From NCBI RefSeq assembly GCF_000755285.1, contig NZ_BBMK01000006.1, positions 1 through 64,000 on the forward strand: 64,000 nucleotides of DNA, written 5' to 3'. Positions within the stretch are counted from its first letter, which is position 1. Each line of letters begins with the position of its first letter. Positions 1 to 64,000 of the stretch are shown piece after piece. The DNA comes from Nonlabens ulvanivorans. Lineage in GTDB: Bacteria > Bacteroidota > Bacteroidia > Flavobacteriales > Flavobacteriaceae. The position numbers and the translations under genes are program-made. The notes under the pieces were generated by a model, which did not search any database, was not told the DNA's origin, and saw only the letters and a program-made list of their open reading frames with translations.

Positions 1-306
1 TTGATCTTCTACCCAAACCTGTGATATAAACTTCATGTCCAGCTCTAAAGTCTTACCGTCTATCTTAAGTTTAACTTGATCATCTCTTTTCCAGTGTAAA
101 GCATTTTTGCGAGTTGCTGACCATCCTAAATAGGCTAATCCTATTAAATATAGTACCACACCTGGAATACCAAACCAAAGATCAGGAAAGATAAATTGTG
201 GAAATACAATTAGTATCCCAATAGCAATAGAAAGACACCATTGTACCCATCTAGGATAGGAACGCCACGCGGTATTAAAAAAATAAAACTTTTTAGCAAT
301 CTTCAT
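1..306 (-). CDS. Hypothetical membrane protein, C-terminal end outside window
   Basis: An open frame of 102 codons begins with ATG at 306 and runs off the left edge without a stop. The N-terminus (MKIAKKFYFFNTAWRSYPRW) is basic and aromatic. Two hydrophobic stretches follow, at about residues 23-37 and 43-58, then a charged region. It starts only 8 bases after the DUF58 gene stop, so it is probably the last visible gene of the MoxR/DUF58 operon. I do not recognise a family. A short membrane protein with a soluble PH-like tail is possible, but too little is visible to say. Confidence 0.6.
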   Translation of the reverse strand, partial: MKIAKKFYFFNTAWRSYPRWVQWCLSIAIGILIVFPQFIFPDLWFGIPGVVLYLIGLAYLGWSATRKNALHWKRDDQVKLKIDGKTLELDMKFISQVWVEDQ

Positions 307-314
307 TTATAAGT

Positions 315-1661
315 TTATAAAAGACCTCTTGCTTTAATCTCAAGATATTTATTAATCGTATTTACAGTAAGGTGTTGCGGTTCTGTAAGAATGGTTTGAA
401 TACCATATTTGTTTAACTCATTAACGATGAGTTTCTTTTCATAGATAAATTTTTCTGCGATGGTTTTATCAAATATCTCACGAGTCGTATCTACTTCTTC
501 TATAAGCATCTCTTTAAGTTCTGTGTTCTCAAAGAATATAATAACTAATAGATGATTTTTAGCAATCGCTTGTAAATATGGTAATTGTCTATGTAAAGCA
601 TCAAGTGTTTCAAAGTTTGTATATAATAAGAGTAAACTACGATTTGTAATCTTGCGTTTTACGTCTATATATAATCTAGAAAAATCACTTTCTTTAAAAT
701 CAGTATCAACATTATAAAGTGTCTCGAGAATAAGATTCATTTGCGAGGCTCTTTTTTGAGCTACCACCTGATTAGATATGCGGTCTGAAAAGCCAAACAT
801 ACCAGCTTTATCACCTTTTTTTAAGGCTATATTACTGATCACTAAAGTCGCATTAATGGCATAATCAATCAATTTCATGCCTTCAAAAGGCATTTTCATT
901 ACACGACCTTTATCAATAACAGAGTAAACGGGTTGCGACTTTTCATCTTGATACTGATTAAGCATTAATTGCCCACGTTTTGCACTGGCTTTCCAGTTGA
1001 TATTGCGCACATCATCACCTGGCACATAGTCTTTAATTTGCTCAAATTCCATAGTGTGCCCTATCCTACGTATTTTTTTCATTCCGTAGTCTTTGAGTTT
1101 ATTGGTAAAAGCCATCAACTCATACTTACGCATTTGTAAAAAAGACGGATATGTAGGCGCCATAGCGTCTGCATCAAAAAGATAACGCCGTTCTATAAAA
1201 CCTAAAAAACTGGATGCATAAACATTTAAAGATCCAAAGTGATACTCACCACGCTCTACTGGTCTTACTGTATAATTAAACTCTCTAGATGTACCTGACT
1301 CAATAGTTGCATCTATAACAAAGTCTCGTTTCTGGAACTGAACAGGTAATTCATCAATAATTTTAATTGCAATTTTATAAGGGTATTGATTTGCAATCGC
1401 AATATTTATAGGGTTATCGTCTCCATTAGATAATTTATCTGGAATATTACGTTTTGCTTTAATTCCTTTTTGAAGTCGATATACTAATATAACATCGAGA
1501 ATTGTAAGTGCTATAAACAGATAAAATGCAAACTTTAAATAGCTAAAAATGGCTGGGAATAAGAAAGAGACTATCAATAATATCACAAGCCCAATAAGCA
1601 CTTGAAAAAAGCGCTTTGAGAAGTAAATACTCTTATAGAATTTATGGAGTTTCTTTTTCAC
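315..1661 (-). CDS. DUF58 domain protein of the MoxR cluster
   Basis: This 448-residue protein has two N-terminal membrane helices (about 19-37 and 41-62), a beta-rich middle and a DUF58 core. The core is marked by the motif GDDVRNINWKASAKRG at about 215. DUF58 is related to von Willebrand A domains, but the metal site usually written DxSxS reads D-K-G-R here (VIDKGRVMKM), so metal binding is doubtful. DUF58 proteins are regularly encoded next to MoxR AAA+ ATPases. Here the start codon overlaps the MoxR stop by one base, indicating translational coupling. It probably acts at the inner membrane as the substrate-side or adaptor partner of MoxR; that role is inference. Confidence 0.88.
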   Translation of the reverse strand: MKKKLHKFYKSIYFSKRFFQVLIGLVILLIVSFLFPAIFSYLKFAFYLFIALTILDVILVYRLQKGIKAKRNIPDKLSNGDDNPINIAIANQYPYKIAIKIIDELPVQFQKRDFVIDATIESGTSREFNYTVRPVERGEYHFGSLNVYASSFLGFIERRYLFDADAMAPTYPSFLQMRKYELMAFTNKLKDYGMKKIRRIGHTMEFEQIKDYVPGDDVRNINWKASAKRGQLMLNQYQDEKSQPVYSVIDKGRVMKMPFEGMKLIDYAINATLVISNIALKKGDKAGMFGFSDRISNQVVAQKRASQMNLILETLYNVDTDFKESDFSRLYIDVKRKITNRSLLLLYTNFETLDALHRQLPYLQAIAKNHLLVIIFFENTELKEMLIEEVDTTREIFDKTIAEKFIYEKKLIVNELNKYGIQTILTEPQHLTVNTINKYLEIKARGLL

Positions 1662-2814
1662 TATCTAGGAATCTCTATGGTTTCAAGGATTTGTGCTACT
1701 GCTCGATCTGCAGTAAAGCCTTCCATTTCTCTTTCTGGAGTTAAAATAATTCTGTGTCGCATAACAGATTTTGCGATATATTTAATATCATCTGGTGTTA
1801 CAAAATCACGTCCCATAAGGGCTGCATATGCTTTAGAGCCATTCATTATAGCAATTGATGCACGTGGTGATGCACCTAAGTAAAGATTGGCATTATTACG
1901 TGTATTAAGAACAATCTCTGCTATATATTTAATTAAATTATCTTCAATGATAATGTCCTTAATAGTAGTTTGATATTTTTTAATTGCAGCTGCTGATAGT
2001 ACTCCTTCAATCAGCGTTTCTGGATCTTCATTTTTTCTAGCATGATTACCTTCAAGTATTTTAATTTCTTCATCAAGATTAGGATAATCAACATTAATCT
2101 TAAATAAGAAACGGTCTAGTTGCGCTTCTGGCAATCTATAGGTTCCTTCTTGTTCAACTGGGTTTTGAGTTGCAAACACTAAGAATGGTGTATCTAAATT
2201 ATATTCATGTCCATCGATAGTTACCTGGCGCTCTGCCATCGCTTCAAATAGTGCTGCCTGGGTTTTTGCTGGTGCTCGATTGATCTCGTCAATAAGAATA
2301 ATGTTTGAAAAGATAGGTCCTGCCTTAAATTCAAATTCATTGTTCTTCATACTAAAAACGCTTGTACCTAATATGTCACTAGGCATTAAGTCTGGTGTGA
2401 ATTGAATACGTGAAAAACCAATTTGCATGGTTTTGGCAAGTAATTTTGCTGTTACCGTTTTTGCTACACCAGGAACTCCTTCTATTAAAGAATGTCCATT
2501 TGCTAGAATAGAAACTATCAATAAGTCAATCATCTCTTCTTGACCTACTATTACTTTACCTAATTGCTCTTTAATTTTAACAACTGCAGCAGACAGTCTG
2601 TTAAATCAAGCCTATTTTTAAAAGCCAATCCATCTGACTGAGTAGCTTCTTCTACTTCAGGTTGATCTGGAACAAAAGCAGAAGATCCAGACTCTTGATC
2701 TGGTATTTGAACAAACTGCTCTTGTGCGGCCTCGTGTACAGGTTGAGAATTAGTATCTTGATCTGATTGTGGCTGGTTATCTTCTGGCTGGAGTTGGTCT
2801 TTATTTTCTTCCAT
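1661..2814 (-). CDS. MoxR family AAA+ ATPase, frameshifted near 2588
   Basis: The N-terminus (MEENKDQLQPEDNQPQ, start at 2814) is an acidic, Gln-rich tail. The frame breaks near 2588, where adding one T gives the normal MoxR entry SAAVVKIKEQLGKVIVGQEE. The joined protein is about 384 residues. It has Walker A GVPGVAKT near 113, Walker B IILIDEINRAP near 172, and the MoxR sensor region TQNPVEQEGTYRLPEAQLDR. MoxR ATPases act as chaperones that mature partner complexes, often with VWA/DUF58 proteins. It lies 6 bases after the DUF4350 gene and overlaps the DUF58 gene. The break looks like a one-base sequencing loss because the rest of the protein is intact. Confidence 0.9.
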
Positions 2815-2820
2815 AGTTAT

Positions 2821-4134
2821 TTATTCCTTTAAAAAGGCTTCAATCCTTTTATTGAGTTGTTTTAATTCATATTCATTGTGTACTGATTTAGCACGCAACT
2901 TATTGATGTATAAAATTACATCTTCTGTAAAGTTCTGTGATCTACCGGATTTGACCGCTAGTCTCTTTATGAAAGTAGCGTCTAATCTTTGAGTGTCCAC
3001 AAAATATTTAGAACGCAATCGTTCTAAAAAGTAATTAATCTTTTTATCGATGATACCACTATAATCACCTGTTTGATAATACAAACTACCTATCGTCTTT
3101 GTAAATTCTACCGAACTATTTTTAAGTGGTTCTACAATAGGTATAATGCGCTGTCTACGTTTACTAGCAAAAACCATATAGATAATCACACCTAACAATG
3201 CTATATAATAAGCCCATTTTAAAGCAGGTTGAGATAGCACAAAACGCATAGGTGAGGTAATAACTTTGCGACCAGACTTACCATAGTCATCAAAGAATAC
3301 TGGTCCATCGTTCATATAACTTAAAGACTCTACCGCATACTGATGTTTACCATCCTTGAGCATATAATAATTGGTAAACGATATAGGATTAAGATTATAA
3401 TAAAAAGCTCCTTCTCCTACTTTTACCTCAACAAAATTAACTTGTGGCGTTTCTCTCGTCAGCCTTTTTTCTTCCTTATCTTCCTCGTTAATATCAAATT
3501 CTTGATCGCTTTCAGCAGCAGATTCTTCAATGGTTTCTTCAAGATAATCTGCAATATATCCCTTAGAAGGCTCAAAGGCTAGTACCTCACCTAACACTTT
3601 AGTATTTAAGGTATCATAGACTTCAAAAAACTTATAATCTGCACCTTTATCATAGATATAACTTCTATCCTTTAAAGACTTATTAACTAATCGAGTTCTA
3701 ACCGTATCTCTTCTAGAGTAAGAGTAAAATGAAGAAGAGTTGGTCTCTAATCCCAATGTGTCTGCAAGAGAACCATAAGCGCCATTACTGGCAATAAAGA
3801 CTTTATTACCTCGCGCAACAAAATCCATTAAATAATCACTCTCTACACTATCAAAACTGAGATAATCATTTATAAAAATATAATTTGCATTTGTTATAGA
3901 ATCATTCTTTAGTAAAAAGTCAACAGGCACTTCATCAACAGATATGATATCATCTCTATTAAAAATTTCATCTAACTGATCATATAATACAAATGCACCA
4001 AATGGTATTTTATCACCACTAGTAAAACTCTTTTGCCAGTTTAATGGTCTAGGTCTACTGCTTTCAAAAAAGAAAAGCATCACCACCACACCTAGTAATA
4101 CGTAAAGAATCGTTTTTGCTCTCTTATCTATCAT
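2821..4134 (-). CDS. DUF4350 domain membrane protein
   Basis: This 437-residue protein has one N-terminal helix (about residues 8-23), an extracytoplasmic domain with the pattern GAFVLYDQLDEIF typical of DUF4350, and an acidic stretch near 200-220. A second helix at about 305-322 (WAYYIALLGVIIYMVFA) is followed by a basic cytoplasmic tail. DUF4350 proteins resemble ABC-type gliding/GldG-like sugar-binding folds and occur in MoxR-DUF58-DUF4129 clusters. The start overlaps the preceding DUF4129 stop by four bases. The function is unknown; the context suggests a membrane component of the MoxR system. Confidence 0.85.
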   Translation of the reverse strand: MIDKRAKTILYVLLGVVVMLFFFESSRPRPLNWQKSFTSGDKIPFGAFVLYDQLDEIFNRDDIISVDEVPVDFLLKNDSITNANYIFINDYLSFDSVESDYLMDFVARGNKVFIASNGAYGSLADTLGLETNSSSFYSYSRRDTVRTRLVNKSLKDRSYIYDKGADYKFFEVYDTLNTKVLGEVLAFEPSKGYIADYLEETIEESAAESDQEFDINEEDKEEKRLTRETPQVNFVEVKVGEGAFYYNLNPISFTNYYMLKDGKHQYAVESLSYMNDGPVFFDDYGKSGRKVITSPMRFVLSQPALKWAYYIALLGVIIYMVFASKRRQRIIPIVEPLKNSSVEFTKTIGSLYYQTGDYSGIIDKKINYFLERLRSKYFVDTQRLDATFIKRLAVKSGRSQNFTEDVILYINKLRAKSVHNEYELKQLNKRIEAFLKE

Positions 4135-4889
4135 GATGTCTGATTTTTAAGAGATTCAAATTCTGTTCTGGCGTCGTTAAATGTATGTTCATTGAGTTCA
4201 AACTCTCCATACCAAACATAGTCATAGAGGTAGGATATTTTCTTAAAATGCTCTTTGAGTATAGGCTCGTTAAGTTCGCGATAATAGTCGGAATTTGTTT
4301 TTTGAAAATCCCAATCAATCTTCTTATTAGTACTCAACCACTTTAAGGCATCTAGATATAAATAGCGGACCGCATTTCTATAACTACCCGTGGCAACACT
4401 GTCTTTGATTAATTGACTTAAATCGATTTGCTCTATATGAGTTTCTTCCATATTAACGGTTGCTGCAACTCTTGCATTGCGCGTCAATAATGACTGAGCA
4501 CTTTCTTTAGAGAGTAATCTTACCAAAAAATAAATCCCTACAGCAGCCATTATAATAAAGATGAAAATCTTTAAAACGTCTGCCCAAAAAGGATTAATAT
4601 TTATGCCAAAGACATCACCTATCCAGTTAAACACACCGTTAAGAAATCTCGTGAAAAAGTTGTCACCTTCATCAGACACTTCATAGTAGAAAAAATCATT
4701 TCCGGTGTACTGCTCTCGTAAGTCATCACCTATATCCGGAATGTCCAGAATACGGTTATCGTAGTCTCGATTTAAGGTGTCCGTAATTTCTCGAGGACGT
4801 TCCTCTATTTTAGGAATGAGATCTTGTAGTGATTGCGCTTTCGCGAAAGCGGATATCAAAACAATCCATAAGAATACTAATTTTCTCAT
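4131..4889 (-). CDS. DUF4129 domain protein
   Basis: The 252-residue product has a signal peptide (MRKLVFLWIVLISAFAKA, then QS), an acidic periplasmic region, a membrane helix at about 104-125 (FIFIIMAAVGIYFLV) and a DUF4129-like helical C-terminal domain with RNAVRYLYLDALKWLS. The protein is usually encoded with MoxR, DUF58 and DUF4350, as here. The signal peptide end AFAKA is encoded by the palindromic repeat at 4836-4851, so this repeat copy supplies the A-x-A cleavage motif. It overlaps the gene before and the gene after by four bases each. Confidence 0.85.
   Translation of the reverse strand: MRKLVFLWIVLISAFAKAQSLQDLIPKIEERPREITDTLNRDYDNRILDIPDIGDDLREQYTGNDFFYYEVSDEGDNFFTRFLNGVFNWIGDVFGININPFWADVLKIFIFIIMAAVGIYFLVRLLSKESAQSLLTRNARVAATVNMEETHIEQIDLSQLIKDSVATGSYRNAVRYLYLDALKWLSTNKKIDWDFQKTNSDYYRELNEPILKEHFKKISYLYDYVWYGEFELNEHTFNDARTEFESLKNQTS
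4836..4851. repeat. Palindromic repeat inside DUF4129 gene
   Basis: CGCTTTCGCGAAAGCG has a perfect core. It is read on the minus strand as A-F-A-K-A at the signal peptidase site of the DUF4129 protein. Confidence 0.95.
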
Positions 4890-5821
4890 ACGTTCTCCCC
4901 CCCTATATTTTCAATACGAGAACGCAAATAAGTATTGTGTTTAAATTCATGTAAATTGAAATATACAAAAGCGTTAATGGTTTGCGACAACAATTGTATA
5001 AACATCAACATTAAACAAAACAGACTGATAACCACAACCAACAATATTTGACCAAAAACACTTTCATCCAGACTAGTCCCAGATTCTACCGTATGGAAAA
5101 TATAAACACCTACTAGTATAGCAGGTAATATGTTTAAAGCCATTAAAGCTATTTGAATGATAAGGCCTAACACAAAATTCACTCCTATCGCTTTCCAAAA
5201 ATTACTGAAAAGTAAATCCCATGCTTCCCTAAATGCTCCAAAAACGGTAGAATCCTCGTTATGTACATAACTGAATATGGTGAGACTGATCCAAGCATTA
5301 AATCCTAAACCTATAAAAATGCTTATTATAGAACCTAGAAATGGGATAAACGCTAGTATAACTTGAACTATAAAGTAAACGATATATAATCCTATGGCTA
5401 CTAGGCTACTAGAAAGATGCCGCCTAGATGACGTTTTGCTTTTTCCCAGGCATCCTTGCGTGGTATATTATTGACCTTGCGTTTCTCGTATAAACTGACG
5501 TAAGCACTGGATAATGTATAGTTAAGTAGGGTTGCTATTAACAAGACGATTATTAATAGAATAACTCCTAAACCGGTCATTAGTGCTGCAGATTCTTCTG
5601 CATTTGATCCACCTATAGAATAGCTGTTTTGTGCGATAGCAATAGCCACGATACCAGTGATCATTAAATAAACACTGATCAATATAAAGATGACAAAGAT
5701 GCCATTATACCCCCACAAACATATTGATGATTTCTTTAAAGTTTCCTTTAAGAAAATCAAAATATGCAGATATTATTCCGCCAAAATCCCTACGTAATCT
5801 GGGCTCTATATACTTCCTCAT
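4886..5821 (-). CDS. Polytopic membrane protein of the MoxR cluster, two frameshifts
   Basis: Three frames join into one protein of about 311 residues starting at ATG 5821 (MRKYIEPRLRRDFGGIIS). A run of five C at 5710-5714 shifts the frame; four would restore it. A base missing near 5400 shifts it again, and adding C gives IFLVALVAIGLYIVYF. The joined protein has about five or six membrane helices and ends IENIGGENV, where a run of seven G (4897-4903) encodes the Gly pair. It overlaps the SpoIIM-like gene by 32 bases and the DUF4129 gene by four. The family was not recognised beyond integral membrane protein; position suggests a part of the MoxR membrane module. Confidence 0.75.
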
Positions 5822-6772
5822 TTTTTCTTTTTAGGTAATTAGGATAAACAATGTAATATCCTACAATAATAACAGAACTCAATAACAAAATTGCATATTT
5901 AATAATCGATGGCATAAATGCATATCTAGTAACAAATCCCTCTATAAATCCAGCAACTATAAAAAGAGGTATCGTACTGATCAATACCTTAAGGCCCTTC
6001 TTTGCGCCTTTCACAAAAGATACCCGTCTAGAATAAGTGCCTGGAAATAATATAGAATTCCCCCCCATGATCATACCAGCAGCACCACAAATTACAATCA
6101 CAGACAGCTCTATAGTACCATGCAACATAATGACACTCCACGCTTCTACAGCGACATCTTCATTAGAGAACATCGCAAAAAAAGTCCCTACCATAATACC
6201 GTTATTAAACAATATATAGCCCGACCCTATAGAAGTTAAAAGTCCTGCTGCAAAGCACAGCATTCCTACTTGAATATTATTTTTAGTAATCCATAAAAAC
6301 ATACCTAGCGCACCATCATCTTGATATATACCTGTAGGATTGCCATTTCTTATATTTTCTAAAGTTTCATTTACATATCGATCACCTAATATTAATCTAG
6401 TAAAAGAGTCGTCATAAATAGTACTTATGGCTCCTATACCACTGCTACCATAAAAATAGCAAAGGCATAAAAAAGTGTACGTTGATGATCTGCAAAAAAC
6501 AAAGGAAACTCTGTCTTCCAGAAATCTACAATACGATTACCACTTTCTTTTTTATTAATATAAATCTTTTGATGTGCTTGACTTGCTAAAGAGTTTAAAT
6601 ACAGTAAAGTTTTACTTTTTTTGTAATAAGTTTGGGCAAATGATAAATCATTAGTCAATTGTATATAAAGCTCTGCAAGGTAATCTGGATTAATTTTAGA
6701 ATTTGAGTCCAGAGCCTTTTCAAAAGCCACCCATTTTTCCTTATTTTGCTTCACAAAAGCTGCTTCACGCAT
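5790..6772 (-). CDS. Stage II sporulation protein M (SpoIIM) family membrane protein, frameshifted
   Basis: The chosen start is MREAAFVKQNKEKW at 6772; a longer frame would run into the divergent RDD gene. The first part has a soluble helical domain and a membrane helix (FYAFAIFMVAV). The frame breaks near 6432, and adding one G gives VAVGIGAISTIYDDSF. The second part has four helices and the family signature LFPGTYSRR. SpoIIM acts in forespore engulfment in Firmicutes, but homologues are widespread in non-sporulating Bacteroidota next to RDD and MoxR genes, so no sporulation is implied. A run of seven C at 6060-6066 encodes an extra-looking Gly in MGGNSILFPG. Confidence 0.85.
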
Positions 6773-6809
6773 AGCACGTTTTTTGGCTAAGATAAAAACT
6801 AATTTCAGC

Positions 6810-7531
6810 ATGTCCAACACAAATGTAAATACAGCTCAAAATGTTAATATTAACTATCAGGTTTCTAGTCTAGGATATCGTATCGTAGCATTTATTATTG
6901 ACCTGCTAGTCATGGCAGTATACTTAATTTTAATTGATTATATCGGCTTAGGTTTTAGAGACATGGTAGATAATAATACCTATTTTGGTATTTCAGAATT
7001 ACTTTTTCTCCCAGTAGCTTTTTATAGTTTATTCTTCAATATCGCATTTGGTGGTCGTACTCCTGGTAAATTTATTATGAAAATGAGAGTCGTTAAAATA
7101 GACGGATCACCAGCTAGATGGTCTGACTATTTAACCACTTGGATCATAAGACTAATAGATATCTGGTCTACAAATGGTGGTGTAGGTATCATAGCAATTA
7201 TTTTTACAGAGAAAAATCAGCGATTAGGAGACTCTGCGTCTGACACTATTGTTATAGATGCTCGCAAAACAACTAAAATTAGTCATACCATATTAGAAGA
7301 AGTAGACCAAAGCTATGAACCTACCTTTATGATGGTTAATAATCTAAGTGATAATGATGTCAATGAGATTAAAGAATTTATAGACTTGCTGCAGAGAGTC
7401 GTGACTTTAAAGCATTACATCAACTGCGCAATAAAGTAGAACTACTACTACAGACTAATTCAGAATTAAGAGATGGTATTTTTATACGTACGATCCTTAA
7501 AGACTATACATACCTCACACAAGGACGCTAG
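6810..7531 (+). CDS. RDD family membrane protein, frameshifted near 7392
   Basis: The start is MSNTNVNTAQNVN at 6810; an upstream in-frame ATG at 6783 lies in the divergent gene's start region. The RDD domain shows SLGYRIVAFIIDLLVMAVY, the GRTPGKFIMKMRVVKIDG core, and the IDIWSTNGGVGI and NQRLGDSASDTIVI elements. The frame is lost near 7392; one extra G gives LLAESRDFKALHQLRNKVE and a helical tail ending TYLTQGR at 7531. The stop is immediately followed by the TRIC gene ATG. RDD proteins are three-helix membrane proteins, some linked to ion exchange. It is divergent from the SpoIIM gene with only 37 bases between, a common pairing in Flavobacteria. Confidence 0.85.
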
Positions 7532-8140
7532 ATGGATTTTATACAAGTAATTGATTTAATGGGAACGGTAGCGTTTGCCATCTCTGGTGCTCTTGCCGCT
7601 TATAACAAGAAGTTAGATGCTTTTGGGATCATCATCATAGCATTTGTAACTGCTGCCGGTGGCGGTACCTTAAGAGATATACTACTAGGTGTTAGTCCAG
7701 TTTCTTGGATGACTAATATGAATTTAGTCTATACCATATTGATTTGTGTATTAGTCACGTTTATCTTTAGTCAGAAGTTGTTAAAACTGCGCAAGACACT
7801 TTTCTTTTTTGATACTATAGGAATCGGATTATATACCGTTGTAGGTCTAGAAATGGGAATCACTGCAGGACTACATCCGTTTATTTGTGTAACACTAGGT
7901 TGTATTACGGCCTGTTTTGGTGGTGTGATCAGGGATATACTAGTAAATGAAATTCCGGTAATCTTTCGTAAAAACATCTATGCGACAGCTTGTATAGCTG
8001 GTGGCGCGATTTATTTTATTCTTAGAAAATTTGATGCACCAGAAAACATTACCTTCATCGTATCGGGTATTTCTGTTATTGTGATTCGTATGCTGGCTGT
8101 TAAATTTAAATGGCAGTTACCACGTCCTTACCTTGATTAA
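7532..8140 (+). CDS. Trimeric intracellular cation (TRIC/YadS) channel family protein
   Basis: The 202-residue protein has seven hydrophobic segments and an internal duplication. Both halves carry the Gly-rich kink and charged loop: GGGTLRDILLG at about 47 and CFGGVIRDILVNEIP at about 130. This is the bacterial TRIC/UPF0126 arrangement, which forms trimeric K+/cation channels. Translation should be coupled to the RDD gene because the stop and start are adjacent. The length matches the family (about 200 residues). Confidence 0.92.
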   Translation: MDFIQVIDLMGTVAFAISGALAAYNKKLDAFGIIIIAFVTAAGGGTLRDILLGVSPVSWMTNMNLVYTILICVLVTFIFSQKLLKLRKTLFFFDTIGIGLYTVVGLEMGITAGLHPFICVTLGCITACFGGVIRDILVNEIPVIFRKNIYATACIAGGAIYFILRKFDAPENITFIVSGISVIVIRMLAVKFKWQLPRPYLD

Positions 8141-8166
8141 ATTATAGAGCTTTGGTTGGAGTGATT

Positions 8167-8184
8167 ACGCTTTCGCGAAAGCGT
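8167..8184. repeat. Palindromic repeat, perfect core, between convergent genes
   Basis: ACGCTTTCGCGAAAGCGT lies between the convergent TRIC and rhomboid genes. It is a full 18-base match to the repeated palindrome found through the window. Confidence 0.95.
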
Positions 8185-8203
8185 CATTTAAAGACATCGT
8201 TGC

Positions 8204-9076
8204 TTAATCCTTACCTGCTTTAAATAAAAAATCTTTTTCTGCTTTGCTTAGACTTTCATAACCGCTCGCAGATATTTTATCTAAAATAGCGTCAATTTTC
8301 GCTTGCTGTGTAGACTTCTCTTTAGAAGTACTTTTAGTAGATTTCTTATTGCGATAAACCGTTTTCATGGGCGCCTTCTTTTCCTTTTTAGGAGTCGATT
8401 TAAACATTGATTGAAACCAATCACCAACTGATGAGAGTCCTTTCAAAATATCAATACCATCACGAATTTTATGTGCGGTATAAAATCCAATAGCGATACC
8501 ACCTAAGTGTGCTAAGTTTCCACCGACATTATCACGAGCAAAAATACCAGCAATCGTCATCACCAATAAAAAGTAACCTATATACTTGAATTTTAAATTA
8601 AAGAAAATCAATCGCACCTCTGTATCTGGCTGATATGAGCATACAAATAAGGCTACTGCATAAACACCAGCACTTGCTCCTACTAATCCAGCTGAATTTA
8701 CATAGGTAGAAAACAAGCTTTCGCCTAATAAATAAAAAGCAGCTCCACTTAAAACACCTGCAAAGAATAAAGTGATTAGTTGACGACTATTAAAAAAATT
8801 AAGCATCATCTGTCCAAAACTGAACAGTATCAACATATTCCAAAATAAATGAAAAATACCGGAATGTAAAAAGGCATAGGTTATAATGGACCACGGTTGC
8901 AATAAAGTCTCCCATAAACCTGGTGGTAATCTGAACCAGTAGTATGATGGCGCATATACATATTGTAGTAACCACGACACTAAAGTCAAGGCTACAATGA
9001 CAACAATTAATTGACCTAATGCTGTTTGCTGTGCATACTTACTTTTTAAATCATCTATAAAATTCATTAATCCCAA
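8204..9076 (-). CDS. Rhomboid family intramembrane serine protease with C-terminal extension
   Basis: This 290-residue protein has six membrane helices and a lysine/serine-rich cytoplasmic tail (about 215-290). The catalytic Ser is in GASAGVYAV, and the His is in NLAHLGGIAIG. The early HLFWNMLILFSFG matches the helix-2 HxxxN motif of rhomboids. The tail ends in a short helical module (ESLSKAEKDFLFKAGKD) seen in Flavobacterial rhomboids. It overlaps the preceding rhomboid gene by ten bases. Substrates are unknown. Confidence 0.93.
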   Translation of the reverse strand: MGLMNFIDDLKSKYAQQTALGQLIVVIVALTLVSWLLQYVYAPSYYWFRLPPGLWETLLQPWSIITYAFLHSGIFHLFWNMLILFSFGQMMLNFFNSRQLITLFFAGVLSGAAFYLLGESLFSTYVNSAGLVGASAGVYAVALFVCSYQPDTEVRLIFFNLKFKYIGYFLLVMTIAGIFARDNVGGNLAHLGGIAIGFYTAHKIRDGIDILKGLSSVGDWFQSMFKSTPKKEKKAPMKTVYRNKKSTKSTSKEKSTQQAKIDAILDKISASGYESLSKAEKDFLFKAGKD

Positions 9077-9768
9077 CGGTATTTGTCCATGCTATTTCTT
9101 TTCCAGTACCAGGTAATTATAAAGCCTACTATAGCGCCACCGACGTGTGCTGCATGCCCGATATTATCTTGTACACCTGTAATACCTAATGTCGCTATGG
9201 TCTCATATGCAAAGTAGGCACCTATCAACCATTTTGCCGCAATAGGAAAAGGAATAAATAGAATTTGTAATTTCACATTAGGATATAAAAAAGCAAATCC
9301 TGCCAGTACACCAAAGGTGCATCCACTTGCTCCTACCATTACACCCCAAAAATTAGGATTACTAGCGGTACCAAAAAGCTGTTGATCTACAATAGCTTGA
9401 GTAGCGCCTGCTTCTATCGCCTCACTAGTCCATGTTATATACTCGTAGTAGTCTATTCCTGTAGTTAATAAATAAGCTCCTATTCCAGAACTTAAGTAAA
9501 AGAAAATAAACTTATTGTTTCCCATCCAGCGTTCTAGTGGCGGACCAAAAATAGCTAACACATACATATTCATTAAAATATGTAAAAAGTTTGCAGAATC
9601 ATGCATGAACATGTGCGATATCGGTTGCCATATTTGAAACCTTGGATCTTCAAAGAAATGAAGGGCAAATGTGTCATATAATCCTGGAGCAATAAAAACA
9701 GTCCCTACATAAAAAACGACATTAAGAATAATAATGCCTTTTACTACAGGCGTCATGTTACTAAACAT
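9067..9768 (-). CDS. Rhomboid family intramembrane serine protease
   Basis: The 233-residue protein has six helices. It contains HILMNMYVLAIFGPPLE (helix-2 His/Asn motif), the catalytic Ser in VGASGCTFG and the catalytic His in GHAAHVGGAIVG. The loop at about 110-135 between helices is longer than in its neighbour. It is encoded just downstream of mutL and overlaps the second rhomboid gene. Tandem paralogous rhomboids next to mutL are a recurrent Flavobacterial arrangement, but no functional link to mismatch repair is known. Confidence 0.93.
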   Translation of the reverse strand: MFSNMTPVVKGIIILNVVFYVGTVFIAPGLYDTFALHFFEDPRFQIWQPISHMFMHDSANFLHILMNMYVLAIFGPPLERWMGNNKFIFFYLSSGIGAYLLTTGIDYYEYITWTSEAIEAGATQAIVDQQLFGTASNPNFWGVMVGASGCTFGVLAGFAFLYPNVKLQILFIPFPIAAKWLIGAYFAYETIATLGITGVQDNIGHAAHVGGAIVGFIITWYWKRNSMDKYRWD

Positions 9769-9786
9769 ACTAGTTGAACTTTAAAT

Positions 9787-11600
9787 TTAGCTTTCGCCCG
9801 TGATATTTATGAACACCTTTTTTCCTTGAGCGGTAAGTTCTGACTCTTTACAAGCAAATAATTCATCGACAAGATTCTCCATAGCCTCTTGACTCATAGA
9901 TTCTCCACTTCTGATAGCCATTCCTCTAGCCATGGTAGCTGCTAGCCGATCTGATTGAGAAAAACTTTCTTTAGGTAAATCTAATTCACTATCTCTGATG
10001 ATAGTTTCCAGAACCTCAGGCACGTGTTTTTCTTTCAACTGGATAGGCAATCCAACAATCTCAACGACATTATTTGCTAAAGTTTTAAAGATAAAACCTG
10101 TCTGCTCTAGCTGTTCTTGTAATTGTGTTAAAATAGACACTTCATCAACAGGTAAATTAAGTCTCAACGGAAATAACAATTGTTGACTTGTACCTCTTTG
10201 TACAGTGATATGCTTTAATAATTGCTCATACAAAACACGTTCGTGAGCACGATTTTGATGAATGACCAGCATACCACTCTTTAAAGTGCTGATGATAAAT
10301 TTGCGCTGTAATTGAAAAATATTGCGCGTTACTTTCTCATCCTCAAACATCGATGTGGTCATTGACACCTCTTCTGTCTCATCTAGTAAGGTTGAAGCAT
10401 CATCTAATCCAGCATATAGCGATTCCCATGCTTGCGGCACAGGTTTACTATAAGATGGAGTTGATTTACTGGTGCTAGAACTAGAACTGCCGGTATTTGA
10501 AAATGGATTAAAATCTGGATTGACTTCTATTTTAGGAGAACTGGTATTTTTCTTAGTATACTCATAAGGAACTTCGTATTGAGGTTCTTTGTCAAAATCA
10601 ATCGCATTAATACTGAACTGTCCTAGCGCATGTTTTACACTTGCCCTAATAATGGCATATAAACTATGCTCATCATCAAATTTAACCTCAGTTTTGTAGG
10701 ATGAATATTGATATCTACACTATCCTTAGGTACATCTAAAAATAAAAAATATGTTGGATTGTTTTTCTCTTTAAGCAAGCCTTCAAAAGCACTGGTCACG
10801 GCGTGATGTAAATAATTATGCTTGATAAATCGGTCGTTAACAAAGAAGTACTGTAAACCTTTAGTTTTACGAGCAAACTCTGGTTTACCTACAAAACCAG
10901 AAATTTTAACTAGTTCTGTTTCTTCTTCAACAGGAACCAACTTTTCATTAGTCTTTGCTCCCATAATATTTACTATACGCTGTCTGTAATTACTAATTGG
11001 TAAATTAAATAGCTCTGTATCGTTACTAGAGAATTTAAGTCCTACTTGAGGATGCGCCATAGCAACTCGATGAAACTCATCAGTAATGTTGCGCAACTCT
11101 ACATTATCAGATTTTAAAAATTTACGACGTGCTGGTACATTGTAAAACAAATTGCGCACGCTAATCATAGTTCCCTTTGTGGTTACAACAGGTTCTTGAT
11201 TGACAACTTTACTACCTTCGATTTCAAGAATAGTCCCTAGATCATCATCTTCTCTTTTGGTTTTTAAAGACACATGTGCAATAGCCGCTACAGAAGCAAG
11301 CGCTTCACCACGGAAACCTTTTGTATGTAAATCAAAAAGATCGTTTGCATTAGTGATTTTTGAAGTAGCATGTCTTTCAAATGCCATACGAGCATCAGTC
11401 ATACTCATGCCTTTACCATCGTCTATAACCTGTATGAGTGTTTTACCAGCATCTTTAACAATTAAAGAAATTTGCGTCGCACCGGCATCGATGGCGTTTT
11501 CTAACAACTCCTTTACAACACTGGCAGGTCGTTGCACAACTTCTCCAGCCGCGATCTGGTTAGCCACGTGATCGGGCAATAATCTTATAATGTCTGACAT
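9787..11600 (-). CDS. mutL: DNA mismatch repair protein MutL, frameshifted near 10692
   Basis: The N-terminal GHKL ATPase shows [20 protein letters not shown]-like sequence, NAIDAGAT (Mg2+ Asn), DDGKGM and TKGFRGEAL. The frame breaks after NIHPTK near 10692; adding one A restores [21 protein letters not shown] Ser/Thr-rich linker follows, then the C-terminal dimerisation domain, giving about 604 residues. The endonuclease motif DQHAxxER is replaced by [12 protein letters not shown] with ACKE near the end, as in many Bacteroidota where part of the site is altered. MutL couples MutS mismatch recognition to strand removal. The break looks like an A-run error rather than loss of function, but a real mutL defect would give a mutator phenotype. 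Confidence 0.93.
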
Positions 11601-11609
11601 GAAGTCATT

Positions 11610-11891
11610 CTAAAATTTAAATATGGATAAATCAAAATCAATTAACCATAGAAAGACTAATACAAGCACAGCTATTATAATATATAAGCGCTTTTTAACA
11701 CCAGCATCCACACCTTGCTTATAATCACTCATGGCCGTATTAAACCTATTCTTTAAACCACCTGCATCAATAGTTGATCGGTGTTCATCAAATTTATGTT
11801 TAATTTCAAACGGTCGTGTTCCTTCCTCCTGCTTGTAAAAGCGAGGCTCGTAACTATACTTTTTATTTTTGCGACGTGTTAGAATTCCCAT
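11610..11891 (-). CDS. Small membrane protein, mutL-ribH neighbourhood
   Basis: This 93-residue protein has a very basic N-terminus (MGILTRRKNKKYSYEPRFYK), a polar middle and one C-terminal membrane helix (about 69-85, LYIIIAVLVLVFLWLI). Homologues beside mutL/ribH have been labelled riboflavin synthase subunit beta, apparently by neighbour confusion; nothing here supports enzyme activity. It lies 9 bases upstream of mutL in the same operon. Function is unknown. Confidence 0.75.
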   Translation of the reverse strand: MGILTRRKNKKYSYEPRFYKQEEGTRPFEIKHKFDEHRSTIDAGGLKNRFNTAMSDYKQGVDAGVKKRLYIIIAVLVLVFLWLIDFDLSIFKF

Positions 11892-11906
11892 AATTATGGT
11901 TTATTA

Positions 11907-11914
11907 CAAAGTTA
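11907..11914 (-). promoter_or_regulatory. Candidate Bacteroidota -7 box for the mutL operon
   Basis: On the minus strand the sequence reads TAACTTTG, matching the Bacteroidota -7 consensus TAnnTTTG, 15 bases before the start at 11891. A TTTG lies 24 bases further upstream (11939-11942), slightly beyond the usual spacing of about 19-21. Sequence match only. Confidence 0.35.
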
Positions 11915-12016
11915 ATAAATATGCTCTAGTACATACGTCAAACACCATACCGACTATCAACAATCTGATTAAAATTAAAAAAACAGTAGTTTAAAGACCA
12001 TTTATGTTTAATAATA

Positions 12017-12034
12017 ACGCTTTCGCGAAAGCGT
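12017..12034. repeat. Palindromic repeat, perfect core, between divergent genes
   Basis: ACGCTTTCGCGAAAGCGT lies in the intergenic region between the mutL operon and the divergent subtilase gene, about 96 bases before the latter's start. Confidence 0.95.
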
Positions 12035-12129
12035 AACCATCAACAAACCAACCTATTCTAAACTTGCGTAATCTTTTTGTGATTTTTAGGCATTATATTT
12101 AAGGATTCCAAAAAAAAGTTTTTCATAAT

Positions 12130-15100
12130 ATGATTCTAACCAGCCCTTTTAATAGTATCGTTAAAACGACTTTCTCATTTTTAATCATTTGCTTTAGTAC
12201 GTTCTCTTTTTCTCAAGACTCTTATCCCATAGGTTTTCAAGGAGATATAATTACCATGGATTCTAACATCGATAGTTTTCAATGGTCAGAATATCCATTA
12301 AGTAGTATAGTAAAAAATAAATTTACTGGATGGATACAGTTTGCACAAACACCTACTTACACAGTTCAACAAGAATTAAAAGCTGCAGGAATTACACTTG
12401 AAGCTTATCTACCACATAGAACTTATGCTTTTACAGCATCGCAAGAAATAAGTCCTTTGTTTTTAAAGCAAAAAGGTGTTATTACAGTTATACCTTATGA
12501 TAATCGTATGAAATTATCACATGATCTTAAAAATGAAACCATTGGTGATTGGGCCATTCGTGGAGATAAAGTGCTTATTCAAATTCAATATTTTAAAACA
12601 CTTACTCCAGAAGAAATTAGTGTAAACTTAAAAAATGATAGTATTGAAATTTTAGAAATATTCTCCACTGGCCATATTGTAATAGTTGCGATCGACAATG
12701 ATCGTATCAATGCTATTGCCTCACACAACTATGTACAATACATGGACATTATCATACCACCATCCATTAAAGAAGATACTGATGGTAGAGGTTTACATAG
12801 GTCTAATAATCTAGACACGCAACAAGTAGGTGGAAGAAACTACACTGGTGCTGGCATTGGTGTTCTAGTAAGAGATGATGGAATTGTTGGACCGCATATC
12901 GATTTTGAAGGCCGCATAGATAACACACAGGCTAGCGGTACAGGACAAACACATGGTGATGGCGTTGCAGGAATTCTAGCTGGTGCTGGAAACCTCAATC
13001 CAGAAAATCGTGGAATGGCAGCTGGATCAAATGTCTATGTCTCTAATTACGCGTCATCTTTTCTAGACGGGACAACTACTTCACTTATCGCAAGTGGAGA
13101 TGTCCAGATTACCAACTCTTCTTATGGAAATGGATGTAACGCAGGTTATACTATAACTGCAAACACAGTAGATTCTCAAATTAATAGTACACCTACTTTA
13201 TTACATGTATTTTCTGCAGGAAATTCTAATGGATCTGATTGCGGATATGGTGCTGGTGGTCAATGGGGAAATATAACGGGTGGACACAAACAAGGTAAAA
13301 ATGTAATTGCAACTGCAAATGTAAATGATGACGGTACTCTTGCCGGTAGCAGTAGTAATGGACCTGCTACAGATGGCCGTATCAAGCCAGATATTACAGC
13401 TCACGGGCAAGGTCACATATCAACTGATGAAGACAACGGTTATTTATCTTTTGGAGGAACCTCAGGTGCTGCACCTGGAATTGCTGGTGTTGCGGCTCAA
13501 TTATATGATGCTTATCAAACCATAGCAAATGGCGTTTTACCAGAGTCTGCTTTAATTAAGGCTATCATGCTTAATACGGCAAATGACGTGGGTAATACTG
13601 GTCCGGATTTTCAATACGGCTGGGGAATTGTAAATGGGTTAAGAGCTGTTAAAACTATTGAAGGACGTAATTTTTTTAGCAGAACGGTTTCACAAGGCAC
13701 ATCAGAAAGTCGTGTTGTTCCTGTACCACAAAATGCTTCACAAGTTAGAATAATGCTATACTGGAATGATCCAGCAGCTGCTACTGGTGTTTTAACAGCT
13801 CTAGTTAACGACTTAGATCTAGTGGTGAGTGATCCAGCTGGTTCTATTTACAATCCATGGGTTCTCAATAGCAGCCCAAATGCGGTGACTCTTAATGCTC
13901 CAGCTACTACTGGAATAGATCGACTTAATAACATGGAACAGGTTGTTATAGATAACCCTATAGCTGGCGATTATATTGTGGACATTACTGGTTTTAATAT
14001 ACCTATGGGTATTCAAAAATTCTATGTGGTTTATGAAATAATAGAAGATCAACTGACCATTACATATCCTGATGGTGGTGAATTTTTAACACCTGGCAGT
14101 ACAGAATTTATTCAATGGGATGCTACTAATACTAGCGGTAACCTCTCACTAGAATATAGCTCTGATAATGGCACGAGTTGGAATGCAATCGCAACTGTAA
14201 GTAATACAAGTTTATTATATGAATGGACTGTCCCTAACGATGTCTCTGGTCAATGTCTAGTAAGAATAACAGATAGTATTGGTAATACAGACACTAGTGA
14301 AGCTGCATTTTCTATTGCACAAAGAGTGACAGGCCTTACGATTACGCAAGTTTGCCCGACATATATTAATGTATCATGGAACTCGGTGCCTGGTGCCACT
14401 TCATATGATGTGTACACATTAGGTCAACAATTTATGGAAGTAAATGGTAGCAGTTCCACTTTAAGTTATAGTATACCTATTACAAATATAAGTGATGCGC
14501 AATGGATCGCTGTAAGTGCTACTGGTGGTAACGGATGGACTAGTTTACGTACCAATGCCATAGAATATGATGGTGGTGGATTACTGAATTGCTCCTTGAG
14601 CAATGATTTAACCGTTGTCAGTATTATAAACACCACTGCAGATTTTCAAACCATTTGTAATCCTGGATCTATCATAGTATCGGCCAGTATAGAGAATCTA
14701 GGATCACAAGACCAATCTAACTTCACAGTATCTTATCAAATCGATAATAACGCAAGCATACAAGAAACCTATAATGGCACTCTTAATGCAGGCTCTTCTA
14801 TTTTATATAACTTCAGTACACCAGCAACTGTCACCGCAAATGGTGCAAGCAGGTTACGTGTTTGGGTAAGTATAGCTAATGATGAACAATTAGTAAACGA
14901 TGAAAAAACGCTTGATTATTTTGCTACAGCAACAAGTGAATCATTAGACATCGTAGAACCTTTTGATATAAATGGTGTACTACCTACAGGATGGATACTT
15001 GATAATCCAGATGGTACAACGACATGGACTGAAGAGTTGAATATTATAGGTAGTGATGGAAACCCAACGACAGCAGCATTTGTAGATGGTGCAAACTATA

Positions 15101-15732
15101 TCACACGTGGGCAAACAGATTCTTTTACTACAAACTATTATGATTTGAATTTTAATGGCACGGCTACTCTTACTTTTGATCTAGCAAAAGCACAATGGTC
15201 TGCAACCTACAATGATGGACTAAGAGTAGAATTATCTACAGATTGTGGTAACACATACAATCAAATCTACTTTAAAGATGGCTTAACGCTTGCGACGGTA
15301 CCCTATACTAATAGTACTTGGACACCTAGCACTGCTGCAGACTGGCGACAAGAAAGTATAGATTTAAGTTCTTATATAGGTAATGATATTATATTAAGGT
15401 TTGTAAATCTTAATGATTATAGTAATAGCACATACATTGATAACATATCACTAAATAGCACTTTATCAACTGAAGAGAACAAGTTAGCGAGTTCAGTAAA
15501 ATTATATCCTAACCCAGCAAGTACCGCAGCGTTTATAGAAATAGACAGCTCCATAGTTGAAACAGTAGACATTCAAATGATGAATAGTCTAGGTCAGGTG
15601 ATTTATCAAGCTAATGAGGTGAATAGTTCAATGACTACAAAGCTAGATGTTAGTAATTATAAGTCTGGATTATACTTTGTAACGATTCAAACGGGAGAAT
15701 TACAAACAACAAAAAAGCTGATTATTAAATAA
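12130..15732 (+). CDS. Secreted S8 family (subtilisin-like) peptidase with T9SS sorting domain
   Basis: This 1200-residue protein starts with a signal peptide (to about SFSFSQ). An inhibitor-like pro-region follows to about 225. The S8 catalytic domain has Asp at about 249 (VRDDGIVGPH), His at about 275 (THGDGVAG) and Ser at about 446 (FGGTSGAAPG). Next come a P/C-terminal beta domain, an immunoglobulin/Fn3-like region (about 640-820), a CARDB-like region (about 830-930) and a jelly-roll adhesin-like domain (about 945-1110). The last 75 residues (VKLYPNPAS ... TTKKLIIK) are a type A T9SS sorting domain, so it is probably exported through type IX secretion and anchored or released. It sits on the opposite strand inside the usual mutL-ribH-recF block. 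Confidence 0.93.
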   Translation: MILTSPFNSIVKTTFSFLIICFSTFSFSQDSYPIGFQGDIITMDSNIDSFQWSEYPLSSIVKNKFTGWIQFAQTPTYTVQQELKAAGITLEAYLPHRTYAFTASQEISPLFLKQKGVITVIPYDNRMKLSHDLKNETIGDWAIRGDKVLIQIQYFKTLTPEEISVNLKNDSIEILEIFSTGHIVIVAIDNDRINAIASHNYVQYMDIIIPPSIKEDTDGRGLHRSNNLDTQQVGGRNYTGAGIGVLVRDDGIVGPHIDFEGRIDNTQASGTGQTHGDGVAGILAGAGNLNPENRGMAAGSNVYVSNYASSFLDGTTTSLIASGDVQITNSSYGNGCNAGYTITANTVDSQINSTPTLLHVFSAGNSNGSDCGYGAGGQWGNITGGHKQGKNVIATANVNDDGTLAGSSSNGPATDGRIKPDITAHGQGHISTDEDNGYLSFGGTSGAAPGIAGVAAQLYDAYQTIANGVLPESALIKAIMLNTANDVGNTGPDFQYGWGIVNGLRAVKTIEGRNFFSRTVSQGTSESRVVPVPQNASQVRIMLYWNDPAAATGVLTALVNDLDLVVSDPAGSIYNPWVLNSSPNAVTLNAPATTGIDRLNNMEQVVIDNPIAGDYIVDITGFNIPMGIQKFYVVYEIIEDQLTITYPDGGEFLTPGSTEFIQWDATNTSGNLSLEYSSDNGTSWNAIATVSNTSLLYEWTVPNDVSGQCLVRITDSIGNTDTSEAAFSIAQRVTGLTITQVCPTYINVSWNSVPGATSYDVYTLGQQFMEVNGSSSTLSYSIPITNISDAQWIAVSATGGNGWTSLRTNAIEYDGGGLLNCSLSNDLTVVSIINTTADFQTICNPGSIIVSASIENLGSQDQSNFTVSYQIDNNASIQETYNGTLNAGSSILYNFSTPATVTANGASRLRVWVSIANDEQLVNDEKTLDYFATATSESLDIVEPFDINGVLPTGWILDNPDGTTTWTEELNIIGSDGNPTTAAFVDGANYITRGQTDSFTTNYYDLNFNGTATLTFDLAKAQWSATYNDGLRVELSTDCGNTYNQIYFKDGLTLATVPYTNSTWTPSTAADWRQESIDLSSYIGNDIILRFVNLNDYSNSTYIDNISLNSTLSTEENKLASSVKLYPNPASTAAFIEIDSSIVETVDIQMMNSLGQVIYQANEVNSSMTTKLDVSNYKSGLYFVTIQTGELQTTKKLIIK

Positions 15733-15741
15733 TCAGCTTTT
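15713..15741. terminator. Bidirectional terminator-like hairpin
   Basis: A near-perfect inverted repeat (AAAAGCTGATTATT, one base, AATAATCAGCTTTT) overlaps the subtilase stop codon. It lies between the convergent subtilase and ribH genes. A-rich and T-rich ends on both sides fit an intrinsic terminator usable from both strands. Confidence 0.75.
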
Positions 15742-15769
15742 AAATATAAATTAATAAAACAGAATATAA

Positions 15770-16291
15770 TTAATGGTCGTTTTTAATAGCGGCCATTTTT
15801 ATTGCGGCTATTGCAGCTTCTGATCCTTTATTACCATGTATTCCACCACTGCGCGCAGCAGATTGTGCATGGGTATCATCTGTTAAAACACAAAATATAA
15901 CAGGTATACGTGTTTTATTTAAATTAAGTTCTTTAATTCCTTGAGTAACACCTTGACAAACAAAGTCAAAATGAGCCGTTTCTCCACGTATCACGTTACC
16001 TACCGCGATTATAGCGTCTAATGGCTTTTTAGTCCTTCTATTAACAACTGGATAGGATCTGTGCTGCATTGTTTTACAGCCATAAATCAACTCAAATGAT
16101 CCAGGAACATTCATTCTGTGTATGTTGAACTCATCAACACCACAATCTATTAAAGTCTCTACAGCACCTTTATAAAGGTTTTCTGTAATATCATCATTCC
16201 ATTCAGAAACAACAATCCCGATACGCATTGCTGCAGCATCGGGTAAGTTGTCTTTATCGTAATGTGATAAGTTTTTTCCTTGCGTTGCCAT
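15770..16291 (-). CDS. ribH: 6,7-dimethyl-8-ribityllumazine synthase
   Basis: This 173-residue protein catalyses the penultimate step of riboflavin synthesis, condensing 5-amino-6-ribitylamino-uracil with dihydroxybutanone phosphate. It shows the substrate-site motifs SEWND, NVPGSFEL, AVGNVIRGETAHFDFV (with the proton-transfer His) and RSGGIHGNKGSEAA. There is an extra stretch of about 12 residues at 75-90 (HRSYPVVNRRTKKP) compared with E. coli, which is common in Bacteroidota. It starts 4 bases after the TPR gene stop, so the two genes are one operon. Confidence 0.96.
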   Translation of the reverse strand: MATQGKNLSHYDKDNLPDAAAMRIGIVVSEWNDDITENLYKGAVETLIDCGVDEFNIHRMNVPGSFELIYGCKTMQHRSYPVVNRRTKKPLDAIIAVGNVIRGETAHFDFVCQGVTQGIKELNLNKTRIPVIFCVLTDDTHAQSAARSGGIHGNKGSEAAIAAIKMAAIKNDH

Positions 16292-16295
16292 GTAA

Positions 16296-17090
16296 TTAGT
16301 TAGCAGATGCAGATGCTTGTGCTTGACCTAGAAGTACTTTGGCAGTGCTAGCTTCATCAGCGTCACCATACGTAGTCTCAATTTTTTCTAGAGCCTTAAT
16401 AGCAGTAGATGTATCACCTGTTGCTAGCGCAGCATTAGCAGCTTTCAATAAATATTTAGGAGAAGTAAATTCATTAGGATTAGTCTCTGCAGCTTGCATG
16501 TAATAAGAAACCGCATCTGCAGTTTGATTAACTTGTACAAGTGCATCACCTATTCCAGCAAGAGATATTGATTCTAAAACAGAATCTCCACCTTTATAAG
16601 CAGTTAAATGATCAATTGCTTTTTGATAGTTATTACCACCTAAGTTTAAATATGCCATTCCTGCTTGATAGTTTGCAAGATTAGCCGCGTCAGTACCTGA
16701 GTACTCGTCGATTATTCTTGTAAGACCAAATTTTCCATTTCCACCTTCTAGAGCTAGAGTGTATAAGGAATCTTGAACATCACCTGTAGCAACAATAGCG
16801 TCGTTATAATAGATATTTGCTTGAGTCATCTCTGCCACAGCCTCTTCAGACTTAGGACCTAATATAAATTGCGTGTAAGCCCACCATAGTATAAACACGA
16901 CAGCAAGTCCACCTATAATATAGAGAATCGTATTTTGATTTCTAGTTACCCATTCTTCAGTTTTGTTTGCTCCTTCATCTAAGGTGCTAAACACTTCTGC
17001 TGTAGTGGATTCAGAATCTAGAATCTCTTCTACTTCTTCTTTCTCTTTCTTAGTTTTAGGTTTGTAGCCTCGTTTATTATAGGTTGCCAT
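16296..17090 (-). CDS. Membrane-anchored TPR protein
   Basis: The 264-residue protein has a charged cytoplasmic N-terminus rich in Lys/Glu and a single membrane helix at about 52-70 (ILYIIGGLAVVFILWWAY). An outer domain of TPR-like helical repeats follows, with A-x-Y-x-G-x-A-Y patterns at about 140-250. The architecture matches YfgM/tetratricopeptide proteins, which are periplasmic chaperone-like factors; the assignment to that role is inference. It precedes ribH in the same operon and is divergent from recF. Confidence 0.82.
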   Translation of the reverse strand: MATYNKRGYKPKTKKEKEEVEEILDSESTTAEVFSTLDEGANKTEEWVTRNQNTILYIIGGLAVVFILWWAYTQFILGPKSEEAVAEMTQANIYYNDAIVATGDVQDSLYTLALEGGNGKFGLTRIIDEYSGTDAANLANYQAGMAYLNLGGNNYQKAIDHLTAYKGGDSVLESISLAGIGDALVQVNQTADAVSYYMQAAETNPNEFTSPKYLLKAANAALATGDTSTAIKALEKIETTYGDADEASTAKVLLGQAQASASAN

Positions 17091-17109
17091 AGTTTCTTTA
17101 TTGAACGCG

Positions 17110-17117
17110 CAAAAATA
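17110..17117 (-). promoter_or_regulatory. Candidate -7 box for the TPR-ribH operon
   Basis: The minus strand reads TATTTTTG, matching TAnnTTTG, 20 bases before the TPR gene start. No clear -33 TTG was seen at the expected spacing, so this is weak. Confidence 0.3.
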
Positions 17118-17212
17118 TAATATTTATCCATAATTAAAAATGTGTTTAAAGCTTTATTCTTCTTAGTTTCAAACCATACCTTTGCTAGAGGTTAAAAAGT
17201 GAGTTAATATTA

Positions 17213-17230
17213 ACGCTTCCGCGAAAGCGA
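17213..17230. repeat. Palindromic repeat, variant with one mismatch
   Basis: ACGCTTCCGCGAAAGCGA lies in the divergent TPR/recF intergenic region, 44 bases before recF. It differs from the consensus by T to C in the left arm and at the last base. Confidence 0.85.
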
Positions 17231-17273
17231 AATAACCTCAACATATTGCTATTCAAAACATTATCAATCACAT

Positions 17274-18353
17274 ATGCATCTCGATTTTTTGAGCTTAGTA
17301 AATTATAAAAGTTTCGCATCTGCAGAATTTGAGCTAGATGAGAAGATAAATTGTTTTGTAGGCAACAATGGTGTAGGAAAAACCAACGTTCTAGACGCTA
17401 TTTATCATCTTGCATTTGCAAAAAGTTATTTTAATCCCATTACGATTCAAAATATCAAACATGACGAGGACTTTTTTGTCATCAATGGAAATTTTAATAA
17501 AAAAGATCGTCAAGAAAAAGTAGTCGTTAGTGCAAAAAGAGGTCATAAACGAGTCGTAAAACGCAATGGCAAAGCTTATGAAAAATTAAGTGAACATATA
17601 GGTCTGATACCACTAGTCATTATTTCACCAGCAGACCGAGACCTGATTATTGAAGGTAGTGATACCAGACGCCGTTTTATGGATAGCGTTATATCTTTAG
17701 ATAATCAAGATTACTTAAATCAACTGGTTACCTATAATAAGCTGATTCAACAGCGTAATGCTCTCTTAAAATATTTTCAAGCAAACCGGACCTTTGATAG
17801 AGACGGATTAGATGTGTATGATGAACAATTAATCTTACTTGCAACGTTTATACATAAAACTAGGGTAGAGTTTCTAGAGTCATTCACTCCTATTTTTAAG
17901 AAATATTATGCTTACATTTCACAAAGTGAGGAAGAAGTGAATATTTACTATAAGTCTGATCTTAATGATACAGTAGCAAAAGATGTGTTTGAAAAAGCAC
18001 TTCAAAAAGACATGCAGTTACAATATAGCAGCACTGGAACACATAAAGACGATTTATACTTTTTACTCAATGGGCATGCTGTTAAGAAATATGGTAGTCA
18101 AGGACAACAAAAAAGTTTTCTCACAGCTTTAAAGCTAGCCCAGTTTGAGTTTATTAAATCTCAAAGTGGTACAGTTCCTATTCTATTGCTTGATGATATT
18201 TTTGACAAACTAGATGAAAATCGCGTTTCTCAAATTATAAATATGGTGAATGATGAACAGTTCGGTCAGTTATTCATAAGTGATACGCATCCTGAACGTA
18301 CAGAACAAGTGGTTAAAGAGATACACCAATCCTATAAGATTTTTAAATTATGA
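17274..18353 (+). CDS. recF: DNA replication and repair protein RecF
   Basis: This 359-residue SMC-like ATPase loads RecA at single-strand gaps with RecO and RecR. It shows Walker [10 protein letters not shown] at about 30, the RecF signature [15 protein letters not shown] at about 122, [17 protein letters not shown] (ABC signature) at about 270 and Walker [13 protein letters not shown] at about 300. The length fits the family. The following lipoprotein gene overlaps its stop by four bases. It lies downstream of a variant palindromic repeat. Confidence 0.96.
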
Positions 18354-18760
18354 GAAATTTAATTTTATTATTTATAATAATCAGCGTTACTGCTTGCAGT
18401 AATAATAGTAAAGAAATGGTAAATGCCATGGAAGGTTACTGGAATATAGAAACCGTCACCTTACCAGATGGTAGCGAGAGAGAATTTCCTTTTTCTAATC
18501 ATATGGATCATTTTGAAATTGAAGGTTTTAATGGTGTTAAAAATAGAGTAAGTCCTACTTATGATGGTGGCTTTATTAATTATGGAAGTCCTGCTGCCTT
18601 TACATGGGAAGTTGTTGACCAAGATGTTGTATTAACTTTTAAGGATGGAGAAAGTCGATACCAACAAACTTTAAAAAAATGCGATGGATCAACACTTATC
18701 TTATTGCACGATAACGGGACAGAATACATTTATAAAGCACACGAGAATGCGCAAGAATAA
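18350..18760 (+). CDS. Small lipoprotein, lipocalin-like
   Basis: The 136-residue protein has a lipoprotein signal ([16 protein letters not shown], lipobox T-A-C). A beta-rich domain follows, beginning [20 protein letters not shown], which resembles lipocalin-like/META-type small lipoproteins. It is translationally coupled to recF (ATGA overlap) and overlaps the DUF721 gene start by 14 bases. Function unknown. Confidence 0.8.
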
Positions 18761-19046
18761 AAAAGACGACTTCTTAAATATGACCGAGGCTTTAAATGAT
18801 TTTAAATCTCAAAATAAACTTCAAAAAGGGTTTGCTCGTGTTGATGTAGAAACGGCATGGAAAGAAGTTATGGGCAATGGTATCATGACTTACACAACGC
18901 AAATTAAATATAGTGGCACTACCCTATTTATAAGCTTATCCTCGTCTGTTTTAAGAGAAGAATTACTTTACGGACGTACTAAAATCATGGAAAACCTGAA
19001 TAGACATTTAGGTAGTGAAATGATTGATAAGCTAGTATTGAGATAA
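18747..19046 (+). CDS. DUF721 (DciA-like) domain protein
   Basis: The start [16 protein letters not shown] at 18747 is preferred over an upstream in-frame ATG at 18684 inside the lipoprotein gene; this leaves 99 residues. It shows the DUF721 pattern with LQKGFARVDVETAWKEVMG and LFISLSSSVLREELLYGRTKIMENLN. DUF721 includes DciA, the ancestral DnaB helicase loader/operator. Position after recF fits a replication-linked role, but the Flavobacterial form is only distantly similar, so function is inferred. Confidence 0.85.
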   Translation: MRKNKKDDFLNMTEALNDFKSQNKLQKGFARVDVETAWKEVMGNGIMTYTTQIKYSGTTLFISLSSSVLREELLYGRTKIMENLNRHLGSEMIDKLVLR

Positions 19047-19060
19047 GAGGTTTATAATTT

Positions 19061-19078
19061 TGCTTTTGCGAAAGCGTA
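19061..19078. repeat. Palindromic repeat, variant
   Basis: TGCTTTTGCGAAAGCGTA lies between the convergent DUF721 and TamB-like genes. The central C is replaced by T in the left arm, so the palindrome is imperfect. Confidence 0.75.
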
Positions 19079-19091
19079 ATTTAACTCAACC

Positions 19092-22000
19092 TTAGAATTT
19101 TACAGGTCCATTATTTAATGTCGTTGATGCAGATTGTTTTGGCTGTTGTCTTTCAATTTCTATTTTCTTGTTAAAGATTTTTTGATATAACTCTTTTAAG
19201 GTATCAAAGTCTACGGACCATGATAAACCAATTCCTTGAGCATATCCACCTAGATCACCTATTTGTTGTAGGTTGTCTTCTCTATTAAAGATTTTAAGCC
19301 TCAACGAGCCATCTTCATTAAGTAAAAATTCAATCTCTACATTACCTATAACGGCGCGCTCTGTAGTACTTGTACTTCCAACTGGTACTCCTAATTTACC
19401 ATTTATCAAAACGCGATCTGTAATTTGAGTAGTAACTGTTACACCAAAACGATCTGATCGCTGTAAGTCACTATTAGGATTACGTTCTGAAGCTTCATAA
19501 TTAACACCAAATTGAATGTCGCCATCACGATTACCTACCAGATCATTCACTATACCAGATAAGCTTTCTACCAGGTTACCAGTTACAGCATTTTGACCGA
19601 TACTATTAGGATTGTAAAAAGTACCACCCGTTATCAATGACATGGCCTGTAGGTATCGTTGAGCTTTATCCTCTAATCGATATTGAAGCTCTGAGCTTAC
19701 TACAGAGTTTGCGTTTGGGAATTTGATTTCAAACTCTGGATCAAAGTAAGATAAATTTCCTTCTAACTTGGTAATAACCTCAACTGGAATTTGTGAATTA
19801 ATATTAGGGTTATCTAATAGTATTGCTGGATTTGCTTGTGTTTTATAAGTCGCACTTACATCTATATTAGCTTCTGTGGGACTACCATTCCAGTCAACGG
19901 TACCACCTGGTTGAATAGTAAATTCTTTATTTACAATACCTGCGTACTTAAAATTATAAATACCGTCATACACTATGAAGTCCCCCATACATATTAAATT
20001 TACCCAAAGTGTTGATTTCCAGCAATAAATTACCAGCACCACTTCCTCTTAAGTAACTACCATTTTCTTGATCTACAGTAATTTCAACCTCGGCAACAGG
20101 AGTTACTTTGAGATTAAACCTTAATTCTAAACCTGAGATATCTTTTATTTGAATGTCTTCACCTGATACACGAGCTTCTTTCTCTTCTGGACTTAAGAAG
20201 TAGATAACTGAATTATCGCCTATACTCTCGGCATCATTTAAAGGAACTTTAAATATCGTGTCCTCACCAGTAGTGGCATTTACATCTATAAATAATTTAT
20301 CTGTTGGGCCAGTAATACTGGCAGTACCGTCTATGAAAGCTGTCCCATAATACAAGGACTCTGGTGTTAAACCTGTGTCTAAAACTAGTAATCTATTAGA
20401 ACTAAGGTTTAATCCTAATTCCCAGAACCCAAAATTCTTATGTTTTATGACACCAGATAATTGTCCTTTTGTTCCATACTTAGTATCTGTAAGCTCTATT
20501 GTATTGAAGTCAAACAAATCAGTACTTACGGTAATTTCACTATTTTGAGCTAAGTCAAAATCTGTATTAAGATATGGAATATTGAGTCCACCATCTTTTA
20601 TAATTAATCCACCACTGAGGTTAGGCTCGACTAATAAACCGGTCAGGCCTATCTCACCTGTTGCAAATCCTCTTATATTATCGAGGACCTCTCCACCCAG
20701 CGGCTTAAAGCAACTAAATTAAAGTCCTTAAAATTAAAATCGACGTTAATTTTAGATTGTTCACCAGCAGTATTAACGGTACCATTTGCCCAAAGTGTGC
20801 GCTGTACGTCATCTTTTAATTGGGCATTTACTTTATACTTAGTTAAATCTTCATTACCAGCAATCACTAATTCAAAGTCCCCCCCTAATGGAGTATCATT
20901 AACTTCAAAATCTGATACCGTAAAATCGCTTGTAGGTGCATAATTACCATTTTTCTGATTGAGTTCTAATGAGCCATTTATGAGGCCTTTCATTTTTAAA
21001 CTATCAATAGGTGACGTTAAACTTGAAATGCGCACATCTTTAAAGTCCAAATGAAGTTCTTTATTGTCCTTGCCACTTACATCACCTGCTAGAGTAATAA
21101 ACTCTTTTGAGTGTTTAAATACTAAGGTGTCTAAACTGAATTTTTTAAACTCGTGATCAAAAGTGAGTTGCACTTCTTTATCATCATTATTTAAAAACCA
21201 TTTCTTGCCCTGAAATTTAATATCGCTCTTCCTTATTCCTACCACAGACTGACTACTGTCATTTACGGTATGATAAAAACTAAGGTTGTATTTATCTGAT
21301 TCCCTTTGTTCACTGGCAAATTCGGTTCTAAAGAATAACGTATCCTTATTAGTTACATTAATTAGTTTAAAATCATTAACATCATAAACACCATTCTTTA
21401 TGTTGTCGATCTTAATATAGGTATTGAATAAAGGATTTTGGTTATTGATTTGCACATTAACCTTATCTAATTTAATATCGTCAAAAAGCTTAATCTCTGG
21501 TGTTCTAAAAGTCATTTTAAACTGGGCTTCATTTGATGCCACTTGACCTTTTAATGTTGTGTTTTCGCCTAGAGCGATATCTGGAAAAACAAGGTCTACT
21601 ATTTTATCATATATCTGAAATTCATAATCTAGATATTGATCTTTGGTCACTGTTTCTGACCTATAGTTGGTGTATACATTACCAATGGCGTTTTTAAAAA
21701 GCTCAGGTATTTCTTCTAGTTTAAATTTACCTGACAATTCTCCCTCAATAATGTCTGGGCTATTGATTGTAATCTTGCGAACGTCTTCATCAAATGAGGA
21801 TACTACTTTAAAATCTTCAAATACATATTCTTTATTATCGTTTTTATAGCTGGCATCTTTAAACTCAACAAAACCATACGCGTCATTGATTGTAGTTCCT
21901 TGCATCGCCATTACAATATCACCTTTCAAAATAGCCGTAGAATCTCTTTTAAAAATATTTATAGCATTTAGGTCTGCATATTCTATACTGGCCTTAAAGT

Positions 22001-23510
22001 CATATTTATTAGTTTCTTGTGACAGATCTGCTAACCCATCAAAAGTCATTTTTATATTGGGATCATTAATAGATAAGCTTCCATCAAACAATGGCTTTTT
22101 AAGTGTTCCATTAACTTTAATGTTACGATAAACATAACCGTTATACTCTAGGTTGATAACACCACCGTTTATATTTGTATTCAACTGATCTGGATTAAAA
22201 CCTTTTCCGTCCACAATTAAATTAAGCGTTGTCTTACCTAATGATGCAATTCCTAATAAAGAACCTATATCAAGATTTGTAACCTTGATCTTTCCTTTAT
22301 ATCCTGGTTGTGCGCTTTGAATGTTAGTAAGTACTAAATCGGTATCAAAAGATCCTTTACGAGAAGTACCTTTTAAACGTGACACTACAGTATTTGCATT
22401 TACAGATGCATAACCTTGTGCATTAACGGTACCTAATGCGTCAACTTCTACTGGCAAAGATTTACCTAGTATGTTTGGCAAGAAGGCTTTTAAATCTTTA
22501 TTACTAACTCTTAATTGATTAAAGTTCCCTTCAATTTGAAAATCATCTAAGTTATCGACCACATTTACAAAATGCATATCTCCATCAATAGAGATATCAT
22601 TAAGCGTTGTGGCTTTCATTTGATCTACTTTAAAATCATTGAGAATACCAGTCATATGACCACTAAGTTCTACTGTTTCATTTTTAACAATCTCATTATA
22701 GAATAATCGCAACTCATTAGTCGCTATAATAGATTCATCAATTTGAAAGTCCCAATTCACTTTATTTGTAAAATCAGAGAAATTATTATCCTCATAATTT
22801 AATTTTAAGTCTCCATTCAATCGTGACCCAGCTGTTTCAATATACAGATCTGCAATATGTATTTGAGAACTCGTATAAGTAAAATCAGATTTTAGACTTT
22901 TTACAATTAGGTCAGTGACACCATTTTCTTCTTTCATAACGCCAGTGTGCATTAAGAAATTAGAGTTTTCGATATTTGCCGTTATCACACCACCATCAAT
23001 CTTAAAATCACTAGCAACCATATTAAGATCTCTAGCATTAAAAGATTCTGGATACTTAATGGTTTCATCAAATACTATAATATGAGAATTAGTAACATTC
23101 AATTCACTTGCTTCTAAAATAAATGGAGCACTACTAGAATTATCACTACTACCAAATTTATCTATAAACAGACTTAGGTTATCTCTAGCGTCTTCTTTAT
23201 ATCTATGTATATTTAAATAAAATCCATCTAAATCTACAGAGCCCAAATCTGGCTGTCCATTAAATAAATCGCTGAAACTAACAATAGAGGTTTCTAAATT
23301 CTTTACAAATATTACAGTGTCTTTTCTGTGATCCAGCGCTAACGCATTCTCTAAGGAGACATTACCAGAATAACTGACATGAATTTTTTCAATAGAGATG
23401 TCAGTATCATAACTATCGTTAAGATAAGAGGTCGTCCATTGTGCGGCCTTAGTTTGTACTGACGGAAAGCTGAATGCAATTACTAGAATAATAAATAACA
23501 CCAGTAGCAC
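19092..23510 (-). CDS. TamB-like translocation/assembly module protein, two frameshifts
   Basis: Three frames join into a protein of about 1470 residues. An N-terminal membrane anchor (LLVLFIILVIAFSFPSV) is followed by a very long beta-strand-rich AsmA/TamB-like region of repeated D/N-rich strands. The C-terminal DUF490/TamB domain ends SLRLKIFNREDN ... GIGLSWSVDFDTLKELYQKI. Breaks are near 20690 (one G missing; corrected reading WVGEVLDNIRGFATGE) and at the five-C run 19982-19986 (four restores FNMYGDFIVYDGIY). TamB-type proteins span the periplasm and help lipid transport or outer-membrane protein assembly. The start is uncertain: 23510 is GTG and the hydrophobic/basic frame continues upstream towards tsaD. 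Confidence 0.88.
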
Positions 23511-23563
23511 CAGTAGTATCCTTAGTAATATTTTTAAAATCCTTTTAATAGTAGTAGATGATT

Positions 23564-23571
23564 TACTTTTG
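23564..23571 (+). promoter_or_regulatory. Candidate -7 box for tsaD
   Basis: TACTTTTG matches TAnnTTTG, 34 bases before the tsaD start at 23606. No good -33 TTG is present at the normal distance. Confidence 0.35.
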
Positions 23572-23605
23572 CAAATGTCACCAATTTTTATGCCTTAGTA
23601 TCATA

Positions 23606-24622
23606 ATGCCCACACAAAATACATACATTCTTGCAATTGAGTCCTCTTGTGATGACACTGCTTGTGCAATTCTAGAAAACGATCGTGTTTTATCTAATGT
23701 CGTCGCTAATCAAAAAATACATGAACAATACGGTGGTGTAGTACCAGAGCTCGCTTCTAGAGCACATCAATCTAATATTATTCCCGTTGTTGATGAAGCT
23801 CTTAAACAAGCAAAAATTGACAAGAAACAATTAAGTGCCATTGCATTTACTAAAGGTCCAGGTTTAATGGGCAGTTTATTAGTAGGTACCAGTTTTGCAA
23901 AGTCACTATCCTTATCTCTAGATATACCATTACTAGACGTCCATCACATGCATGGTCACATACTCGCGCATTTTATAGACGATGGTCAAGAAAAACCTAG
24001 CTATCCTTTTTTAGCACTTACAATAAGTGGTGGACACACTCAAATAGTTCAAGTCAATAGCTCTAGTAATCTAGTTGTACTAGGAACAACTCAAGATGAT
24101 GCGGTTGGTGAAGCTTTTGATAAATCGGGTAAGATTCTAGGGCTAGGTTACCCAGCTGGACCACAAATTGATCGATTAGCTAAATTAGGAAACCCTAGAA
24201 AATTTGAATTCCCTGTGCCTAAAGCACCAGATCTCAATTATAGCTTTAGTGGTTTTAAAACTGCCGTTTTATATTTTCTTCAACGAGAGACTAAAAAAAA
24301 TGAAGACTTTATAAAAGAAAACTTAGAAGATATTTGTGCCAGTATTCAATATACTTTAATAAAAATTTTATTTAAGAAGTTAGAAAAAGCGGTAATTCAA
24401 ACAGGTATAAAACAAGTCGCAATAGGCGGTGGTGTAAGTGCTAACTCTGGTATTAGAGAACATCTTAAATCGATGGAGTCTAAGGGATGGAAAACTTTTA
24501 TCCCACCATTTGAGTATACTACAGATAATGCAGCCATGATAGGAATTGCAGGTTATTTTAAATTTTTAGAAGATGATTTTGCAGGATTAGACACGACTGC
24601 TTCACCTAGAATACATATGTAA
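23606..24622 (+). CDS. tsaD: tRNA threonylcarbamoyladenosine synthase component TsaD
   Basis: The start MPTQNTYILAIESSCDDT at 23606 is chosen because the family begins just before the ILAIESSCDDT motif; the longer reading adds 16 unlikely residues. At 338 residues it matches the family. It has metal-binding HHMHGHI at about 115, the ATP-site motifs ISGGHTQIV and AIGGGVSANSGI, and Asp in TTDNAAMI. With TsaB and TsaE it transfers threonylcarbamoyl to A37 of ANN-decoding tRNAs. Stop overlaps the rsmE start by one base. Confidence 0.96.
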   Translation: MPTQNTYILAIESSCDDTACAILENDRVLSNVVANQKIHEQYGGVVPELASRAHQSNIIPVVDEALKQAKIDKKQLSAIAFTKGPGLMGSLLVGTSFAKSLSLSLDIPLLDVHHMHGHILAHFIDDGQEKPSYPFLALTISGGHTQIVQVNSSSNLVVLGTTQDDAVGEAFDKSGKILGLGYPAGPQIDRLAKLGNPRKFEFPVPKAPDLNYSFSGFKTAVLYFLQRETKKNEDFIKENLEDICASIQYTLIKILFKKLEKAVIQTGIKQVAIGGGVSANSGIREHLKSMESKGWKTFIPPFEYTTDNAAMIGIAGYFKFLEDDFAGLDTTASPRIHM

Positions 24623-25326
24623 TGCAATTATTTTATAATTCTCAGTTAGATACAGAATCCACATCTTTCACATTAGATCGAGAAGAAAGCAAACATGTAT
24701 TTAAAGTTTTACGCAAGAAAATCGGTGATAACATTAATCTTACTGACGGTAAGGGCAATCTTTATCATGGAACTATCAATCACATCACTAGTAATAGATG
24801 TGATTTAGATATCGCTTTCGCGGAAGCGTATCCACCATTACCATATCAATTACATATAGCCATCGCTCCTACTAAAATGAATGATCGCATGGAGTGGTTT
24901 CTTGAAAAAGCAACGGAAATGGGAATTACTAGAATCACTCCTATTTTATGTCAACATAGTGAACGTCAAAAAATTAATCTAGACCGATTTGATCGCATTA
25001 TCGTTAGTGCGATGAAACAATCGCTACAATTCCATAAGCCAAAACTAGATGAGCTTATGAACTATGAAGAATTCATCAATCTTAACCTGAGCAGTCATAA
25101 GTTTATTGCACATTGTGAGGATGGAAATAAAAACCATCTTAAACAGCTTATATCTACTAACCAATCAGTAACAGTTCTAATAGGTCCAGAAGGCGATTTT
25201 ACACCTCAAGAAATTGAACTTGCTTTAAAAAACAATTTTAAACCTGTTAGTTTAGGTGCAACTAGATTGCGTACAGAAACCGCAGGTGTATATACAGCCG
25301 CGGCTCTAAACATCATTAACAATTAG
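24622..25326 (+). CDS. rsmE: 16S rRNA (uracil(1498)-N3)-methyltransferase
   Basis: This 234-residue SPOUT enzyme methylates U1498 of 16S rRNA. An N-terminal PUA-like part has REESKHVFKVLRKKIGD. The knot domain has IAPTKMNDRMEWFLEKATEMG, the SAM-site motif VLIGPEGDFTPQEI and the end SLGATRLRTETAGVYTAAAL. A palindromic repeat variant (24813-24830) encodes AFAEAY in the linker after the PUA-like domain. It is coupled to tsaD. Confidence 0.95.
   Translation: MQLFYNSQLDTESTSFTLDREESKHVFKVLRKKIGDNINLTDGKGNLYHGTINHITSNRCDLDIAFAEAYPPLPYQLHIAIAPTKMNDRMEWFLEKATEMGITRITPILCQHSERQKINLDRFDRIIVSAMKQSLQFHKPKLDELMNYEEFINLNLSSHKFIAHCEDGNKNHLKQLISTNQSVTVLIGPEGDFTPQEIELALKNNFKPVSLGATRLRTETAGVYTAAALNIINN
24813..24830. 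repeat. Palindromic repeat variant inside rsmE
   Basis: CGCTTTCGCGGAAGCGTA is read in frame as A-F-A-E-A-Y. One A is replaced by G in the right arm. Confidence 0.85.
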
Positions 25327-25340
25327 ATCTTACTTTTAAT

Positions 25341-25526
25341 CTATTGTGCGTGTTCTATAAATAAAACATCATCTTGTTCGACTTGAGTCTGAATTTCTAA
25401 TTGATTGATGTTTTCTTTTTGTTCTTTCTTTGAATAATCCTCAATGCTTTGAAAAGCAACCGTTCCTAATGCGAGTAACATAGAACAAGTGGGAATAATG
25501 ATTCTTAGCGAAGTGTTAATTTGCAT
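25341..25526 (-). CDS. Short membrane-anchored hypothetical protein
   Basis: This 61-residue frame has one N-terminal hydrophobic segment (LRIIIPTCSMLLALGTVAF) and a charged, Gln/Glu-rich tail ending IEHAQ. It is convergent with rsmE and has its own intergenic space upstream. A weak lipoprotein-like Cys at 14 is inside the hydrophobic segment. No family recognised; composition is like other small Flavobacterial proteins, but it could be spurious. Confidence 0.5.
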   Translation of the reverse strand: MQINTSLRIIIPTCSMLLALGTVAFQSIEDYSKKEQKENINQLEIQTQVEQDDVLFIEHAQ

Positions 25527-25595
25527 GATAATTGATTTAAGGGGATTTAAATATATATAATTAATCGTAACGACTTAACCTTAATTTCACTTTTA

Positions 25596-25645
25596 TCTAA
25601 CAATTATTTGTTAATAATGTATCCTTGCTTATTAAGATTGTTAGA
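25596..25645. repeat. Inverted repeat upstream of the DUF4159 gene
   Basis: TCTAACAAT (25596-25604) and ATTGTTAGA (25637-25645) are exact reverse complements. A nested TAACAA-TTAT-TTGTTA occupies 25598-25613. It could be an operator or leader hairpin just before the start at 25657. The region is AT-rich, so chance is possible. Confidence 0.35.
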
Positions 25646-25656
25646 TATTTGAACAT

Positions 25657-26294
25657 ATGAAGAATTTTATACTACTCCTTTTTTGCTCTACATACCTTGC
25701 AATGGCACAAGACGTCGCTGTTCTCAAGTATAATGCGGTGGTGATTGGTATTCAAACCCTACTGCACTTCCTAACCTTGTTACATATTGTAATCAAGAAA
25801 TAGGAACAACACTTTCTGAAGACATCGCTACTGTTGAAGCAAACAGTATTGATATTTTTCAATATCCTTTCATACACATGACTGGTCACGGAAATGTGGT
25901 TTTTAGTGAAGATGATTTATCTAATCTTAAAAATTACTTGCTAAGCGGCGGTTTTCTGCATATCGATGATAATTATGGAATGAAACCATATCTAGAAAAA
26001 GAGCTGCTTAAATTATTTCCAGATAAAGAACTGATTGAACTACCGGCTAGTCATGAGATATTTAATAATCACGCTCAATTCCCACAAGGCTTACCCAAAA
26101 TTCATGAACATGACGGTGAACGACCACAAGCTTTAGGCATTTTTCATGAAGGACGATTGGTCCTATTATTTACCTTTGAATCAGATCTAGGTGATGGCTG
26201 GGAAAGTCCAGAAGTTCACAATGATCCACCAGCTGTGCGCAAGAAAGCGCTAGACATGGGAGCTAATATTATAAAATACGTTTTCACAAACTAA
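25657..26294 (+). CDS. DUF4159 domain protein, frameshifted near 25734
   Basis: A signal peptide (MKNFILLLFCSTYLAMAQ) is followed by DVAVLKYN. The frame is then lost; one extra G gives GGGDWYSNPTALPNLVTYCN, the normal DUF4159 entry. The rest shows FPFIHMTGHGNV-like sequence (YPFIHMTGHG), LLSGGFLHIDDNYGM and the ending typical of the family. The joined protein is about 212 residues. DUF4159 has a glutamine-amidotransferase-like fold. Secreted single-domain versions are common in Bacteroidota, and function is unknown. Confidence 0.87.
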
Positions 26295-26297
26295 TCT

Positions 26298-27401
26298 ATG
26301 TCTACACCATTACTTAATTCTAAATCCATAGCCTATGGTATTTTAAGAGCACTACTTATCATAGGTGGTGTCTTTGTCCTATTATGGTTTATTTGGAAAA
26401 TACAATCAGTTTTACTTTATATAGGAATCGCTGCCGTTATTTCCTTAATCGGTAGACCTATTGTAGTCTTTTTAAGAGATCGTTTAAAATTCCATAATAC
26501 CCTAGCAGTCATAATCACGATCTGTTTCATTTTACTTATTCTTGCCGGAGTAACTTATATGATCATTCCGATCATGCTAGAACAAGGCGAGAATTTAAGT
26601 CGCATTGATATTGAAGAAGTAAAAGGTAACCTCGAGGTACTTAATATTGAAATAAGTGAATACTTCGGTATTAAACGAGTAAATATTTTTGAACGCATTC
26701 AAGGATTAGAATATGTACAAAACTTTGATGTAGAATTAATACCGCAATTCGTAAATGGAATTTTCGGCACGTTAGGTAACATCATGATTGGACTATTTTC
26801 AGTTGTTTTTATTGCTTTCTTTTTACTTAAAGACAGTAGACTACTTGTTGAAGGAGTACTCGTTTTCTCAAAGAAAGGAACCGAAGGACAATTCCTAAGA
26901 GCCTTCAACAAAATAAAAAAACTACTTTCAAGATACTTTATAGGATTGGTATTTCAAGTATTTGTGCTATTTGTTCTCTACAGTATCATATTGCTTATCG
27001 TAGGTATAGAAAATGCTTTAATCATAGCTTTCTTCTGTGCGTTATTAAACTTAATTCCTTATTTGGGTCCAGCTATAGGATCCATATTAATGATGGGATT
27101 TGTGATCAGTGATAATCTAGGTGCAGATTTTACACAAACCATATTACCTAAATTGATCATAGTAGCTATAGGATACTCTATCGTTCAATTGATTGATAAC
27201 TTTATTAACCAGCCACTTATATTTGGTAAAAGTGTAAAATCACATCCTTTAGAGATTTTCATTATTATTTTAATTGCTGGATTATTGTTTGGTATTATAG
27301 GATTAGTGCTTGCTATCCCTACATATACCGCATTAAAAGTGATTTCTAAAGAATTCTTAAGCGAGTATAAAATTGTTCAAAAACTGACACGCAACCTATA
27401 G
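26298..27401 (+). CDS. AI-2E family transporter
   Basis: This 367-residue protein has about eight hydrophobic segments in the usual AI-2E (PerM/YdiK) layout. There are two N-terminal helix pairs, a soluble segment (about 95-150), then IGLFSVVFIAFFLLKD and a conserved block NLIPYLGPAIGSILMM at about 255, and QPLIFGKSVKSHPLEIFIIILIAG near 315. The family includes AI-2 exporters and Na+/H+ antiporters, so substrate is not predictable. It is directly followed by the methyltransferase gene with no gap. Confidence 0.92.
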   Translation: MSTPLLNSKSIAYGILRALLIIGGVFVLLWFIWKIQSVLLYIGIAAVISLIGRPIVVFLRDRLKFHNTLAVIITICFILLILAGVTYMIIPIMLEQGENLSRIDIEEVKGNLEVLNIEISEYFGIKRVNIFERIQGLEYVQNFDVELIPQFVNGIFGTLGNIMIGLFSVVFIAFFLLKDSRLLVEGVLVFSKKGTEGQFLRAFNKIKKLLSRYFIGLVFQVFVLFVLYSIILLIVGIENALIIAFFCALLNLIPYLGPAIGSILMMGFVISDNLGADFTQTILPKLIIVAIGYSIVQLIDNFINQPLIFGKSVKSHPLEIFIIILIAGLLFGIIGLVLAIPTYTALKVISKEFLSEYKIVQKLTRNL

Positions 27402-28565
27402 ATGAATTTAAAGCTGTTACAGCCTGTAGTGCGAGATTATTTAATGGAACATCTCCATGTTAATGCTGCTTCATTTCTTTTAAAGTCTCATCCCTTTGAA
27501 GGTATTAGTCCGCAAGAACTTACACAACAGCTCATTGGACTACAAAAAGCACGTTTAAAATTTGAATCACTTTTCAATAATGATCAAGTAATTTTCCCGC
27601 CTAAGCTAAACCTAGAACAAACCAGTTCTTGGTCTACCGCAATCTATAAAGCAAATCTGTTTAATGGTGAGAAAATGATTGATCTTACCGGTGGATTTGG
27701 TATTGATGTATCCGCTTTCGCGAAAGCGTATACCAACACCACACACATAGAACTTAATAAAGACTTACAAAAAATTGCTGCACAGTTATTTACTGCACAA
27801 GAATTAACCACCAAAAGTTATGCTGGTGATGGGCTGCAATACTTAACTGAAAGTACATCTATCTATGATTTAATCTATATAGATCCTAGTCGCAAAACCG
27901 ACACAAATAGTAAAGCGATACAGTTAGAAGATTATGAGCCTAATGTTATTGAAAATCTAGACCTACTACTTTCTAAAGGAAAGAAAGTGATGATTAAAAC
28001 ATCACCCATGCTAGATATAACAGCTGGATTAAAGCAACTTAAAAACGTTTGTGCAATACATATCGTCGCTGTAAAGAATGATGTAAAAGAACTTTTATGG
28101 ATTCTAGAAAAAGACGTAAATGAGGTCATTATCCATTGCGTGAATTTAGAAAGTCACCAGCATAATTTAGTATTGAATCATAACGATACCGCTAGTATTG
28201 AACTCAGTGAACCACTGGATTATCTTTATGAACCTAATGCTGCAGTAATGAAATCACAAGCTTTTGGTCACCTATGTGAAAAGTATGAACTTTCAAAAAT
28301 CGATCAAGACGCACATCTTTTTACTGGTAAAAAAAGCATGGACTTCCCAGGCAGAACCTTTCTTGTAGAAGAGGTTAAAGCATATAAACCCAAAGACATT
28401 AAACGCTCATACGCCAAAAGTCATCGCGCTGTCGTGACGAGAAACTTTCGCGAAAGCGTACAGCAACTGCGTACAAAATACCAACTCAAAGAACACGAGA
28501 CTGATTATCTTTTCTTTACTAGTGCCATGGGAAAACCTGTTGTAATACAAGCAAAGAAATTATAA
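27402..28565 (+). CDS. Class I SAM-dependent methyltransferase with THUMP-like domain
   Basis: The 387-residue protein has an N-terminal helical region, a SAM-binding motif MIDLTGGFGIDVSAFAKAY at about 90, an acidic strand THIELNKDLQ, YIDPSRKT at about 165 and a C-terminal THUMP-like domain (about 295-387). This architecture is a Bacteroidota family annotated as an RNA/DNA methyltransferase; the substrate is not known. Two palindromic repeats lie in the gene. One is at 27713 and encodes S-AFAKA-Y next to the SAM motif; the other is at 28445 and encodes FRESV. Confidence 0.88.
   Translation: MNLKLLQPVVRDYLMEHLHVNAASFLLKSHPFEGISPQELTQQLIGLQKARLKFESLFNNDQVIFPPKLNLEQTSSWSTAIYKANLFNGEKMIDLTGGFGIDVSAFAKAYTNTTHIELNKDLQKIAAQLFTAQELTTKSYAGDGLQYLTESTSIYDLIYIDPSRKTDTNSKAIQLEDYEPNVIENLDLLLSKGKKVMIKTSPMLDITAGLKQLKNVCAIHIVAVKNDVKELLWILEKDVNEVIIHCVNLESHQHNLVLNHNDTASIELSEPLDYLYEPNAAVMKSQAFGHLCEKYELSKIDQDAHLFTGKKSMDFPGRTFLVEEVKAYKPKDIKRSYAKSHRAVVTRNFRESVQQLRTKYQLKEHETDYLFFTSAMGKPVVIQAKKL
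27713..27730. repeat. Palindromic repeat inside methyltransferase gene
   Basis: CGCTTTCGCGAAAGCGTA has a perfect core and is read as A-F-A-K-A-Y directly after the SAM-binding glycine motif. Confidence 0.95.
28445..28460. repeat. Second palindromic repeat inside the same methyltransferase gene
   Basis: CTTTCGCGAAAGCGTA has a perfect core with a shortened left arm (preceded by AAA). It is read in another frame as F-R-E-S-V. Confidence 0.92.
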
Positions 28566-28574
28566 CTTGTCTCC

Positions 28575-29260
28575 ATGAAAAATTTAGTAGTATTAACTGG
28601 CGCTGGCGTCAGTGCAGAAAGTGGTATTTCTACCTTTAGAGATTCTGGTGGATTATGGGAAGGACATGACGTTATGGAAGTCGCATCGCCAGAAGATTTG
28701 CCGCAAATCCTGAGTTAGTGCTTAACTTCTACAACTTGCGTAGATCACAATTAAAAGAAGTGGAACCTAATCTTGCCCATCATTGCATTGCCGGAATGGA
28801 ACGTAATTTTAATGTGCACGTGATTACACAAAACGTAGATGATTTGCATGAGCGCGCAGGTTCTAGCAATATAATACACTTGCATGGAGAGTTACGTAAA
28901 GTGCGCAGTAGCAAGAATTATCATGACCAACAACACTGGGAAGATGATTTACATTTAGGAGATCTTTGCGATGCTGGTTCACCATTGCGGCCACATATTG
29001 TATGGTTTGGTGAGGAAGTTCCAGCGATGGATCAAGCCATAGAAATCACAGCAAAAGCAGACGTGTTGCTTATAGTAGGAACATCGCTACAGGTTTATCC
29101 TGCTGCTGGATTAAAAGATTATGCCCCCCCACAAGATTGCCCTATTTACTTTGTAGATCCTAATCCATCATTATCAAGCAATGGTAGACTTCAAGTAATT
29201 GCTGAAAATGCAAGTACTGGCGTTCAAAAAGTGGCTGATTTATTAAATATGGAGTTGTAA
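28575..29260 (+). CDS. cobB: NAD-dependent protein deacylase (SIR2/CobB), frameshifted near 28698
   Basis: The N-terminus carries the sirtuin NAD motif [20 protein letters not shown]. The frame is lost near 28698, and one extra G gives [20 protein letters not shown]. The remainder has [15 protein letters not shown], catalytic His in [16 protein letters not shown] and [10 protein letters not shown]. The joined length is about 228 residues. The four zinc Cys are absent, as is usual in this Bacteroidota type. A seven-C run (29124-29130) encodes A-P-P where related proteins commonly have a single Pro. The enzyme removes acyl groups from lysines. Confidence 0.93.
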
Positions 29261-29264
29261 CAAT

Positions 29265-29912
29265 ATGAAATACATTCTCCTTTTATTATCAATCATTTTA
29301 TTTACAGCTTGTAACAAGTTGAAAAAAGACACTTTGATTATAAAGAAGAAAAACGATTCTGTAATTCAAAAAATAAAACCCGTTATTGAAGAAGAACCAG
29401 TAGTTTCCAATATTATTTTTCAGGATACAGCTTCTCATATGGAGATTTATCAAGTTAAATTAGAGAATTCTAAGTATCAATATGAAGTAACAGTTGATTC
29501 TAGTTACTGGTATAAGAATACTCAAAATGGATTTACTTATTTTAAAGACGAATCAAATACAGCTTTTAATAAGATTAGAAAACGACTCAAAAAGTTAGAT
29601 AAATCTGTTACAGGTAGAAACGCCATCTTTTTAAATAGTAAATTCAAAATGCGAGGAAACTTTAGACCTCGTGGAAGAGTGATTGAGTATATTTTTAAAA
29701 ATGACTCTATTGCACATTCCATTTATGATCAACTTATGCAAGTTAAAAAAGACCTTCCTAAAGATTGGGAAATTGCAGTAGATTGGAAATGCCCAGCTAT
29801 CATGATTTTAAAAGACAATCGCATCTATCATATTATAACCAGTGGTCATTATATGATGGGAATGGAAAATGAGATCGCAGCTGTTATGTTTGAAAAAAAT
29901 AAAGAAGAATAG
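29265..29912 (+). CDS. Lipoprotein, function unknown
   Basis: The 215-residue protein has a lipoprotein signal ending FTAC (MKYILLLLSIILFTAC), a lysine-rich linker, then a mixed alpha/beta domain. It starts 4 bases after the cobB stop. No family was recognised. The region QVKKDLPKDWEIAVDWKCPA is a possible conserved patch. Confidence 0.7.
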   Translation: MKYILLLLSIILFTACNKLKKDTLIIKKKNDSVIQKIKPVIEEEPVVSNIIFQDTASHMEIYQVKLENSKYQYEVTVDSSYWYKNTQNGFTYFKDESNTAFNKIRKRLKKLDKSVTGRNAIFLNSKFKMRGNFRPRGRVIEYIFKNDSIAHSIYDQLMQVKKDLPKDWEIAVDWKCPAIMILKDNRIYHIITSGHYMMGMENEIAAVMFEKNKEE

Positions 29913-29913
29913 C

Positions 29914-30474
29914 TTGACCGCAAACCAACTTAAAACAGAACTTCAAAAACTCAAAGCCTATAAAGACGAGCGCGTAAGATTAGGTATCGCTGCAGTAGAA
30001 AGTAATTTACTATTACAACTACTCGACTTATGTAAACCTGAAAGCGGCGTTTCTCATCAAGCCTGCTGGTCGCTGGAACAATCTTTCTTACTTCACGAAG
30101 CATCTTGTTATCCTTACCTTAAGGAAATAGGAGCATTATATGAAATGTCCATCAACTCCTCGGGAATGCGAGCGCTTTGTAAAATATCAAGCATCTTATC
30201 TAAAACACATTATAGTAAAAAAGAAAGCATTGTAAAATCATTATTGACTCAAACCATACGTGAGCAAATGGTAGAAGGCTGTTTTCAGGTATTAATCACT
30301 ACAGACAAGACCGCAAATATGGCCTATGCCGTGTATTCTCTATTTGAATTTGGAAAAGAATTTGACTGGATCTATCCAGAGCTTAAACCTATTTTACTTC
30401 AAAAACTAGACGAAAATTACGGCAATGGTTTCAAGTCTAGCGCACGTCGCATTATAGCAAAATTAGAAGCTTAA
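29914..30474 (+). CDS. HEAT-repeat-like protein upstream of purB
   Basis: The likely start is TTG at 29914 (LTANQLKTELQKLKAYKDER), one base after the lipoprotein stop; an earlier in-frame ATG at 29869 lies inside that gene. About 186 residues form amphipathic helices (SVHQACWSLEQ-like, KISSILSKTHYSKKES, SARRIIAKLEA), consistent with HEAT/ARM repeats. Homologues next to purB are sometimes mislabelled adenylosuccinate lyase. No catalytic motif was seen. It ends 55 bases before purB. Confidence 0.72.
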   Translation: MTANQLKTELQKLKAYKDERVRLGIAAVESNLLLQLLDLCKPESGVSHQACWSLEQSFLLHEASCYPYLKEIGALYEMSINSSGMRALCKISSILSKTHYSKKESIVKSLLTQTIREQMVEGCFQVLITTDKTANMAYAVYSLFEFGKEFDWIYPELKPILLQKLDENYGNGFKSSARRIIAKLEA

Positions 30475-30529
30475 TTCTAAGAGAAAGCGCTTTTAAAATC
30501 GTAATTTAGCGCGCTTTAAAGACATAATT

Positions 30530-31869
30530 ATGCCTACTGCTTTACAAGCTATTTCTCCTATAGACGGTCGTTACCGTTCAAAAGTCGACACACTTGCTCC
30601 TTTCTTTTCAGAATCTGCTTTGATACGTTATCGTGTCCTGGTTGAGGTTGAATATTTTATCGCTTTAAGCGAAAGCGGCATCAAACAACTCCAACCTTTT
30701 CCTGAAACAACTCAAGAGCAGTTAAGAAACTTGTACCGCAACTTTACAGATGAAGATGCACAAGCCATTAAAGACATCGAGAAAGTTACCAACCACGATG
30801 TAAAAGCCGTAGAGTATTTTATTAAAGAACAGTTCGACAAACTAGGTTTACAAGCTCATAAAGAATTCATCCATTTTGGACTGACTTCTCAAGATATTAA
30901 TAATACAGCCATACCACTTTCCATAAAAGATGCTGTAGAAGAAATTTACCGACCAGAAATAGAAGCGTTAAAAGAAACCTTAGAAAAGCTTTCTGCAGAT
31001 TGGGCAAATATTCCTATGCTAGCTCGCACACATGGTCAGCCAGCTTCTCCTACTCGATTAGGAAAAGAATTCTATGTATTTGCAGTACGACTAGATGAGC
31101 AATTAAACATGCTAGATCAAGTTCAACATGCAGCAAAATTTGGCGGTGCCACAGGAAACTACAATGCCCATCATGTTGCTTTTCCAGAAGTAGATTGGAG
31201 AAAATTTGGTGAAGACTTTGTAGAAAGTAGATTAGGTTTAACGCACAGTTTTCCAACTACTCAAATAGAGCACTATGACCATATGGCTTCTCTATTTGAT
31301 ACCCTTAAACGTATCAACACCATCTTAATAGATCTTGACAGAGATATATGGACTTATATATCCATGGACTACTTCAAGCAAAAAATTAAGAAAGGTGAAG
31401 TCGGTTCTAGCGCTATGCCTCATAAAGTAAACCCTATCGACTTTGAAAACAGTGAAGGAACTTAGGACTTGCAAATGCCATTTTTGAGCACCTGTCAGCA
31501 AAATTACCGATCTCTAGATTACAGCGTGACTTAACAGACTCTACGGTATTAAGAAATGTAGGTGTGCCGTTTGCGCATACTATCATTGCTATAAAGGCAA
31601 CAATGAAAGGCTTAAGTAAGCTGTTATTAAACGAAGCTAAGATTGCTCAAGACCTAGAAAACAATTGGGCCGTAGTTGCTGAAGCTATACAGACAATACT
31701 GAGACGTGAGGCTTATCCAAACCCTTATGAAGCCTTAAAAGAATTAACACGTACAAATGAAAAAATTACGGGTGAAAGTATTGCTAGATTTATCGATGGC
31801 CTAGACGTAAGTGAAACTATTAAAAGCGAAATGAAAGCTATAACACCAGCTACATTTACTGGTATATAA
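30530..31869 (+). CDS. purB: Adenylosuccinate lyase, frameshifted near 31457
   Basis: PurB cleaves SAICAR and adenylosuccinate in purine synthesis. The sequence shows ISPIDGRYRSKV at the start, FGLTSQDINNTA, ARTHGQPASPTRLGKE and the signature GSSAMPHKVNPIDFENSEG. Just after this the frame breaks; one extra A gives GNLGLANAIFEHLSAKLPISRLQRDLTDS. The joined protein is about 446 residues, normal for the Bacteroidota/E. coli-type enzyme. An essential gene broken by one A in a short run is better explained as a sequence error. Confidence 0.95.
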
Positions 31870-31892
31870 TTTCAAAAGCCTCAATCTATAAT

Positions 31893-31920
31893 AAGCACTT
31901 CTATATGAGGTGCTTTTTTA
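31893..31920 (+). terminator. Rho-independent terminator after purB
   Basis: The hairpin AAGCAC / GTGCTT (31893-31898 and 31910-31915) is followed by a run of Ts, starting 24 bases after the purB stop. Confidence 0.75.
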
Positions 31921-31938
31921 TTTATAAAACTTTTTAAG

Positions 31939-32577
31939 TTATTCTAACTGATCATCAGTCCAATTGTATTGATAAAGTCGGTCTACCTTACCATGTATCG
32001 ATTTCATACTAATCATTTGTTTACTCAATCGTATTTCTTGAAAATCAGTTTTCGTCTCATAATAAATAACTGAATTGATTACAAATTTTAAATGAGGTCC
32101 TTGAAAATATATTTGCGTTGATGGTATAGGAGTTGTAAATGCGTTTACAATTATCATTATAAATGGTAATAGATAATAAAGACCTTCGTAAGGATTAAAA
32201 TCTTCACTTATCCAAGTCAGGACTGCGTTGTAAAGAAAATAACCAATGATACATGTTGAAACTACAATCCAGAAAATATTTTTCGATTTATCATACCAAC
32301 TCAAAGACACATTATTTATGGTTATAAACTCGTCAATATCACGAGGTTCTTCATAGTTCAATTTATTATAAATCATAAATGAAGATTTAATACCGACCCA
32401 AATCAATACAATTTTAAAGAAATCTATAGATTCCCAATCCCAATAAATCAGAACTATTAAACCAACCACCAAAATAATACTACTTAAAAACAGGTAGCCA
32501 GGCGATTGCTGTTTCTCTTTCAATAAGAAATAACGCTTCTCAGCAAATAAATCAAGACTTCTTAGGTATTTCAGCAT
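31939..32577 (-). CDS. Hypothetical four-helix membrane protein
   Basis: The 212-residue protein has a basic N-terminus followed by four hydrophobic segments in two pairs (about 28-46, 50-66, 105-122 and 133-150). A C-terminal soluble beta-strand region follows (GPHLKFVINSVIYYETKTDFQEIRLSK), which resembles a bacterial PH-like domain. It is convergent with purB. No family name recognised. Confidence 0.7.
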   Translation of the reverse strand: MLKYLRSLDLFAEKRYFLLKEKQQSPGYLFLSSIILVVGLIVLIYWDWESIDFFKIVLIWVGIKSSFMIYNKLNYEEPRDIDEFITINNVSLSWYDKSKNIFWIVVSTCIIGYFLYNAVLTWISEDFNPYEGLYYLLPFIMIIVNAFTTPIPSTQIYFQGPHLKFVINSVIYYETKTDFQEIRLSKQMISMKSIHGKVDRLYQYNWTDDQLE

Positions 32578-32743
32578 AAATTCAGGAGTGTCATGTTTAA
32601 AATGAGCTTAACCAATGAGATTTTAAATATACTTAAGACTAAAATCCTACATAAAAAAGCACTATTAAACGTATTAATCAAACCACTCAACTTAATAAAT
32701 TTATTTTATATCAATTTTAACACGTAAGGAAGTATGTACACTC

Positions 32744-32751
32744 TACATTTG
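32744..32751 (+). promoter_or_regulatory. Candidate -7 box, first YqaE/Pmp3 gene
   Basis: TACATTTG matches TAnnTTTG, 12 bases before the start codon at 32764. A very short leader would result. No clear -33 element. Confidence 0.4.
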
Positions 32752-32763
32752 TAGGAAAAAGCA

Positions 32764-32934
32764 ATGAGTACTTTAACTATAATCTTAAACGTTCTAGCGC
32801 CACCAGTAAGTGTCTTCATGAAAAGAGGCGTTCATAATGACTTTGCGATTAGTATTCTATTGACTTTATTCTTTTTTGTTCCTGGTATCTTACATGCCTT
32901 CTATATTACAAGGCAAAAAAACAGAGTATTATAA
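32764..32934 (+). CDS. YqaE/Pmp3 family small membrane protein
   Basis: This 56-residue protein (MSTLTIILNVLAPPVSVFMK at its start) has two membrane helices. It carries the family hallmarks: a Pro-Pro-x-x-V/G turn after the first helix and a second helix ending P-G-I-L-H-A-F-Y. Pmp3/YqaE proteins are small plasma-membrane proteins linked to membrane potential and salt or cold stress in yeast, plants and bacteria. The canonical loop is short here (RGVHNDFA). A paralogue of 51 residues lies at 33837. The stop overlaps the convergent secreted-protein stop by six bases. Confidence 0.88.
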   Translation: MSTLTIILNVLAPPVSVFMKRGVHNDFAISILLTLFFFVPGILHAFYITRQKNRVL

Positions 32935-33630
32935 ATAATAATGTTTAAAAACCTGTTGCCCTGATGGACTTATCACTTTAATAATGTAAAACGTTTTAGG
33001 TTGCATTATCGCAATTTCAAGTCTATCAACATTTATCTCATTAGTTACTGTATGTATTAAACTACCTGTTAAATCATATAGCTCTATAAGGTAATTATCA
33101 TTTTTGCTAAAAAAGAGCTGATTTTGAACCGCTTTAATACCTAAATCATTAAAAGTTTCTTCATTACTTAACGTAGCTACTTGCCATCCATAATCAGATC
33201 CTTTTAAATCTGCACTTTGTCTTGATAAATCAGTTGTTGTAATTATAAAATACCAATCGTTTACAATTGTATTTGCCGGTACATTCACCACATTTAAGCT
33301 TGGTTCTTCTTGATACATCCTTCCAGCAACATCTATTTGCGCCACATAAGCGTTTAAAGTAGTATCATAATTAAAGATCACAAACGTGCTTGTATCACTA
33401 AAGTCATCGTGATAATCCCATGTTAACGGAACAGCATCTGTTTGAAGTCCTGTATAAAGAAGTAAATTAGGATCACCCATAGGATCGATTAAGGAGTAAT
33501 CACCTTGAGAACCATAAGTAATTGTGAGTATCCCCCCCGAATTAATATCAACTGGATTGGGAGTTATAACTATTTGAGCACTTAAAAATAAGCTTGCATT
33601 GAAAAAGCAAAAAAGTATAAAATGTTTCAT
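32929..33630 (-). CDS. Secreted protein with T9SS-like C-terminal domain
   Basis: The 233-residue protein has a signal peptide (MKHFILFCFFNASLFLSAQ) and a beta-rich domain (VITPNPVDINSGG ... DLSRQSADLKGSDYGW). The last 65 residues, KAVQNQLFFSKNDNYLIELY ... YIIKVISPSGQQVFKHYYL, resemble a divergent T9SS type A sorting domain. A seven-C run at 33532-33538 encodes the Gly pair in NSGG. The gene is wedged between the two YqaE/Pmp3 genes on the opposite strand. Role unknown. Confidence 0.75.
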   Translation of the reverse strand: MKHFILFCFFNASLFLSAQIVITPNPVDINSGGILTITYGSQGDYSLIDPMGDPNLLLYTGLQTDAVPLTWDYHDDFSDTSTFVIFNYDTTLNAYVAQIDVAGRMYQEEPSLNVVNVPANTIVNDWYFIITTTDLSRQSADLKGSDYGWQVATLSNEETFNDLGIKAVQNQLFFSKNDNYLIELYDLTGSLIHTVTNEINVDRLEIAIMQPKTFYIIKVISPSGQQVFKHYYL

Positions 33631-33807
33631 ATCCGTAATTTACAGCAACTAAAATAGAGAATTATAGAGATAATTGATCAAAAAAGATCCTATTTAAAAT
33701 CGTATTCAATATTAATACACTTAACAACTAAAAATAAGTAAGTGTACTAATTAGGTTAAAAAACAATCAATTTGATAATTTTTAAGAAAATTTCTTTAAA
33801 TATCTTA

Positions 33808-33815
33808 TAAATTTG
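33808..33815 (+). promoter_or_regulatory. Candidate -7 box, second YqaE/Pmp3 gene
   Basis: TAAATTTG matches TAnnTTTG, 21 bases before the start at 33837. The surrounding 200 bases are AT-rich and hold no other feature I can support. Confidence 0.4.
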
Positions 33816-33836
33816 GATAAATCAAAAACATTAACC

Positions 33837-33992
33837 ATGAGTATTCTAACCATCATTTTAAACATTTTTATTCCGCCAGTAGGTGTTGCACTTTCTAAAG
33901 GAATCGGAAAAGATTTTTTAATCAATTTAATATTAACTCTTTTATTCTTTATTCCAGGTGTCATTCACGCCTTTTACGTAACAGCAAAGTAA
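33837..33992 (+). CDS. YqaE/Pmp3 family small membrane protein, second copy
   Basis: This 51-residue protein (MSILTIILNIFIPPVGVALS at its start) has the full YqaE/Pmp3 pattern: helix, I-P-P-V-G-V turn, charged loop KGIGKD, and a second helix ending IPGVIHAFY. It shares the order of motifs with the copy at 32764 and is closer to the family consensus. It is followed by a strong terminator. A stress-responsive membrane role is family knowledge; nothing in the sequence tests it. Confidence 0.9.
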   Translation: MSILTIILNIFIPPVGVALSKGIGKDFLINLILTLLFFIPGVIHAFYVTAK

Positions 33993-34012
33993 AAATTTAA
34001 AACATATATTGT

Positions 34013-34043
34013 AAAGCCAGCTCTTAATAAGCTGGCTTTTTTT
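34013..34043. terminator. Bidirectional terminator between YqaE/Pmp3 and mazG
   Basis: AAAGCCAGCT / AGCTGGCTTT (34013-34022 and 34030-34039) forms a ten-base-pair stem, followed by Ts. It stands between convergent genes (stops at 33992 and 34046). Confidence 0.85.
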
Positions 34044-34045
34044 AA

Positions 34046-34819
34046 TTATATTTTTTTAGCCTCATTCCAGTACACATCCATCTCTGCTAGTGTCATATCA
34101 CTTAGCTGCTTCCCTATTTCTTTGGCTTTAGATTCTAGATATTGAAAACGTTTAATAAACTTTTTATTTGTTCTTTCTAGCGCATCTTCGGGATTAACAC
34201 CTAGATGTTTTCCATAATTAACAAGTGAGAACAGTACATCACCAAACTCAGCCTCAATTTTATCCTGATCTCCTTTATCTATTTCAACTTGCAATTCTTC
34301 AAGCTCTTCTTCTAGCTTTTCTTTTACCTGTTCTGGTTTCTCCCAGTCAAAACCTACACCTGCTACTTTGTCTTGGATGCGTGAGCTTTTAACTAGTGCT
34401 GGCAAGGACTTAGGCACACCTTCTAGAACACTGTTTTTACCTTCCTTAAGTTTAAGAGCTTCCCAGTTTTTCTTAACCTCTTCTTCATCTGCCACCTCAA
34501 CATCTGCATAGATGTGTGGATGTCTCGAAATTAATTTATCACAGATACCATTTGCTACGGTACCTATATCCCACTCATCGGTCTCTGATCCTATTTTTGA
34601 GTAAAAAACGATGTGCAACAACAAATCGCCCAACTCTTTAGGTATTTCGACTCTATCGTTATCTAAAATTGCATCACCTAACTCATAGGTTTCTTCAATA
34701 GTTAAATGACGCAAAGATTGTAGCGTTTGCTTGCGATCCCATGGACAACCTTCACGCAATTCGTCCATTATAGTTAATAATCTGTCTATTGCTGCTAGTT
34801 GTTCTTTTCTATTATTCAT
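34046..34819 (-). CDS. mazG: Nucleoside triphosphate pyrophosphohydrolase MazG
   Basis: The 257-residue protein has two MazG modules. It shows CPWDRKQTLQSLRHLTIEET (a MazG entry signature with the EExxE metal-binding pattern EETYEL), KELGDLLLHIVFYSKI, then VGFDWEKPEQVKEKLEEE and the second EFGDVLFSLVNYGK. MazG hydrolyses NTPs to NMP and PPi and limits mutagenic nucleotides and (p)ppGpp signalling. Full length for the E. coli-like type. Confidence 0.95.
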   Translation of the reverse strand: MNNRKEQLAAIDRLLTIMDELREGCPWDRKQTLQSLRHLTIEETYELGDAILDNDRVEIPKELGDLLLHIVFYSKIGSETDEWDIGTVANGICDKLISRHPHIYADVEVADEEEVKKNWEALKLKEGKNSVLEGVPKSLPALVKSSRIQDKVAGVGFDWEKPEQVKEKLEEELEELQVEIDKGDQDKIEAEFGDVLFSLVNYGKHLGVNPEDALERTNKKFIKRFQYLESKAKEIGKQLSDMTLAEMDVYWNEAKKI

Positions 34820-34886
34820 TATATGTAAGACTATGGTAAAGATTTTTTCTATTATTCAATTGTGGGTTCAAGGGATTATATTTGTT

Positions 34887-34903
34887 ACGCTTCCGCGAAA
34901 GCA
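34887..34903. repeat. Palindromic repeat variant, between divergent genes
   Basis: ACGCTTCCGCGAAAGCA lies between mazG and the divergent thioredoxin gene. One base differs in the left arm (T to C) and the end is truncated. Confidence 0.8.
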
Positions 34904-34974
34904 TGATCAATCACATCTAACTGCCACAATAAAGATGGCATAAAATTAGTTCCTAATATATCAAACAACCCGAT

Positions 34975-35723
34975 ATGCGACAGATACTTTTAAGCTTTTT
35001 TGCACTTGTTATAACCATTCCTGCTCTTGCCCAAAATTGGGTCACTGATGAAAGTATGGAAGAAACAGTTATGCAAGAAGATGACCAACTTAAGGTATTG
35101 TATTTTACCGCTTCCTGGTGTGGCCCATGTCGCTATATGAAGCCTATCATGCAAGACATAAATGATGATGACACTGTAGATACTACAGTTTATTTTATGG
35201 ATACCGACAGCAATATTGCCGACGATATTTTAAAAGTAAACTCCATTCCGGCCTACTTTTTCATTAAAAATGGTCGTGTGTTAGGTCGCACAGGTAGTGC
35301 TGTTAAACGTGAAGATATGTTGATATGATAGAAAGACATGACGCCATGACTATTGAAGGTAATATACTCGCCTACCGTGGTAAGCCTTCAAAGCACGAAT
35401 TAATTGCAGGAGCAAATCCAAAATTAACTGTAGAGAATCTAGAAACGATATGGTATGATGCACACCAGCTTAATGCGCTATCTTGGAAAATTTATCAAAA
35501 ACTTACTGATTCACAAGATATAGCCTGCGCACTAATTTTAATACAACGTTCTATAGAGCTGGAAGAGTTTACTTCTAACCTTGAGACCTATGCGCACTTA
35601 CTTGCTAAAAATGGTGAGAAAAGAAAAGCTCTCAAAATCGCTAAAAAAGCAAAAAGAAGAGCCGAAAAGAATGATGAATTCACCGGAATTATTGATGAAT
35701 TGATTGCAAAATTAGACGCTTAA
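34975..35723 (+). CDS. Secreted thioredoxin-fold protein, frameshifted near 35323
   Basis: A signal peptide (to about PALAQ) is followed by a thioredoxin domain with the active site SWCGPCRYMKP at about 45 and the cis-Pro loop NSIPAYFFIKNGRV at about 94. The frame is lost after KREDML; one extra G gives LDMIERHDAMTIEGN. The C-terminal 130 residues are helical with TPR-like features (LETYAHLLAKNGEKRKALKIAKKAKRRA). The joined product is about 249 residues. It is probably a periplasmic thiol oxidoreductase; partners are unknown. Confidence 0.87.
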
Positions 35724-36580
35724 GTTTCAAAAAGCATGTTTTCTAGCTCGATAAAACATTCTATATATCGCTCTTCATCATCATTATCCAACCCATCGAT
35801 AATGCATTGATAAAATAGTTTACTTTGTTGATTAGGCGAAATGGATTGCATATTTTCAAGCTCCTTCTTATAAGTATCAATATCAACATACTCAGACAAT
35901 CTCAATCTAGAGGCTGCATATTTTTGAACATTCTTATGTTTATCATCGATGGAGTCTAATAATTGATATGCTTTTTTATAATCTCCTTTATTCATAGATG
36001 ATTCTGCTTCAAGATAAATAGTATTTGCCTCCATGAGGCCATTTAAAAAAATCATAGAATTAGATCCATATCTACTGGCAAATTGATTCACATTCTGACC
36101 TAGACTTAATCCATCATAAACGCTATATATGTTTGCTATTTCAAATTCCTCTTGACTATTAGGAGAAATATAGAAAACTAAATAATTATAGAAAGATTCT
36201 TCATTCTCTATTATGTAAGTAAGCCTTACGACATCATCTTTTTTATGAATGTGTAACAGATCTAATTTTGAGGCATTTACAGCAAGACGTTGAAATAAAT
36301 TATTATTAAACATTTCAAACATTTGACCTATCATTTTTAATAATACTTGAGGTGGTTTTTCACCTGGTCGCAATTGGGGTATTTTTATTCTTTTTGAGAA
36401 TTCAATAGCATCAAAATAGTTCGATAAAATAGCTGCCTTGTCATGGTTATAAGCATCTTGAATAGTCATTGCTAGTTCTTCTGCTTTTAGCCTTTCTTTT
36501 TCTGTCATTTCTTGAAGCTGTACCTCGTCAGCACAACTCCATAGAAATAACGGTAGTATTAAAAATAGTAATCGTTTCAA
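35720..36580 (-). CDS. Lipoprotein, function unknown
   Basis: The 286-residue protein has a lipoprotein signal with Cys in LWSCADE, a coiled, charged N-terminal helix (EMTEKERLKAEELAM) and a helical C-terminal region. Its stop overlaps the convergent thioredoxin gene by four bases. It starts 11 bases after the AAA+ gene's stop and so belongs to the same transcript. No family recognised. Confidence 0.72.
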   Translation of the reverse strand: MKRLLFLILPLFLWSCADEVQLQEMTEKERLKAEELAMTIQDAYNHDKAAILSNYFDAIEFSKRIKIPQLRPGEKPPQVLLKMIGQMFEMFNNNLFQRLAVNASKLDLLHIHKKDDVVRLTYIIENEESFYNYLVFYISPNSQEEFEIANIYSVYDGLSLGQNVNQFASRYGSNSMIFLNGLMEANTIYLEAESSMNKGDYKKAYQLLDSIDDKHKNVQKYAASRLRLSEYVDIDTYKKELENMQSISPNQQSKLFYQCIIDGLDNDDEERYIECFIELENMLFET

Positions 36581-36591
36581 AAGTGTTTATA

Positions 36592-38055
36592 TTATATCCC
36601 TTTGATAAAACTACTATATAAATCATTAAATTGATATCCTTCAGTAAATCGTTTTTTACTCAATTTATCAAACTCTACTAGTGACCATAATATAAATTCT
36701 TTCAAAAAGTAACGATCTTCCATCGGGTACTCTGGCTGGTATTTTTCAACTAGATCTGTTAATGGCGTTACCTGATCTAACAATGCTTTATAGTCTGCAT
36801 CATTAAGCTCATCTAGTAATTCTAATCCATCATTATTAAAGAACCACTCCACTAATTTATCATATGGAGTTTCTTCATCAGGTTTTTGAAGTTTTTTAAT
36901 TTCAGGAAAATATTCTGGGAACAATTTCTTTGTCGCATCTCCTATCAATTCATTTGCAACAAAGGCAGCACCTTCTTGCTCGCCTTCATAGACCAACTCT
37001 ATTTTACCAGTAATAGAAGGAATGACACCAGTGAAGTCTGAGAAGCGTAATGTTGTCGTCTCGTCTCCATTCATTAAAGCACGACGCTCTGCAGTACTCA
37101 ATAAGTTTTCATAAGCTGTGATACTCATACGTGCACTAACACCACTTTTCTCATCTACATATTCACTATCACGTGCACAAAAGCTTATTTGCTCTAGCAA
37201 GTCTTTTGCTAGTTCTGGAACTACTACTGTATTTTCAGTACGTTCATCTTTACGAGCTTCTTGTTGTGTAATGGTTTTGGCAATTTCTATAGTTTCTGGA
37301 TAATGTGTTAAGATTTGTGAACCTATACGGTCTTTAAGTGGTGTAACAATACTACCGCGATTGGTATAATCCTCAGGATTTGCCGTAAATAGAAATTGCA
37401 TGTCAAGTTCTAATCGCAACTTAAAACCACGTATTTGAATATCGCCTTCTTGCAGAATATTGAATAATGCTACTTGAATACGTGCTTGTAAATCTGGTAA
37501 TTCATTGATGACAAAAATACAGCGGTTGGCACGTGGTATCATTCCATAGTGGATCACTCGGTCGTCTGCATAGCTTAGTTTAAGGTTTGCCGCTTTAATA
37601 GGATCTATATCACCTATTAAATCTGCCACGGTTACATCTGGAGTTGCTAGTTTTTCATAGAACCGATCATCTCTGTGTAACCAAGAGATGGGTGTTTTGT
37701 CACCATGTTTTTCTATCAACTCAATGGCAGTTCTAGATAATGGCGCTAGTGGATCGTCATGTATCTCACTATCTGTCACATAAGGAATATATTCATCCAG
37801 TAAACCCGTCATCAATCGTGCAAGTCGGGTTTTTGCCTGACCACGCAGTCCTAATAGATTGATATTGTGTCTTGATAAAATCGCTCGCTCTAATTCTGGA
37901 ATTACGGTATTTTCATAACCATGAATCCCTGTAAAAGAATCGACTCCATTTTTGATATTTTCTCTCAGGTTATCTCTTAGTTCATCTTTTATAGGTCTCG
38001 ATTCCCATCCTGATTTTTTAAGTTGGCCTAAGGTGTTTATTTTTTCTATGTTCAT
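36592..38055 (-). CDS. MoxR/Mg-chelatase-like AAA+ ATPase
   Basis: This 487-residue ATPase has Walker A LLGLRGQAKTRLAR at about 70, Walker B CIFVINELPDLQARIQ at about 180, sensor 1 FLFTANPEDYTNRGS at about 220 and an arginine-containing region PLKDRIGSQ. Note that the Walker B has N-E rather than D-E. It resembles magnesium chelatase I/RavA-type ATPases. A VWA protein lies upstream (38895-40039), as expected for an ATPase-VWA pair. The substrate is unknown; no chlorophyll pathway is visible. Confidence 0.88.
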   Translation of the reverse strand: MNIEKINTLGQLKKSGWESRPIKDELRDNLRENIKNGVDSFTGIHGYENTVIPELERAILSRHNINLLGLRGQAKTRLARLMTGLLDEYIPYVTDSEIHDDPLAPLSRTAIELIEKHGDKTPISWLHRDDRFYEKLATPDVTVADLIGDIDPIKAANLKLSYADDRVIHYGMIPRANRCIFVINELPDLQARIQVALFNILQEGDIQIRGFKLRLELDMQFLFTANPEDYTNRGSIVTPLKDRIGSQILTHYPETIEIAKTITQQEARKDERTENTVVVPELAKDLLEQISFCARDSEYVDEKSGVSARMSITAYENLLSTAERRALMNGDETTTLRFSDFTGVIPSITGKIELVYEGEQEGAAFVANELIGDATKKLFPEYFPEIKKLQKPDEETPYDKLVEWFFNNDGLELLDELNDADYKALLDQVTPLTDLVEKYQPEYPMEDRYFLKEFILWSLVEFDKLSKKRFTEGYQFNDLYSSFIKGI

Positions 38056-38159
38056 CTTTTATTGTTATGTGAGTCTTAAATTTTCGAGTTTTTAATCTCA
38101 TTTGTAAAAATTACAGACTCATTTTTAAAGCGTTAACTATATGTTTATTATTGACTTAT

Positions 38160-38819
38160 TTATGAGTCAGCCTCTAATTTCCCCCCCTGTCTACTCTTAA
38201 TAGATTTTTCTATTTGTCGGTTTGCAAAGGCTCTCATTATAAAACCAAAACAAAGTCCACCAATCAACCATAGTACAGCATTCATAATGATGAGATTAGT
38301 ACTCAAAGATTCTCCTAAGAGCCAGTAGTATAACGTCATAAAGACAAACATAAATCCTCCAAAAAACAGACTTATTTTTAATCCCTTTTTAATCGTTATT
38401 TTTTTTGCTTCAAACGTCATATTCAAATTCTCAAATCGCGCGGGCTGCGCTGCCTTCCATCTTTCTCTATTGTTGTTATTAAACGGCTTTAAAGCTCCAA
38501 AAACTAATGCCGAAAACCAATTGCGCAATGGCGGGATTGTTTCCTGGCAATTATCACAGTGGTAACCATACCAGTTTTTATTATGAGTATTATTTTGCTT
38601 AGACCATTTTAATCCAGAATGTATTGTATCGCAATGTGGACATGGTATATAGGTACGCTCAGCAAGTCCTTTGCTATTATCCTTCTCTATAAACAGAACC
38701 TTAGGAGTGACGACACCTACAAATTCAGAAACTGCTACTCCAGGATTAATAATCCAATGTAACATCATAGGATGTTTCCAGTTCCAGATCTTATATTTTT
38801 CTTTATCGTAGTTTTTCAT
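38160..38819 (-). CDS. Zinc-ribbon membrane protein within the ATPase-VWA locus
   Basis: The 219-residue protein begins with a soluble region holding two Cys pairs (CPHCDTIHSG and CDNCQE) that look like a zinc ribbon. Two membrane helices follow at about 147-165 and 175-195. A seven-C run (38181-38187) encodes Gly-Gly in SRQGGKLEADS near the C-terminus. It sits between the VWA and AAA+ genes on the same strand, with roughly 75 and 105 bases either side. Family not recognised. Confidence 0.72.
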   Translation of the reverse strand: MKNYDKEKYKIWNWKHPMMLHWIINPGVAVSEFVGVVTPKVLFIEKDNSKGLAERTYIPCPHCDTIHSGLKWSKQNNTHNKNWYGYHCDNCQETIPPLRNWFSALVFGALKPFNNNNRERWKAAQPARFENLNMTFEAKKITIKKGLKISLFFGGFMFVFMTLYYWLLGESLSTNLIIMNAVLWLIGGLCFGFIMRAFANRQIEKSIKSRQGGKLEADS

Positions 38820-38894
38820 TTTATGGGTTTGAGAGTCTTGATTGGATTTTCAATTTAACTTTTACAAGATCAGTCTGACATTTATATTATTCTA

Positions 38895-40039
38895 TTACTT
38901 CAAACGTTTCTTCCTATTTGCTTCATAATCTGTAAAAATCATTTCGCCTAGTCCTTTTAGTCCGGTAAAAAAGCTTTTCCTTGATTAGCCTCAGTGAACT
39001 CATCTACAAATCGTTGTAGATATGGATCGTTGGCTATCATAAATGTGGTAATTGGTATATGTAATCTACGTGCTTGTGCTGCCATGGTGTAACACTTCTC
39101 TACGATGTATTCATCGAGTCCATTACTATTTTTATAATAACGTCCATCTTTTAATCGCAAGCAACTAGGTTTCCCATCTGTGATCATAAAGATTTGCTTA
39201 TTGGTATTACGCTTGCGACGCAGTATATCCATGGCAAGTTGTAAACCAGCGACCGTGTTGGTATGATAAGGACCTACTTTGAGGTAAGGCAAATCGGCTA
39301 TTTTAATAGGCCACGCATCATTTCCAAAAACGATTATATCCAGCGTGTCTTTAGGATAACGAGTCGTTATTAACTCGGCCAGTGCCATCGCTACTTTTTT
39401 TGCTGGTGTGATACGATCTTCTCCATACAAAATCATGGAGTGTGAGATATCAATCATCAACACGGTAGACATTTGCGCTTTAAACTGCGTGTCTTCTACT
39501 ACCAGATCATCTTCAGTCAGGTTAAAGTTTCCCATACCATGATTGATATGCGCATTGCGCAAACTCTCTGTCATAGAAATTCGGTCCAGTCCATCACCAA
39601 AACGATAAGCTCTATAATCTCCACTGTGTTCATCACCTTGGCCTAGTTTACCTGTCTTATGGTTCCCGCTATTTCCTTTACGCATGTTACCAAAGATTTG
39701 TTCTAGGGCATGCTTGCGTAATAGTTGTTCTGTCTTTGCAGTGATTGTAAAACCGGCTGGGTTTTCATCATCACCACTTCCATCACCGCCGGCATTGGGA
39801 TCTATTTCTTGCTTTATAAAACCACGTTCTAATAGATCATTGATAAAATCATCTATGGTATAATCTGGAGTGGTAAGTTGATATTCTTTATCAAGTTCAC
39901 GCAGCCAATCGATGGCCTCATCAAAATCACCTGAGGTGTGTGTAATAAGTTCTTTAAAAATCCCAAATAGTTTATCAAACGGATCAACATCTTTAGGGTT
40001 AAAGAATTCAAATTTATATCCTGCTCTTTCTTGCATCAT
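38895..40039 (-). CDS. VWA domain protein paired with the AAA+ ATPase, frameshifted near 38973
   Basis: About 381 residues after correction. A helical N-terminus precedes a VWA domain with an intact MIDAS: D-I-S-H-S at about 197, plus later Thr and Asp (FMITDGKPSC). The frame is lost after GKAF near 38973, where adding one T to a six-T run gives FFTGLKGLGEMIFTDYEANRKKRF and a stop at 38895. The MIDAS contrasts with the degenerate site in the DUF58 protein at 315. Such ATPase-VWA pairs act as chaperone complexes that insert metals or remodel partners. Confidence 0.88.
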
Positions 40040-40176
40040 AGGTTAAAGATAGTCGTGAAAAATGGCAATTCCTTCCTTCTCGTTTCAATTTAACATGGGT
40101 TTAAAGTTTAGAAATGAGTAAAAAAATCTGTTTTAGGTGTAAACTGACCACTTTTACCGATAAGTTAATCAGAAAA

Positions 40177-40194
40177 TGCTTTCGCGAAAGCGTA
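40177..40194. repeat. Palindromic repeat upstream of ppa
   Basis: TGCTTTCGCGAAAGCGTA has a perfect core. It lies between the divergent VWA and ppa genes, 9 to 26 bases upstream of the candidate ppa -7 box, so it occupies the -33 region. Confidence 0.95.
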
Positions 40195-40202
40195 AACCAT
40201 AC

Positions 40203-40210
40203 TACTTTTG
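40203..40210 (+). promoter_or_regulatory. Candidate -7 box for ppa
   Basis: TACTTTTG matches TAnnTTTG exactly, 23 bases before the ppa ATG at 40233. The expected -33 position (about 40180-40184) falls in the middle of the palindromic repeat. Confidence 0.5.
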
Positions 40211-40232
40211 CAGCCTTGAAAAACAGAGAACT

Positions 40233-40775
40233 ATGAGACAACATCCATGGCATGATGTAAGTTATGGCGAAGATGCGCCAGAGAAAGTAATGGGAATTAT
40301 TGAAATCCCTAAGAATACAAGAGCAAAATATGAATTAGATAAAGATTCTGGTATGTTGATACTGGATAGAGTTATCTATTCTTCTATGTATTACCCAACC
40401 AACTATGGCTTTATTCCACAAACCTATTGTGATGATGAAGATCCACTAGATATTCTAGTATTATCTCAAATTGAGATTGTACCTATGTGTCTGGTAGAGG
40501 CTAAGGTTATAGGTGTAATGCAAATGTTAGATGGTGGGGGGGAGATGGACGATAAGATTATCGCTGTTGCTGCAAATGACATGTCTGTTGCTCACTTTAA
40601 TGATGTAAGTGAATTACCAGAGTTTTGGAAAAAAGAAATGCGCAATTTCTTCCAAGATTATAAAAAATTAGAAAACAAAACTGTAGAAGTTGAAGAGTTT
40701 CAAGGTCGTGAAAAAGCAATGGAAATCGTAAAACAATCTATAGAAGACTATAAAATCAAGTTCCCAAAGAACTAG
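40233..40775 (+). CDS. ppa: Inorganic pyrophosphatase
   Basis: The start [17 protein letters not shown] at 40233 is chosen; a longer reading would begin upstream inside the palindromic repeat and overlap the promoter. The 180-residue family I enzyme has [44 protein letters not shown] (the DxDPxD metal site) and [13 protein letters not shown]. It hydrolyses pyrophosphate, pulling biosynthetic reactions forward. A seven-G run (40536-40542) encodes D-G-G-G-E where most family members have one Gly fewer. Confidence 0.95.
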
Positions 40776-40817
40776 TTTTATTCAATCGTATACAATCTCA
40801 ATTAAAAAGATTGCAGT

Positions 40818-40850
40818 AAAAATCCAGCTCATATTGAGCTGGATTTTTTT
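40818..40850 (+). terminator. Rho-independent terminator after ppa
   Basis: The inverted repeat AAAAATCCAGCTC / GAGCTGGATTTTT with a 5-base loop is followed by a T run. Confidence 0.88.
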
Positions 40851-40913
40851 ATAGTATAATGAAAATTGAAACTTAAATCCTTAATTCTAGTTTCAATATA
40901 TTAAATTTTGATA

Positions 40914-41435
40914 CTACTTACCGCTACCTTTAAACTGCTGGTCTTTACTGGCAAACAACACATTGAATGTTGTTAAACTACCATATATTCTTGTAATGTA
41001 TTGCTGTAAATCAACTTTAGATTGATCATCTAGTTCTGAGCTGTTGATTTTTTGTTCCATTACACGCAATCTATCTCGCAACATTACAATTTTGTGCCAG
41101 AAAGTGTTGATGGGTATTTCTTTTTCCGTTAGGTTAGAGTCTGCTGGTTTAAGAACCATAGTTCCATTTCTATATTTATCAGCAAGAGGAACGATTTGTG
41201 TCACGTCAGAGAATCGCTCTAATATCTCTCTTAAGCTTTTCTCTACATCATAGAAACTTACCGTATCTACGTCATCTTCGCAGGCTTCTATGACCTCAAA
41301 TTCTTCATCAAGATCTAATGTCTCTAATCCGTCCTTTTGAAAAGTTACCCAATAATGTTTTGCAGTAACATTAGTTACTACACCAAAACCATATGTTGAA
41401 TGATTAATTCTTGAGCCTATTCCTAGTAATTTCAT
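40914..41435 (-). CDS. Conserved hypothetical protein, CarD-like N-terminus
   Basis: The 173-residue protein begins KLLGIGSRINHSTYGFGVVTNVTAKHYWVTF, a short SH3-like beta-barrel pattern. A long helical C-terminus follows (KIVMLRDRLRVMEQKINSSELDDQ). The opening pattern is reminiscent of CarD/Tudor-type domains (I/V-x-H-x-x-Y-G-x-G-x-V), but the match is short. It is convergent with ppa. Function unknown. Confidence 0.7.
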   Translation of the reverse strand: MKLLGIGSRINHSTYGFGVVTNVTAKHYWVTFQKDGLETLDLDEEFEVIEACEDDVDTVSFYDVEKSLREILERFSDVTQIVPLADKYRNGTMVLKPADSNLTEKEIPINTFWHKIVMLRDRLRVMEQKINSSELDDQSKVDLQQYITRIYGSLTTFNVLFASKDQQFKGSGK

Positions 41436-41492
41436 TTGTTATATTATTATGTCAGTTATCTTTGACCCGAAATTGCATAAAAACATTCAGCT

Positions 41493-42200
41493 TTGAAAAA
41501 AATCGGTAAAGTTTTATTGAAAATCGTTCTAGGGATACTAGCATTACTTTTAATCGCGTTTATAATACTAAAAGTTGTTTTTAATGAAGATATACCTCAA
41601 GGAGAAAAAGGTGCCGCTGCAGATGCGCTGGGATATGCTATCCTTGAGTCTATAAACAATAAAGAATTTACACAAGTAAAAGAGATTCATTGGACTTTTA
41701 GAGGTGTTAATAAATATGAATGGAAAGTCCAGCAAAATGCGGTTGATGTTTACTGGGATGATTATAAAGTTGCTTATGCTACTCAATATCCGCAAATAAG
41801 TTTTGCATGGAAAGGTGATCAAAAATTAAGTGGTAAAAAGCTTGAAGATGCCATTGCCTATGCTTCAACAAACTTTAATAATGATAGCTTCTGGGTTATC
41901 GCGCCTCATAAAATTTTTGATATCGGGACAGAACGCGAGCTCATTGAAGAAGATGGTAAAAGAAAACTACTCGTACGTTATAAATCTGGTGGAACAACTC
42001 CTGGAGACGTTTATTTATGGGAAGTTGATGAAAACAACATCCCTATTGCTTTTAAAATGTGGGTGAGTATCATTCCTCTAGATGGTATAGAAGCAGAATG
42101 GAACGACTGGAAAATGACTGATGGTGGGTTTCCTTTACCAACTACACGTAGTCTATATGGTATAGAAATACCTGTTACTGATGTGAAAGTGATAAGGTAA
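41493..42200 (+). CDS. Membrane-anchored hypothetical protein
   Basis: The 235-residue protein starts with TTG (MKKIGKVLLKIVLGILALLL) and has one N-terminal helix at about 8-28. A periplasmic beta-rich domain follows, with WTFRGVNKYEWKVQQNAVDVYW and a C-terminal LPTTRSLYGIEIPVTDVKV. The domain looks like LolA-type lipoprotein carrier folds, but this is only an impression. Convergent with the XRE regulator gene; the stops are adjacent. Confidence 0.72.
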   Translation: MKKIGKVLLKIVLGILALLLIAFIILKVVFNEDIPQGEKGAAADALGYAILESINNKEFTQVKEIHWTFRGVNKYEWKVQQNAVDVYWDDYKVAYATQYPQISFAWKGDQKLSGKKLEDAIAYASTNFNNDSFWVIAPHKIFDIGTERELIEEDGKRKLLVRYKSGGTTPGDVYLWEVDENNIPIAFKMWVSIIPLDGIEAEWNDWKMTDGGFPLPTTRSLYGIEIPVTDVKVIR

Positions 42201-42404
42201 TCACTCATCACTTTCTTCAAGAATAAAAATATCTTCAACGGGTACTTTAAAAAGTCTTGACATTTTTAAAGCAAGTACGGTTGATGGAACATATCTGTTT
42301 TTCTCGATAGAACTTATCGTTTGTCTAGATACACCAATAGCTTGAGCTAATTCTGTTTGATTCATATGATGAATCGCGCGCTGCACATGAACTGTATTTT
42401 TCAT
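42201..42404 (-). CDS. XRE-type HTH regulator
   Basis: This 67-residue protein is almost only an HTH_3 domain, with helix-turn-helix QTELAQAIGVSRQTISSIEK at about 16-35 and the YVPSTVLALKMSRLFKVPVEDIF tail typical of YozG/ArcR-like short Cro/C1 regulators. The upstream membrane protein stop shares bases with its start, so the two are coupled. Repeated GTAAAG half-sites in the promoter (42860-42907) make autoregulation likely. Confidence 0.9.
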   Translation of the reverse strand: MKNTVHVQRAIHHMNQTELAQAIGVSRQTISSIEKNRYVPSTVLALKMSRLFKVPVEDIFILEESDE

Positions 42405-42856
42405 TACAACTGCTTTTTAAAAACTTGAAAGTACATCAGATAGTAAAACAGATATGAAGAAATGATAAAGAAAAAACTCTGATTATATTCCCATTCCTGT
42501 GGTAACTCATCTTTGATACTATTGATAGTAACAACTACAATTCTCATCATAAGTAGGGTAAATGTCCCTAGTACAAATGCAAAAGCAAATGCTCGATACC
42601 TTAATCTTTTAATACGTTCATCTTCATGTTTATCTTTAGCTAGTGTCATCATAAAAAGACCAACTAAAATAAAATGCATACACAACTCCTTAAAGAAAAG
42701 AGCATGATCACCTGCCTGTGCGGCTACTATTGTCATTGTAAGAATAGAAAAAGTACATACTCCTATACCTATCCATAAAATGGAAGCTGGTAATAAAGGA
42801 AATACTAATCCCTTTTTATCAAACTCACATAATTTTTTTAAAATGGAATTTTTCAT
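42404..42856 (-). CDS. Membrane protein paired with XRE regulator
   Basis: The start MKNSILKKLCEFDKKG at 42856 is preferred to an upstream ATG at 42889 that would put the operator inside the gene. The product is 150 residues with four hydrophobic segments. It has the charged loop AKDKHEDERIKRLRYRAFAFAF, seen in membrane proteins encoded with small XRE regulators (DUF2178-type pairs). Function is unknown; the pairing suggests a sensory or immunity-type membrane partner. Confidence 0.8.
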   Translation of the reverse strand: MKNSILKKLCEFDKKGLVFPLLPASILWIGIGVCTFSILTMTIVAAQAGDHALFFKELCMHFILVGLFMMTLAKDKHEDERIKRLRYRAFAFAFVLGTFTLLMMRIVVVTINSIKDELPQEWEYNQSFFFIISSYLFYYLMYFQVFKKQL

Positions 42857-42859
42857 AGC

Positions 42860-42907
42860 GTAAAGTATATTAGTTATAATGACAAACATACTTTACATTT
42901 TGTAAAG
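42860..42907 (-). promoter_or_regulatory. Candidate operator of the XRE regulator operon
   Basis: There are three GTAAAG half-sites. GTAAAGTA (42860-42867) and TACTTTAC (42889-42896) form an exact inverted repeat. CTTTACA-TTT-TGTAAAG (42891-42907) forms a second. A TATGTTTG -7 box on the minus strand (42883-42890) lies between them, so a bound repressor would block the promoter. Confidence 0.55.
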
Positions 42908-42937
42908 AATACCATGATTTACAAATTATCTTTTTAT

Positions 42938-43420
42938 TTATTCAATAGTCTCATATTTGATGTACTCTTCAACATCTTCAGATTCTGTCTCATTATATAC
43001 CTGCCACAGTTGATAATAATCTACAGATAATCTATTGTAATATAAATTACTGACTAATATAACTTTAGCAACAATTAGGTAAGTATGCGATAGTGCCGCT
43101 TGATAATCTCCACTTACATGCAGAAAAATTGTTACCAGAATCCCTAAAATAATAGACCAGCGTAAACATACAGAGGTATATAGACCGGTTAAGATAAGGA
43201 CACCTATAAAAAGTTCAACAAATGGTAAGAATGGAGATACTATACCTAGTAAATTTTGAAAACCAGTCTTATTAGAATAATTAATACTATCTAGATAAAA
43301 AGCATCAAAATCAAAAAGATTTAAACTAGCATGATAGATTAAGTATGCGCCTAAAATTATTCTTAAACAAAAATAAGCGACAGAGAATTGGTCATTTTGA
43401 GTTTGGTATAAATGCTTCAT
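42938..43420 (-). CDS. DoxX/MauE-like membrane protein
   Basis: The 160-residue protein has four membrane segments with LRIILGAYLIYHASLNLFDFDAF, SPFLPFVELFIGVLILTGLYT and WSIILGILVTIFLHVSG. This is the DoxX/MauE four-helix layout. The C-terminus is acidic (ESEDVEEYIKYETIE). DoxX proteins are often linked to redox or respiratory functions, but the specific role is unknown. It lies upstream of the XRE pair on the same strand. Confidence 0.72.
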   Translation of the reverse strand: MKHLYQTQNDQFSVAYFCLRIILGAYLIYHASLNLFDFDAFYLDSINYSNKTGFQNLLGIVSPFLPFVELFIGVLILTGLYTSVCLRWSIILGILVTIFLHVSGDYQAALSHTYLIVAKVILVSNLYYNRLSVDYYQLWQVYNETESEDVEEYIKYETIE

Positions 43421-43458
43421 AAAAACGTCTTTTAAAGATTAATAGATACTATAGACGT

Positions 43459-43485
43459 GTTTTTAACATTGGCGGTTTTAAAAAC
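43459..43485. repeat. Inverted repeat upstream of the DoxX-like gene
   Basis: GTTTTTAA (43459-43466) and TTAAAAAC (43478-43485) are separated by 11 bases, in the 254-base gap between the DoxX-like gene and uvrA. It could be an operator. The rest of the gap is AT-rich and holds nothing else I can support. Confidence 0.3.
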
Positions 43486-43674
43486 GGTCAATATTTAGAC
43501 AAGGTTCAAATTTTTCTGTTAAACGTATTTATTCTATATCTCAAATAACGATTAACAGCCTTTTTTAATAGATAAATCCTAATATATTATTGACAACAAT
43601 GACACAGAACTTTAAGTAGACTTTAAACTCTAATTTGAAGCGCTTTAAGTAACTTCGCAAGATTGCAAAAAACT

Positions 43675-46511
43675 ATGGCGAGACCTCAAGAATTTATTGA
43701 AGTAAAAGGTGCAAGAGCACATAATCTTAAAAATATAGACATTGATATTCCACGTGAGCAACTAGTTGTTATCACTGGTCTATCTGGTTCAGGTAAATCA
43801 TCACTTGCCTTTGACACCATATATGCTGAAGGGCAACGCCGTTATATTGAAACATTCAGTGCTTATGCACGCCAGTTCCTAGGTGGATTAGAACGTCCAG
43901 ATGTGGATAAAATTGACGGACTTTCTCCAGTTATTGCTATCGAACAAAAAACAACTAGTAAAAGTCCACGTAGTACAGTAGGAACTATTACAGAGATTTA
44001 TGACTTTTTAAGACTCCTTTTTGCCCGTGCTAGTGATGCTTATTCTTATAACACAGGTAAGAAAATGGTAAGCTACAGCGATGAGCAAATTCGTGACCTC
44101 ATCATAGAAGAATATAAAGGCGATCGCATCAATATTCTTGCGCCAGTAATCAATTCCCGTAAAGGACATTATCGCGAGCTGTTTGAATCTATTGCAAAAC
44201 AAGGTTTTGTAAAAGTACGTGTGGATGGTGTTATTCTAGACATTCAAAAAGGGATGAAGCTAGACCGTTATAAAACACACGATATTGAAATAGTTATAGA
44301 TCGTATTGTACCTGGCGATAATGAAGAAGATATTAAAAGATTGGATGCTTCCATAAATACAGCAATGTACCATGGGAATGATATTCTTATGCTGGTAAAA
44401 GCTGGCGATAAGGAAGGACGTTATTTCTCTAGAACATTAATGTGTCCAGAAACAGGTATATCTTATCCAGAACCTGAGCCTAATAATTTCTCATTTAATT
44501 CACCTAAAGGTGCCTGCCAAAGTGTAATGGTATCGGGAAATTATATCAAGTAAATCCAGATAAAATATTACCAGACCACAGCATTTCAATCTCTAAAGGT
44601 GGACTCGCGCCCTATCCTACCATGAAGAAGGATTGGATATTTAAGCAGCTGGATCTAATCGCTCAAAAGTTTAATTTTAAACTTACGGACTCCATAAATA
44701 AAATTCCAGAAGAGGCTATTCAAATGATTCTTTATGGTGGAAATGAATCTTTGGAAGTTAATTCTAAAGATTTAGGTGTAAAACGCAAGTATAAAATAGA
44801 TTTTGAAGGTATTGCAAACTTTATAGATCAAACGTTTACAAATAACGACAGCACCTCTTTACAACGCTGGGCAAAAGAGTTTATGGACCATATCGATTGT
44901 CCATCTTGTGAAGGAGCACGATTGCGCAAAGAATCGCTCTATTTCAAGGTTAATGAAATGAACATCGCGCAGTTAGCAAATATGGACATCGCAGAGCTTG
45001 TAGAATGGTTTGATGGTTTGGGAAGCACGCTTTCGCGAAAGCAAGAACAAATAGCAACAGAGCTCTTAAAAGAAATACGTGTTAGATTACAGTTTCTGCT
45101 AGATGTAGGATTGGATTATTTATCCCTTAACCGTAGTGCAAAATCACTTTCTGGTGGTGAGGCACAACGTATAAGACTTGCTACTCAAATAGGTTCTCAA
45201 TTAGTCGGTGTTTTATATATACTTGATGAACCTAGTATTGGACTACATCAACGAGATAATGAGAAATTAATCAATTCTCTAGAATCTTTAAGAGACACTG
45301 GTAATAGTGTGGTGGTTGTAGAACATGATAAAGATATGATTGAGCGTGCAGACTATGTAATTGACATAGGTCCAAGAGCAGGAAAATATGGTGGGGGGGA
45401 AATCATATCAAAAGGTACACCTGCCGAAATACTTAAACATGATACACTTACCGCTCAATATCTGAATGGTAAGCTAGAAATTGAGGTACCTAAAGTAAGA
45501 CGTAAAGGTAACGGCGAGAAAATATCTCTTAAAGGTTGTACAGGTAATAACCTTAAGAATGTATCGATAGATCTGCCGTTAGGTAAAATGATAGTGGTAA
45601 CTGGAGTATCTGGCAGTGGTAAATCAACCATGATTAATGAGACGCTCTATCCTATTATGAATGCTCATTTTTTTAATGGTGTAAAAATACCTAAGCCATA
45701 TAAAAGCATTAAAAATCTAGATGCGGTAGATAAAGTCATAGATATTAATCAAAGTCCTATAGGTAGAACACCACGTTCTAATCCAGCAACATATACTAAA
45801 ACATTCGACGAGATAAGAAGTCTATTTGCAAAAACTCCAGAGGCATTGATACGTGGTTATAAACCAGGTAGGTTTAGTTTTAATGTACTAGGTGGACGTT
45901 GTGAAACTTGTAAAGGTGGTGGATTGCGTGTCATAGAGATGAACTTTTTACCAGACGTTTATGTGACCTGTGAGACGTGTCAGGGAAAAAGATTTAATAG
46001 AGAAACTCTTGAGATACGTTATAAAGGAAAATCCATAAGTGATGTTCTTAACATGACTATTAATGAAGCGACAGATTTCTTTGAACCTATTCCAAAAATT
46101 TATCGCAAGTTAAAAACTATTAAGGATGTAGGTCTAGGATATATTACGTTAGGACAACAATCCACTACTCTATCTGGTGGAGAAGCACAACGCATTAAAT
46201 TAGCCAGTGAATTATCTAAAAGAGATACCGGTAATACTTTTTATATATTAGATGAACCTACTACTGGATTGCATTTTGAAGATATTAGAGTATTATTGCT
46301 AGTTCTTAATAAACTAGTTGAGAAAGGTAATACGGTACTAATTATTGAGCATAACATGGATGTGATTAAAATTGCAGATCATATTATAGATGTAGGCCCA
46401 GAAGGTGGACGTGGTGGCGGAGAAATTCTTGCTACTGGAACACCAGAAAAGGTCGCAAAACACAAAACAAGCCATACTGCACGATTCTTAAAGAAAGAGT
46501 TAGGGATGTAA
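43675..46511 (+). CDS. uvrA: Excinuclease ABC subunit A, frameshifted near 44521
   Basis: The start ATG at 43675 ([20 protein letters not shown]) is chosen over a TTG at 43663. UvrA recognises DNA damage with UvrB. The N-terminal ABC half has Walker [10 protein letters not shown]. The frame breaks at KGACQ; one extra A gives [20 protein letters not shown]. The rest has zinc-site [34 protein letters not shown], a second Walker [10 protein letters not shown], Cys motif [14 protein letters not shown] and the second [15 protein letters not shown]. About 945 residues. A palindromic repeat encodes TLSRKQ (45027). A seven-G run (45393-45399) encodes Y-G-G-G-E where a shorter Gly stretch is usual. 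Confidence 0.95.
45027..45043. repeat. Palindromic repeat inside uvrA
   Basis: ACGCTTTCGCGAAAGCA has a perfect core and is read as T-L-S-R-K-Q in the helical region before the first LSGGEAQ signature. Confidence 0.95.
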
Positions 46512-46553
46512 TGAGTTTTAAAAATTTAAAATATATGTCTGTGCTAGTTAGAG

Positions 46554-46584
46554 GCATGACGTAATAACATAACAATTGTCATGC
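46554..46584. repeat. Inverted repeat after uvrA
   Basis: GCATGAC (46554-46560) and GTCATGC (46578-46584) with a 17-base loop lie in the uvrA-LOG gap. The downstream T run is lacking, so it is not a clear terminator. Confidence 0.4.
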
Positions 46585-46622
46585 TGTAAAAAGCTAGTAT
46601 GATATAAGAAATTAAAAATATT

Positions 46623-47310
46623 ATGAGAAAAGAAGCTAGAGAAAAAGGATGGAATGAAAAAAAACCAACGATAGTTGGGCTACTTTTAAAATACTATCTG
46701 AATTTGTAATGGGATTTGAGCGCATGAGTCGTATCGGGCCTTGTGTATCTATTTTTGGTAGTGCACGTTTAAAACCAGATAATAAATACTATCAACTAGC
46801 CACTGAAATTGCTGGTAAAATTGTAGATAATGGCTATGGTGTTATCACTGGTGGTGGACCTGGTATTATGGAGGCTGGTAATAAAGGTGCACATCTTAAC
46901 GGTGGTACATCTGTAGGTTTAAATATAGCATTACCATTTGAACAACATGATAATCCGTATATTGACCATGATAAGAGTTTAGACTTTGACTACTTTTTTG
47001 CAAGAAAAGTAATGTTTGTTAAGTATTCTCAAGGTTTTGTCGTTATGCCAGGTGGATTCGGCACCTTGGATGAATTGTTTGAAGCAATTACTTTAATTCA
47101 AACTAATAAGATTGGAAAATTCCCTATTATTCTTGTAGGAACTGAATTCTGGAGTGGATTACTAGATTGGATTAAAGGCACATAGATAAGAAGTTCTTTA
47201 CTATTAGTCCTGAGGATATCGATTTATTACATGTTGTAGATACATCAGATGAGGCTGTTGCCATCATTAATGAGTTCTACCAGAAGTATGATTTAAGTCC
47301 TAACTTCTAG
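46623..47310 (+). CDS. LOG family (TIGR00730) Rossmann-fold protein, two frameshifts
   Basis: The start is ATG 46623 (MRKEAREKGWNEKK). One A is missing from the A run near 46660 (corrected TNDSWATFKILSEFVMGFERM), and one T near 47184 (corrected GTLDKKFFTISPEDIDLLHV), giving a stop at 47310 and about 229 residues. The core has SIFGSAR, VITGGGPGIMEAGNKGA and MPGGFGTLDELFEAITLIQT, the PGGxGTxxE phosphoribohydrolase motif of LOG proteins, which release cytokinin-type bases or nucleotide monophosphates. The physiological substrate in Flavobacteria is not established. Confidence 0.9.
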
Positions 47311-47387
47311 TACCTAAAACTAATCACGTATTTTATTCGTTAATATCCTGTACACTGCTAACCTACCAAAGCAAATACCATAACGAT

Positions 47388-50209
47388 TTGAGAAAACTTA
47401 CGTTTATTTTGCTTTTGATGCTGTCTTGTATGACACAAGCACAGCATGCGCACCATATGATCGCTACTCTAGAATCAGAGTCTGATGTTTTACACATCAA
47501 GGACTCTATGATTGTAAAAAACGATAGTGATGTAAGCTGGGATAAAATAGTCATGCTGGATTGGGCACATGCTTTTAGTTCAAAAGATACACCGCTAGCG
47601 AATCGATTTGCTGAGGACTTTAAAAATAAATTTCAATTTGCTCCAGAAGATGATCGTGGTAAAACGGTCTTCAAATCTTTTACAACAAATTTAGATTTTA
47701 CTATAAAACGGCTACCTCAACAAGTTGATATTATCGAGTTGCTCCTTAATGAACCATTGTTACCTGGAGCCTCAAAAACGATTGCTTGGGAATATGATGT
47801 TGTGATACCAGAAGATGACTTTACAGGCTATGGTAAAAGCAGTATAGGTAACTATGCATTGCGATACTGGTATATTACACCAGCGGTATTTGATCAAGGT
47901 AAATGGCAATATTTCTCACATAAGGGAATTAATGACTACTATCCTGCGCTAGCCGACTACTCTATATCGTTGCACTTACCTACCTCACATCAAGTGGTGA
48001 CTAATGCTCCCATCATCACATCTGCATTAACAGATTACAAGAACAGTTACTTATTAAAAGGCAACCAACTAGCCCATGTAGAGCTTTACCTTGAACAAAA
48101 CCTTCAACGTTATAAAAACTTTGGTGTTCCTAAGTTAAATGTTACCACAGATATTGAAGATGGTGATGTACCACCAGAATTAAAAGCTTTATTTATAGAT
48201 CGTATTTCTGGATTTTTAAATGAGAAACTAGGATCATATGCTTATCCCAATATGCTTATTACTAACCGATATTACAGAGAAGATCCTGTATATGGTTTGA
48301 GCTCACTACCCGACTTTATTAATCCTTTTCCTGCTGGCTTTACCTATGAAATAAAAGTCATTAAAGCCATGACTAGAAAATGGTTAGAAAGCGGCGCTAG
48401 ATTACATCCCAGAGATGAAAACTGGCTACAAGATGGTATGATGGTCTATTTATTACAACAGTATAACGAGACCTATTACCCAGATTTAAAAATAGCAGGT
48501 AAGCTTAGTAATATTTGGGGGGGAATTAGAGGATTCAACATCACACAATTAGATTTTAATGACCAGTATAACTTTTTATACTTAAACACTGCTCGATTGA
48601 ATCTAGATCAAAGTATCACAACTAGATCAGACTCACTGGTAAAGTACAATCAACAATTAGGAATCATCAATAAAGCTGCTATAGGTTTAAAGTATTTGCA
48701 AGATTACTCTGGTAATAATTCTGTCGACCAAACGATTAAAGACTTTTATCAAAACAATAAGTTGAAATTATCTCACGTCAGTGATTTCAAAACTATTCTA
48801 GAAAGCAAAAGTTCTAAAGATATCGACTGGTTTTTGATGATTATATAACTAAATACACACGCATGGATTGGAAAATTAAGCGTGTAAAAAATGTGGGCGA
48901 TTCTGTAAAAGTATTTCTTAAAAACAAATCAGACAGAGATCTACCGATAGCTCTTTATAGTCTCGATAAAGATAGTATTGTTGAAAAAGTATGGATTGAT
49001 CATGTTGTCGAGGATACTGTAATTACGCTTTCGCGAAAGCGTGCTAACAGAATCTCTCTCAATTATGAAAAACTCATTCCAGAGTTTACTATGCATGATA
49101 ACTATAAGACTTTAAAGGGATTTGCTCAAAATAGACCCATTGAAATCAGACTTTTTAAAGACATAGAAGATGCAGAAAAGGCACAAGTGTTTTTAATGCC
49201 TGACATAGGATTTAACGTTTATGATGGTGTCACTGCAGGTGCAAGATTTTCAAATGGGACTTTATTACCTAAACCATTCAGGTATACTATAAAACCTACT
49301 TATGGTTTAAATTCTAATAAAATTGTGGGCTCTATTGGTCTTTCATACACTCATAATTTAGAAAAACATGATGAGAGTATCTACTTTGTGAGATATGGTG
49401 TGTCTGCAAATCGTTTTTCCTATGCAAACGATTTACTTTATCGTCGTGCCAGTGCCTGGCTTAATTTAGGTTTCAGACCTAAGGACTTGAGAAGTAACAA
49501 AAGATCCTTTCTTACCTTCAGAAATGTGCTCGTTGATCGAGATAGAGATCCTGCAAATCCAGTTAATGAACCTGATTATAATGTATTCTCTATCAATTTT
49601 AATAATCAAGATCGCAACTTTAAGAGATATTTCAGCTATAACGCAGGTGTTGAAGTCTCTAGCAGATTTAGTAAGGCGACTTTCAGAACACAGTGGAGAA
49701 AGCTGTTTAAAGATAATAGACAATTAAACATCAGATTTTTTACCGGTGCATTTTTACATAACGAGACTCAAAATGATGGAAACTTTTTCTCATTTGCACT
49801 AGACAGACCTACTGATTATTTGTTTGATTACAACTACTATGGTCGTTCAGATGAAAGCGGCTTCTTCTCACAACAACTTATCATTGCCGAAGGTGGTTTT
49901 AAATCACAACTAGAAACACCTTATGCAAACCAGTTTATAAGCACGGTTAATACATCATACAGTATCTGGAAATATGTATTTGCATATGCAGACGTAGGTC
50001 TTGTGAAGAATAAAAACACACCACTTGCAGGCGTTTATGACTCTGGATTGCGATTGAACTTATTGCAAGATTATTTTGAAGTCTATTTACCTGTTTACAG
50101 CAGTAATGGCTGGGAAGTAGGACAAGGCGATTATGATGAACGTATTAGATTTATAATTACGCTCGACTTAAACACACTTACTGGGTTGTTTACTCGTCGC
50201 TGGTATTAG
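47388..50209 (+). CDS. M1 peptidase-like protein lacking the zinc site, with outer-membrane barrel-like C-terminus; frameshifted
   Basis: A signal peptide (to about SCMTQAQ) is followed by an M1-like N-terminal beta domain. The peptidase region comes next, but where HExxH and the later E should be it reads IKAMTRKWLESGARLHPRDENWLQDGMM, so the three zinc ligands appear lost. The frame breaks near 48838; adding one T gives WFFDDYITKYTRMDWKIKRVKN. After about residue 600 the sequence becomes strand-rich with outer-membrane-barrel character (SIGLSYTHNLEKHDESIYFVRYG ... FIITLDLNTLTGLFTRRWY), ending in an aromatic residue. About 940 residues. A palindromic repeat encodes TLSRKR. The role is uncertain: perhaps a peptide-binding outer-membrane protein. 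Confidence 0.82.
49024..49042. repeat. Palindromic repeat inside M1-like/barrel gene
   Basis: TACGCTTTCGCGAAAGCGT has a perfect core over 18 bases and is read as T-L-S-R-K-R. Confidence 0.95.
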
Positions 50210-50217
50210 AAAGACTA

Positions 50218-50248
50218 TTGCATCTCGACTGCTTAATCCCTACCTTTG
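50218..50248 (+). promoter_or_regulatory. Bacteroidota promoter for the branched-chain E1 gene
   Basis: TTG at 50218-50220 (-33) and TACCTTTG at 50241-50248 (-7, TAnnTTTG) are separated by 20 bases, the usual spacing. The start codon follows 20 bases after the -7 box, in the short gap after the M1-like gene. This is the best promoter match in the window. Confidence 0.65.
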
Positions 50249-50267
50249 CAATTATAGAAAAAGCGCT

Positions 50268-52682
50268 ATGCAAACAGAAGAAATCCAAGAACAAAAACTA
50301 GTAAAATCAGACTTCAAACAAGAAGTATTAAAAGATTACAAGATTGCGGTAACTAGCCGTGAATGTAGCCTTTTAGGACGTCGTGAAGTTCTTACCGGTA
50401 AAGCAAAATTTGGAATTTTTGGTGACGGAAAAGAAATTCCTCAATTGGCATGGGCACGTGCTTTTGAAAATGGTGATTTCCGTAGTGGATATTATCGTGA
50501 TCAGACTTTTATGATGGCAATAGGCGAATTAACTATAGAACAGTTTTTTGCCGGCCTATATGCAAATACAGATATCAACGAAGAACCTATGAGCGCCGGT
50601 CGTCAAATGGGCGGACACTTTGCAACACATAGTTTAAATGAAGATGGAAGTTGGAAAAGGTTGATCGACCAGAAAAACTCAAGTGCAGATATCTCTCCTA
50701 CTGCTGGACAGATGCCTAGACTTTTAGGTCTTGCTCAAGCATCTAAAGTATATAGGCATAATGACTTAATCCCTGAAGATAATGGCTTTTCTAATAAAGG
50801 AAATGAAGTAGCTTGGGGAACGATAGGAAACGCAAGTACTAGTGAAGGACATTTCTGGGAAAGCTTTAACGCAGCAGGTGTTTTACAAGTGCCTATGGTT
50901 ATAAGTGTATGGGATGATGAATACGGTATCTCCGTACATGCTAGACATCAGACAACAAAAGAAAGTATTTCTAAAATACAAGCTGGTTTCCAGCGTGATC
51001 ATGAAGATGCTGGTTTTGAAATAATGACTGTTAAAGGTTGGGATTATGTTGAACTAGTAGAAACCTATGAAAAGGCAAGCAAAATTGCTCGCGAAGAACA
51101 TGTACCAGTACTAATACATGTTCAAGAATTAACTCAGCCACAAGGACATAGTACTAGCGGTTCTCATGAACGTTATAAGAATGAAGAACGTCTTGAATGG
51201 GAACGTACTTATGATTGTAATGTACAATTCCGTAAATGGTTAATAGATAATGAATTTGCGACTGATGATGAGTTATCAGCTATTGAAAAGGATATTAAAA
51301 AGCAAGTACGCGATGGTAAAAAAGCCGCATGGTCTGCTTTTATTAATCCTATTGTACAAGAGCGCGATGCCGTACTTCCTTTATTAGAAAATGTAGCGAG
51401 TCAGTCTGCAGATGGTGTTTTTATCAAACCAATGATAGAAAACCTTAAATCTACTAAAGAACCTATACGTAAAGAAATTCTCGAAACAGTGCGTAAAACA
51501 TTACGCTATACCTTAAAAGAAAATAACGAAGCGATCACTGCTCTCAACCAATGGTTGAATAGTTATAGTCAAGAAATTCAAAATAAATACAGTAGCCACT
51601 TATTCAGTGAATCTGCCCAAGCAGCTACTAAAATTGAAGCTATTGCACCTCAATATAATGACGACTCTGAAGAAGTAGATGCTCGTGTGATCATGAGAGA
51701 TAACTTTGACGCTATTTTTGCTTCTCGTCCAGACACTATGATTTTTGGTGAAGATGCTGGAGAGATAGGTGATGTAAATCAAGGGCTAGAAGGCATGCAA
51801 GAAAAGTATGGTGAGCTGCGTGTGTCTGACACAGGTATACGTGAAGCGACTATTCTAGGACAAGGAATAGGTCTTGCCATGCGTGGATTACGACCTATTG
51901 CCGAGATTCAGTATTTAGACTACCTACTCTATTGTTTACAAATTATGAGTGATGATCTTGCCACTGTTCAATATAGAACGGCAGGAAGACAAAAAGCTCC
52001 ACTTATCATAAGAACTCGTGGCCACCGATTAGAAGGTATATGGCACAGTGGTTCTCCTATGGGAGGAATCATCAACTCTGTTAGAGGTATTCACGTTTTA
52101 GTACCACGTAACATGACGCAAGCAGCTGGTTTTTATAACACCATGTTAGCGAGTGACGAGCCTGCATTAATTGTAGAGTGTCTCAACGGTTATAGACTTA
52201 AAGAAAAATTACCTGTCAACTTAGGTGAATTTAAAACACCTATAGGAAAAATTGAAGTTCTTAAAGAAGGTAAAGATATTACCGTTGTATCTTACGGTTC
52301 TACCTTAAGACTTATAGAAGAAGCAGCTGTAGAACTAGAAAGAGCCGGAATTGATATAGAAATTATTGATGTACAATCCTTACTACCTTTTGATCTAGAT
52401 CAAGAAATAAAGGAAAGCGTTGCTAAGACAAATCGTCTATTAGTCATCGATGAGGATGTACCTGGTGGTGCCAGTGCTTTTATATTGCAAAAAATTGTAG
52501 ACGACCAGAATGCATGGAGATTTTTAGATAGCAAGCCACAAGCTCTAGCCGCAAAAGCGCATAGACCAGCATATAGCACAGATGGCGATTACTTCTCTAA
52601 ACCTAGTGTAGACGATATTTTTGACAAAGTGTATGCCATCATGAATGAGGCTCAACCAGCTAAATATCCTAAAAATTATTAA
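50268..52682 (+). CDS. Branched-chain/2-oxoacid dehydrogenase E1, fused alpha and beta subunits
   Basis: This 804-residue protein joins E1 alpha (about 1-390) and E1 beta (about 475-800). The alpha part shows AWARAFENGDFRSGYYRDQTFMMAIG, the TPP-binding GTIGNASTSEGHFWESFNAAG and the loop HARHQTTKESISKIQ. The beta part shows FGEDAGEIGDVNQGLEG, IREATILGQGIGLAMRGLRPIAEIQY, and RTRGHRLEGIWHSGSPMGG. E1 decarboxylates 2-oxo acids and passes the acyl group to lipoamide E2. The fused form is normal in Bacteroidota. The stop overlaps the channel gene start by one base. Substrate (branched-chain versus others) is inferred. Confidence 0.93.
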   Translation: MQTEEIQEQKLVKSDFKQEVLKDYKIAVTSRECSLLGRREVLTGKAKFGIFGDGKEIPQLAWARAFENGDFRSGYYRDQTFMMAIGELTIEQFFAGLYANTDINEEPMSAGRQMGGHFATHSLNEDGSWKRLIDQKNSSADISPTAGQMPRLLGLAQASKVYRHNDLIPEDNGFSNKGNEVAWGTIGNASTSEGHFWESFNAAGVLQVPMVISVWDDEYGISVHARHQTTKESISKIQAGFQRDHEDAGFEIMTVKGWDYVELVETYEKASKIAREEHVPVLIHVQELTQPQGHSTSGSHERYKNEERLEWERTYDCNVQFRKWLIDNEFATDDELSAIEKDIKKQVRDGKKAAWSAFINPIVQERDAVLPLLENVASQSADGVFIKPMIENLKSTKEPIRKEILETVRKTLRYTLKENNEAITALNQWLNSYSQEIQNKYSSHLFSESAQAATKIEAIAPQYNDDSEEVDARVIMRDNFDAIFASRPDTMIFGEDAGEIGDVNQGLEGMQEKYGELRVSDTGIREATILGQGIGLAMRGLRPIAEIQYLDYLLYCLQIMSDDLATVQYRTAGRQKAPLIIRTRGHRLEGIWHSGSPMGGIINSVRGIHVLVPRNMTQAAGFYNTMLASDEPALIVECLNGYRLKEKLPVNLGEFKTPIGKIEVLKEGKDITVVSYGSTLRLIEEAAVELERAGIDIEIIDVQSLLPFDLDQEIKESVAKTNRLLVIDEDVPGGASAFILQKIVDDQNAWRFLDSKPQALAAKAHRPAYSTDGDYFSKPSVDDIFDKVYAIMNEAQPAKYPKNY

Positions 52683-53545
52683 TGCATAACACAACATCTG
52701 CACCAGCTTGGAAACGTAAGATTCATGAAATAATTTATGAAGCAGACACACCTGCAGGTAAGTGGTTTGATGTTATACTATTAGTTCTTATTGTTATAAG
52801 TCTGGTATTAGTAATGCTAGAAAGTATACCTGGATTAGGTGAAAAATATGCTTTTGAGTTCATTACTGCAGAGTGGATTGTGACCATCTTTTTTAGTATC
52901 GAGTACATTTTGAGAATCATCTCAATTAATAAACCTACAAAGTATATTTTTAGTTTTTATGGGATTATCGATTTCTTATCGACGATACCATTATATCTTA
53001 CTTTTTTCTTTGGTGGTTTCAGTGCGTTACTTGCCGTAAGATCTTTGAGACTTTTAAGAGTTTTCAGAATTTTAAAAGTGACTAGATACATAGGTGAAGC
53101 AGATAAATTAAGTAAAGCTATAAAATCTAGTGGTCCTAAGATTGCTGTCTTTCTATTTGCAGTCATGGTAGTTTCAATCATTTTTGGAACGTTGATGTAC
53201 CTTGTTGAAGGACCAGAACATGGTTTTGATAGTATCCCTAAATCTATTTATTGGTGTATTGTTACATTGACTACCGTAGGCTTTGGTGATATTGCTCCCG
53301 AGACACCTTTAGGACAATTTCTAGCAACTTTAATCATGATCATGGGTTATGGAATTATCGCCGTACCTACAGGAATCGTGAGTGCAGAATATGCTCAAGA
53401 TCTAAAGAAGAAAAAAGATAACCTTGGATCTGAAGACCCTAACTATAGACATGTTAATACACAAGTCTGTCAAAATTGTCTAGCCAAAAAGCATCAAGAT
53501 GCTGCTCAATTCTGTCACAAATGTGGCTATCCATTACATGACTAA
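52682..53545 (+). CDS. Voltage-gated K+ channel-like ion transporter with zinc-ribbon tail
   Basis: The 287-residue protein has six segments. S4 carries [17 protein letters not shown] at about 122 and the pore filter [17 protein letters not shown] at about 197, so K+ selectivity is likely. A cytoplasmic C-terminus holds two Cys pairs, [20 protein letters not shown], a zinc-ribbon-like module at about 263-282. It overlaps miaA by eight bases. The tail may gate or assemble the channel; that is inference. Confidence 0.92.
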
Positions 53546-54457
53546 AAAAACTCTTATTGTTATTGTAGGGCCTACCGCAGTTGGAAAGACTGCTTTAAGT
53601 ATTGCTTTCGCGAAAGCGTATAAAACAGAAATAATTTCCTGCGACTCTAGGCAGTTTTTTAAAGAAATGACCATAGGCACCGCTGTTCCATCTAAAGAAG
53701 AACTAGCGGAAGCTAATCATCATTTATTCAAAATTTAAGCATTCATGATTCCTATTCAGTCGGAAATTTTGAAAGAGATGCTGTTAAATTACTAGAAGAT
53801 TTATTCAAATCACGTGACATAGTAATCATGGTAGGTGGCAGTGCATTATATGAAAAAGCAGTAACACACGGGCTAGATCAATTGCCAGAAGTTCCTGAAA
53901 CAATCAACGATGCTATCGAATTACTTTATAAGGAAGATGGTATTGAAGCTTTACAAGAGGAATTGAAAATGAAAGATCCTGAATATTATAATCAGGTTGA
54001 TTTACAAAACCCGAGAAGATTAATACGCGCCTTAGGAATTTGTAGAGCGACAGGGAAAACTTTTACTCAGTATCGATCTGGCGATAAGCAGCAACGAGAT
54101 TTTAATATTATTAAAGTAGGTTTAGAAGCTCCAAGACAAGAGCTTTATGAGCGTATTAATTCTAGAGTAGATATAATGCTCAAAAGTGGATTAGTTAAAG
54201 AAGCTGAAGCTTTATTTCCTTTTAAGAAACTCACTTCTTTAAAAACGGTTGGTTACCAAGAACTAATGGGCGTTTTTGAAAATAATTACGACCTAGAAGA
54301 AGGTGTACGATTAATTAAAAGAAATTCACGCAGGTTTGCAAAAAGGCAATTAACTTGGTATCGTAAAGATGAAGACGTCATTTGGTTTCACTACAAAACT
54401 CGCCACACAGAGATTGTGCAGCGAGTAAGTGAAAAACTTATGGACTTTAATATTTAA
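53538..54457 (+). CDS. miaA: tRNA dimethylallyltransferase, frameshifted near 53733
   Basis: The start [20 protein letters not shown] at 53538 overlaps the channel gene; a longer reading at 53499 is rejected. It shows P-loop GPTAVGKTA and [19 protein letters not shown]. The frame is lost after NHHLF near 53733; one extra A gives [17 protein letters not shown]. The remainder has [29 protein letters not shown] and the [13 protein letters not shown] signature. About 306 residues. MiaA adds isopentenyl to A37 of UNN-decoding tRNAs. The palindromic repeat at 53603 encodes AFAKAY near the P-loop. Confidence 0.95.
53603..53620. repeat. Palindromic repeat inside miaA
   Basis: TGCTTTCGCGAAAGCGTA has a perfect core and is read as A-F-A-K-A-Y, in place of the short helix between the P-loop and EIISCDSRQ. 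Confidence 0.95.
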
Positions 54458-55170
54458 AAATCTACTTGATCCTTTACTAATAAACGGAATCCTTCTCCGT
54501 GAATATTCACGATCTCAACATTCTCGTCTGTTTTTAAATACTTACGTAATTTTGCAATATAAACATCCATACTACGAGAGGTGAAGTAATTATCATCTCT
54601 CCATATTTTTGTAAGTGCTAGTTCACGTGGCATTAAATCATTAAGGTGTAATGCTAGTAAACGCAATAACTCATTCTCTTTAGGCGATAATTTGATAGGC
54701 TCTTTATCGTTAAGAGTTAAAAATCTAAGTTTTGAATTTAAGTGGAAATTTCCAATTTGAAATTCAAATTCTTTAGAATCTGCAAGACTATCAGCGCCTT
54801 TACGTTGAATTATTGCTTTAATTTTCATCAGCAATACTTCGCTATCAAATGGTTTATTTAAATAGTCGTCTGCTCCTACCTTGTATCCTCTTAACACATC
54901 TTCTTTCATTGCTTTTGCAGTTAAGAAGATAATAGGCACTTCCTCATTTTTTTCTCTAATCTCTTTAGCTAGTGTAAAACCGTCCTTATAAGGCATCATT
55001 ACATCCAGGATACAAAGATCATAGTTGTCTTTTTTAAATTTTTCAAAACCTTCCATTCCGTTCTTTGCGTGTACCACGTCAAAGTCGTTCATCATCAGGT
55101 AATCTTTTAATACTGTCCCAAAGTTGGGATCGTCTTCTACAAGAAGAATCTTTTTGTTTACAGTTTCCAT
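54454..55170 (-). CDS. Response regulator, OmpR/PhoB class
   Basis: The 238-residue protein has a receiver domain with the phospho-acceptor Asp in ILDVMMPYKDGF at about 55, Lys in GADDYLNKPF at about 105, and a winged-helix DNA-binding domain (SPKENELLRLL ... SRSMDVYIAKLRKYLK). It resembles RprY-type regulators of Bacteroidota. The sensor kinase gene lies 4 bases upstream on the same strand, so they form a two-component pair. The stop overlaps miaA's end by four bases. Confidence 0.95.
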   Translation of the reverse strand: METVNKKILLVEDDPNFGTVLKDYLMMNDFDVVHAKNGMEGFEKFKKDNYDLCILDVMMPYKDGFTLAKEIREKNEEVPIIFLTAKAMKEDVLRGYKVGADDYLNKPFDSEVLLMKIKAIIQRKGADSLADSKEFEFQIGNFHLNSKLRFLTLNDKEPIKLSPKENELLRLLALHLNDLMPRELALTKIWRDDNYFTSRSMDVYIAKLRKYLKTDENVEIVNIHGEGFRLLVKDQVDF

Positions 55171-55174
55171 AAGT

Positions 55175-56771
55175 TTAAGTTATTAAAGGTAAATTAATTA
55201 TAAATGTGCTTCCTTGGCCTTTCTCACTCTCAACATAAATATCCCCCATGATGATCATCAACAATACGTTGAGCATATGCTAGACCTAATCCATGTCCTT
55301 TTACATTGTGAATATTGCCGGTATGTTCTCTAAAGAATTTTTGGAATACCTTGCGTTGAGCAGTCTTACTCATCCCTATTCCTTGATCTCTTACTTTTAT
55401 GACTATTTTATCTCTGACGTTTTCTGTATAAACATCTATGACAGGTGCTTCAGATTCATCAGTATATTTAATCGCATTTTCAAGTACGTTAACAAATACA
55501 TTACTGAGATGACTTTCATTTGCGAGTACAGTAGTACGCAATGCACCAAAGTGACGATGTAAAGAACCACCTCTTTGCTCTAGGATTAAAGCTATGTGTG
55601 AAATACTATCCTCTAAGACATCGTTGAGATCTAAATTCTCTTTTTGAATATCTAAATCATTCTTTTCTAATTTAGAGATACGCAAAACATTCTCTACTTG
55701 TGAATGCATTCTTTTATTTTCTTCTCTAATCATCCTCAAATAATTAGCAACCTTTTCTGGATCTGAACTTATCTTAGGATGCTTTAAGGAATCTAATGCT
55801 AAATTTATGGTCGCAATAGGAGTTTTAAACTCATGCGTCATATTATTAATAAAGTCAGTTTTAATCTGCGATATCTGTCGCTGCTGAAAAAGTTGTGATA
55901 TTGCGCTGGAATAAGCTATTACAATAATTAAAGTAAAAATCAAAGACAGACCGGCCATACCTAATACTGATGACAATATGAATTTTTGCCTTCCCGGTAA
56001 GTTGATTAATAATTTGTAAGATTGATTATTTGAGCTATCCGAATTAAAAACCGGAATTCCCCATGTAAAGTAATCATCTACATCAAAATTAGCAGATTGA
56101 ATTCTCGTAGGGAAATCATCTTGATGTATAGCAAATTCAAAACTAGAGTTTATCTGACGCTCTTTTAATTCTTTACTTAATAACGCCTCAACTTGTTTAT
56201 TAGTAACTCGTTGGGTTATGGGTAAGCTCGCAGACTGATCTGCTATAGACTCCATAAACATTTTTTTACTTAATATGTCCCATTGATTTAATTTCTCATA
56301 GGACTCTTCAGAATTAACAGGAGCACCATCTAATGATGAGTTGCGCTTAATGGTTTTTACACGACGATTTAATAATTTAGTAAACATCACGCTATCCATT
56401 TCTATATCTAATATAGGAGCATTAAGCTTATAGCTCTCTCCTTGAATACTATTGGAATATGTGATCGACTCATCTACATTTGCGTCTCTTATGCGCATTA
56501 AGAGAGAGCTCATGTTCATTGAGTTAGGTGCTATATCTAAACTATCAATAGCACGATTTACTGCCCTGTAATAATATTCAACTTCCTGATCCTCTATTTC
56601 TTTAGCCACATTAACTAAAGATTGTCTTACAGCAAATGAGAATTGCTCATTTCTACCATTGATGCTATCAACAATCCAATAAATCTGGACAGCTATGATA
56701 CCAGCTAATGACAGACTCATTAGGGCGATTAAAGTATAAAGTAGTTTCTGTTGCACATACAAATTTAACAC
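55175..56771 (-). CDS. Sensor histidine kinase, frameshifted at 55243-55247
   Basis: Two membrane helices (about 10-30 and 262-282) flank a periplasmic sensor region. The cytoplasmic kinase has the H box THEFKTPIATINLALDSL (His at about 311), N box NVLENAIKYT, G1 VRDQGIGMS and G2 GHGLGLAYAQRIV. The frame is lost in a run of five C; four would give HHGDIYVESEKGQGSTFIINLP and a stop at 55175, total about 532 residues. Partner of the response regulator just downstream. The signal is unknown. Confidence 0.93.
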
Positions 56772-56833
56772 TATCGTAAAGTGTTAAAAAGCGTTTAACC
56801 AAATGTTAACATCTATAATATTATTAAAGATAT

Positions 56834-57430
56834 TTAACTATTTAACATAAAACGATGTATTAATTTTACTTTATCAGTTAATAATTCAATACTATCGTTA
56901 ATTATTACATAATCAGCTAGTCCTAATTTGACATTCTGCGACCACTGATTTTTCATTCTAGCAATAACATCGTCTTCACTGACATTGTCTCTCTTCATGA
57001 CTCTTTGCAAGCGATCGTGTAATGATGCCGTAACTAATATTGTCGCATCACACTTTTCATTTCCCTTGGTTTCAAATAAAATAGCAGCTTCATAAAGCAC
57101 ATAGGCGGCACTGTTATATTCAAGACAAAATTTATCAAAATCTAAATAAACCGCGGGATGCAATATTTGATTAAGCCCTTTTAATAATTCTTGATTATTG
57201 AAAACTTTCTTTGCTATGAAAGGTCTATTAGCATGTAGCTTTCCGTTATTTTTTGAATAAGCCTCAGTTCCCAATAGATTTTTAACCCGATTAATGACTT
57301 CAGCATCATTTGAGAGAATATACTTAGATCGTTCATCTGCAATATAAATAGGGACATTTAATTTCTCAAACTCCTTAGCTACGGTAGTTTTACCACTACC
57401 TATTCCTCCTGTAAGACCTATGACCTTCAT
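56834..57430 (-). CDS. coaE: Dephospho-CoA kinase
   Basis: The 198-residue P-loop kinase catalyses the last step of CoA synthesis. Walker A is GLTGGIGSGKTT at about 5-16. VPIYIADERSKYI, HPAVYLDFDKF, VLYEAAILFETKG and DRLQRVMKRDNVSEDDVIARMKNQWSQ match the CoaE family. The start overlaps the YbbR protein stop by four bases. Confidence 0.95.
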   Translation of the reverse strand: MKVIGLTGGIGSGKTTVAKEFEKLNVPIYIADERSKYILSNDAEVINRVKNLLGTEAYSKNNGKLHANRPFIAKKVFNNQELLKGLNQILHPAVYLDFDKFCLEYNSAAYVLYEAAILFETKGNEKCDATILVTASLHDRLQRVMKRDNVSEDDVIARMKNQWSQNVKLGLADYVIINDSIELLTDKVKLIHRFMLNS

Positions 57431-58353
57431 CGCATCACTAATATTTGAACTTGTTGAGGAGAGTACCTTATAGAAGATACTTTATCATTGAGAATATTGA
57501 TATTAGGAGCTATAAGATTATAATCCTCCGTAAGTTTATTATAATCAATAATCGCTTTAAAATCAGCAATATTTATCATTTCATAATCCTGCAACTTACA
57601 GTTAAAAACAACCTCTATCTCTGATGGTATAACCTTAACCGCAATATTATCTTTATTATTAATCACTTCTACAGATATCATGAATGAACCTTCAGTCATT
57701 ACTGCACTTTTAATAACATAATTAACTGAGGACGGCTCAACCTTAATGTCCGGATATAATTCATTAAAATTAATACTCTTGATGACTAAGGTATCTTGAA
57801 TTACTACATCAGACTGATTAACAACTAGTTCATTAATCTCTTTAATAAAAGTATTATCCCCTGTAATGGTGACAGAATCAGGAATGAAATAAGGCTTAGT
57901 CACTGGTAAATAATTATCCTGATAGGTTACCTTAATATCTGGTTTAAGATTTACTTTTTTCGCAATGTATTCATCTAATTCAATGGTCATTAAATCTTGA
58001 GAAACATAACCAACTTTATAACCTTTAGTTAATTGACTTTTCAACGTTCCCATCACTAATTTGGGATCAAAAAAATAACTCTCATTTTTGTAAACATACT
58101 TTTGAAAATCCAATTCGACTTGTGGAGCAACATACTTTGCTTTGAGTAAATTAAAACCATTACCTGTTAACTCAACATCTAATTGATAAGATAGACCATC
58201 TTTTAACTTTAAGTTACTTGGTACGTTAACCCATAAAATATCTATCGCTACATGCTGTGTATAAATCTCTTTATACTTAAAAAAAAACCATAGCAAACCA
58301 GCAATTAATACAAATGTGGAAAAGGTCAGCCATTTTCTGTACTCTAAGCTCAT
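57427..58353 (-). CDS. YbbR-like domain (CdaR-type) protein
   Basis: The 308-residue protein has one N-terminal helix (FVLIAGLLWFFFKY) and a repetitive beta-rich extracytoplasmic part with YbbR-like strands (VNLKPDIKVTYQDNYLPV; PDSVTITGDNTFI). YbbR/CdaR domains regulate diadenylate cyclase in Firmicutes; no cyclase gene is visible here. It is coupled to coaE by overlap. The Flavobacterial function is uncertain. Confidence 0.85.
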   Translation of the reverse strand: MSLEYRKWLTFSTFVLIAGLLWFFFKYKEIYTQHVAIDILWVNVPSNLKLKDGLSYQLDVELTGNGFNLLKAKYVAPQVELDFQKYVYKNESYFFDPKLVMGTLKSQLTKGYKVGYVSQDLMTIELDEYIAKKVNLKPDIKVTYQDNYLPVTKPYFIPDSVTITGDNTFIKEINELVVNQSDVVIQDTLVIKSINFNELYPDIKVEPSSVNYVIKSAVMTEGSFMISVEVINNKDNIAVKVIPSEIEVVFNCKLQDYEMINIADFKAIIDYNKLTEDYNLIAPNINILNDKVSSIRYSPQQVQILVMR

Positions 58354-58359
58354 GTGATC

Positions 58360-59361
58360 TTATTTGAAAAATAATTGAGGAAATTGACTCTTCTCTTCTC
58401 TCCCTAAAATATTCACATAAAAGAAAGATTTTAAAAATCCATAACCATAACCTGCAAACTGTATAATAACTGCAAACACAGAAAAAAGTCCAATTTTTAA
58501 TCCGTTTTTTATAGAACTATCTATAAAGATAAGAGAAAAATAAAAGCTTACTAAACAAAGTAGCCACGGATAACCTAACAAAAAAAATGTCATAGAAAAT
58601 GTTAGACCGACTACAAATAAACTAGGCAGCCAATATATGACTCTGGCTGTATCAGGATACCATTTATTTAGAATAACTCTGACCATTCCAAACTTATTCA
58701 CCTGTTTAAAAAACAACTTCCATGAAATACGTCTTTCATGATAAACAAATGCATCTTTTATCAATCTTGTACGATATCCCGCTTTCCATAACCTTATACT
58801 TAAATCAGGATCTTCACCAGGATGAATTTTTCCAAAACCTTGAGTAACCTCAAACGCTTCTTTACTCAAACCCATATTAAAGCTACGAGGTTGAAATTTA
58901 TCAAGTTTTTCACTACCTCCTCTAATTCCACCGGTCGTAAAGAAAGATGTCATACTATAATTTATAGCCTTTTGTAGAGGTGTAAAACTATCATGAGCAG
59001 CATCAGGACCGCCATAGCAATCAACATAATCTAATTCTAATGCTCTTTCGGCCGCTTGCAAATAACTATCCGGAAGAATACAATCACTATCTAAAATGAT
59101 AAAGTAATTACCACTCGCCTTTCTCATACCATAATTACGGGATTCTCCAGGTCCAGAATTAGATTTAAAGTAATATGAAATGTTTACGCTTTCGCGGAAG
59201 CGAGAACACACTGTCTCACAGGTTACATTAGAGCCATCCTCAACAATAACAACTTCAAAATCTTTATTGTAATCTAATTGAGAAATACTAAACAATAATT
59301 TCTCAACCTCATCTGGGCGATTATAAACAGGTACTATAAAGGAAAAATCAGGTTCTTTCAC
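58360..59361 (-). CDS. Family 2 glycosyltransferase
   Basis: The 333-residue protein has a GT-A domain: SFIVPVYNRPDEVEKLL, VVIVEDGSN, YFIILDSDC (DxD-type metal site reading D-S-D), PRSFNMGLSKEAF and GEDPDLSIRLWKAGY. A C-terminal membrane region of about three to four helices follows (about 230-310). It likely transfers a sugar to a surface glycan or lipid at the inner membrane. A palindromic repeat variant (59186-59202) encodes FRESV. It starts 68 bases from the end of the giant surface protein gene, with a terminator between. Confidence 0.9.
   Translation of the reverse strand: MKEPDFSFIVPVYNRPDEVEKLLFSISQLDYNKDFEVVIVEDGSNVTCETVCSRFRESVNISYYFKSNSGPGESRNYGMRKASGNYFIILDSDCILPDSYLQAAERALELDYVDCYGGPDAAHDSFTPLQKAINYSMTSFFTTGGIRGGSEKLDKFQPRSFNMGLSKEAFEVTQGFGKIHPGEDPDLSIRLWKAGYRTRLIKDAFVYHERRISWKLFFKQVNKFGMVRVILNKWYPDTARVIYWLPSLFVVGLTFSMTFFLLGYPWLLCLVSFYFSLIFIDSSIKNGLKIGLFSVFAVIIQFAGYGYGFLKSFFYVNILGREEKSQFPQLFFK
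59186..59202. repeat. Palindromic repeat variant inside GT2 gene
   Basis: ACGCTTTCGCGGAAGCG is read on the minus strand as R-F-R-E-S-V between the strand-loop regions of the GT-A fold. One base differs from consensus. Confidence 0.85.
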
Positions 59362-59378
59362 ATGGTAAAAATAGGAAA

Positions 59379-59411
59379 TAAAAAAAGGCTGTTCTTAGTA
59401 AGAACAGCCTT
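59379..59411 (-). terminator. Terminator of the giant surface protein gene
   Basis: The stem AAGGCTGTTCTTA / TAAGAACAGCCTT (59385-59397 and 59399-59411) carries an A run at its left (a T run on the minus strand), 22 bases past the stop at 59433. Confidence 0.88.
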
Positions 59412-59432
59412 TCTAAAAAAGTTATATAAAAT

Positions 59433-62400
59433 TTACTCTTTCACCACTCGAATCGTAGAAGTACGACTGTCGGTAGTTACTTGTACTAGATAAACACCAG
59501 CACTAAGAGTAGACATATCAATTTGAGCATTAGTTACACCAGGTGAAACATTCATAACCTGTTGTCCTAACATATTCATAACAGATGCGCTAACGATAGT
59601 TTGCAATCCATTAATATTCAATACATCTTTAACAGGATTAGGATAGAATGTAAATCCTAACTCCTCGATAGACACATTACTTTGTGTTGCATCTATAGTA
59701 AAGTTATCTACAAAGAACTCTGAGTCAGTCCCAGCTCCAGTAACACCATTAGTACCCCCAGAATGCTAATTGCACAATTCCAGTATAACTACCAAGCTTA
59801 CCGTTTCTAATTGACCCGTGTTTGAAATCGCAGGTGAAGTAGCATCCCAAGTTTGAATAGCTGTCCAAGTTAAACCTGCATCATCAGTAATTAACAATTG
59901 TATTTGTTGATCACCAGTAAAAGCAGTTGCACCAGTTGCAGCAAATGTAGTATGAGCTATATCAAATATTGCATCAAAATTACCAGCTGTTCCTAAATCA
60001 AATTCTGGAGTTACTAACCAATCATTGATAGCAGCAGTATTCCAAATGTTAATCTTTGCTGCTTGACCATTAGTACTAGCCGTATCATTAGCAAAATTAT
60101 CCGATGCCCACGCACCATCTACACCATTAGGACCAGCTGTCGTAGCAGTATCATCACCTTCTGACCAGCAAACTCCTGGATATGTAGTAAAGTCATTTCC
60201 TGGTGCACCAGTAGCAACACCGTAAGGCGCTAATATAGGAGCACAATCAGTTGCAAAGTTGATAGGACCAACCCATGAACTAAAGTTACCCATTCCACAA
60301 TCAGCTCTTACATAAACTTCAAAGCTTGAAGAAGAAGCTAAACCTGAAATAGATTCCATGGTATTCATAGTTGAAGTACCAGCTCCAGTTGGAGCTCCAG
60401 AACCACTAGGCAATACTGCATATTCCCATACCGTTTCAGAACCACCAGCAGACCAAGAAATATCAACAGAAGTTGCAGTGATGTTAGCTGCTGTAACATT
60501 TGTTGGAGTTAAACAACCATTAAAGTCATCAACGATAACATCATCTAAAGATATATCACCTCCGAAAGAAGTACCACGAGTTCCTCTAAATCTAATCTGA
60601 ACCGTTGCACCAGTGTAAGCACCTAAACCTACAACTGTGGTTTGCCATGCATCTGCTTGATTGGTTTGTTGTTGACCTACTAGAGTAAACACATCTACTG
60701 TCCATCCTGTACCATCATTAATATCAACATGTAATGTATCAAAGTCTGGTCCCCCCCACATGTGATAAGAGAATGAAAGTGCCGGATTAGTCAATGCAGA
60801 CATATCAATTAATGGAGAAAGTAATTCTGCTTCATCACCTAAAGCTCCACTAGAAGCCTCAGTAAAGAAATAATTAGCTCCTGAAGCCGCAGCTGTAGGA
60901 CCTGTATTTGTAGAACCTGTTCCACCAGTACTTACATCCCATGTATAACCAGAAGTTTGAGGTGTACTCCAACAATTCTCATCAGTGAAAGTTGTTGAAA
61001 CTGTAAATGTTTCAAATCCTTCATTGTAAGGAGCTACAACTGCAGCACACTCTGTTGTGAATGTTGCTGGACCTGCTGTTCCACTTAATGTACCCATTCC
61101 ACAATCTGCAGTAACATAAAACTCATAACAAGTCTCTGAAGTTAAACCAGATATCGCAAATCCAACATTAGAAGTAGCTACTACACTAGTACCAGTTCCA
61201 GGTGTAAAGCCACAAGGTCCGTATTCAACGTTCCATGAAGTAGCTGAACCATTCTCATTCCAAGAAATTCTGCATCTACATCAGAAACATTAGCCGATGA
61301 AAGAATTGATGGTTGTGCACAAGCAGGTAATTCATCAAAAACAACATTATCTAGAGCAATATCGCTGGTTCCAGTAAAACCGGAATCTGTACGTTCAGCT
61401 CTAAACCTAACCTGTACAACAGAACCTGTAAAGGTACTTAAGTCAATTACACCTAATTCCCATGGCGCATTACCATCAGCTTGCTGCTGACCTGAAATTA
61501 ACACCACATCATTAACAAAACCAGAACCATCATTTACATCAACATGTAATATACCAGTAACAGCACCAAACATGTGATAGTTAAACTGCACTGATGGAGC
61601 TGTTAATGCAGACACATCTACTAAAGGAGATAATAATGTTGCTTCATTACCAGCAGCACCTCCGTTACCTTCTATATAGAAGTAAGACGAGCCATTAAAT
61701 GCCAAGTTAGGACCTGTATTAGTTGTAGGTGTACCACCAGCATCATCAAGATTCCAATCCCAAGCTGTAAAACTAGTAGAATCGAAACTTCCTTTCCAAC
61801 AATTCTCTTCAGTGAAGTCAAGATTAGCAGTAAAGGTTTCAAAATCTTCAATATAAGGAGCTGTTAATGGCGCACATTCTGTTTTAAATGATAATGGACC
61901 TACAGTATTACTAAACGCACCAGCGCCACAATCTGAAGTTACATAGAAATCATAAAGTGTATCTGGCATAAGACCAGATGCAGTTTCCGCATTAGTAGCT
62001 GCAGCATTTAAATACGCAGCTGGCATAGTTCCTTGAGCAACACCTTGAGGCTGTACTTCAACTGTCCAAACGGTTGAACCACCATTCTCAGTCCAAGATA
62101 AATCAGCAGTAGTATCAGTCAAGTTAGACGCACTTAAGAAACTAGGATTAGGACAAGCTGGCAGTTCATCTACTCTAAAGTCATCTAAACTTATATCTCC
62201 TTCGAATGTACCTGCACTAGTAGCCACAAATCTAAATTGAACTGTTGAACCTGCATAAGCAGATAAGTCACTGATTTGAGATACCCACGGATCAGCCTGC
62301 GCTGTTTGTATTTGTCCAGGACCTATTGTAATAACATTAACCCAACCTGTACCATCATTTATTTCAAGATCTAAAGTTCCTATTTGACCACCAAACATAT

Positions 62401-64000
62401 GGTAGAAGAATTCTACAGATGGAGTTGTCAATGGACTAAGATCCACTAATGGGGAGACTAGAGTAGCAACACTAGTACCGGACGTACCAGAACTAGCTTC
62501 AGTATAGAAGTAATTCACACCACTATTTGCATTTGCAGGACCAGTTCCAGTTGAAGGTGTACTACCTACTCCGTCAACATTCCAATCATAAGCATCTACT
62601 GAAGATGCTGTCCAACACAATTCTTCTACAAATGAAGTATTTGGAGCAAATGTTTCAAAGTCTTCAAAATATGGAGCTGATAAAGCATCACATAAAGTTT
62701 GGAAAGTAGATGGTCCAACCCATACTGATGTATCAGTTGCACCACAAATTGCTCTCACATAATAATCATATTGTGTGCTGCCTTGTAATCCAGTTATAGT
62801 AAATGGATTAGTAACACCCGTTGCAGATCCACCAAGTGGCGCTGCTGGAGGCATACCTTGCGTATAACCTATTGGTCCCCCATTCTACATCATAAGTTGT
62901 AGCAGTTCCGTTTTCAGTCCAACTAACAGACGCATCAGTTACCGTGATTGAAGCATCATCCACTAATAAAGCAGATGGTGCTGGACAAGTTGGTATTTCA
63001 TCAACTCTAAAATCGTCAATTGAAATATCACCCGCAAACGTACCATTCGATTCTGCTCTTAATCTTACAGAAAGCTCTGTTCCTGTTAAACCAGTTATAG
63101 CACTAATATCAACGATTCTCTGAATCCAATCATCAGCTTGCGCTGTTTGTTGTGCACCAACAATCATATCTACATCATTAATCCAACCTGTTCCATCATT
63201 AACATCAACATGTAAAGTTCCTATTTGTGCACCAAACATGTGATAATAAAACTGAATAGAAGGAGTCGTTAAAGTCGAGTAATCAATAATTGGAGAAACT
63301 AATCGAGCCTCTGCACCAGTAGATGAAGCCTCTGTATAGAAATAAGTCGTTCCACTAAAGGCCATTAAAGGACCTGTACCCGTACTTGGTGTTGAACCAT
63401 TATTATCCACATTCCAATCATATGTTCCATCTGCATCAGCTGACCAACAATTCTCTTCTAAGAAATTTGTCGAAGCAGTAAACGCCTCAAAGTTATCGGA
63501 ATAAGGTGCTGTAAAAACAGCACAAGCCGTTTGGAAAGAAATTGGCCCAGACCACACAGAGAATCCTGCAGCACCCATACAATCAGTTCTTACATAAACA
63601 TCATAATTAGTGAAAGCTGTTAAACCTGTCCAGTTATAAGGATTAGCTGTTGCCGTTTGTTGAATCCCAGTTGTTGTAGCATCTGGAGCAGGATCACCTG
63701 CTGGTTGTACTAAAACCTCATAACTAGTTGCAGCCGTAGCATTCGTATCTGCAAAATCTACATCAACCGTTGTATCTGTAATATTCAAAGCAGCTAGCAT
63801 ACTAGGTGGTGAACAAAAAGCACCACAAGTTTCAATTCTTAATAAATCTATAGCCATATCACCTGCAAACCCATTATTAGAAGCTTCATCACCTGTAATT
63901 TGTAGATAAATCACTTGACCTAAATAAGCATCTAGATTAACTCCTACAGGAGCCCATGGATCATTTCCAGCAGTTTGAAGTTGACCTATAGCAGAAAATT
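59433..64000 (-). CDS. Giant Fn3/MAM-like repeat surface protein with T9SS sorting domain (partial, four frameshifts)
   Basis: The gene enters from the right edge. Its repeat unit spans about 810-835 bases: an Fn3-like domain (C-x-x-P ... W-x-x-N/G-G ... Y-x-x-Y-V) plus a MAM-like jelly-roll (APY-x-E-x-FE-x-F ... YHMFG ... LHVDVNDGTGW ... GDISLDDFRVDE). Repeat starts lie near 63815, 62990, 62160, 61325 and 60515. A different jelly-roll (about 59800-60250) and a T9SS type A domain (LGFTFYPNPVKDVLNING ... STIRVVKE) end it. Breaks: five-C runs at 62877 and 59755, one T near 61275 and one G near 59790; each is repaired by one base. It is probably a large adhesin. Confidence 0.9.

Follow-up and report, generated by a model that had tools for sequence, protein, structure and literature searches.

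Nonlabens chromosomes carry hundreds of copies of a palindrome that are symmetric in their core, alike in the composition of their flanks, evenly spaced, uniform, conserved beyond background and limited in lineage range. We give a probability of about 45% to the reading, drawn from sequence analyses, that a putative dimeric protein binds DNA at this palindrome and organises or marks the chromosome. Among the candidates that the original prediction had named, a nucleoid or segregation protein site is the one we prefer.

Copies of the palindrome in the window

The window is the whole 64,000-nt stretch of N. ulvanivorans DNA that was analysed. The original prediction had described a palindrome iterated across it, and the motif scan recovered the nine perfect TTTCGCGAAA cores and the variants where they had been placed, giving 14 copies with five one-base variants. 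The core with up to one mismatch was found 14 times, where 1.94 are expected and none of 100 shuffles gave more than 8, and the 20-mer with up to three mismatches 13 times against 0.00 expected. The consensus extends to CGCTTTCGCGAAAGCG, 16 bp long, of which the outer TA/TA is a preference and not invariant. The copies, to which no strand is assigned, are as follows.

4836..4851, core 4839: exact 14-mer core; within DUF4129 gene (4131-4889, minus strand)
8168..8183, core 8171: exact; intergenic, flanked by 7532-8140 (plus) and 8204-9076 (minus)
12018..12033, core 12021: exact; intergenic, upstream of subtilase gene 12130-15732 (plus)
17214..17229, core 17217: one mismatch (TTCCGCGAAA); intergenic
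19061..19076, core 19064: one mismatch (TTTTGCGAAA); intergenic
24813..24828, core 24816: one mismatch (TTTCGCGGAA); within RNA methyltransferase gene 24622-25326 (plus)
27713..27728, core 27716: exact; within THUMP-like gene 27402-28565 (plus)
28443..28458, core 28446: 14-mer with one edge mismatch; within the same THUMP-like gene, 730 bp from the copy at 27713
34888..34903, core 34891: one mismatch (TTCCGCGAAA); intergenic
40177..40192, core 40180: exact; extreme start of inorganic pyrophosphatase ORF 40176-40775 (plus)
45028..45043, core 45031: exact; within uvrA ORF 44622-46511 (plus)
49026..49041, core 49029: exact; within gene 48863-50209 (plus; no Pfam match)
53603..53618, core 53606: exact; N-terminal part of miaA, whose reading frame is broken in this assembly
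59187..59202, core 59190: one mismatch; within GT2 glycosyltransferase gene 58360-59361 (minus)

The copies were correctly said to lie both within and between genes, while the count of eight genic copies became nine of the 14 upon recounting, with five intergenic.

Abundance and lineage range

We observed 487 exact 14-mers in the 3.09 Mb of the window's genome and none of the reversed control, so that the palindrome stands far above background genome-wide and is not a peculiarity of the window. Exact GCTTTCGCGAAAGC occurred 288-857 times per genome in all 23 Nonlabens genomes searched (reversed control, 0). Beyond Nonlabens, two genera represented by single genomes were motif-rich, G190 (408 exact GCTTTCGCGAAAGC) and G206 (857), and the remaining sampled Flavobacteriaceae genomes, about 390 in number, had 0-19. 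The copy spectrum and spacing were determined on 1.6 Mb of a single-contig genome, G402, which holds 728 copies in total. The sampled part contained 393, 46, 25 and 73 copies with 0, 1, 2 and 3 mismatches, respectively, against means of 0, 0.05, 2.6 and 46 for 60 control palindromes; the near-miss class is therefore small (46 one-mismatch versus 393 exact). The window's genome is less perfect, having 44 exact, 14 one-mismatch and five two-mismatch copies in 244 kb.

In the low-copy genomes of other genera, clustered sites were found inside a common 405-codon channel gene in six of the 10 genomes read. This gene adjoins an RND-pump-like gene in at least three of those six, and in plasmid records its region is annotated as efflux RND permease and heavy-metal proteins. 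A parS or centromere cluster at the origin was rejected for these genera, since the clustered sites lie in the channel gene and the exact parS is separate. None of the four projectable low-copy sites of genus g144 fell on a G402 site. Among 80 named loci of relatives, no other iterated palindrome (12 bases, at least three times) was seen outside four Nonlabens loci and L103, where the copies are a local inverted-repeat pair. Palindrome copies also occur on phage contigs of a viral collection, where multi-site contigs among the matches listed were considered and single copies may be chance; one contig carries a member of a phage transposase family (phrog_310). The lytic Nonlabens phages P12024S/L lack the site even when two mismatches are allowed; since chance alone would give none in 36 kb, its absence shows no avoidance. 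Among the open-licence papers listed on palindromes of Nonlabens, flavobacteria and Bacteroidetes or on uptake sequences, we found no description of the palindrome.

Spacing and chromosomal distribution

The sites in the sampled 1.6 Mb of G402 are spaced by 4.1 kb on average, with a minimum gap of 566 bp. There was no gap below 500 bp, as compared to 55 in simulations, and only 12 were below 1 kb, as compared to 93 in simulations matched for the genic/intergenic share. The coefficient of variation of the gaps was 0.71 against 1.03 simulated, and none of 2000 simulations was equally regular. In G397, two of 93 gaps were below 500 bp, which counts against a strict even spacing. Regarding the distribution relative to origin and terminus, the density of 15-32 sites per 100 kb across the sampled part of G402 displayed no trend, and one site per 4.1 kb in this part compares with one per 3.9 kb in the remainder, the terminus itself being unread.

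Intergenic regions hold 157 of the 393 sites (40%), where 10% would be expected at random. The 236 genic sites are divided 139/49/48 among the frames, in agreement with the original prediction that all three are used, and the bias of copies with respect to gene orientation is not marked. Sites are enriched near gene 5′ ends, and the 157 intergenic sites favour neither promoters nor terminators to any marked degree. Of the four largest gaps devoid of sites, three contain genes that, judged by eye, are island-like, phage-like or polysaccharide-like. The regular spacing, the island-like gaps and the preference for intergenic DNA would also suit an uptake or a recombination signal, and in this respect speak against a reading as a chromosome-organising site.

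Symmetry of the core and composition of the flanks

The 16-bp core is a perfect dyad. Its flanks are GT-rich, C-poor and near-symmetric, and on the symmetrised profile their signal extends to about −37, from which composition a footprint of ~86-90 bp, near 88 bp, is predicted. In G402, C/G depletion of the left and right flanks was uncorrelated (r = 0.06), and the flank signature of G190 was weaker than that of G402. The detrended T frequency had its strongest period at 9.25-9.5 bp, a value given without a significance test, and the AT content of the flanks had no 10-bp peak; helical phasing would therefore be carried by T alone. A fitted orientation model (best of 10 starts) slightly exceeded all five left-right-shuffled controls (one start each), with 17,523 versus 17,301-17,392 bits on 393 sites, so a weak direction of the site is possible.

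Conservation of the sites

Next, we compared the positions of the sites across relatives. Forty-four of the 393 G402 sites align across the core to 244 kb of window-genome sequence, at a background identity of 70%. Among them 25 are identical and 32 within one mismatch, where random windows of 14 columns drawn from these alignments reach 3.7% and 11%, respectively; mere descent without conservation does not account for such values. Nine of the 44 have at least five differences in the window's genome. In the reverse direction, 42 of 58 window-genome sites were projectable and 35 of these lay within 3 nt of a G402 site, whereas only one of 622 random positions did. For G190, three of 18 projectable sites (of 65) were at a G402 position, against 0 of 138 random positions. 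The flank bases are no more identical between species than background.

The miaA copy (53603) and the GT2 copy (59187, with one mismatch in the window) are exact at the equivalent place in all eight Nonlabens sequences compared. The copy at 49026 is within one mismatch in seven of eight, N. tegetincola having two mismatches, and the uvrA copy (45028), where the only Nonlabens sequences to align were BBFL7, MAG97 (same as G394) and N. antarcticus, is exact in all three. Two window genes could be compared with motif-free genera, and in both the site replaced residues in place. UvrA has an arginine (LSRKQ) at a position that is acidic in 24 of 25 rows from other genera. An origin of the site by in-place substitution is shown for these two genes. 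The use of three frames, the intergenic excess and the near identity of sites amid flanks of ~70% identity support the earlier view that selection acts on DNA rather than on the peptide.

A putative chromosome-organising site

The preserved, evenly spaced copies point to a putative protein that reads the whole chromosome via the palindrome. A dimeric (or higher symmetric) sequence-specific protein would sit on the 16-bp core, and the same protein would contact, bend or wrap the GT-rich, C-poor flanks, putting the palindrome at the centre of a symmetric ~86-90 bp protein-binding site that recurs about every 4 kb along the whole chromosome. One site may serve several kilobases around it; a nearby second site would then bring no benefit, which would explain the even spacing. 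Its role would most likely be chromosome organisation or self-marking, as a chromosome-wide anchor with a logic like that of matS or Noc-binding sites. We infer that a single dedicated protein binds the site, and that its role is in architecture rather than in uptake, recombination or supercoil control.

Noc, SlmA and matS sites are likewise palindromic and dispersed and serve chromosome-organising proteins, and the Nonlabens sites similarly lie within and between genes. The Noc-binding consensus is a 14-bp palindrome and matS a 13-bp one. The numbers differ: ~70 Noc sites and 24-52 SlmA sites compare with 728 palindrome copies in G402, about ten times as many as for Noc. Noc and SlmA sites are also under-represented near the terminus, whereas G402 has no such regional bias in the parts read. 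In a profile search of 28 genomes with HTH_ParB, one candidate binder family, we found one strong match in every genome, no paralogue specific to motif-rich genomes and no binding protein; second, weaker matches occurred in motif-rich G402 and in motif-poor G017, G144 and G030. With neither such a Noc-type ParB paralogue nor terminus depletion, we rejected Noc itself. parS (TGTTTCACGTGAAACA), the site of ParB, is also palindromic and contains TTTC...GAAA, but the spacing of its half-sites differs. It occurs in few copies near the origin, while the palindrome has hundreds genome-wide, and G402 has a separate exact parS at 853236, close to where GC skew is lowest in the sampled half; the palindrome is therefore not parS.

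Alternative explanations

It is unlikely, though the best of the alternatives, that the palindrome is a DNA uptake (self-recognition) sequence, where cells would favour DNA carrying it in uptake or recombination and copies would accumulate by selection or drive via transformation. In its favour are the number of copies, in the hundreds, and their even spacing, the enrichment towards gene 5′ ends, island-like genes in site-free gaps, lineage restriction and T-rich flanks. Like the DUS of Neisseriaceae and the USS of Pasteurellaceae, the sites number in the hundreds, tolerate positions in genes and are lineage-specific. Riemerella species, of the same family, are capable of natural competence, and a preference for its own DNA is reported for R. 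columbina (PMC7965970). However, uptake motifs are treated as oriented sequences in PMC2346458, while the Nonlabens core is a perfect dyad with near-symmetric flanks and at most a possible weak direction, and near-misses are few in G402. The T4P/T2SS ATPase family PF00437, one uptake family, was over the cut-off only in G397 and G242, with no such match in six of eight motif-rich genomes searched. On the ground of this one ATPase family, we rejected a pilus-type uptake; uptake by another route is a candidate.

Less likely still is that the palindrome is a very strong target of a topoisomerase (e.g. gyrase) or of a recombination or repair protein, with spacing reflecting supercoil or break management. 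The near-symmetric ~88 bp footprint and even spacing would fit, gyrase being an enzyme that wraps DNA; so would the copies on phage contigs, one with the phrog_310 family member, as phage Mu needs a strong gyrase site. Against this, GyrA/ParC-type proteins, compared by copy number and ORF length, are two per genome and of ordinary length in all 14 motif-rich and motif-poor genomes, Chi-like sites are directional, and a topoisomerase that strictly recognises a 16-bp sequence is not known to us.

We consider it improbable that a DNA methyltransferase together with mismatch repair produced the palindrome as a by-product, the origin proposed for HIP1 with a cognate methyltransferase as partner (PMC4390886). 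The original prediction took HIP1 (GCGATCGC) as the nearest analogue, and the likeness holds for abundance: HIP1 and the alternate HIPs of cyanobacteria are also highly iterated palindromes within and between genes, and lineage-restricted. For the two methylase families searched, it does not extend to a constant partner. Profiles of PF00145 (C5) and PF01555 (N4/N6) were searched in 23 motif-rich genomes (21 of the 23 Nonlabens, G190 and G206); G405, G406 and G242 matched neither and neither family was constant, so a cytosine-methylase origin is not supported for these two families. TCGCGA outside exact copies is at Markov expectation (199 versus 201), and TTCGCGAA is above it (28 versus 10), as unmasked near-copies would lead one to expect. 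The sequences are unrelated and Nonlabens belongs to Bacteroidota; HIP1 is a short GC-rich unit of ~8 bp and occurs about once per kb (PMC4390886), whereas the Nonlabens site has a 16-bp core plus flanks, once per ~4 kb. m6A methylation is a possible origin.

An RNA hairpin, transcription terminator or transcription-factor operator is very improbable. As read from the sequence, transcripts of both strands could fold the palindrome into a hairpin with a 6-bp stem and a CGCG loop, and convergent gaps hold 28 of the 157 intergenic sites of G402 against 14% of intergenic length, but 236 of 393 sites are genic, and divergent and tandem gaps hold sites roughly in proportion to their length. In 38 genic one-mismatch copies, the pair-breaking C.A (12) exceeded the wobble G.U (4) on the sense strand, a count that codon constraint may confound because the C.A variant is synonymous in one frame; a hairpin is thus not supported. 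The dispersed element of the original prediction (REP/MITE-like) can be nearly discounted: hundreds of dispersed near-identical copies and one clean alignment gap among the nine sites lost between G402 and the window's genome would fit it, but both genes comparable with motif-free genera changed in place without insertion, the flanks share composition and no longer repeat, and the spacing is regular.

Implications

Hundreds of copies per genome of a 16-bp site, most of them exact, evenly spaced and conserved in position, are a very clean sequence signal of a chromosome-wide DNA-binding function. To our knowledge, chromosome organisation, competence and recombination signals are little studied in Bacteroidota. 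We tentatively suggest that Nonlabens and two other Flavobacteriaceae genera may have a chromosome-architecture system not described before, with 88-bp symmetric nucleoprotein sites every few kilobases, a lineage-specific reader protein, selection strong enough to put an arginine into UvrA, and a spacing as if each site served a fixed stretch of DNA. The palindrome may also serve as a fingerprint of DNA moved from these genera into others. Should the chromosome-organising reading hold, it would answer whether bacteria are able to use a specific anchor placed evenly along the whole chromosome, a point that HIP1 left open.

Copies in the window and in the genome

The original prediction had placed nine perfect copies of the core TTTCGCGAAA and five variants in the window. 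We recovered 14 copies at up to one mismatch (1.94 expected), nine of them perfect, at the positions claimed. At up to three mismatches, the 20-mer form gave 13 copies against 0 expected. In the Nonlabens ulvanivorans genome (3.09 Mb, 25 contigs, 87% complete), GCTTTCGCGAAAGC occurs exactly 487 times and the reversed control not once. A description of this palindrome was apparently absent from the open-licence literature that we searched (by sequence, Nonlabens, Flavobacteri/Bacteroidetes palindromes and uptake sequences).

Two genes of the window have irregular frames: miaA (53541-54457) keeps one frame for ∼65 codons and then continues in another, and uvrA (43663-46511) may be divided over two ORFs. 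These are probably assembly errors of the incomplete genome, not real breaks.

Shape of the site

We analyzed the site in G402, a single-contig Nonlabens genome (1.6 Mb sampled, including 14.9 kb masked as N). The 14-mers at 0/1/2/3 mismatches numbered 393/46/25/73, against means of 0/0.05/2.6/46 for 60 composition-matched control palindromes. The N. ulvanivorans copies are less perfect than those of G402 (44, 14 and 5 in 244 kb at zero, one and two mismatches), and those of G190, a genome from outside Nonlabens, are weaker again, flanks included (52, 13 and 22 in 400 kb).

The core extends to CGCTTTCGCGAAAGCG, with C at −1 in 95% of the G402 sites. The symmetrised flanks show T (−2 to −4) and A (−5) next to the core, are then GT-rich and C-poor out to about −19 and carry a weaker signal to about −37, giving a footprint of ∼86–90 bp. 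Nominally, the detrended T frequency of the flanks was strongest at a period of 9.25–9.5 bp and a 10-bp peak was absent from their AT content. C/G depletion on the left and right was uncorrelated (r = 0.06). When fitted, an orientation model reached 17,523 bits, compared with 17,301–17,392 in five controls whose left and right sides were paired at random; this small excess owes something to the number of starts, ten for the real data and a single one per control. The site is thus nearly symmetric and may have a weak direction.

Placement and spacing

Using a simple ORF caller, we found 236 of the 393 G402 sites within genes and 157 between them (40% intergenic versus 10% at random). Genic sites are distributed 139/49/48 over the reading frames, and 82 of the 236 lie in the first fifth of genes. 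The intergenic sites comprise 38 divergent, 28 convergent and 91 tandem cases, where these classes hold 24%, 14% and 61% of the length.

Spacing is far more even than by chance. The smallest gap in G402 is 566 bp, so that none falls below 500 bp, where 2000 simulations with the genic share kept equal average 55; 12 gaps are below 1 kb versus 93 simulated, with a CV of 0.71 versus 1.03. Among the first 94 listed sites on one contig of G397, another motif-rich genome, five of 93 gaps were below 1 kb (18 expected) and two below 500 bp. Site density in G402 shows no trend between the GC-skew minimum of the sampled half (∼0.8 Mb, with parS nearby) and 2.0 Mb, and is the same in the unsampled rest. 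The exact canonical parS, TGTTTCACGTGAAACA, lies at G402:C1:853236 near this minimum, and dnaA (1936455) and parB (2517477) are far from it.

The four largest site-free gaps in G402 measure 33, 21, 16 and 15 kb. We read the contents of the 33-, 21- and 15-kb gaps; 9.9 kb of the 16-kb gap is N. Protein sequences judged by eye point to genes resembling those for conjugation and metal resistance, to a phage-like region and to a polysaccharide cluster in these three gaps. The largest is likely an integrated conjugative element, as its gene content suggests:

G402:C1:1282026-1315045 (L315-L316): site-free 33-kb stretch; conjugation-like proteins, a tyrosine-recombinase-like gene and metal-resistance-like genes, by eye

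Conservation of the sites

Three window genes were tested, of which two could be aligned across the site to site-free genera; in both, residues were replaced in place, without insertion. At the UvrA site, Nonlabens has LSRKQ; among 25 displayed rows from other genera, the position of the R is acidic in 24 (LSEKQ in 10).

Across the core, 44 of the 393 G402 sites aligned to the N. ulvanivorans sequence compared, at a mean background identity of 0.70. Twenty-five were identical and 32 within one difference, compared with 3.7% and 11% of random 14-column windows from the same alignments; nine had at least five differences, one of them a clean gap. The flanks keep their composition and not their identity. 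By protein-level projection, 35 of 42 N. ulvanivorans sites (58 tried) lay no more than 3 nt from a G402 site, versus 1 of 622 random positions. The corresponding G190 figures were 3 of 18 (65 tried) versus 0 of 138. At window position 49027, a G190 site matches by DNA alignment; the protein alignment places it two bases off, in another frame.

Range across taxa

All 23 Nonlabens genomes searched carry 288–857 copies. At least one copy was found in 80 of 397 sampled genomes of the family, and only the four Nonlabens in this sample, G190 (408) and G206 (857) exceeded 19. In a phylum-wide sample, a 17-base form matched in seven of 395 genomes: N. ulvanivorans (165 forward) and six others at one place each. 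The 14-mer occurs in five of 80 named loci around the E1 gene, all BBFL7 or Nonlabens. The window's E1 dehydrogenase is 97% identical to that of Flavobacteria bacterium BBFL7 and 78–84% to four Nonlabens records, which assigns the window to Nonlabens. A quick tree of this one gene, too little to fix the species tree, joins G190 and G206 as sisters on long branches, separate from Nonlabens.

Of 20 loci retrieved, 18 came from low-copy genomes; we examined 13 loci, representing 10 low-copy genomes. In six (G087, G078, G101, G215, G012, G175) the sites lie within a common 405-codon outer-membrane-channel-like gene, adjoined by an RND-pump-like gene of ∼1,250 codons in at least G078, G101 and G012; plasmid records label this region with efflux RND permease, multicopper oxidase and heavy-metal proteins. 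The remaining four carry one or two sites each, in different genes from this one. The 16 exact sites of G076 all fall inside 78 kb of one contig. We read the low-copy sites as DNA from putative motif-rich donors.

In four genera otherwise devoid of the palindrome (L017, L018, L021, L023; G087, G078, G101, G215), the channel gene holds two copies separated by exactly 933 bp, a spacing also seen in G076:C3 and, with one mismatch, in G144:C15. The genus of G144 and G329 (L351, L352, L356, L357, L361, L362) has 6–9 exact and 17–20 one-mismatch copies scattered over the genome, some with spacings that agree between the two species; three of those in G144 lie in an island-like cluster. All six examined are inside ORFs, and the outer C−1/G+1 is often absent. 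On a Flavobacterium sp. PMG_227 contig (L103:20324-20500), a local double inverted repeat surrounds GCGAATTCGCGAATTC and is possibly a miniature transposable element.

Two lytic Nonlabens phages had no site within two mismatches, and none was expected by chance. Some viral contigs have two or three sites, with several kilobases between them. Head or packaging proteins of phages are encoded on the contigs checked (L173, L207, L143); the L143/L165 contig also encodes a phage transposase family member, and its terminase shares 56% identity with that of Winogradskyella phage Peternella_1. The palindrome is therefore present on phage DNA too.

Candidate machinery and role

As the site is palindromic, evenly spaced and genome-wide, with a near-symmetric 88-bp footprint, a dimeric DNA-binding protein is its best explanation. 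Among the families searched (T4P/T2SS ATPase, ParB HTH, two methylase families and GyrA/ParC), no candidate binding protein was found.

An uptake sequence is the second explanation in order, and an unlikely one. Uptake sequences and competence in Riemerella are covered in PMC2346458 and PMC7965970, respectively. The T4P/T2SS ATPase exceeded the cut-off in two of eight motif-rich genomes (G397, G242) and one of 20 motif-poor genomes (G017), with weak sub-threshold matches in all 28. Less probable still is a topoisomerase or repair site; GyrA/ParC-type proteins number two per genome in 14 of 14 genomes.

A HIP-type methylase by-product, after the HIP1 and methylase model (PMC4390886), is the least credible of these four. 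Among 23 motif-rich genomes (21 of the 23 Nonlabens, G190 and G206), 13 matched the C5-methylase and 13 the N4/N6-methylase (12 over cut-off), and G405, G406 and G242 matched neither.

We favor a role in chromosome organisation or self-marking, with a probability of roughly 0.45. Noc and SlmA sites are treated in PMC4726725. The ParB HTH gave one strong match per genome in 28 of 28 genomes. In such a role, the putative dimeric DNA-binding protein would act on the whole chromosome through this site.
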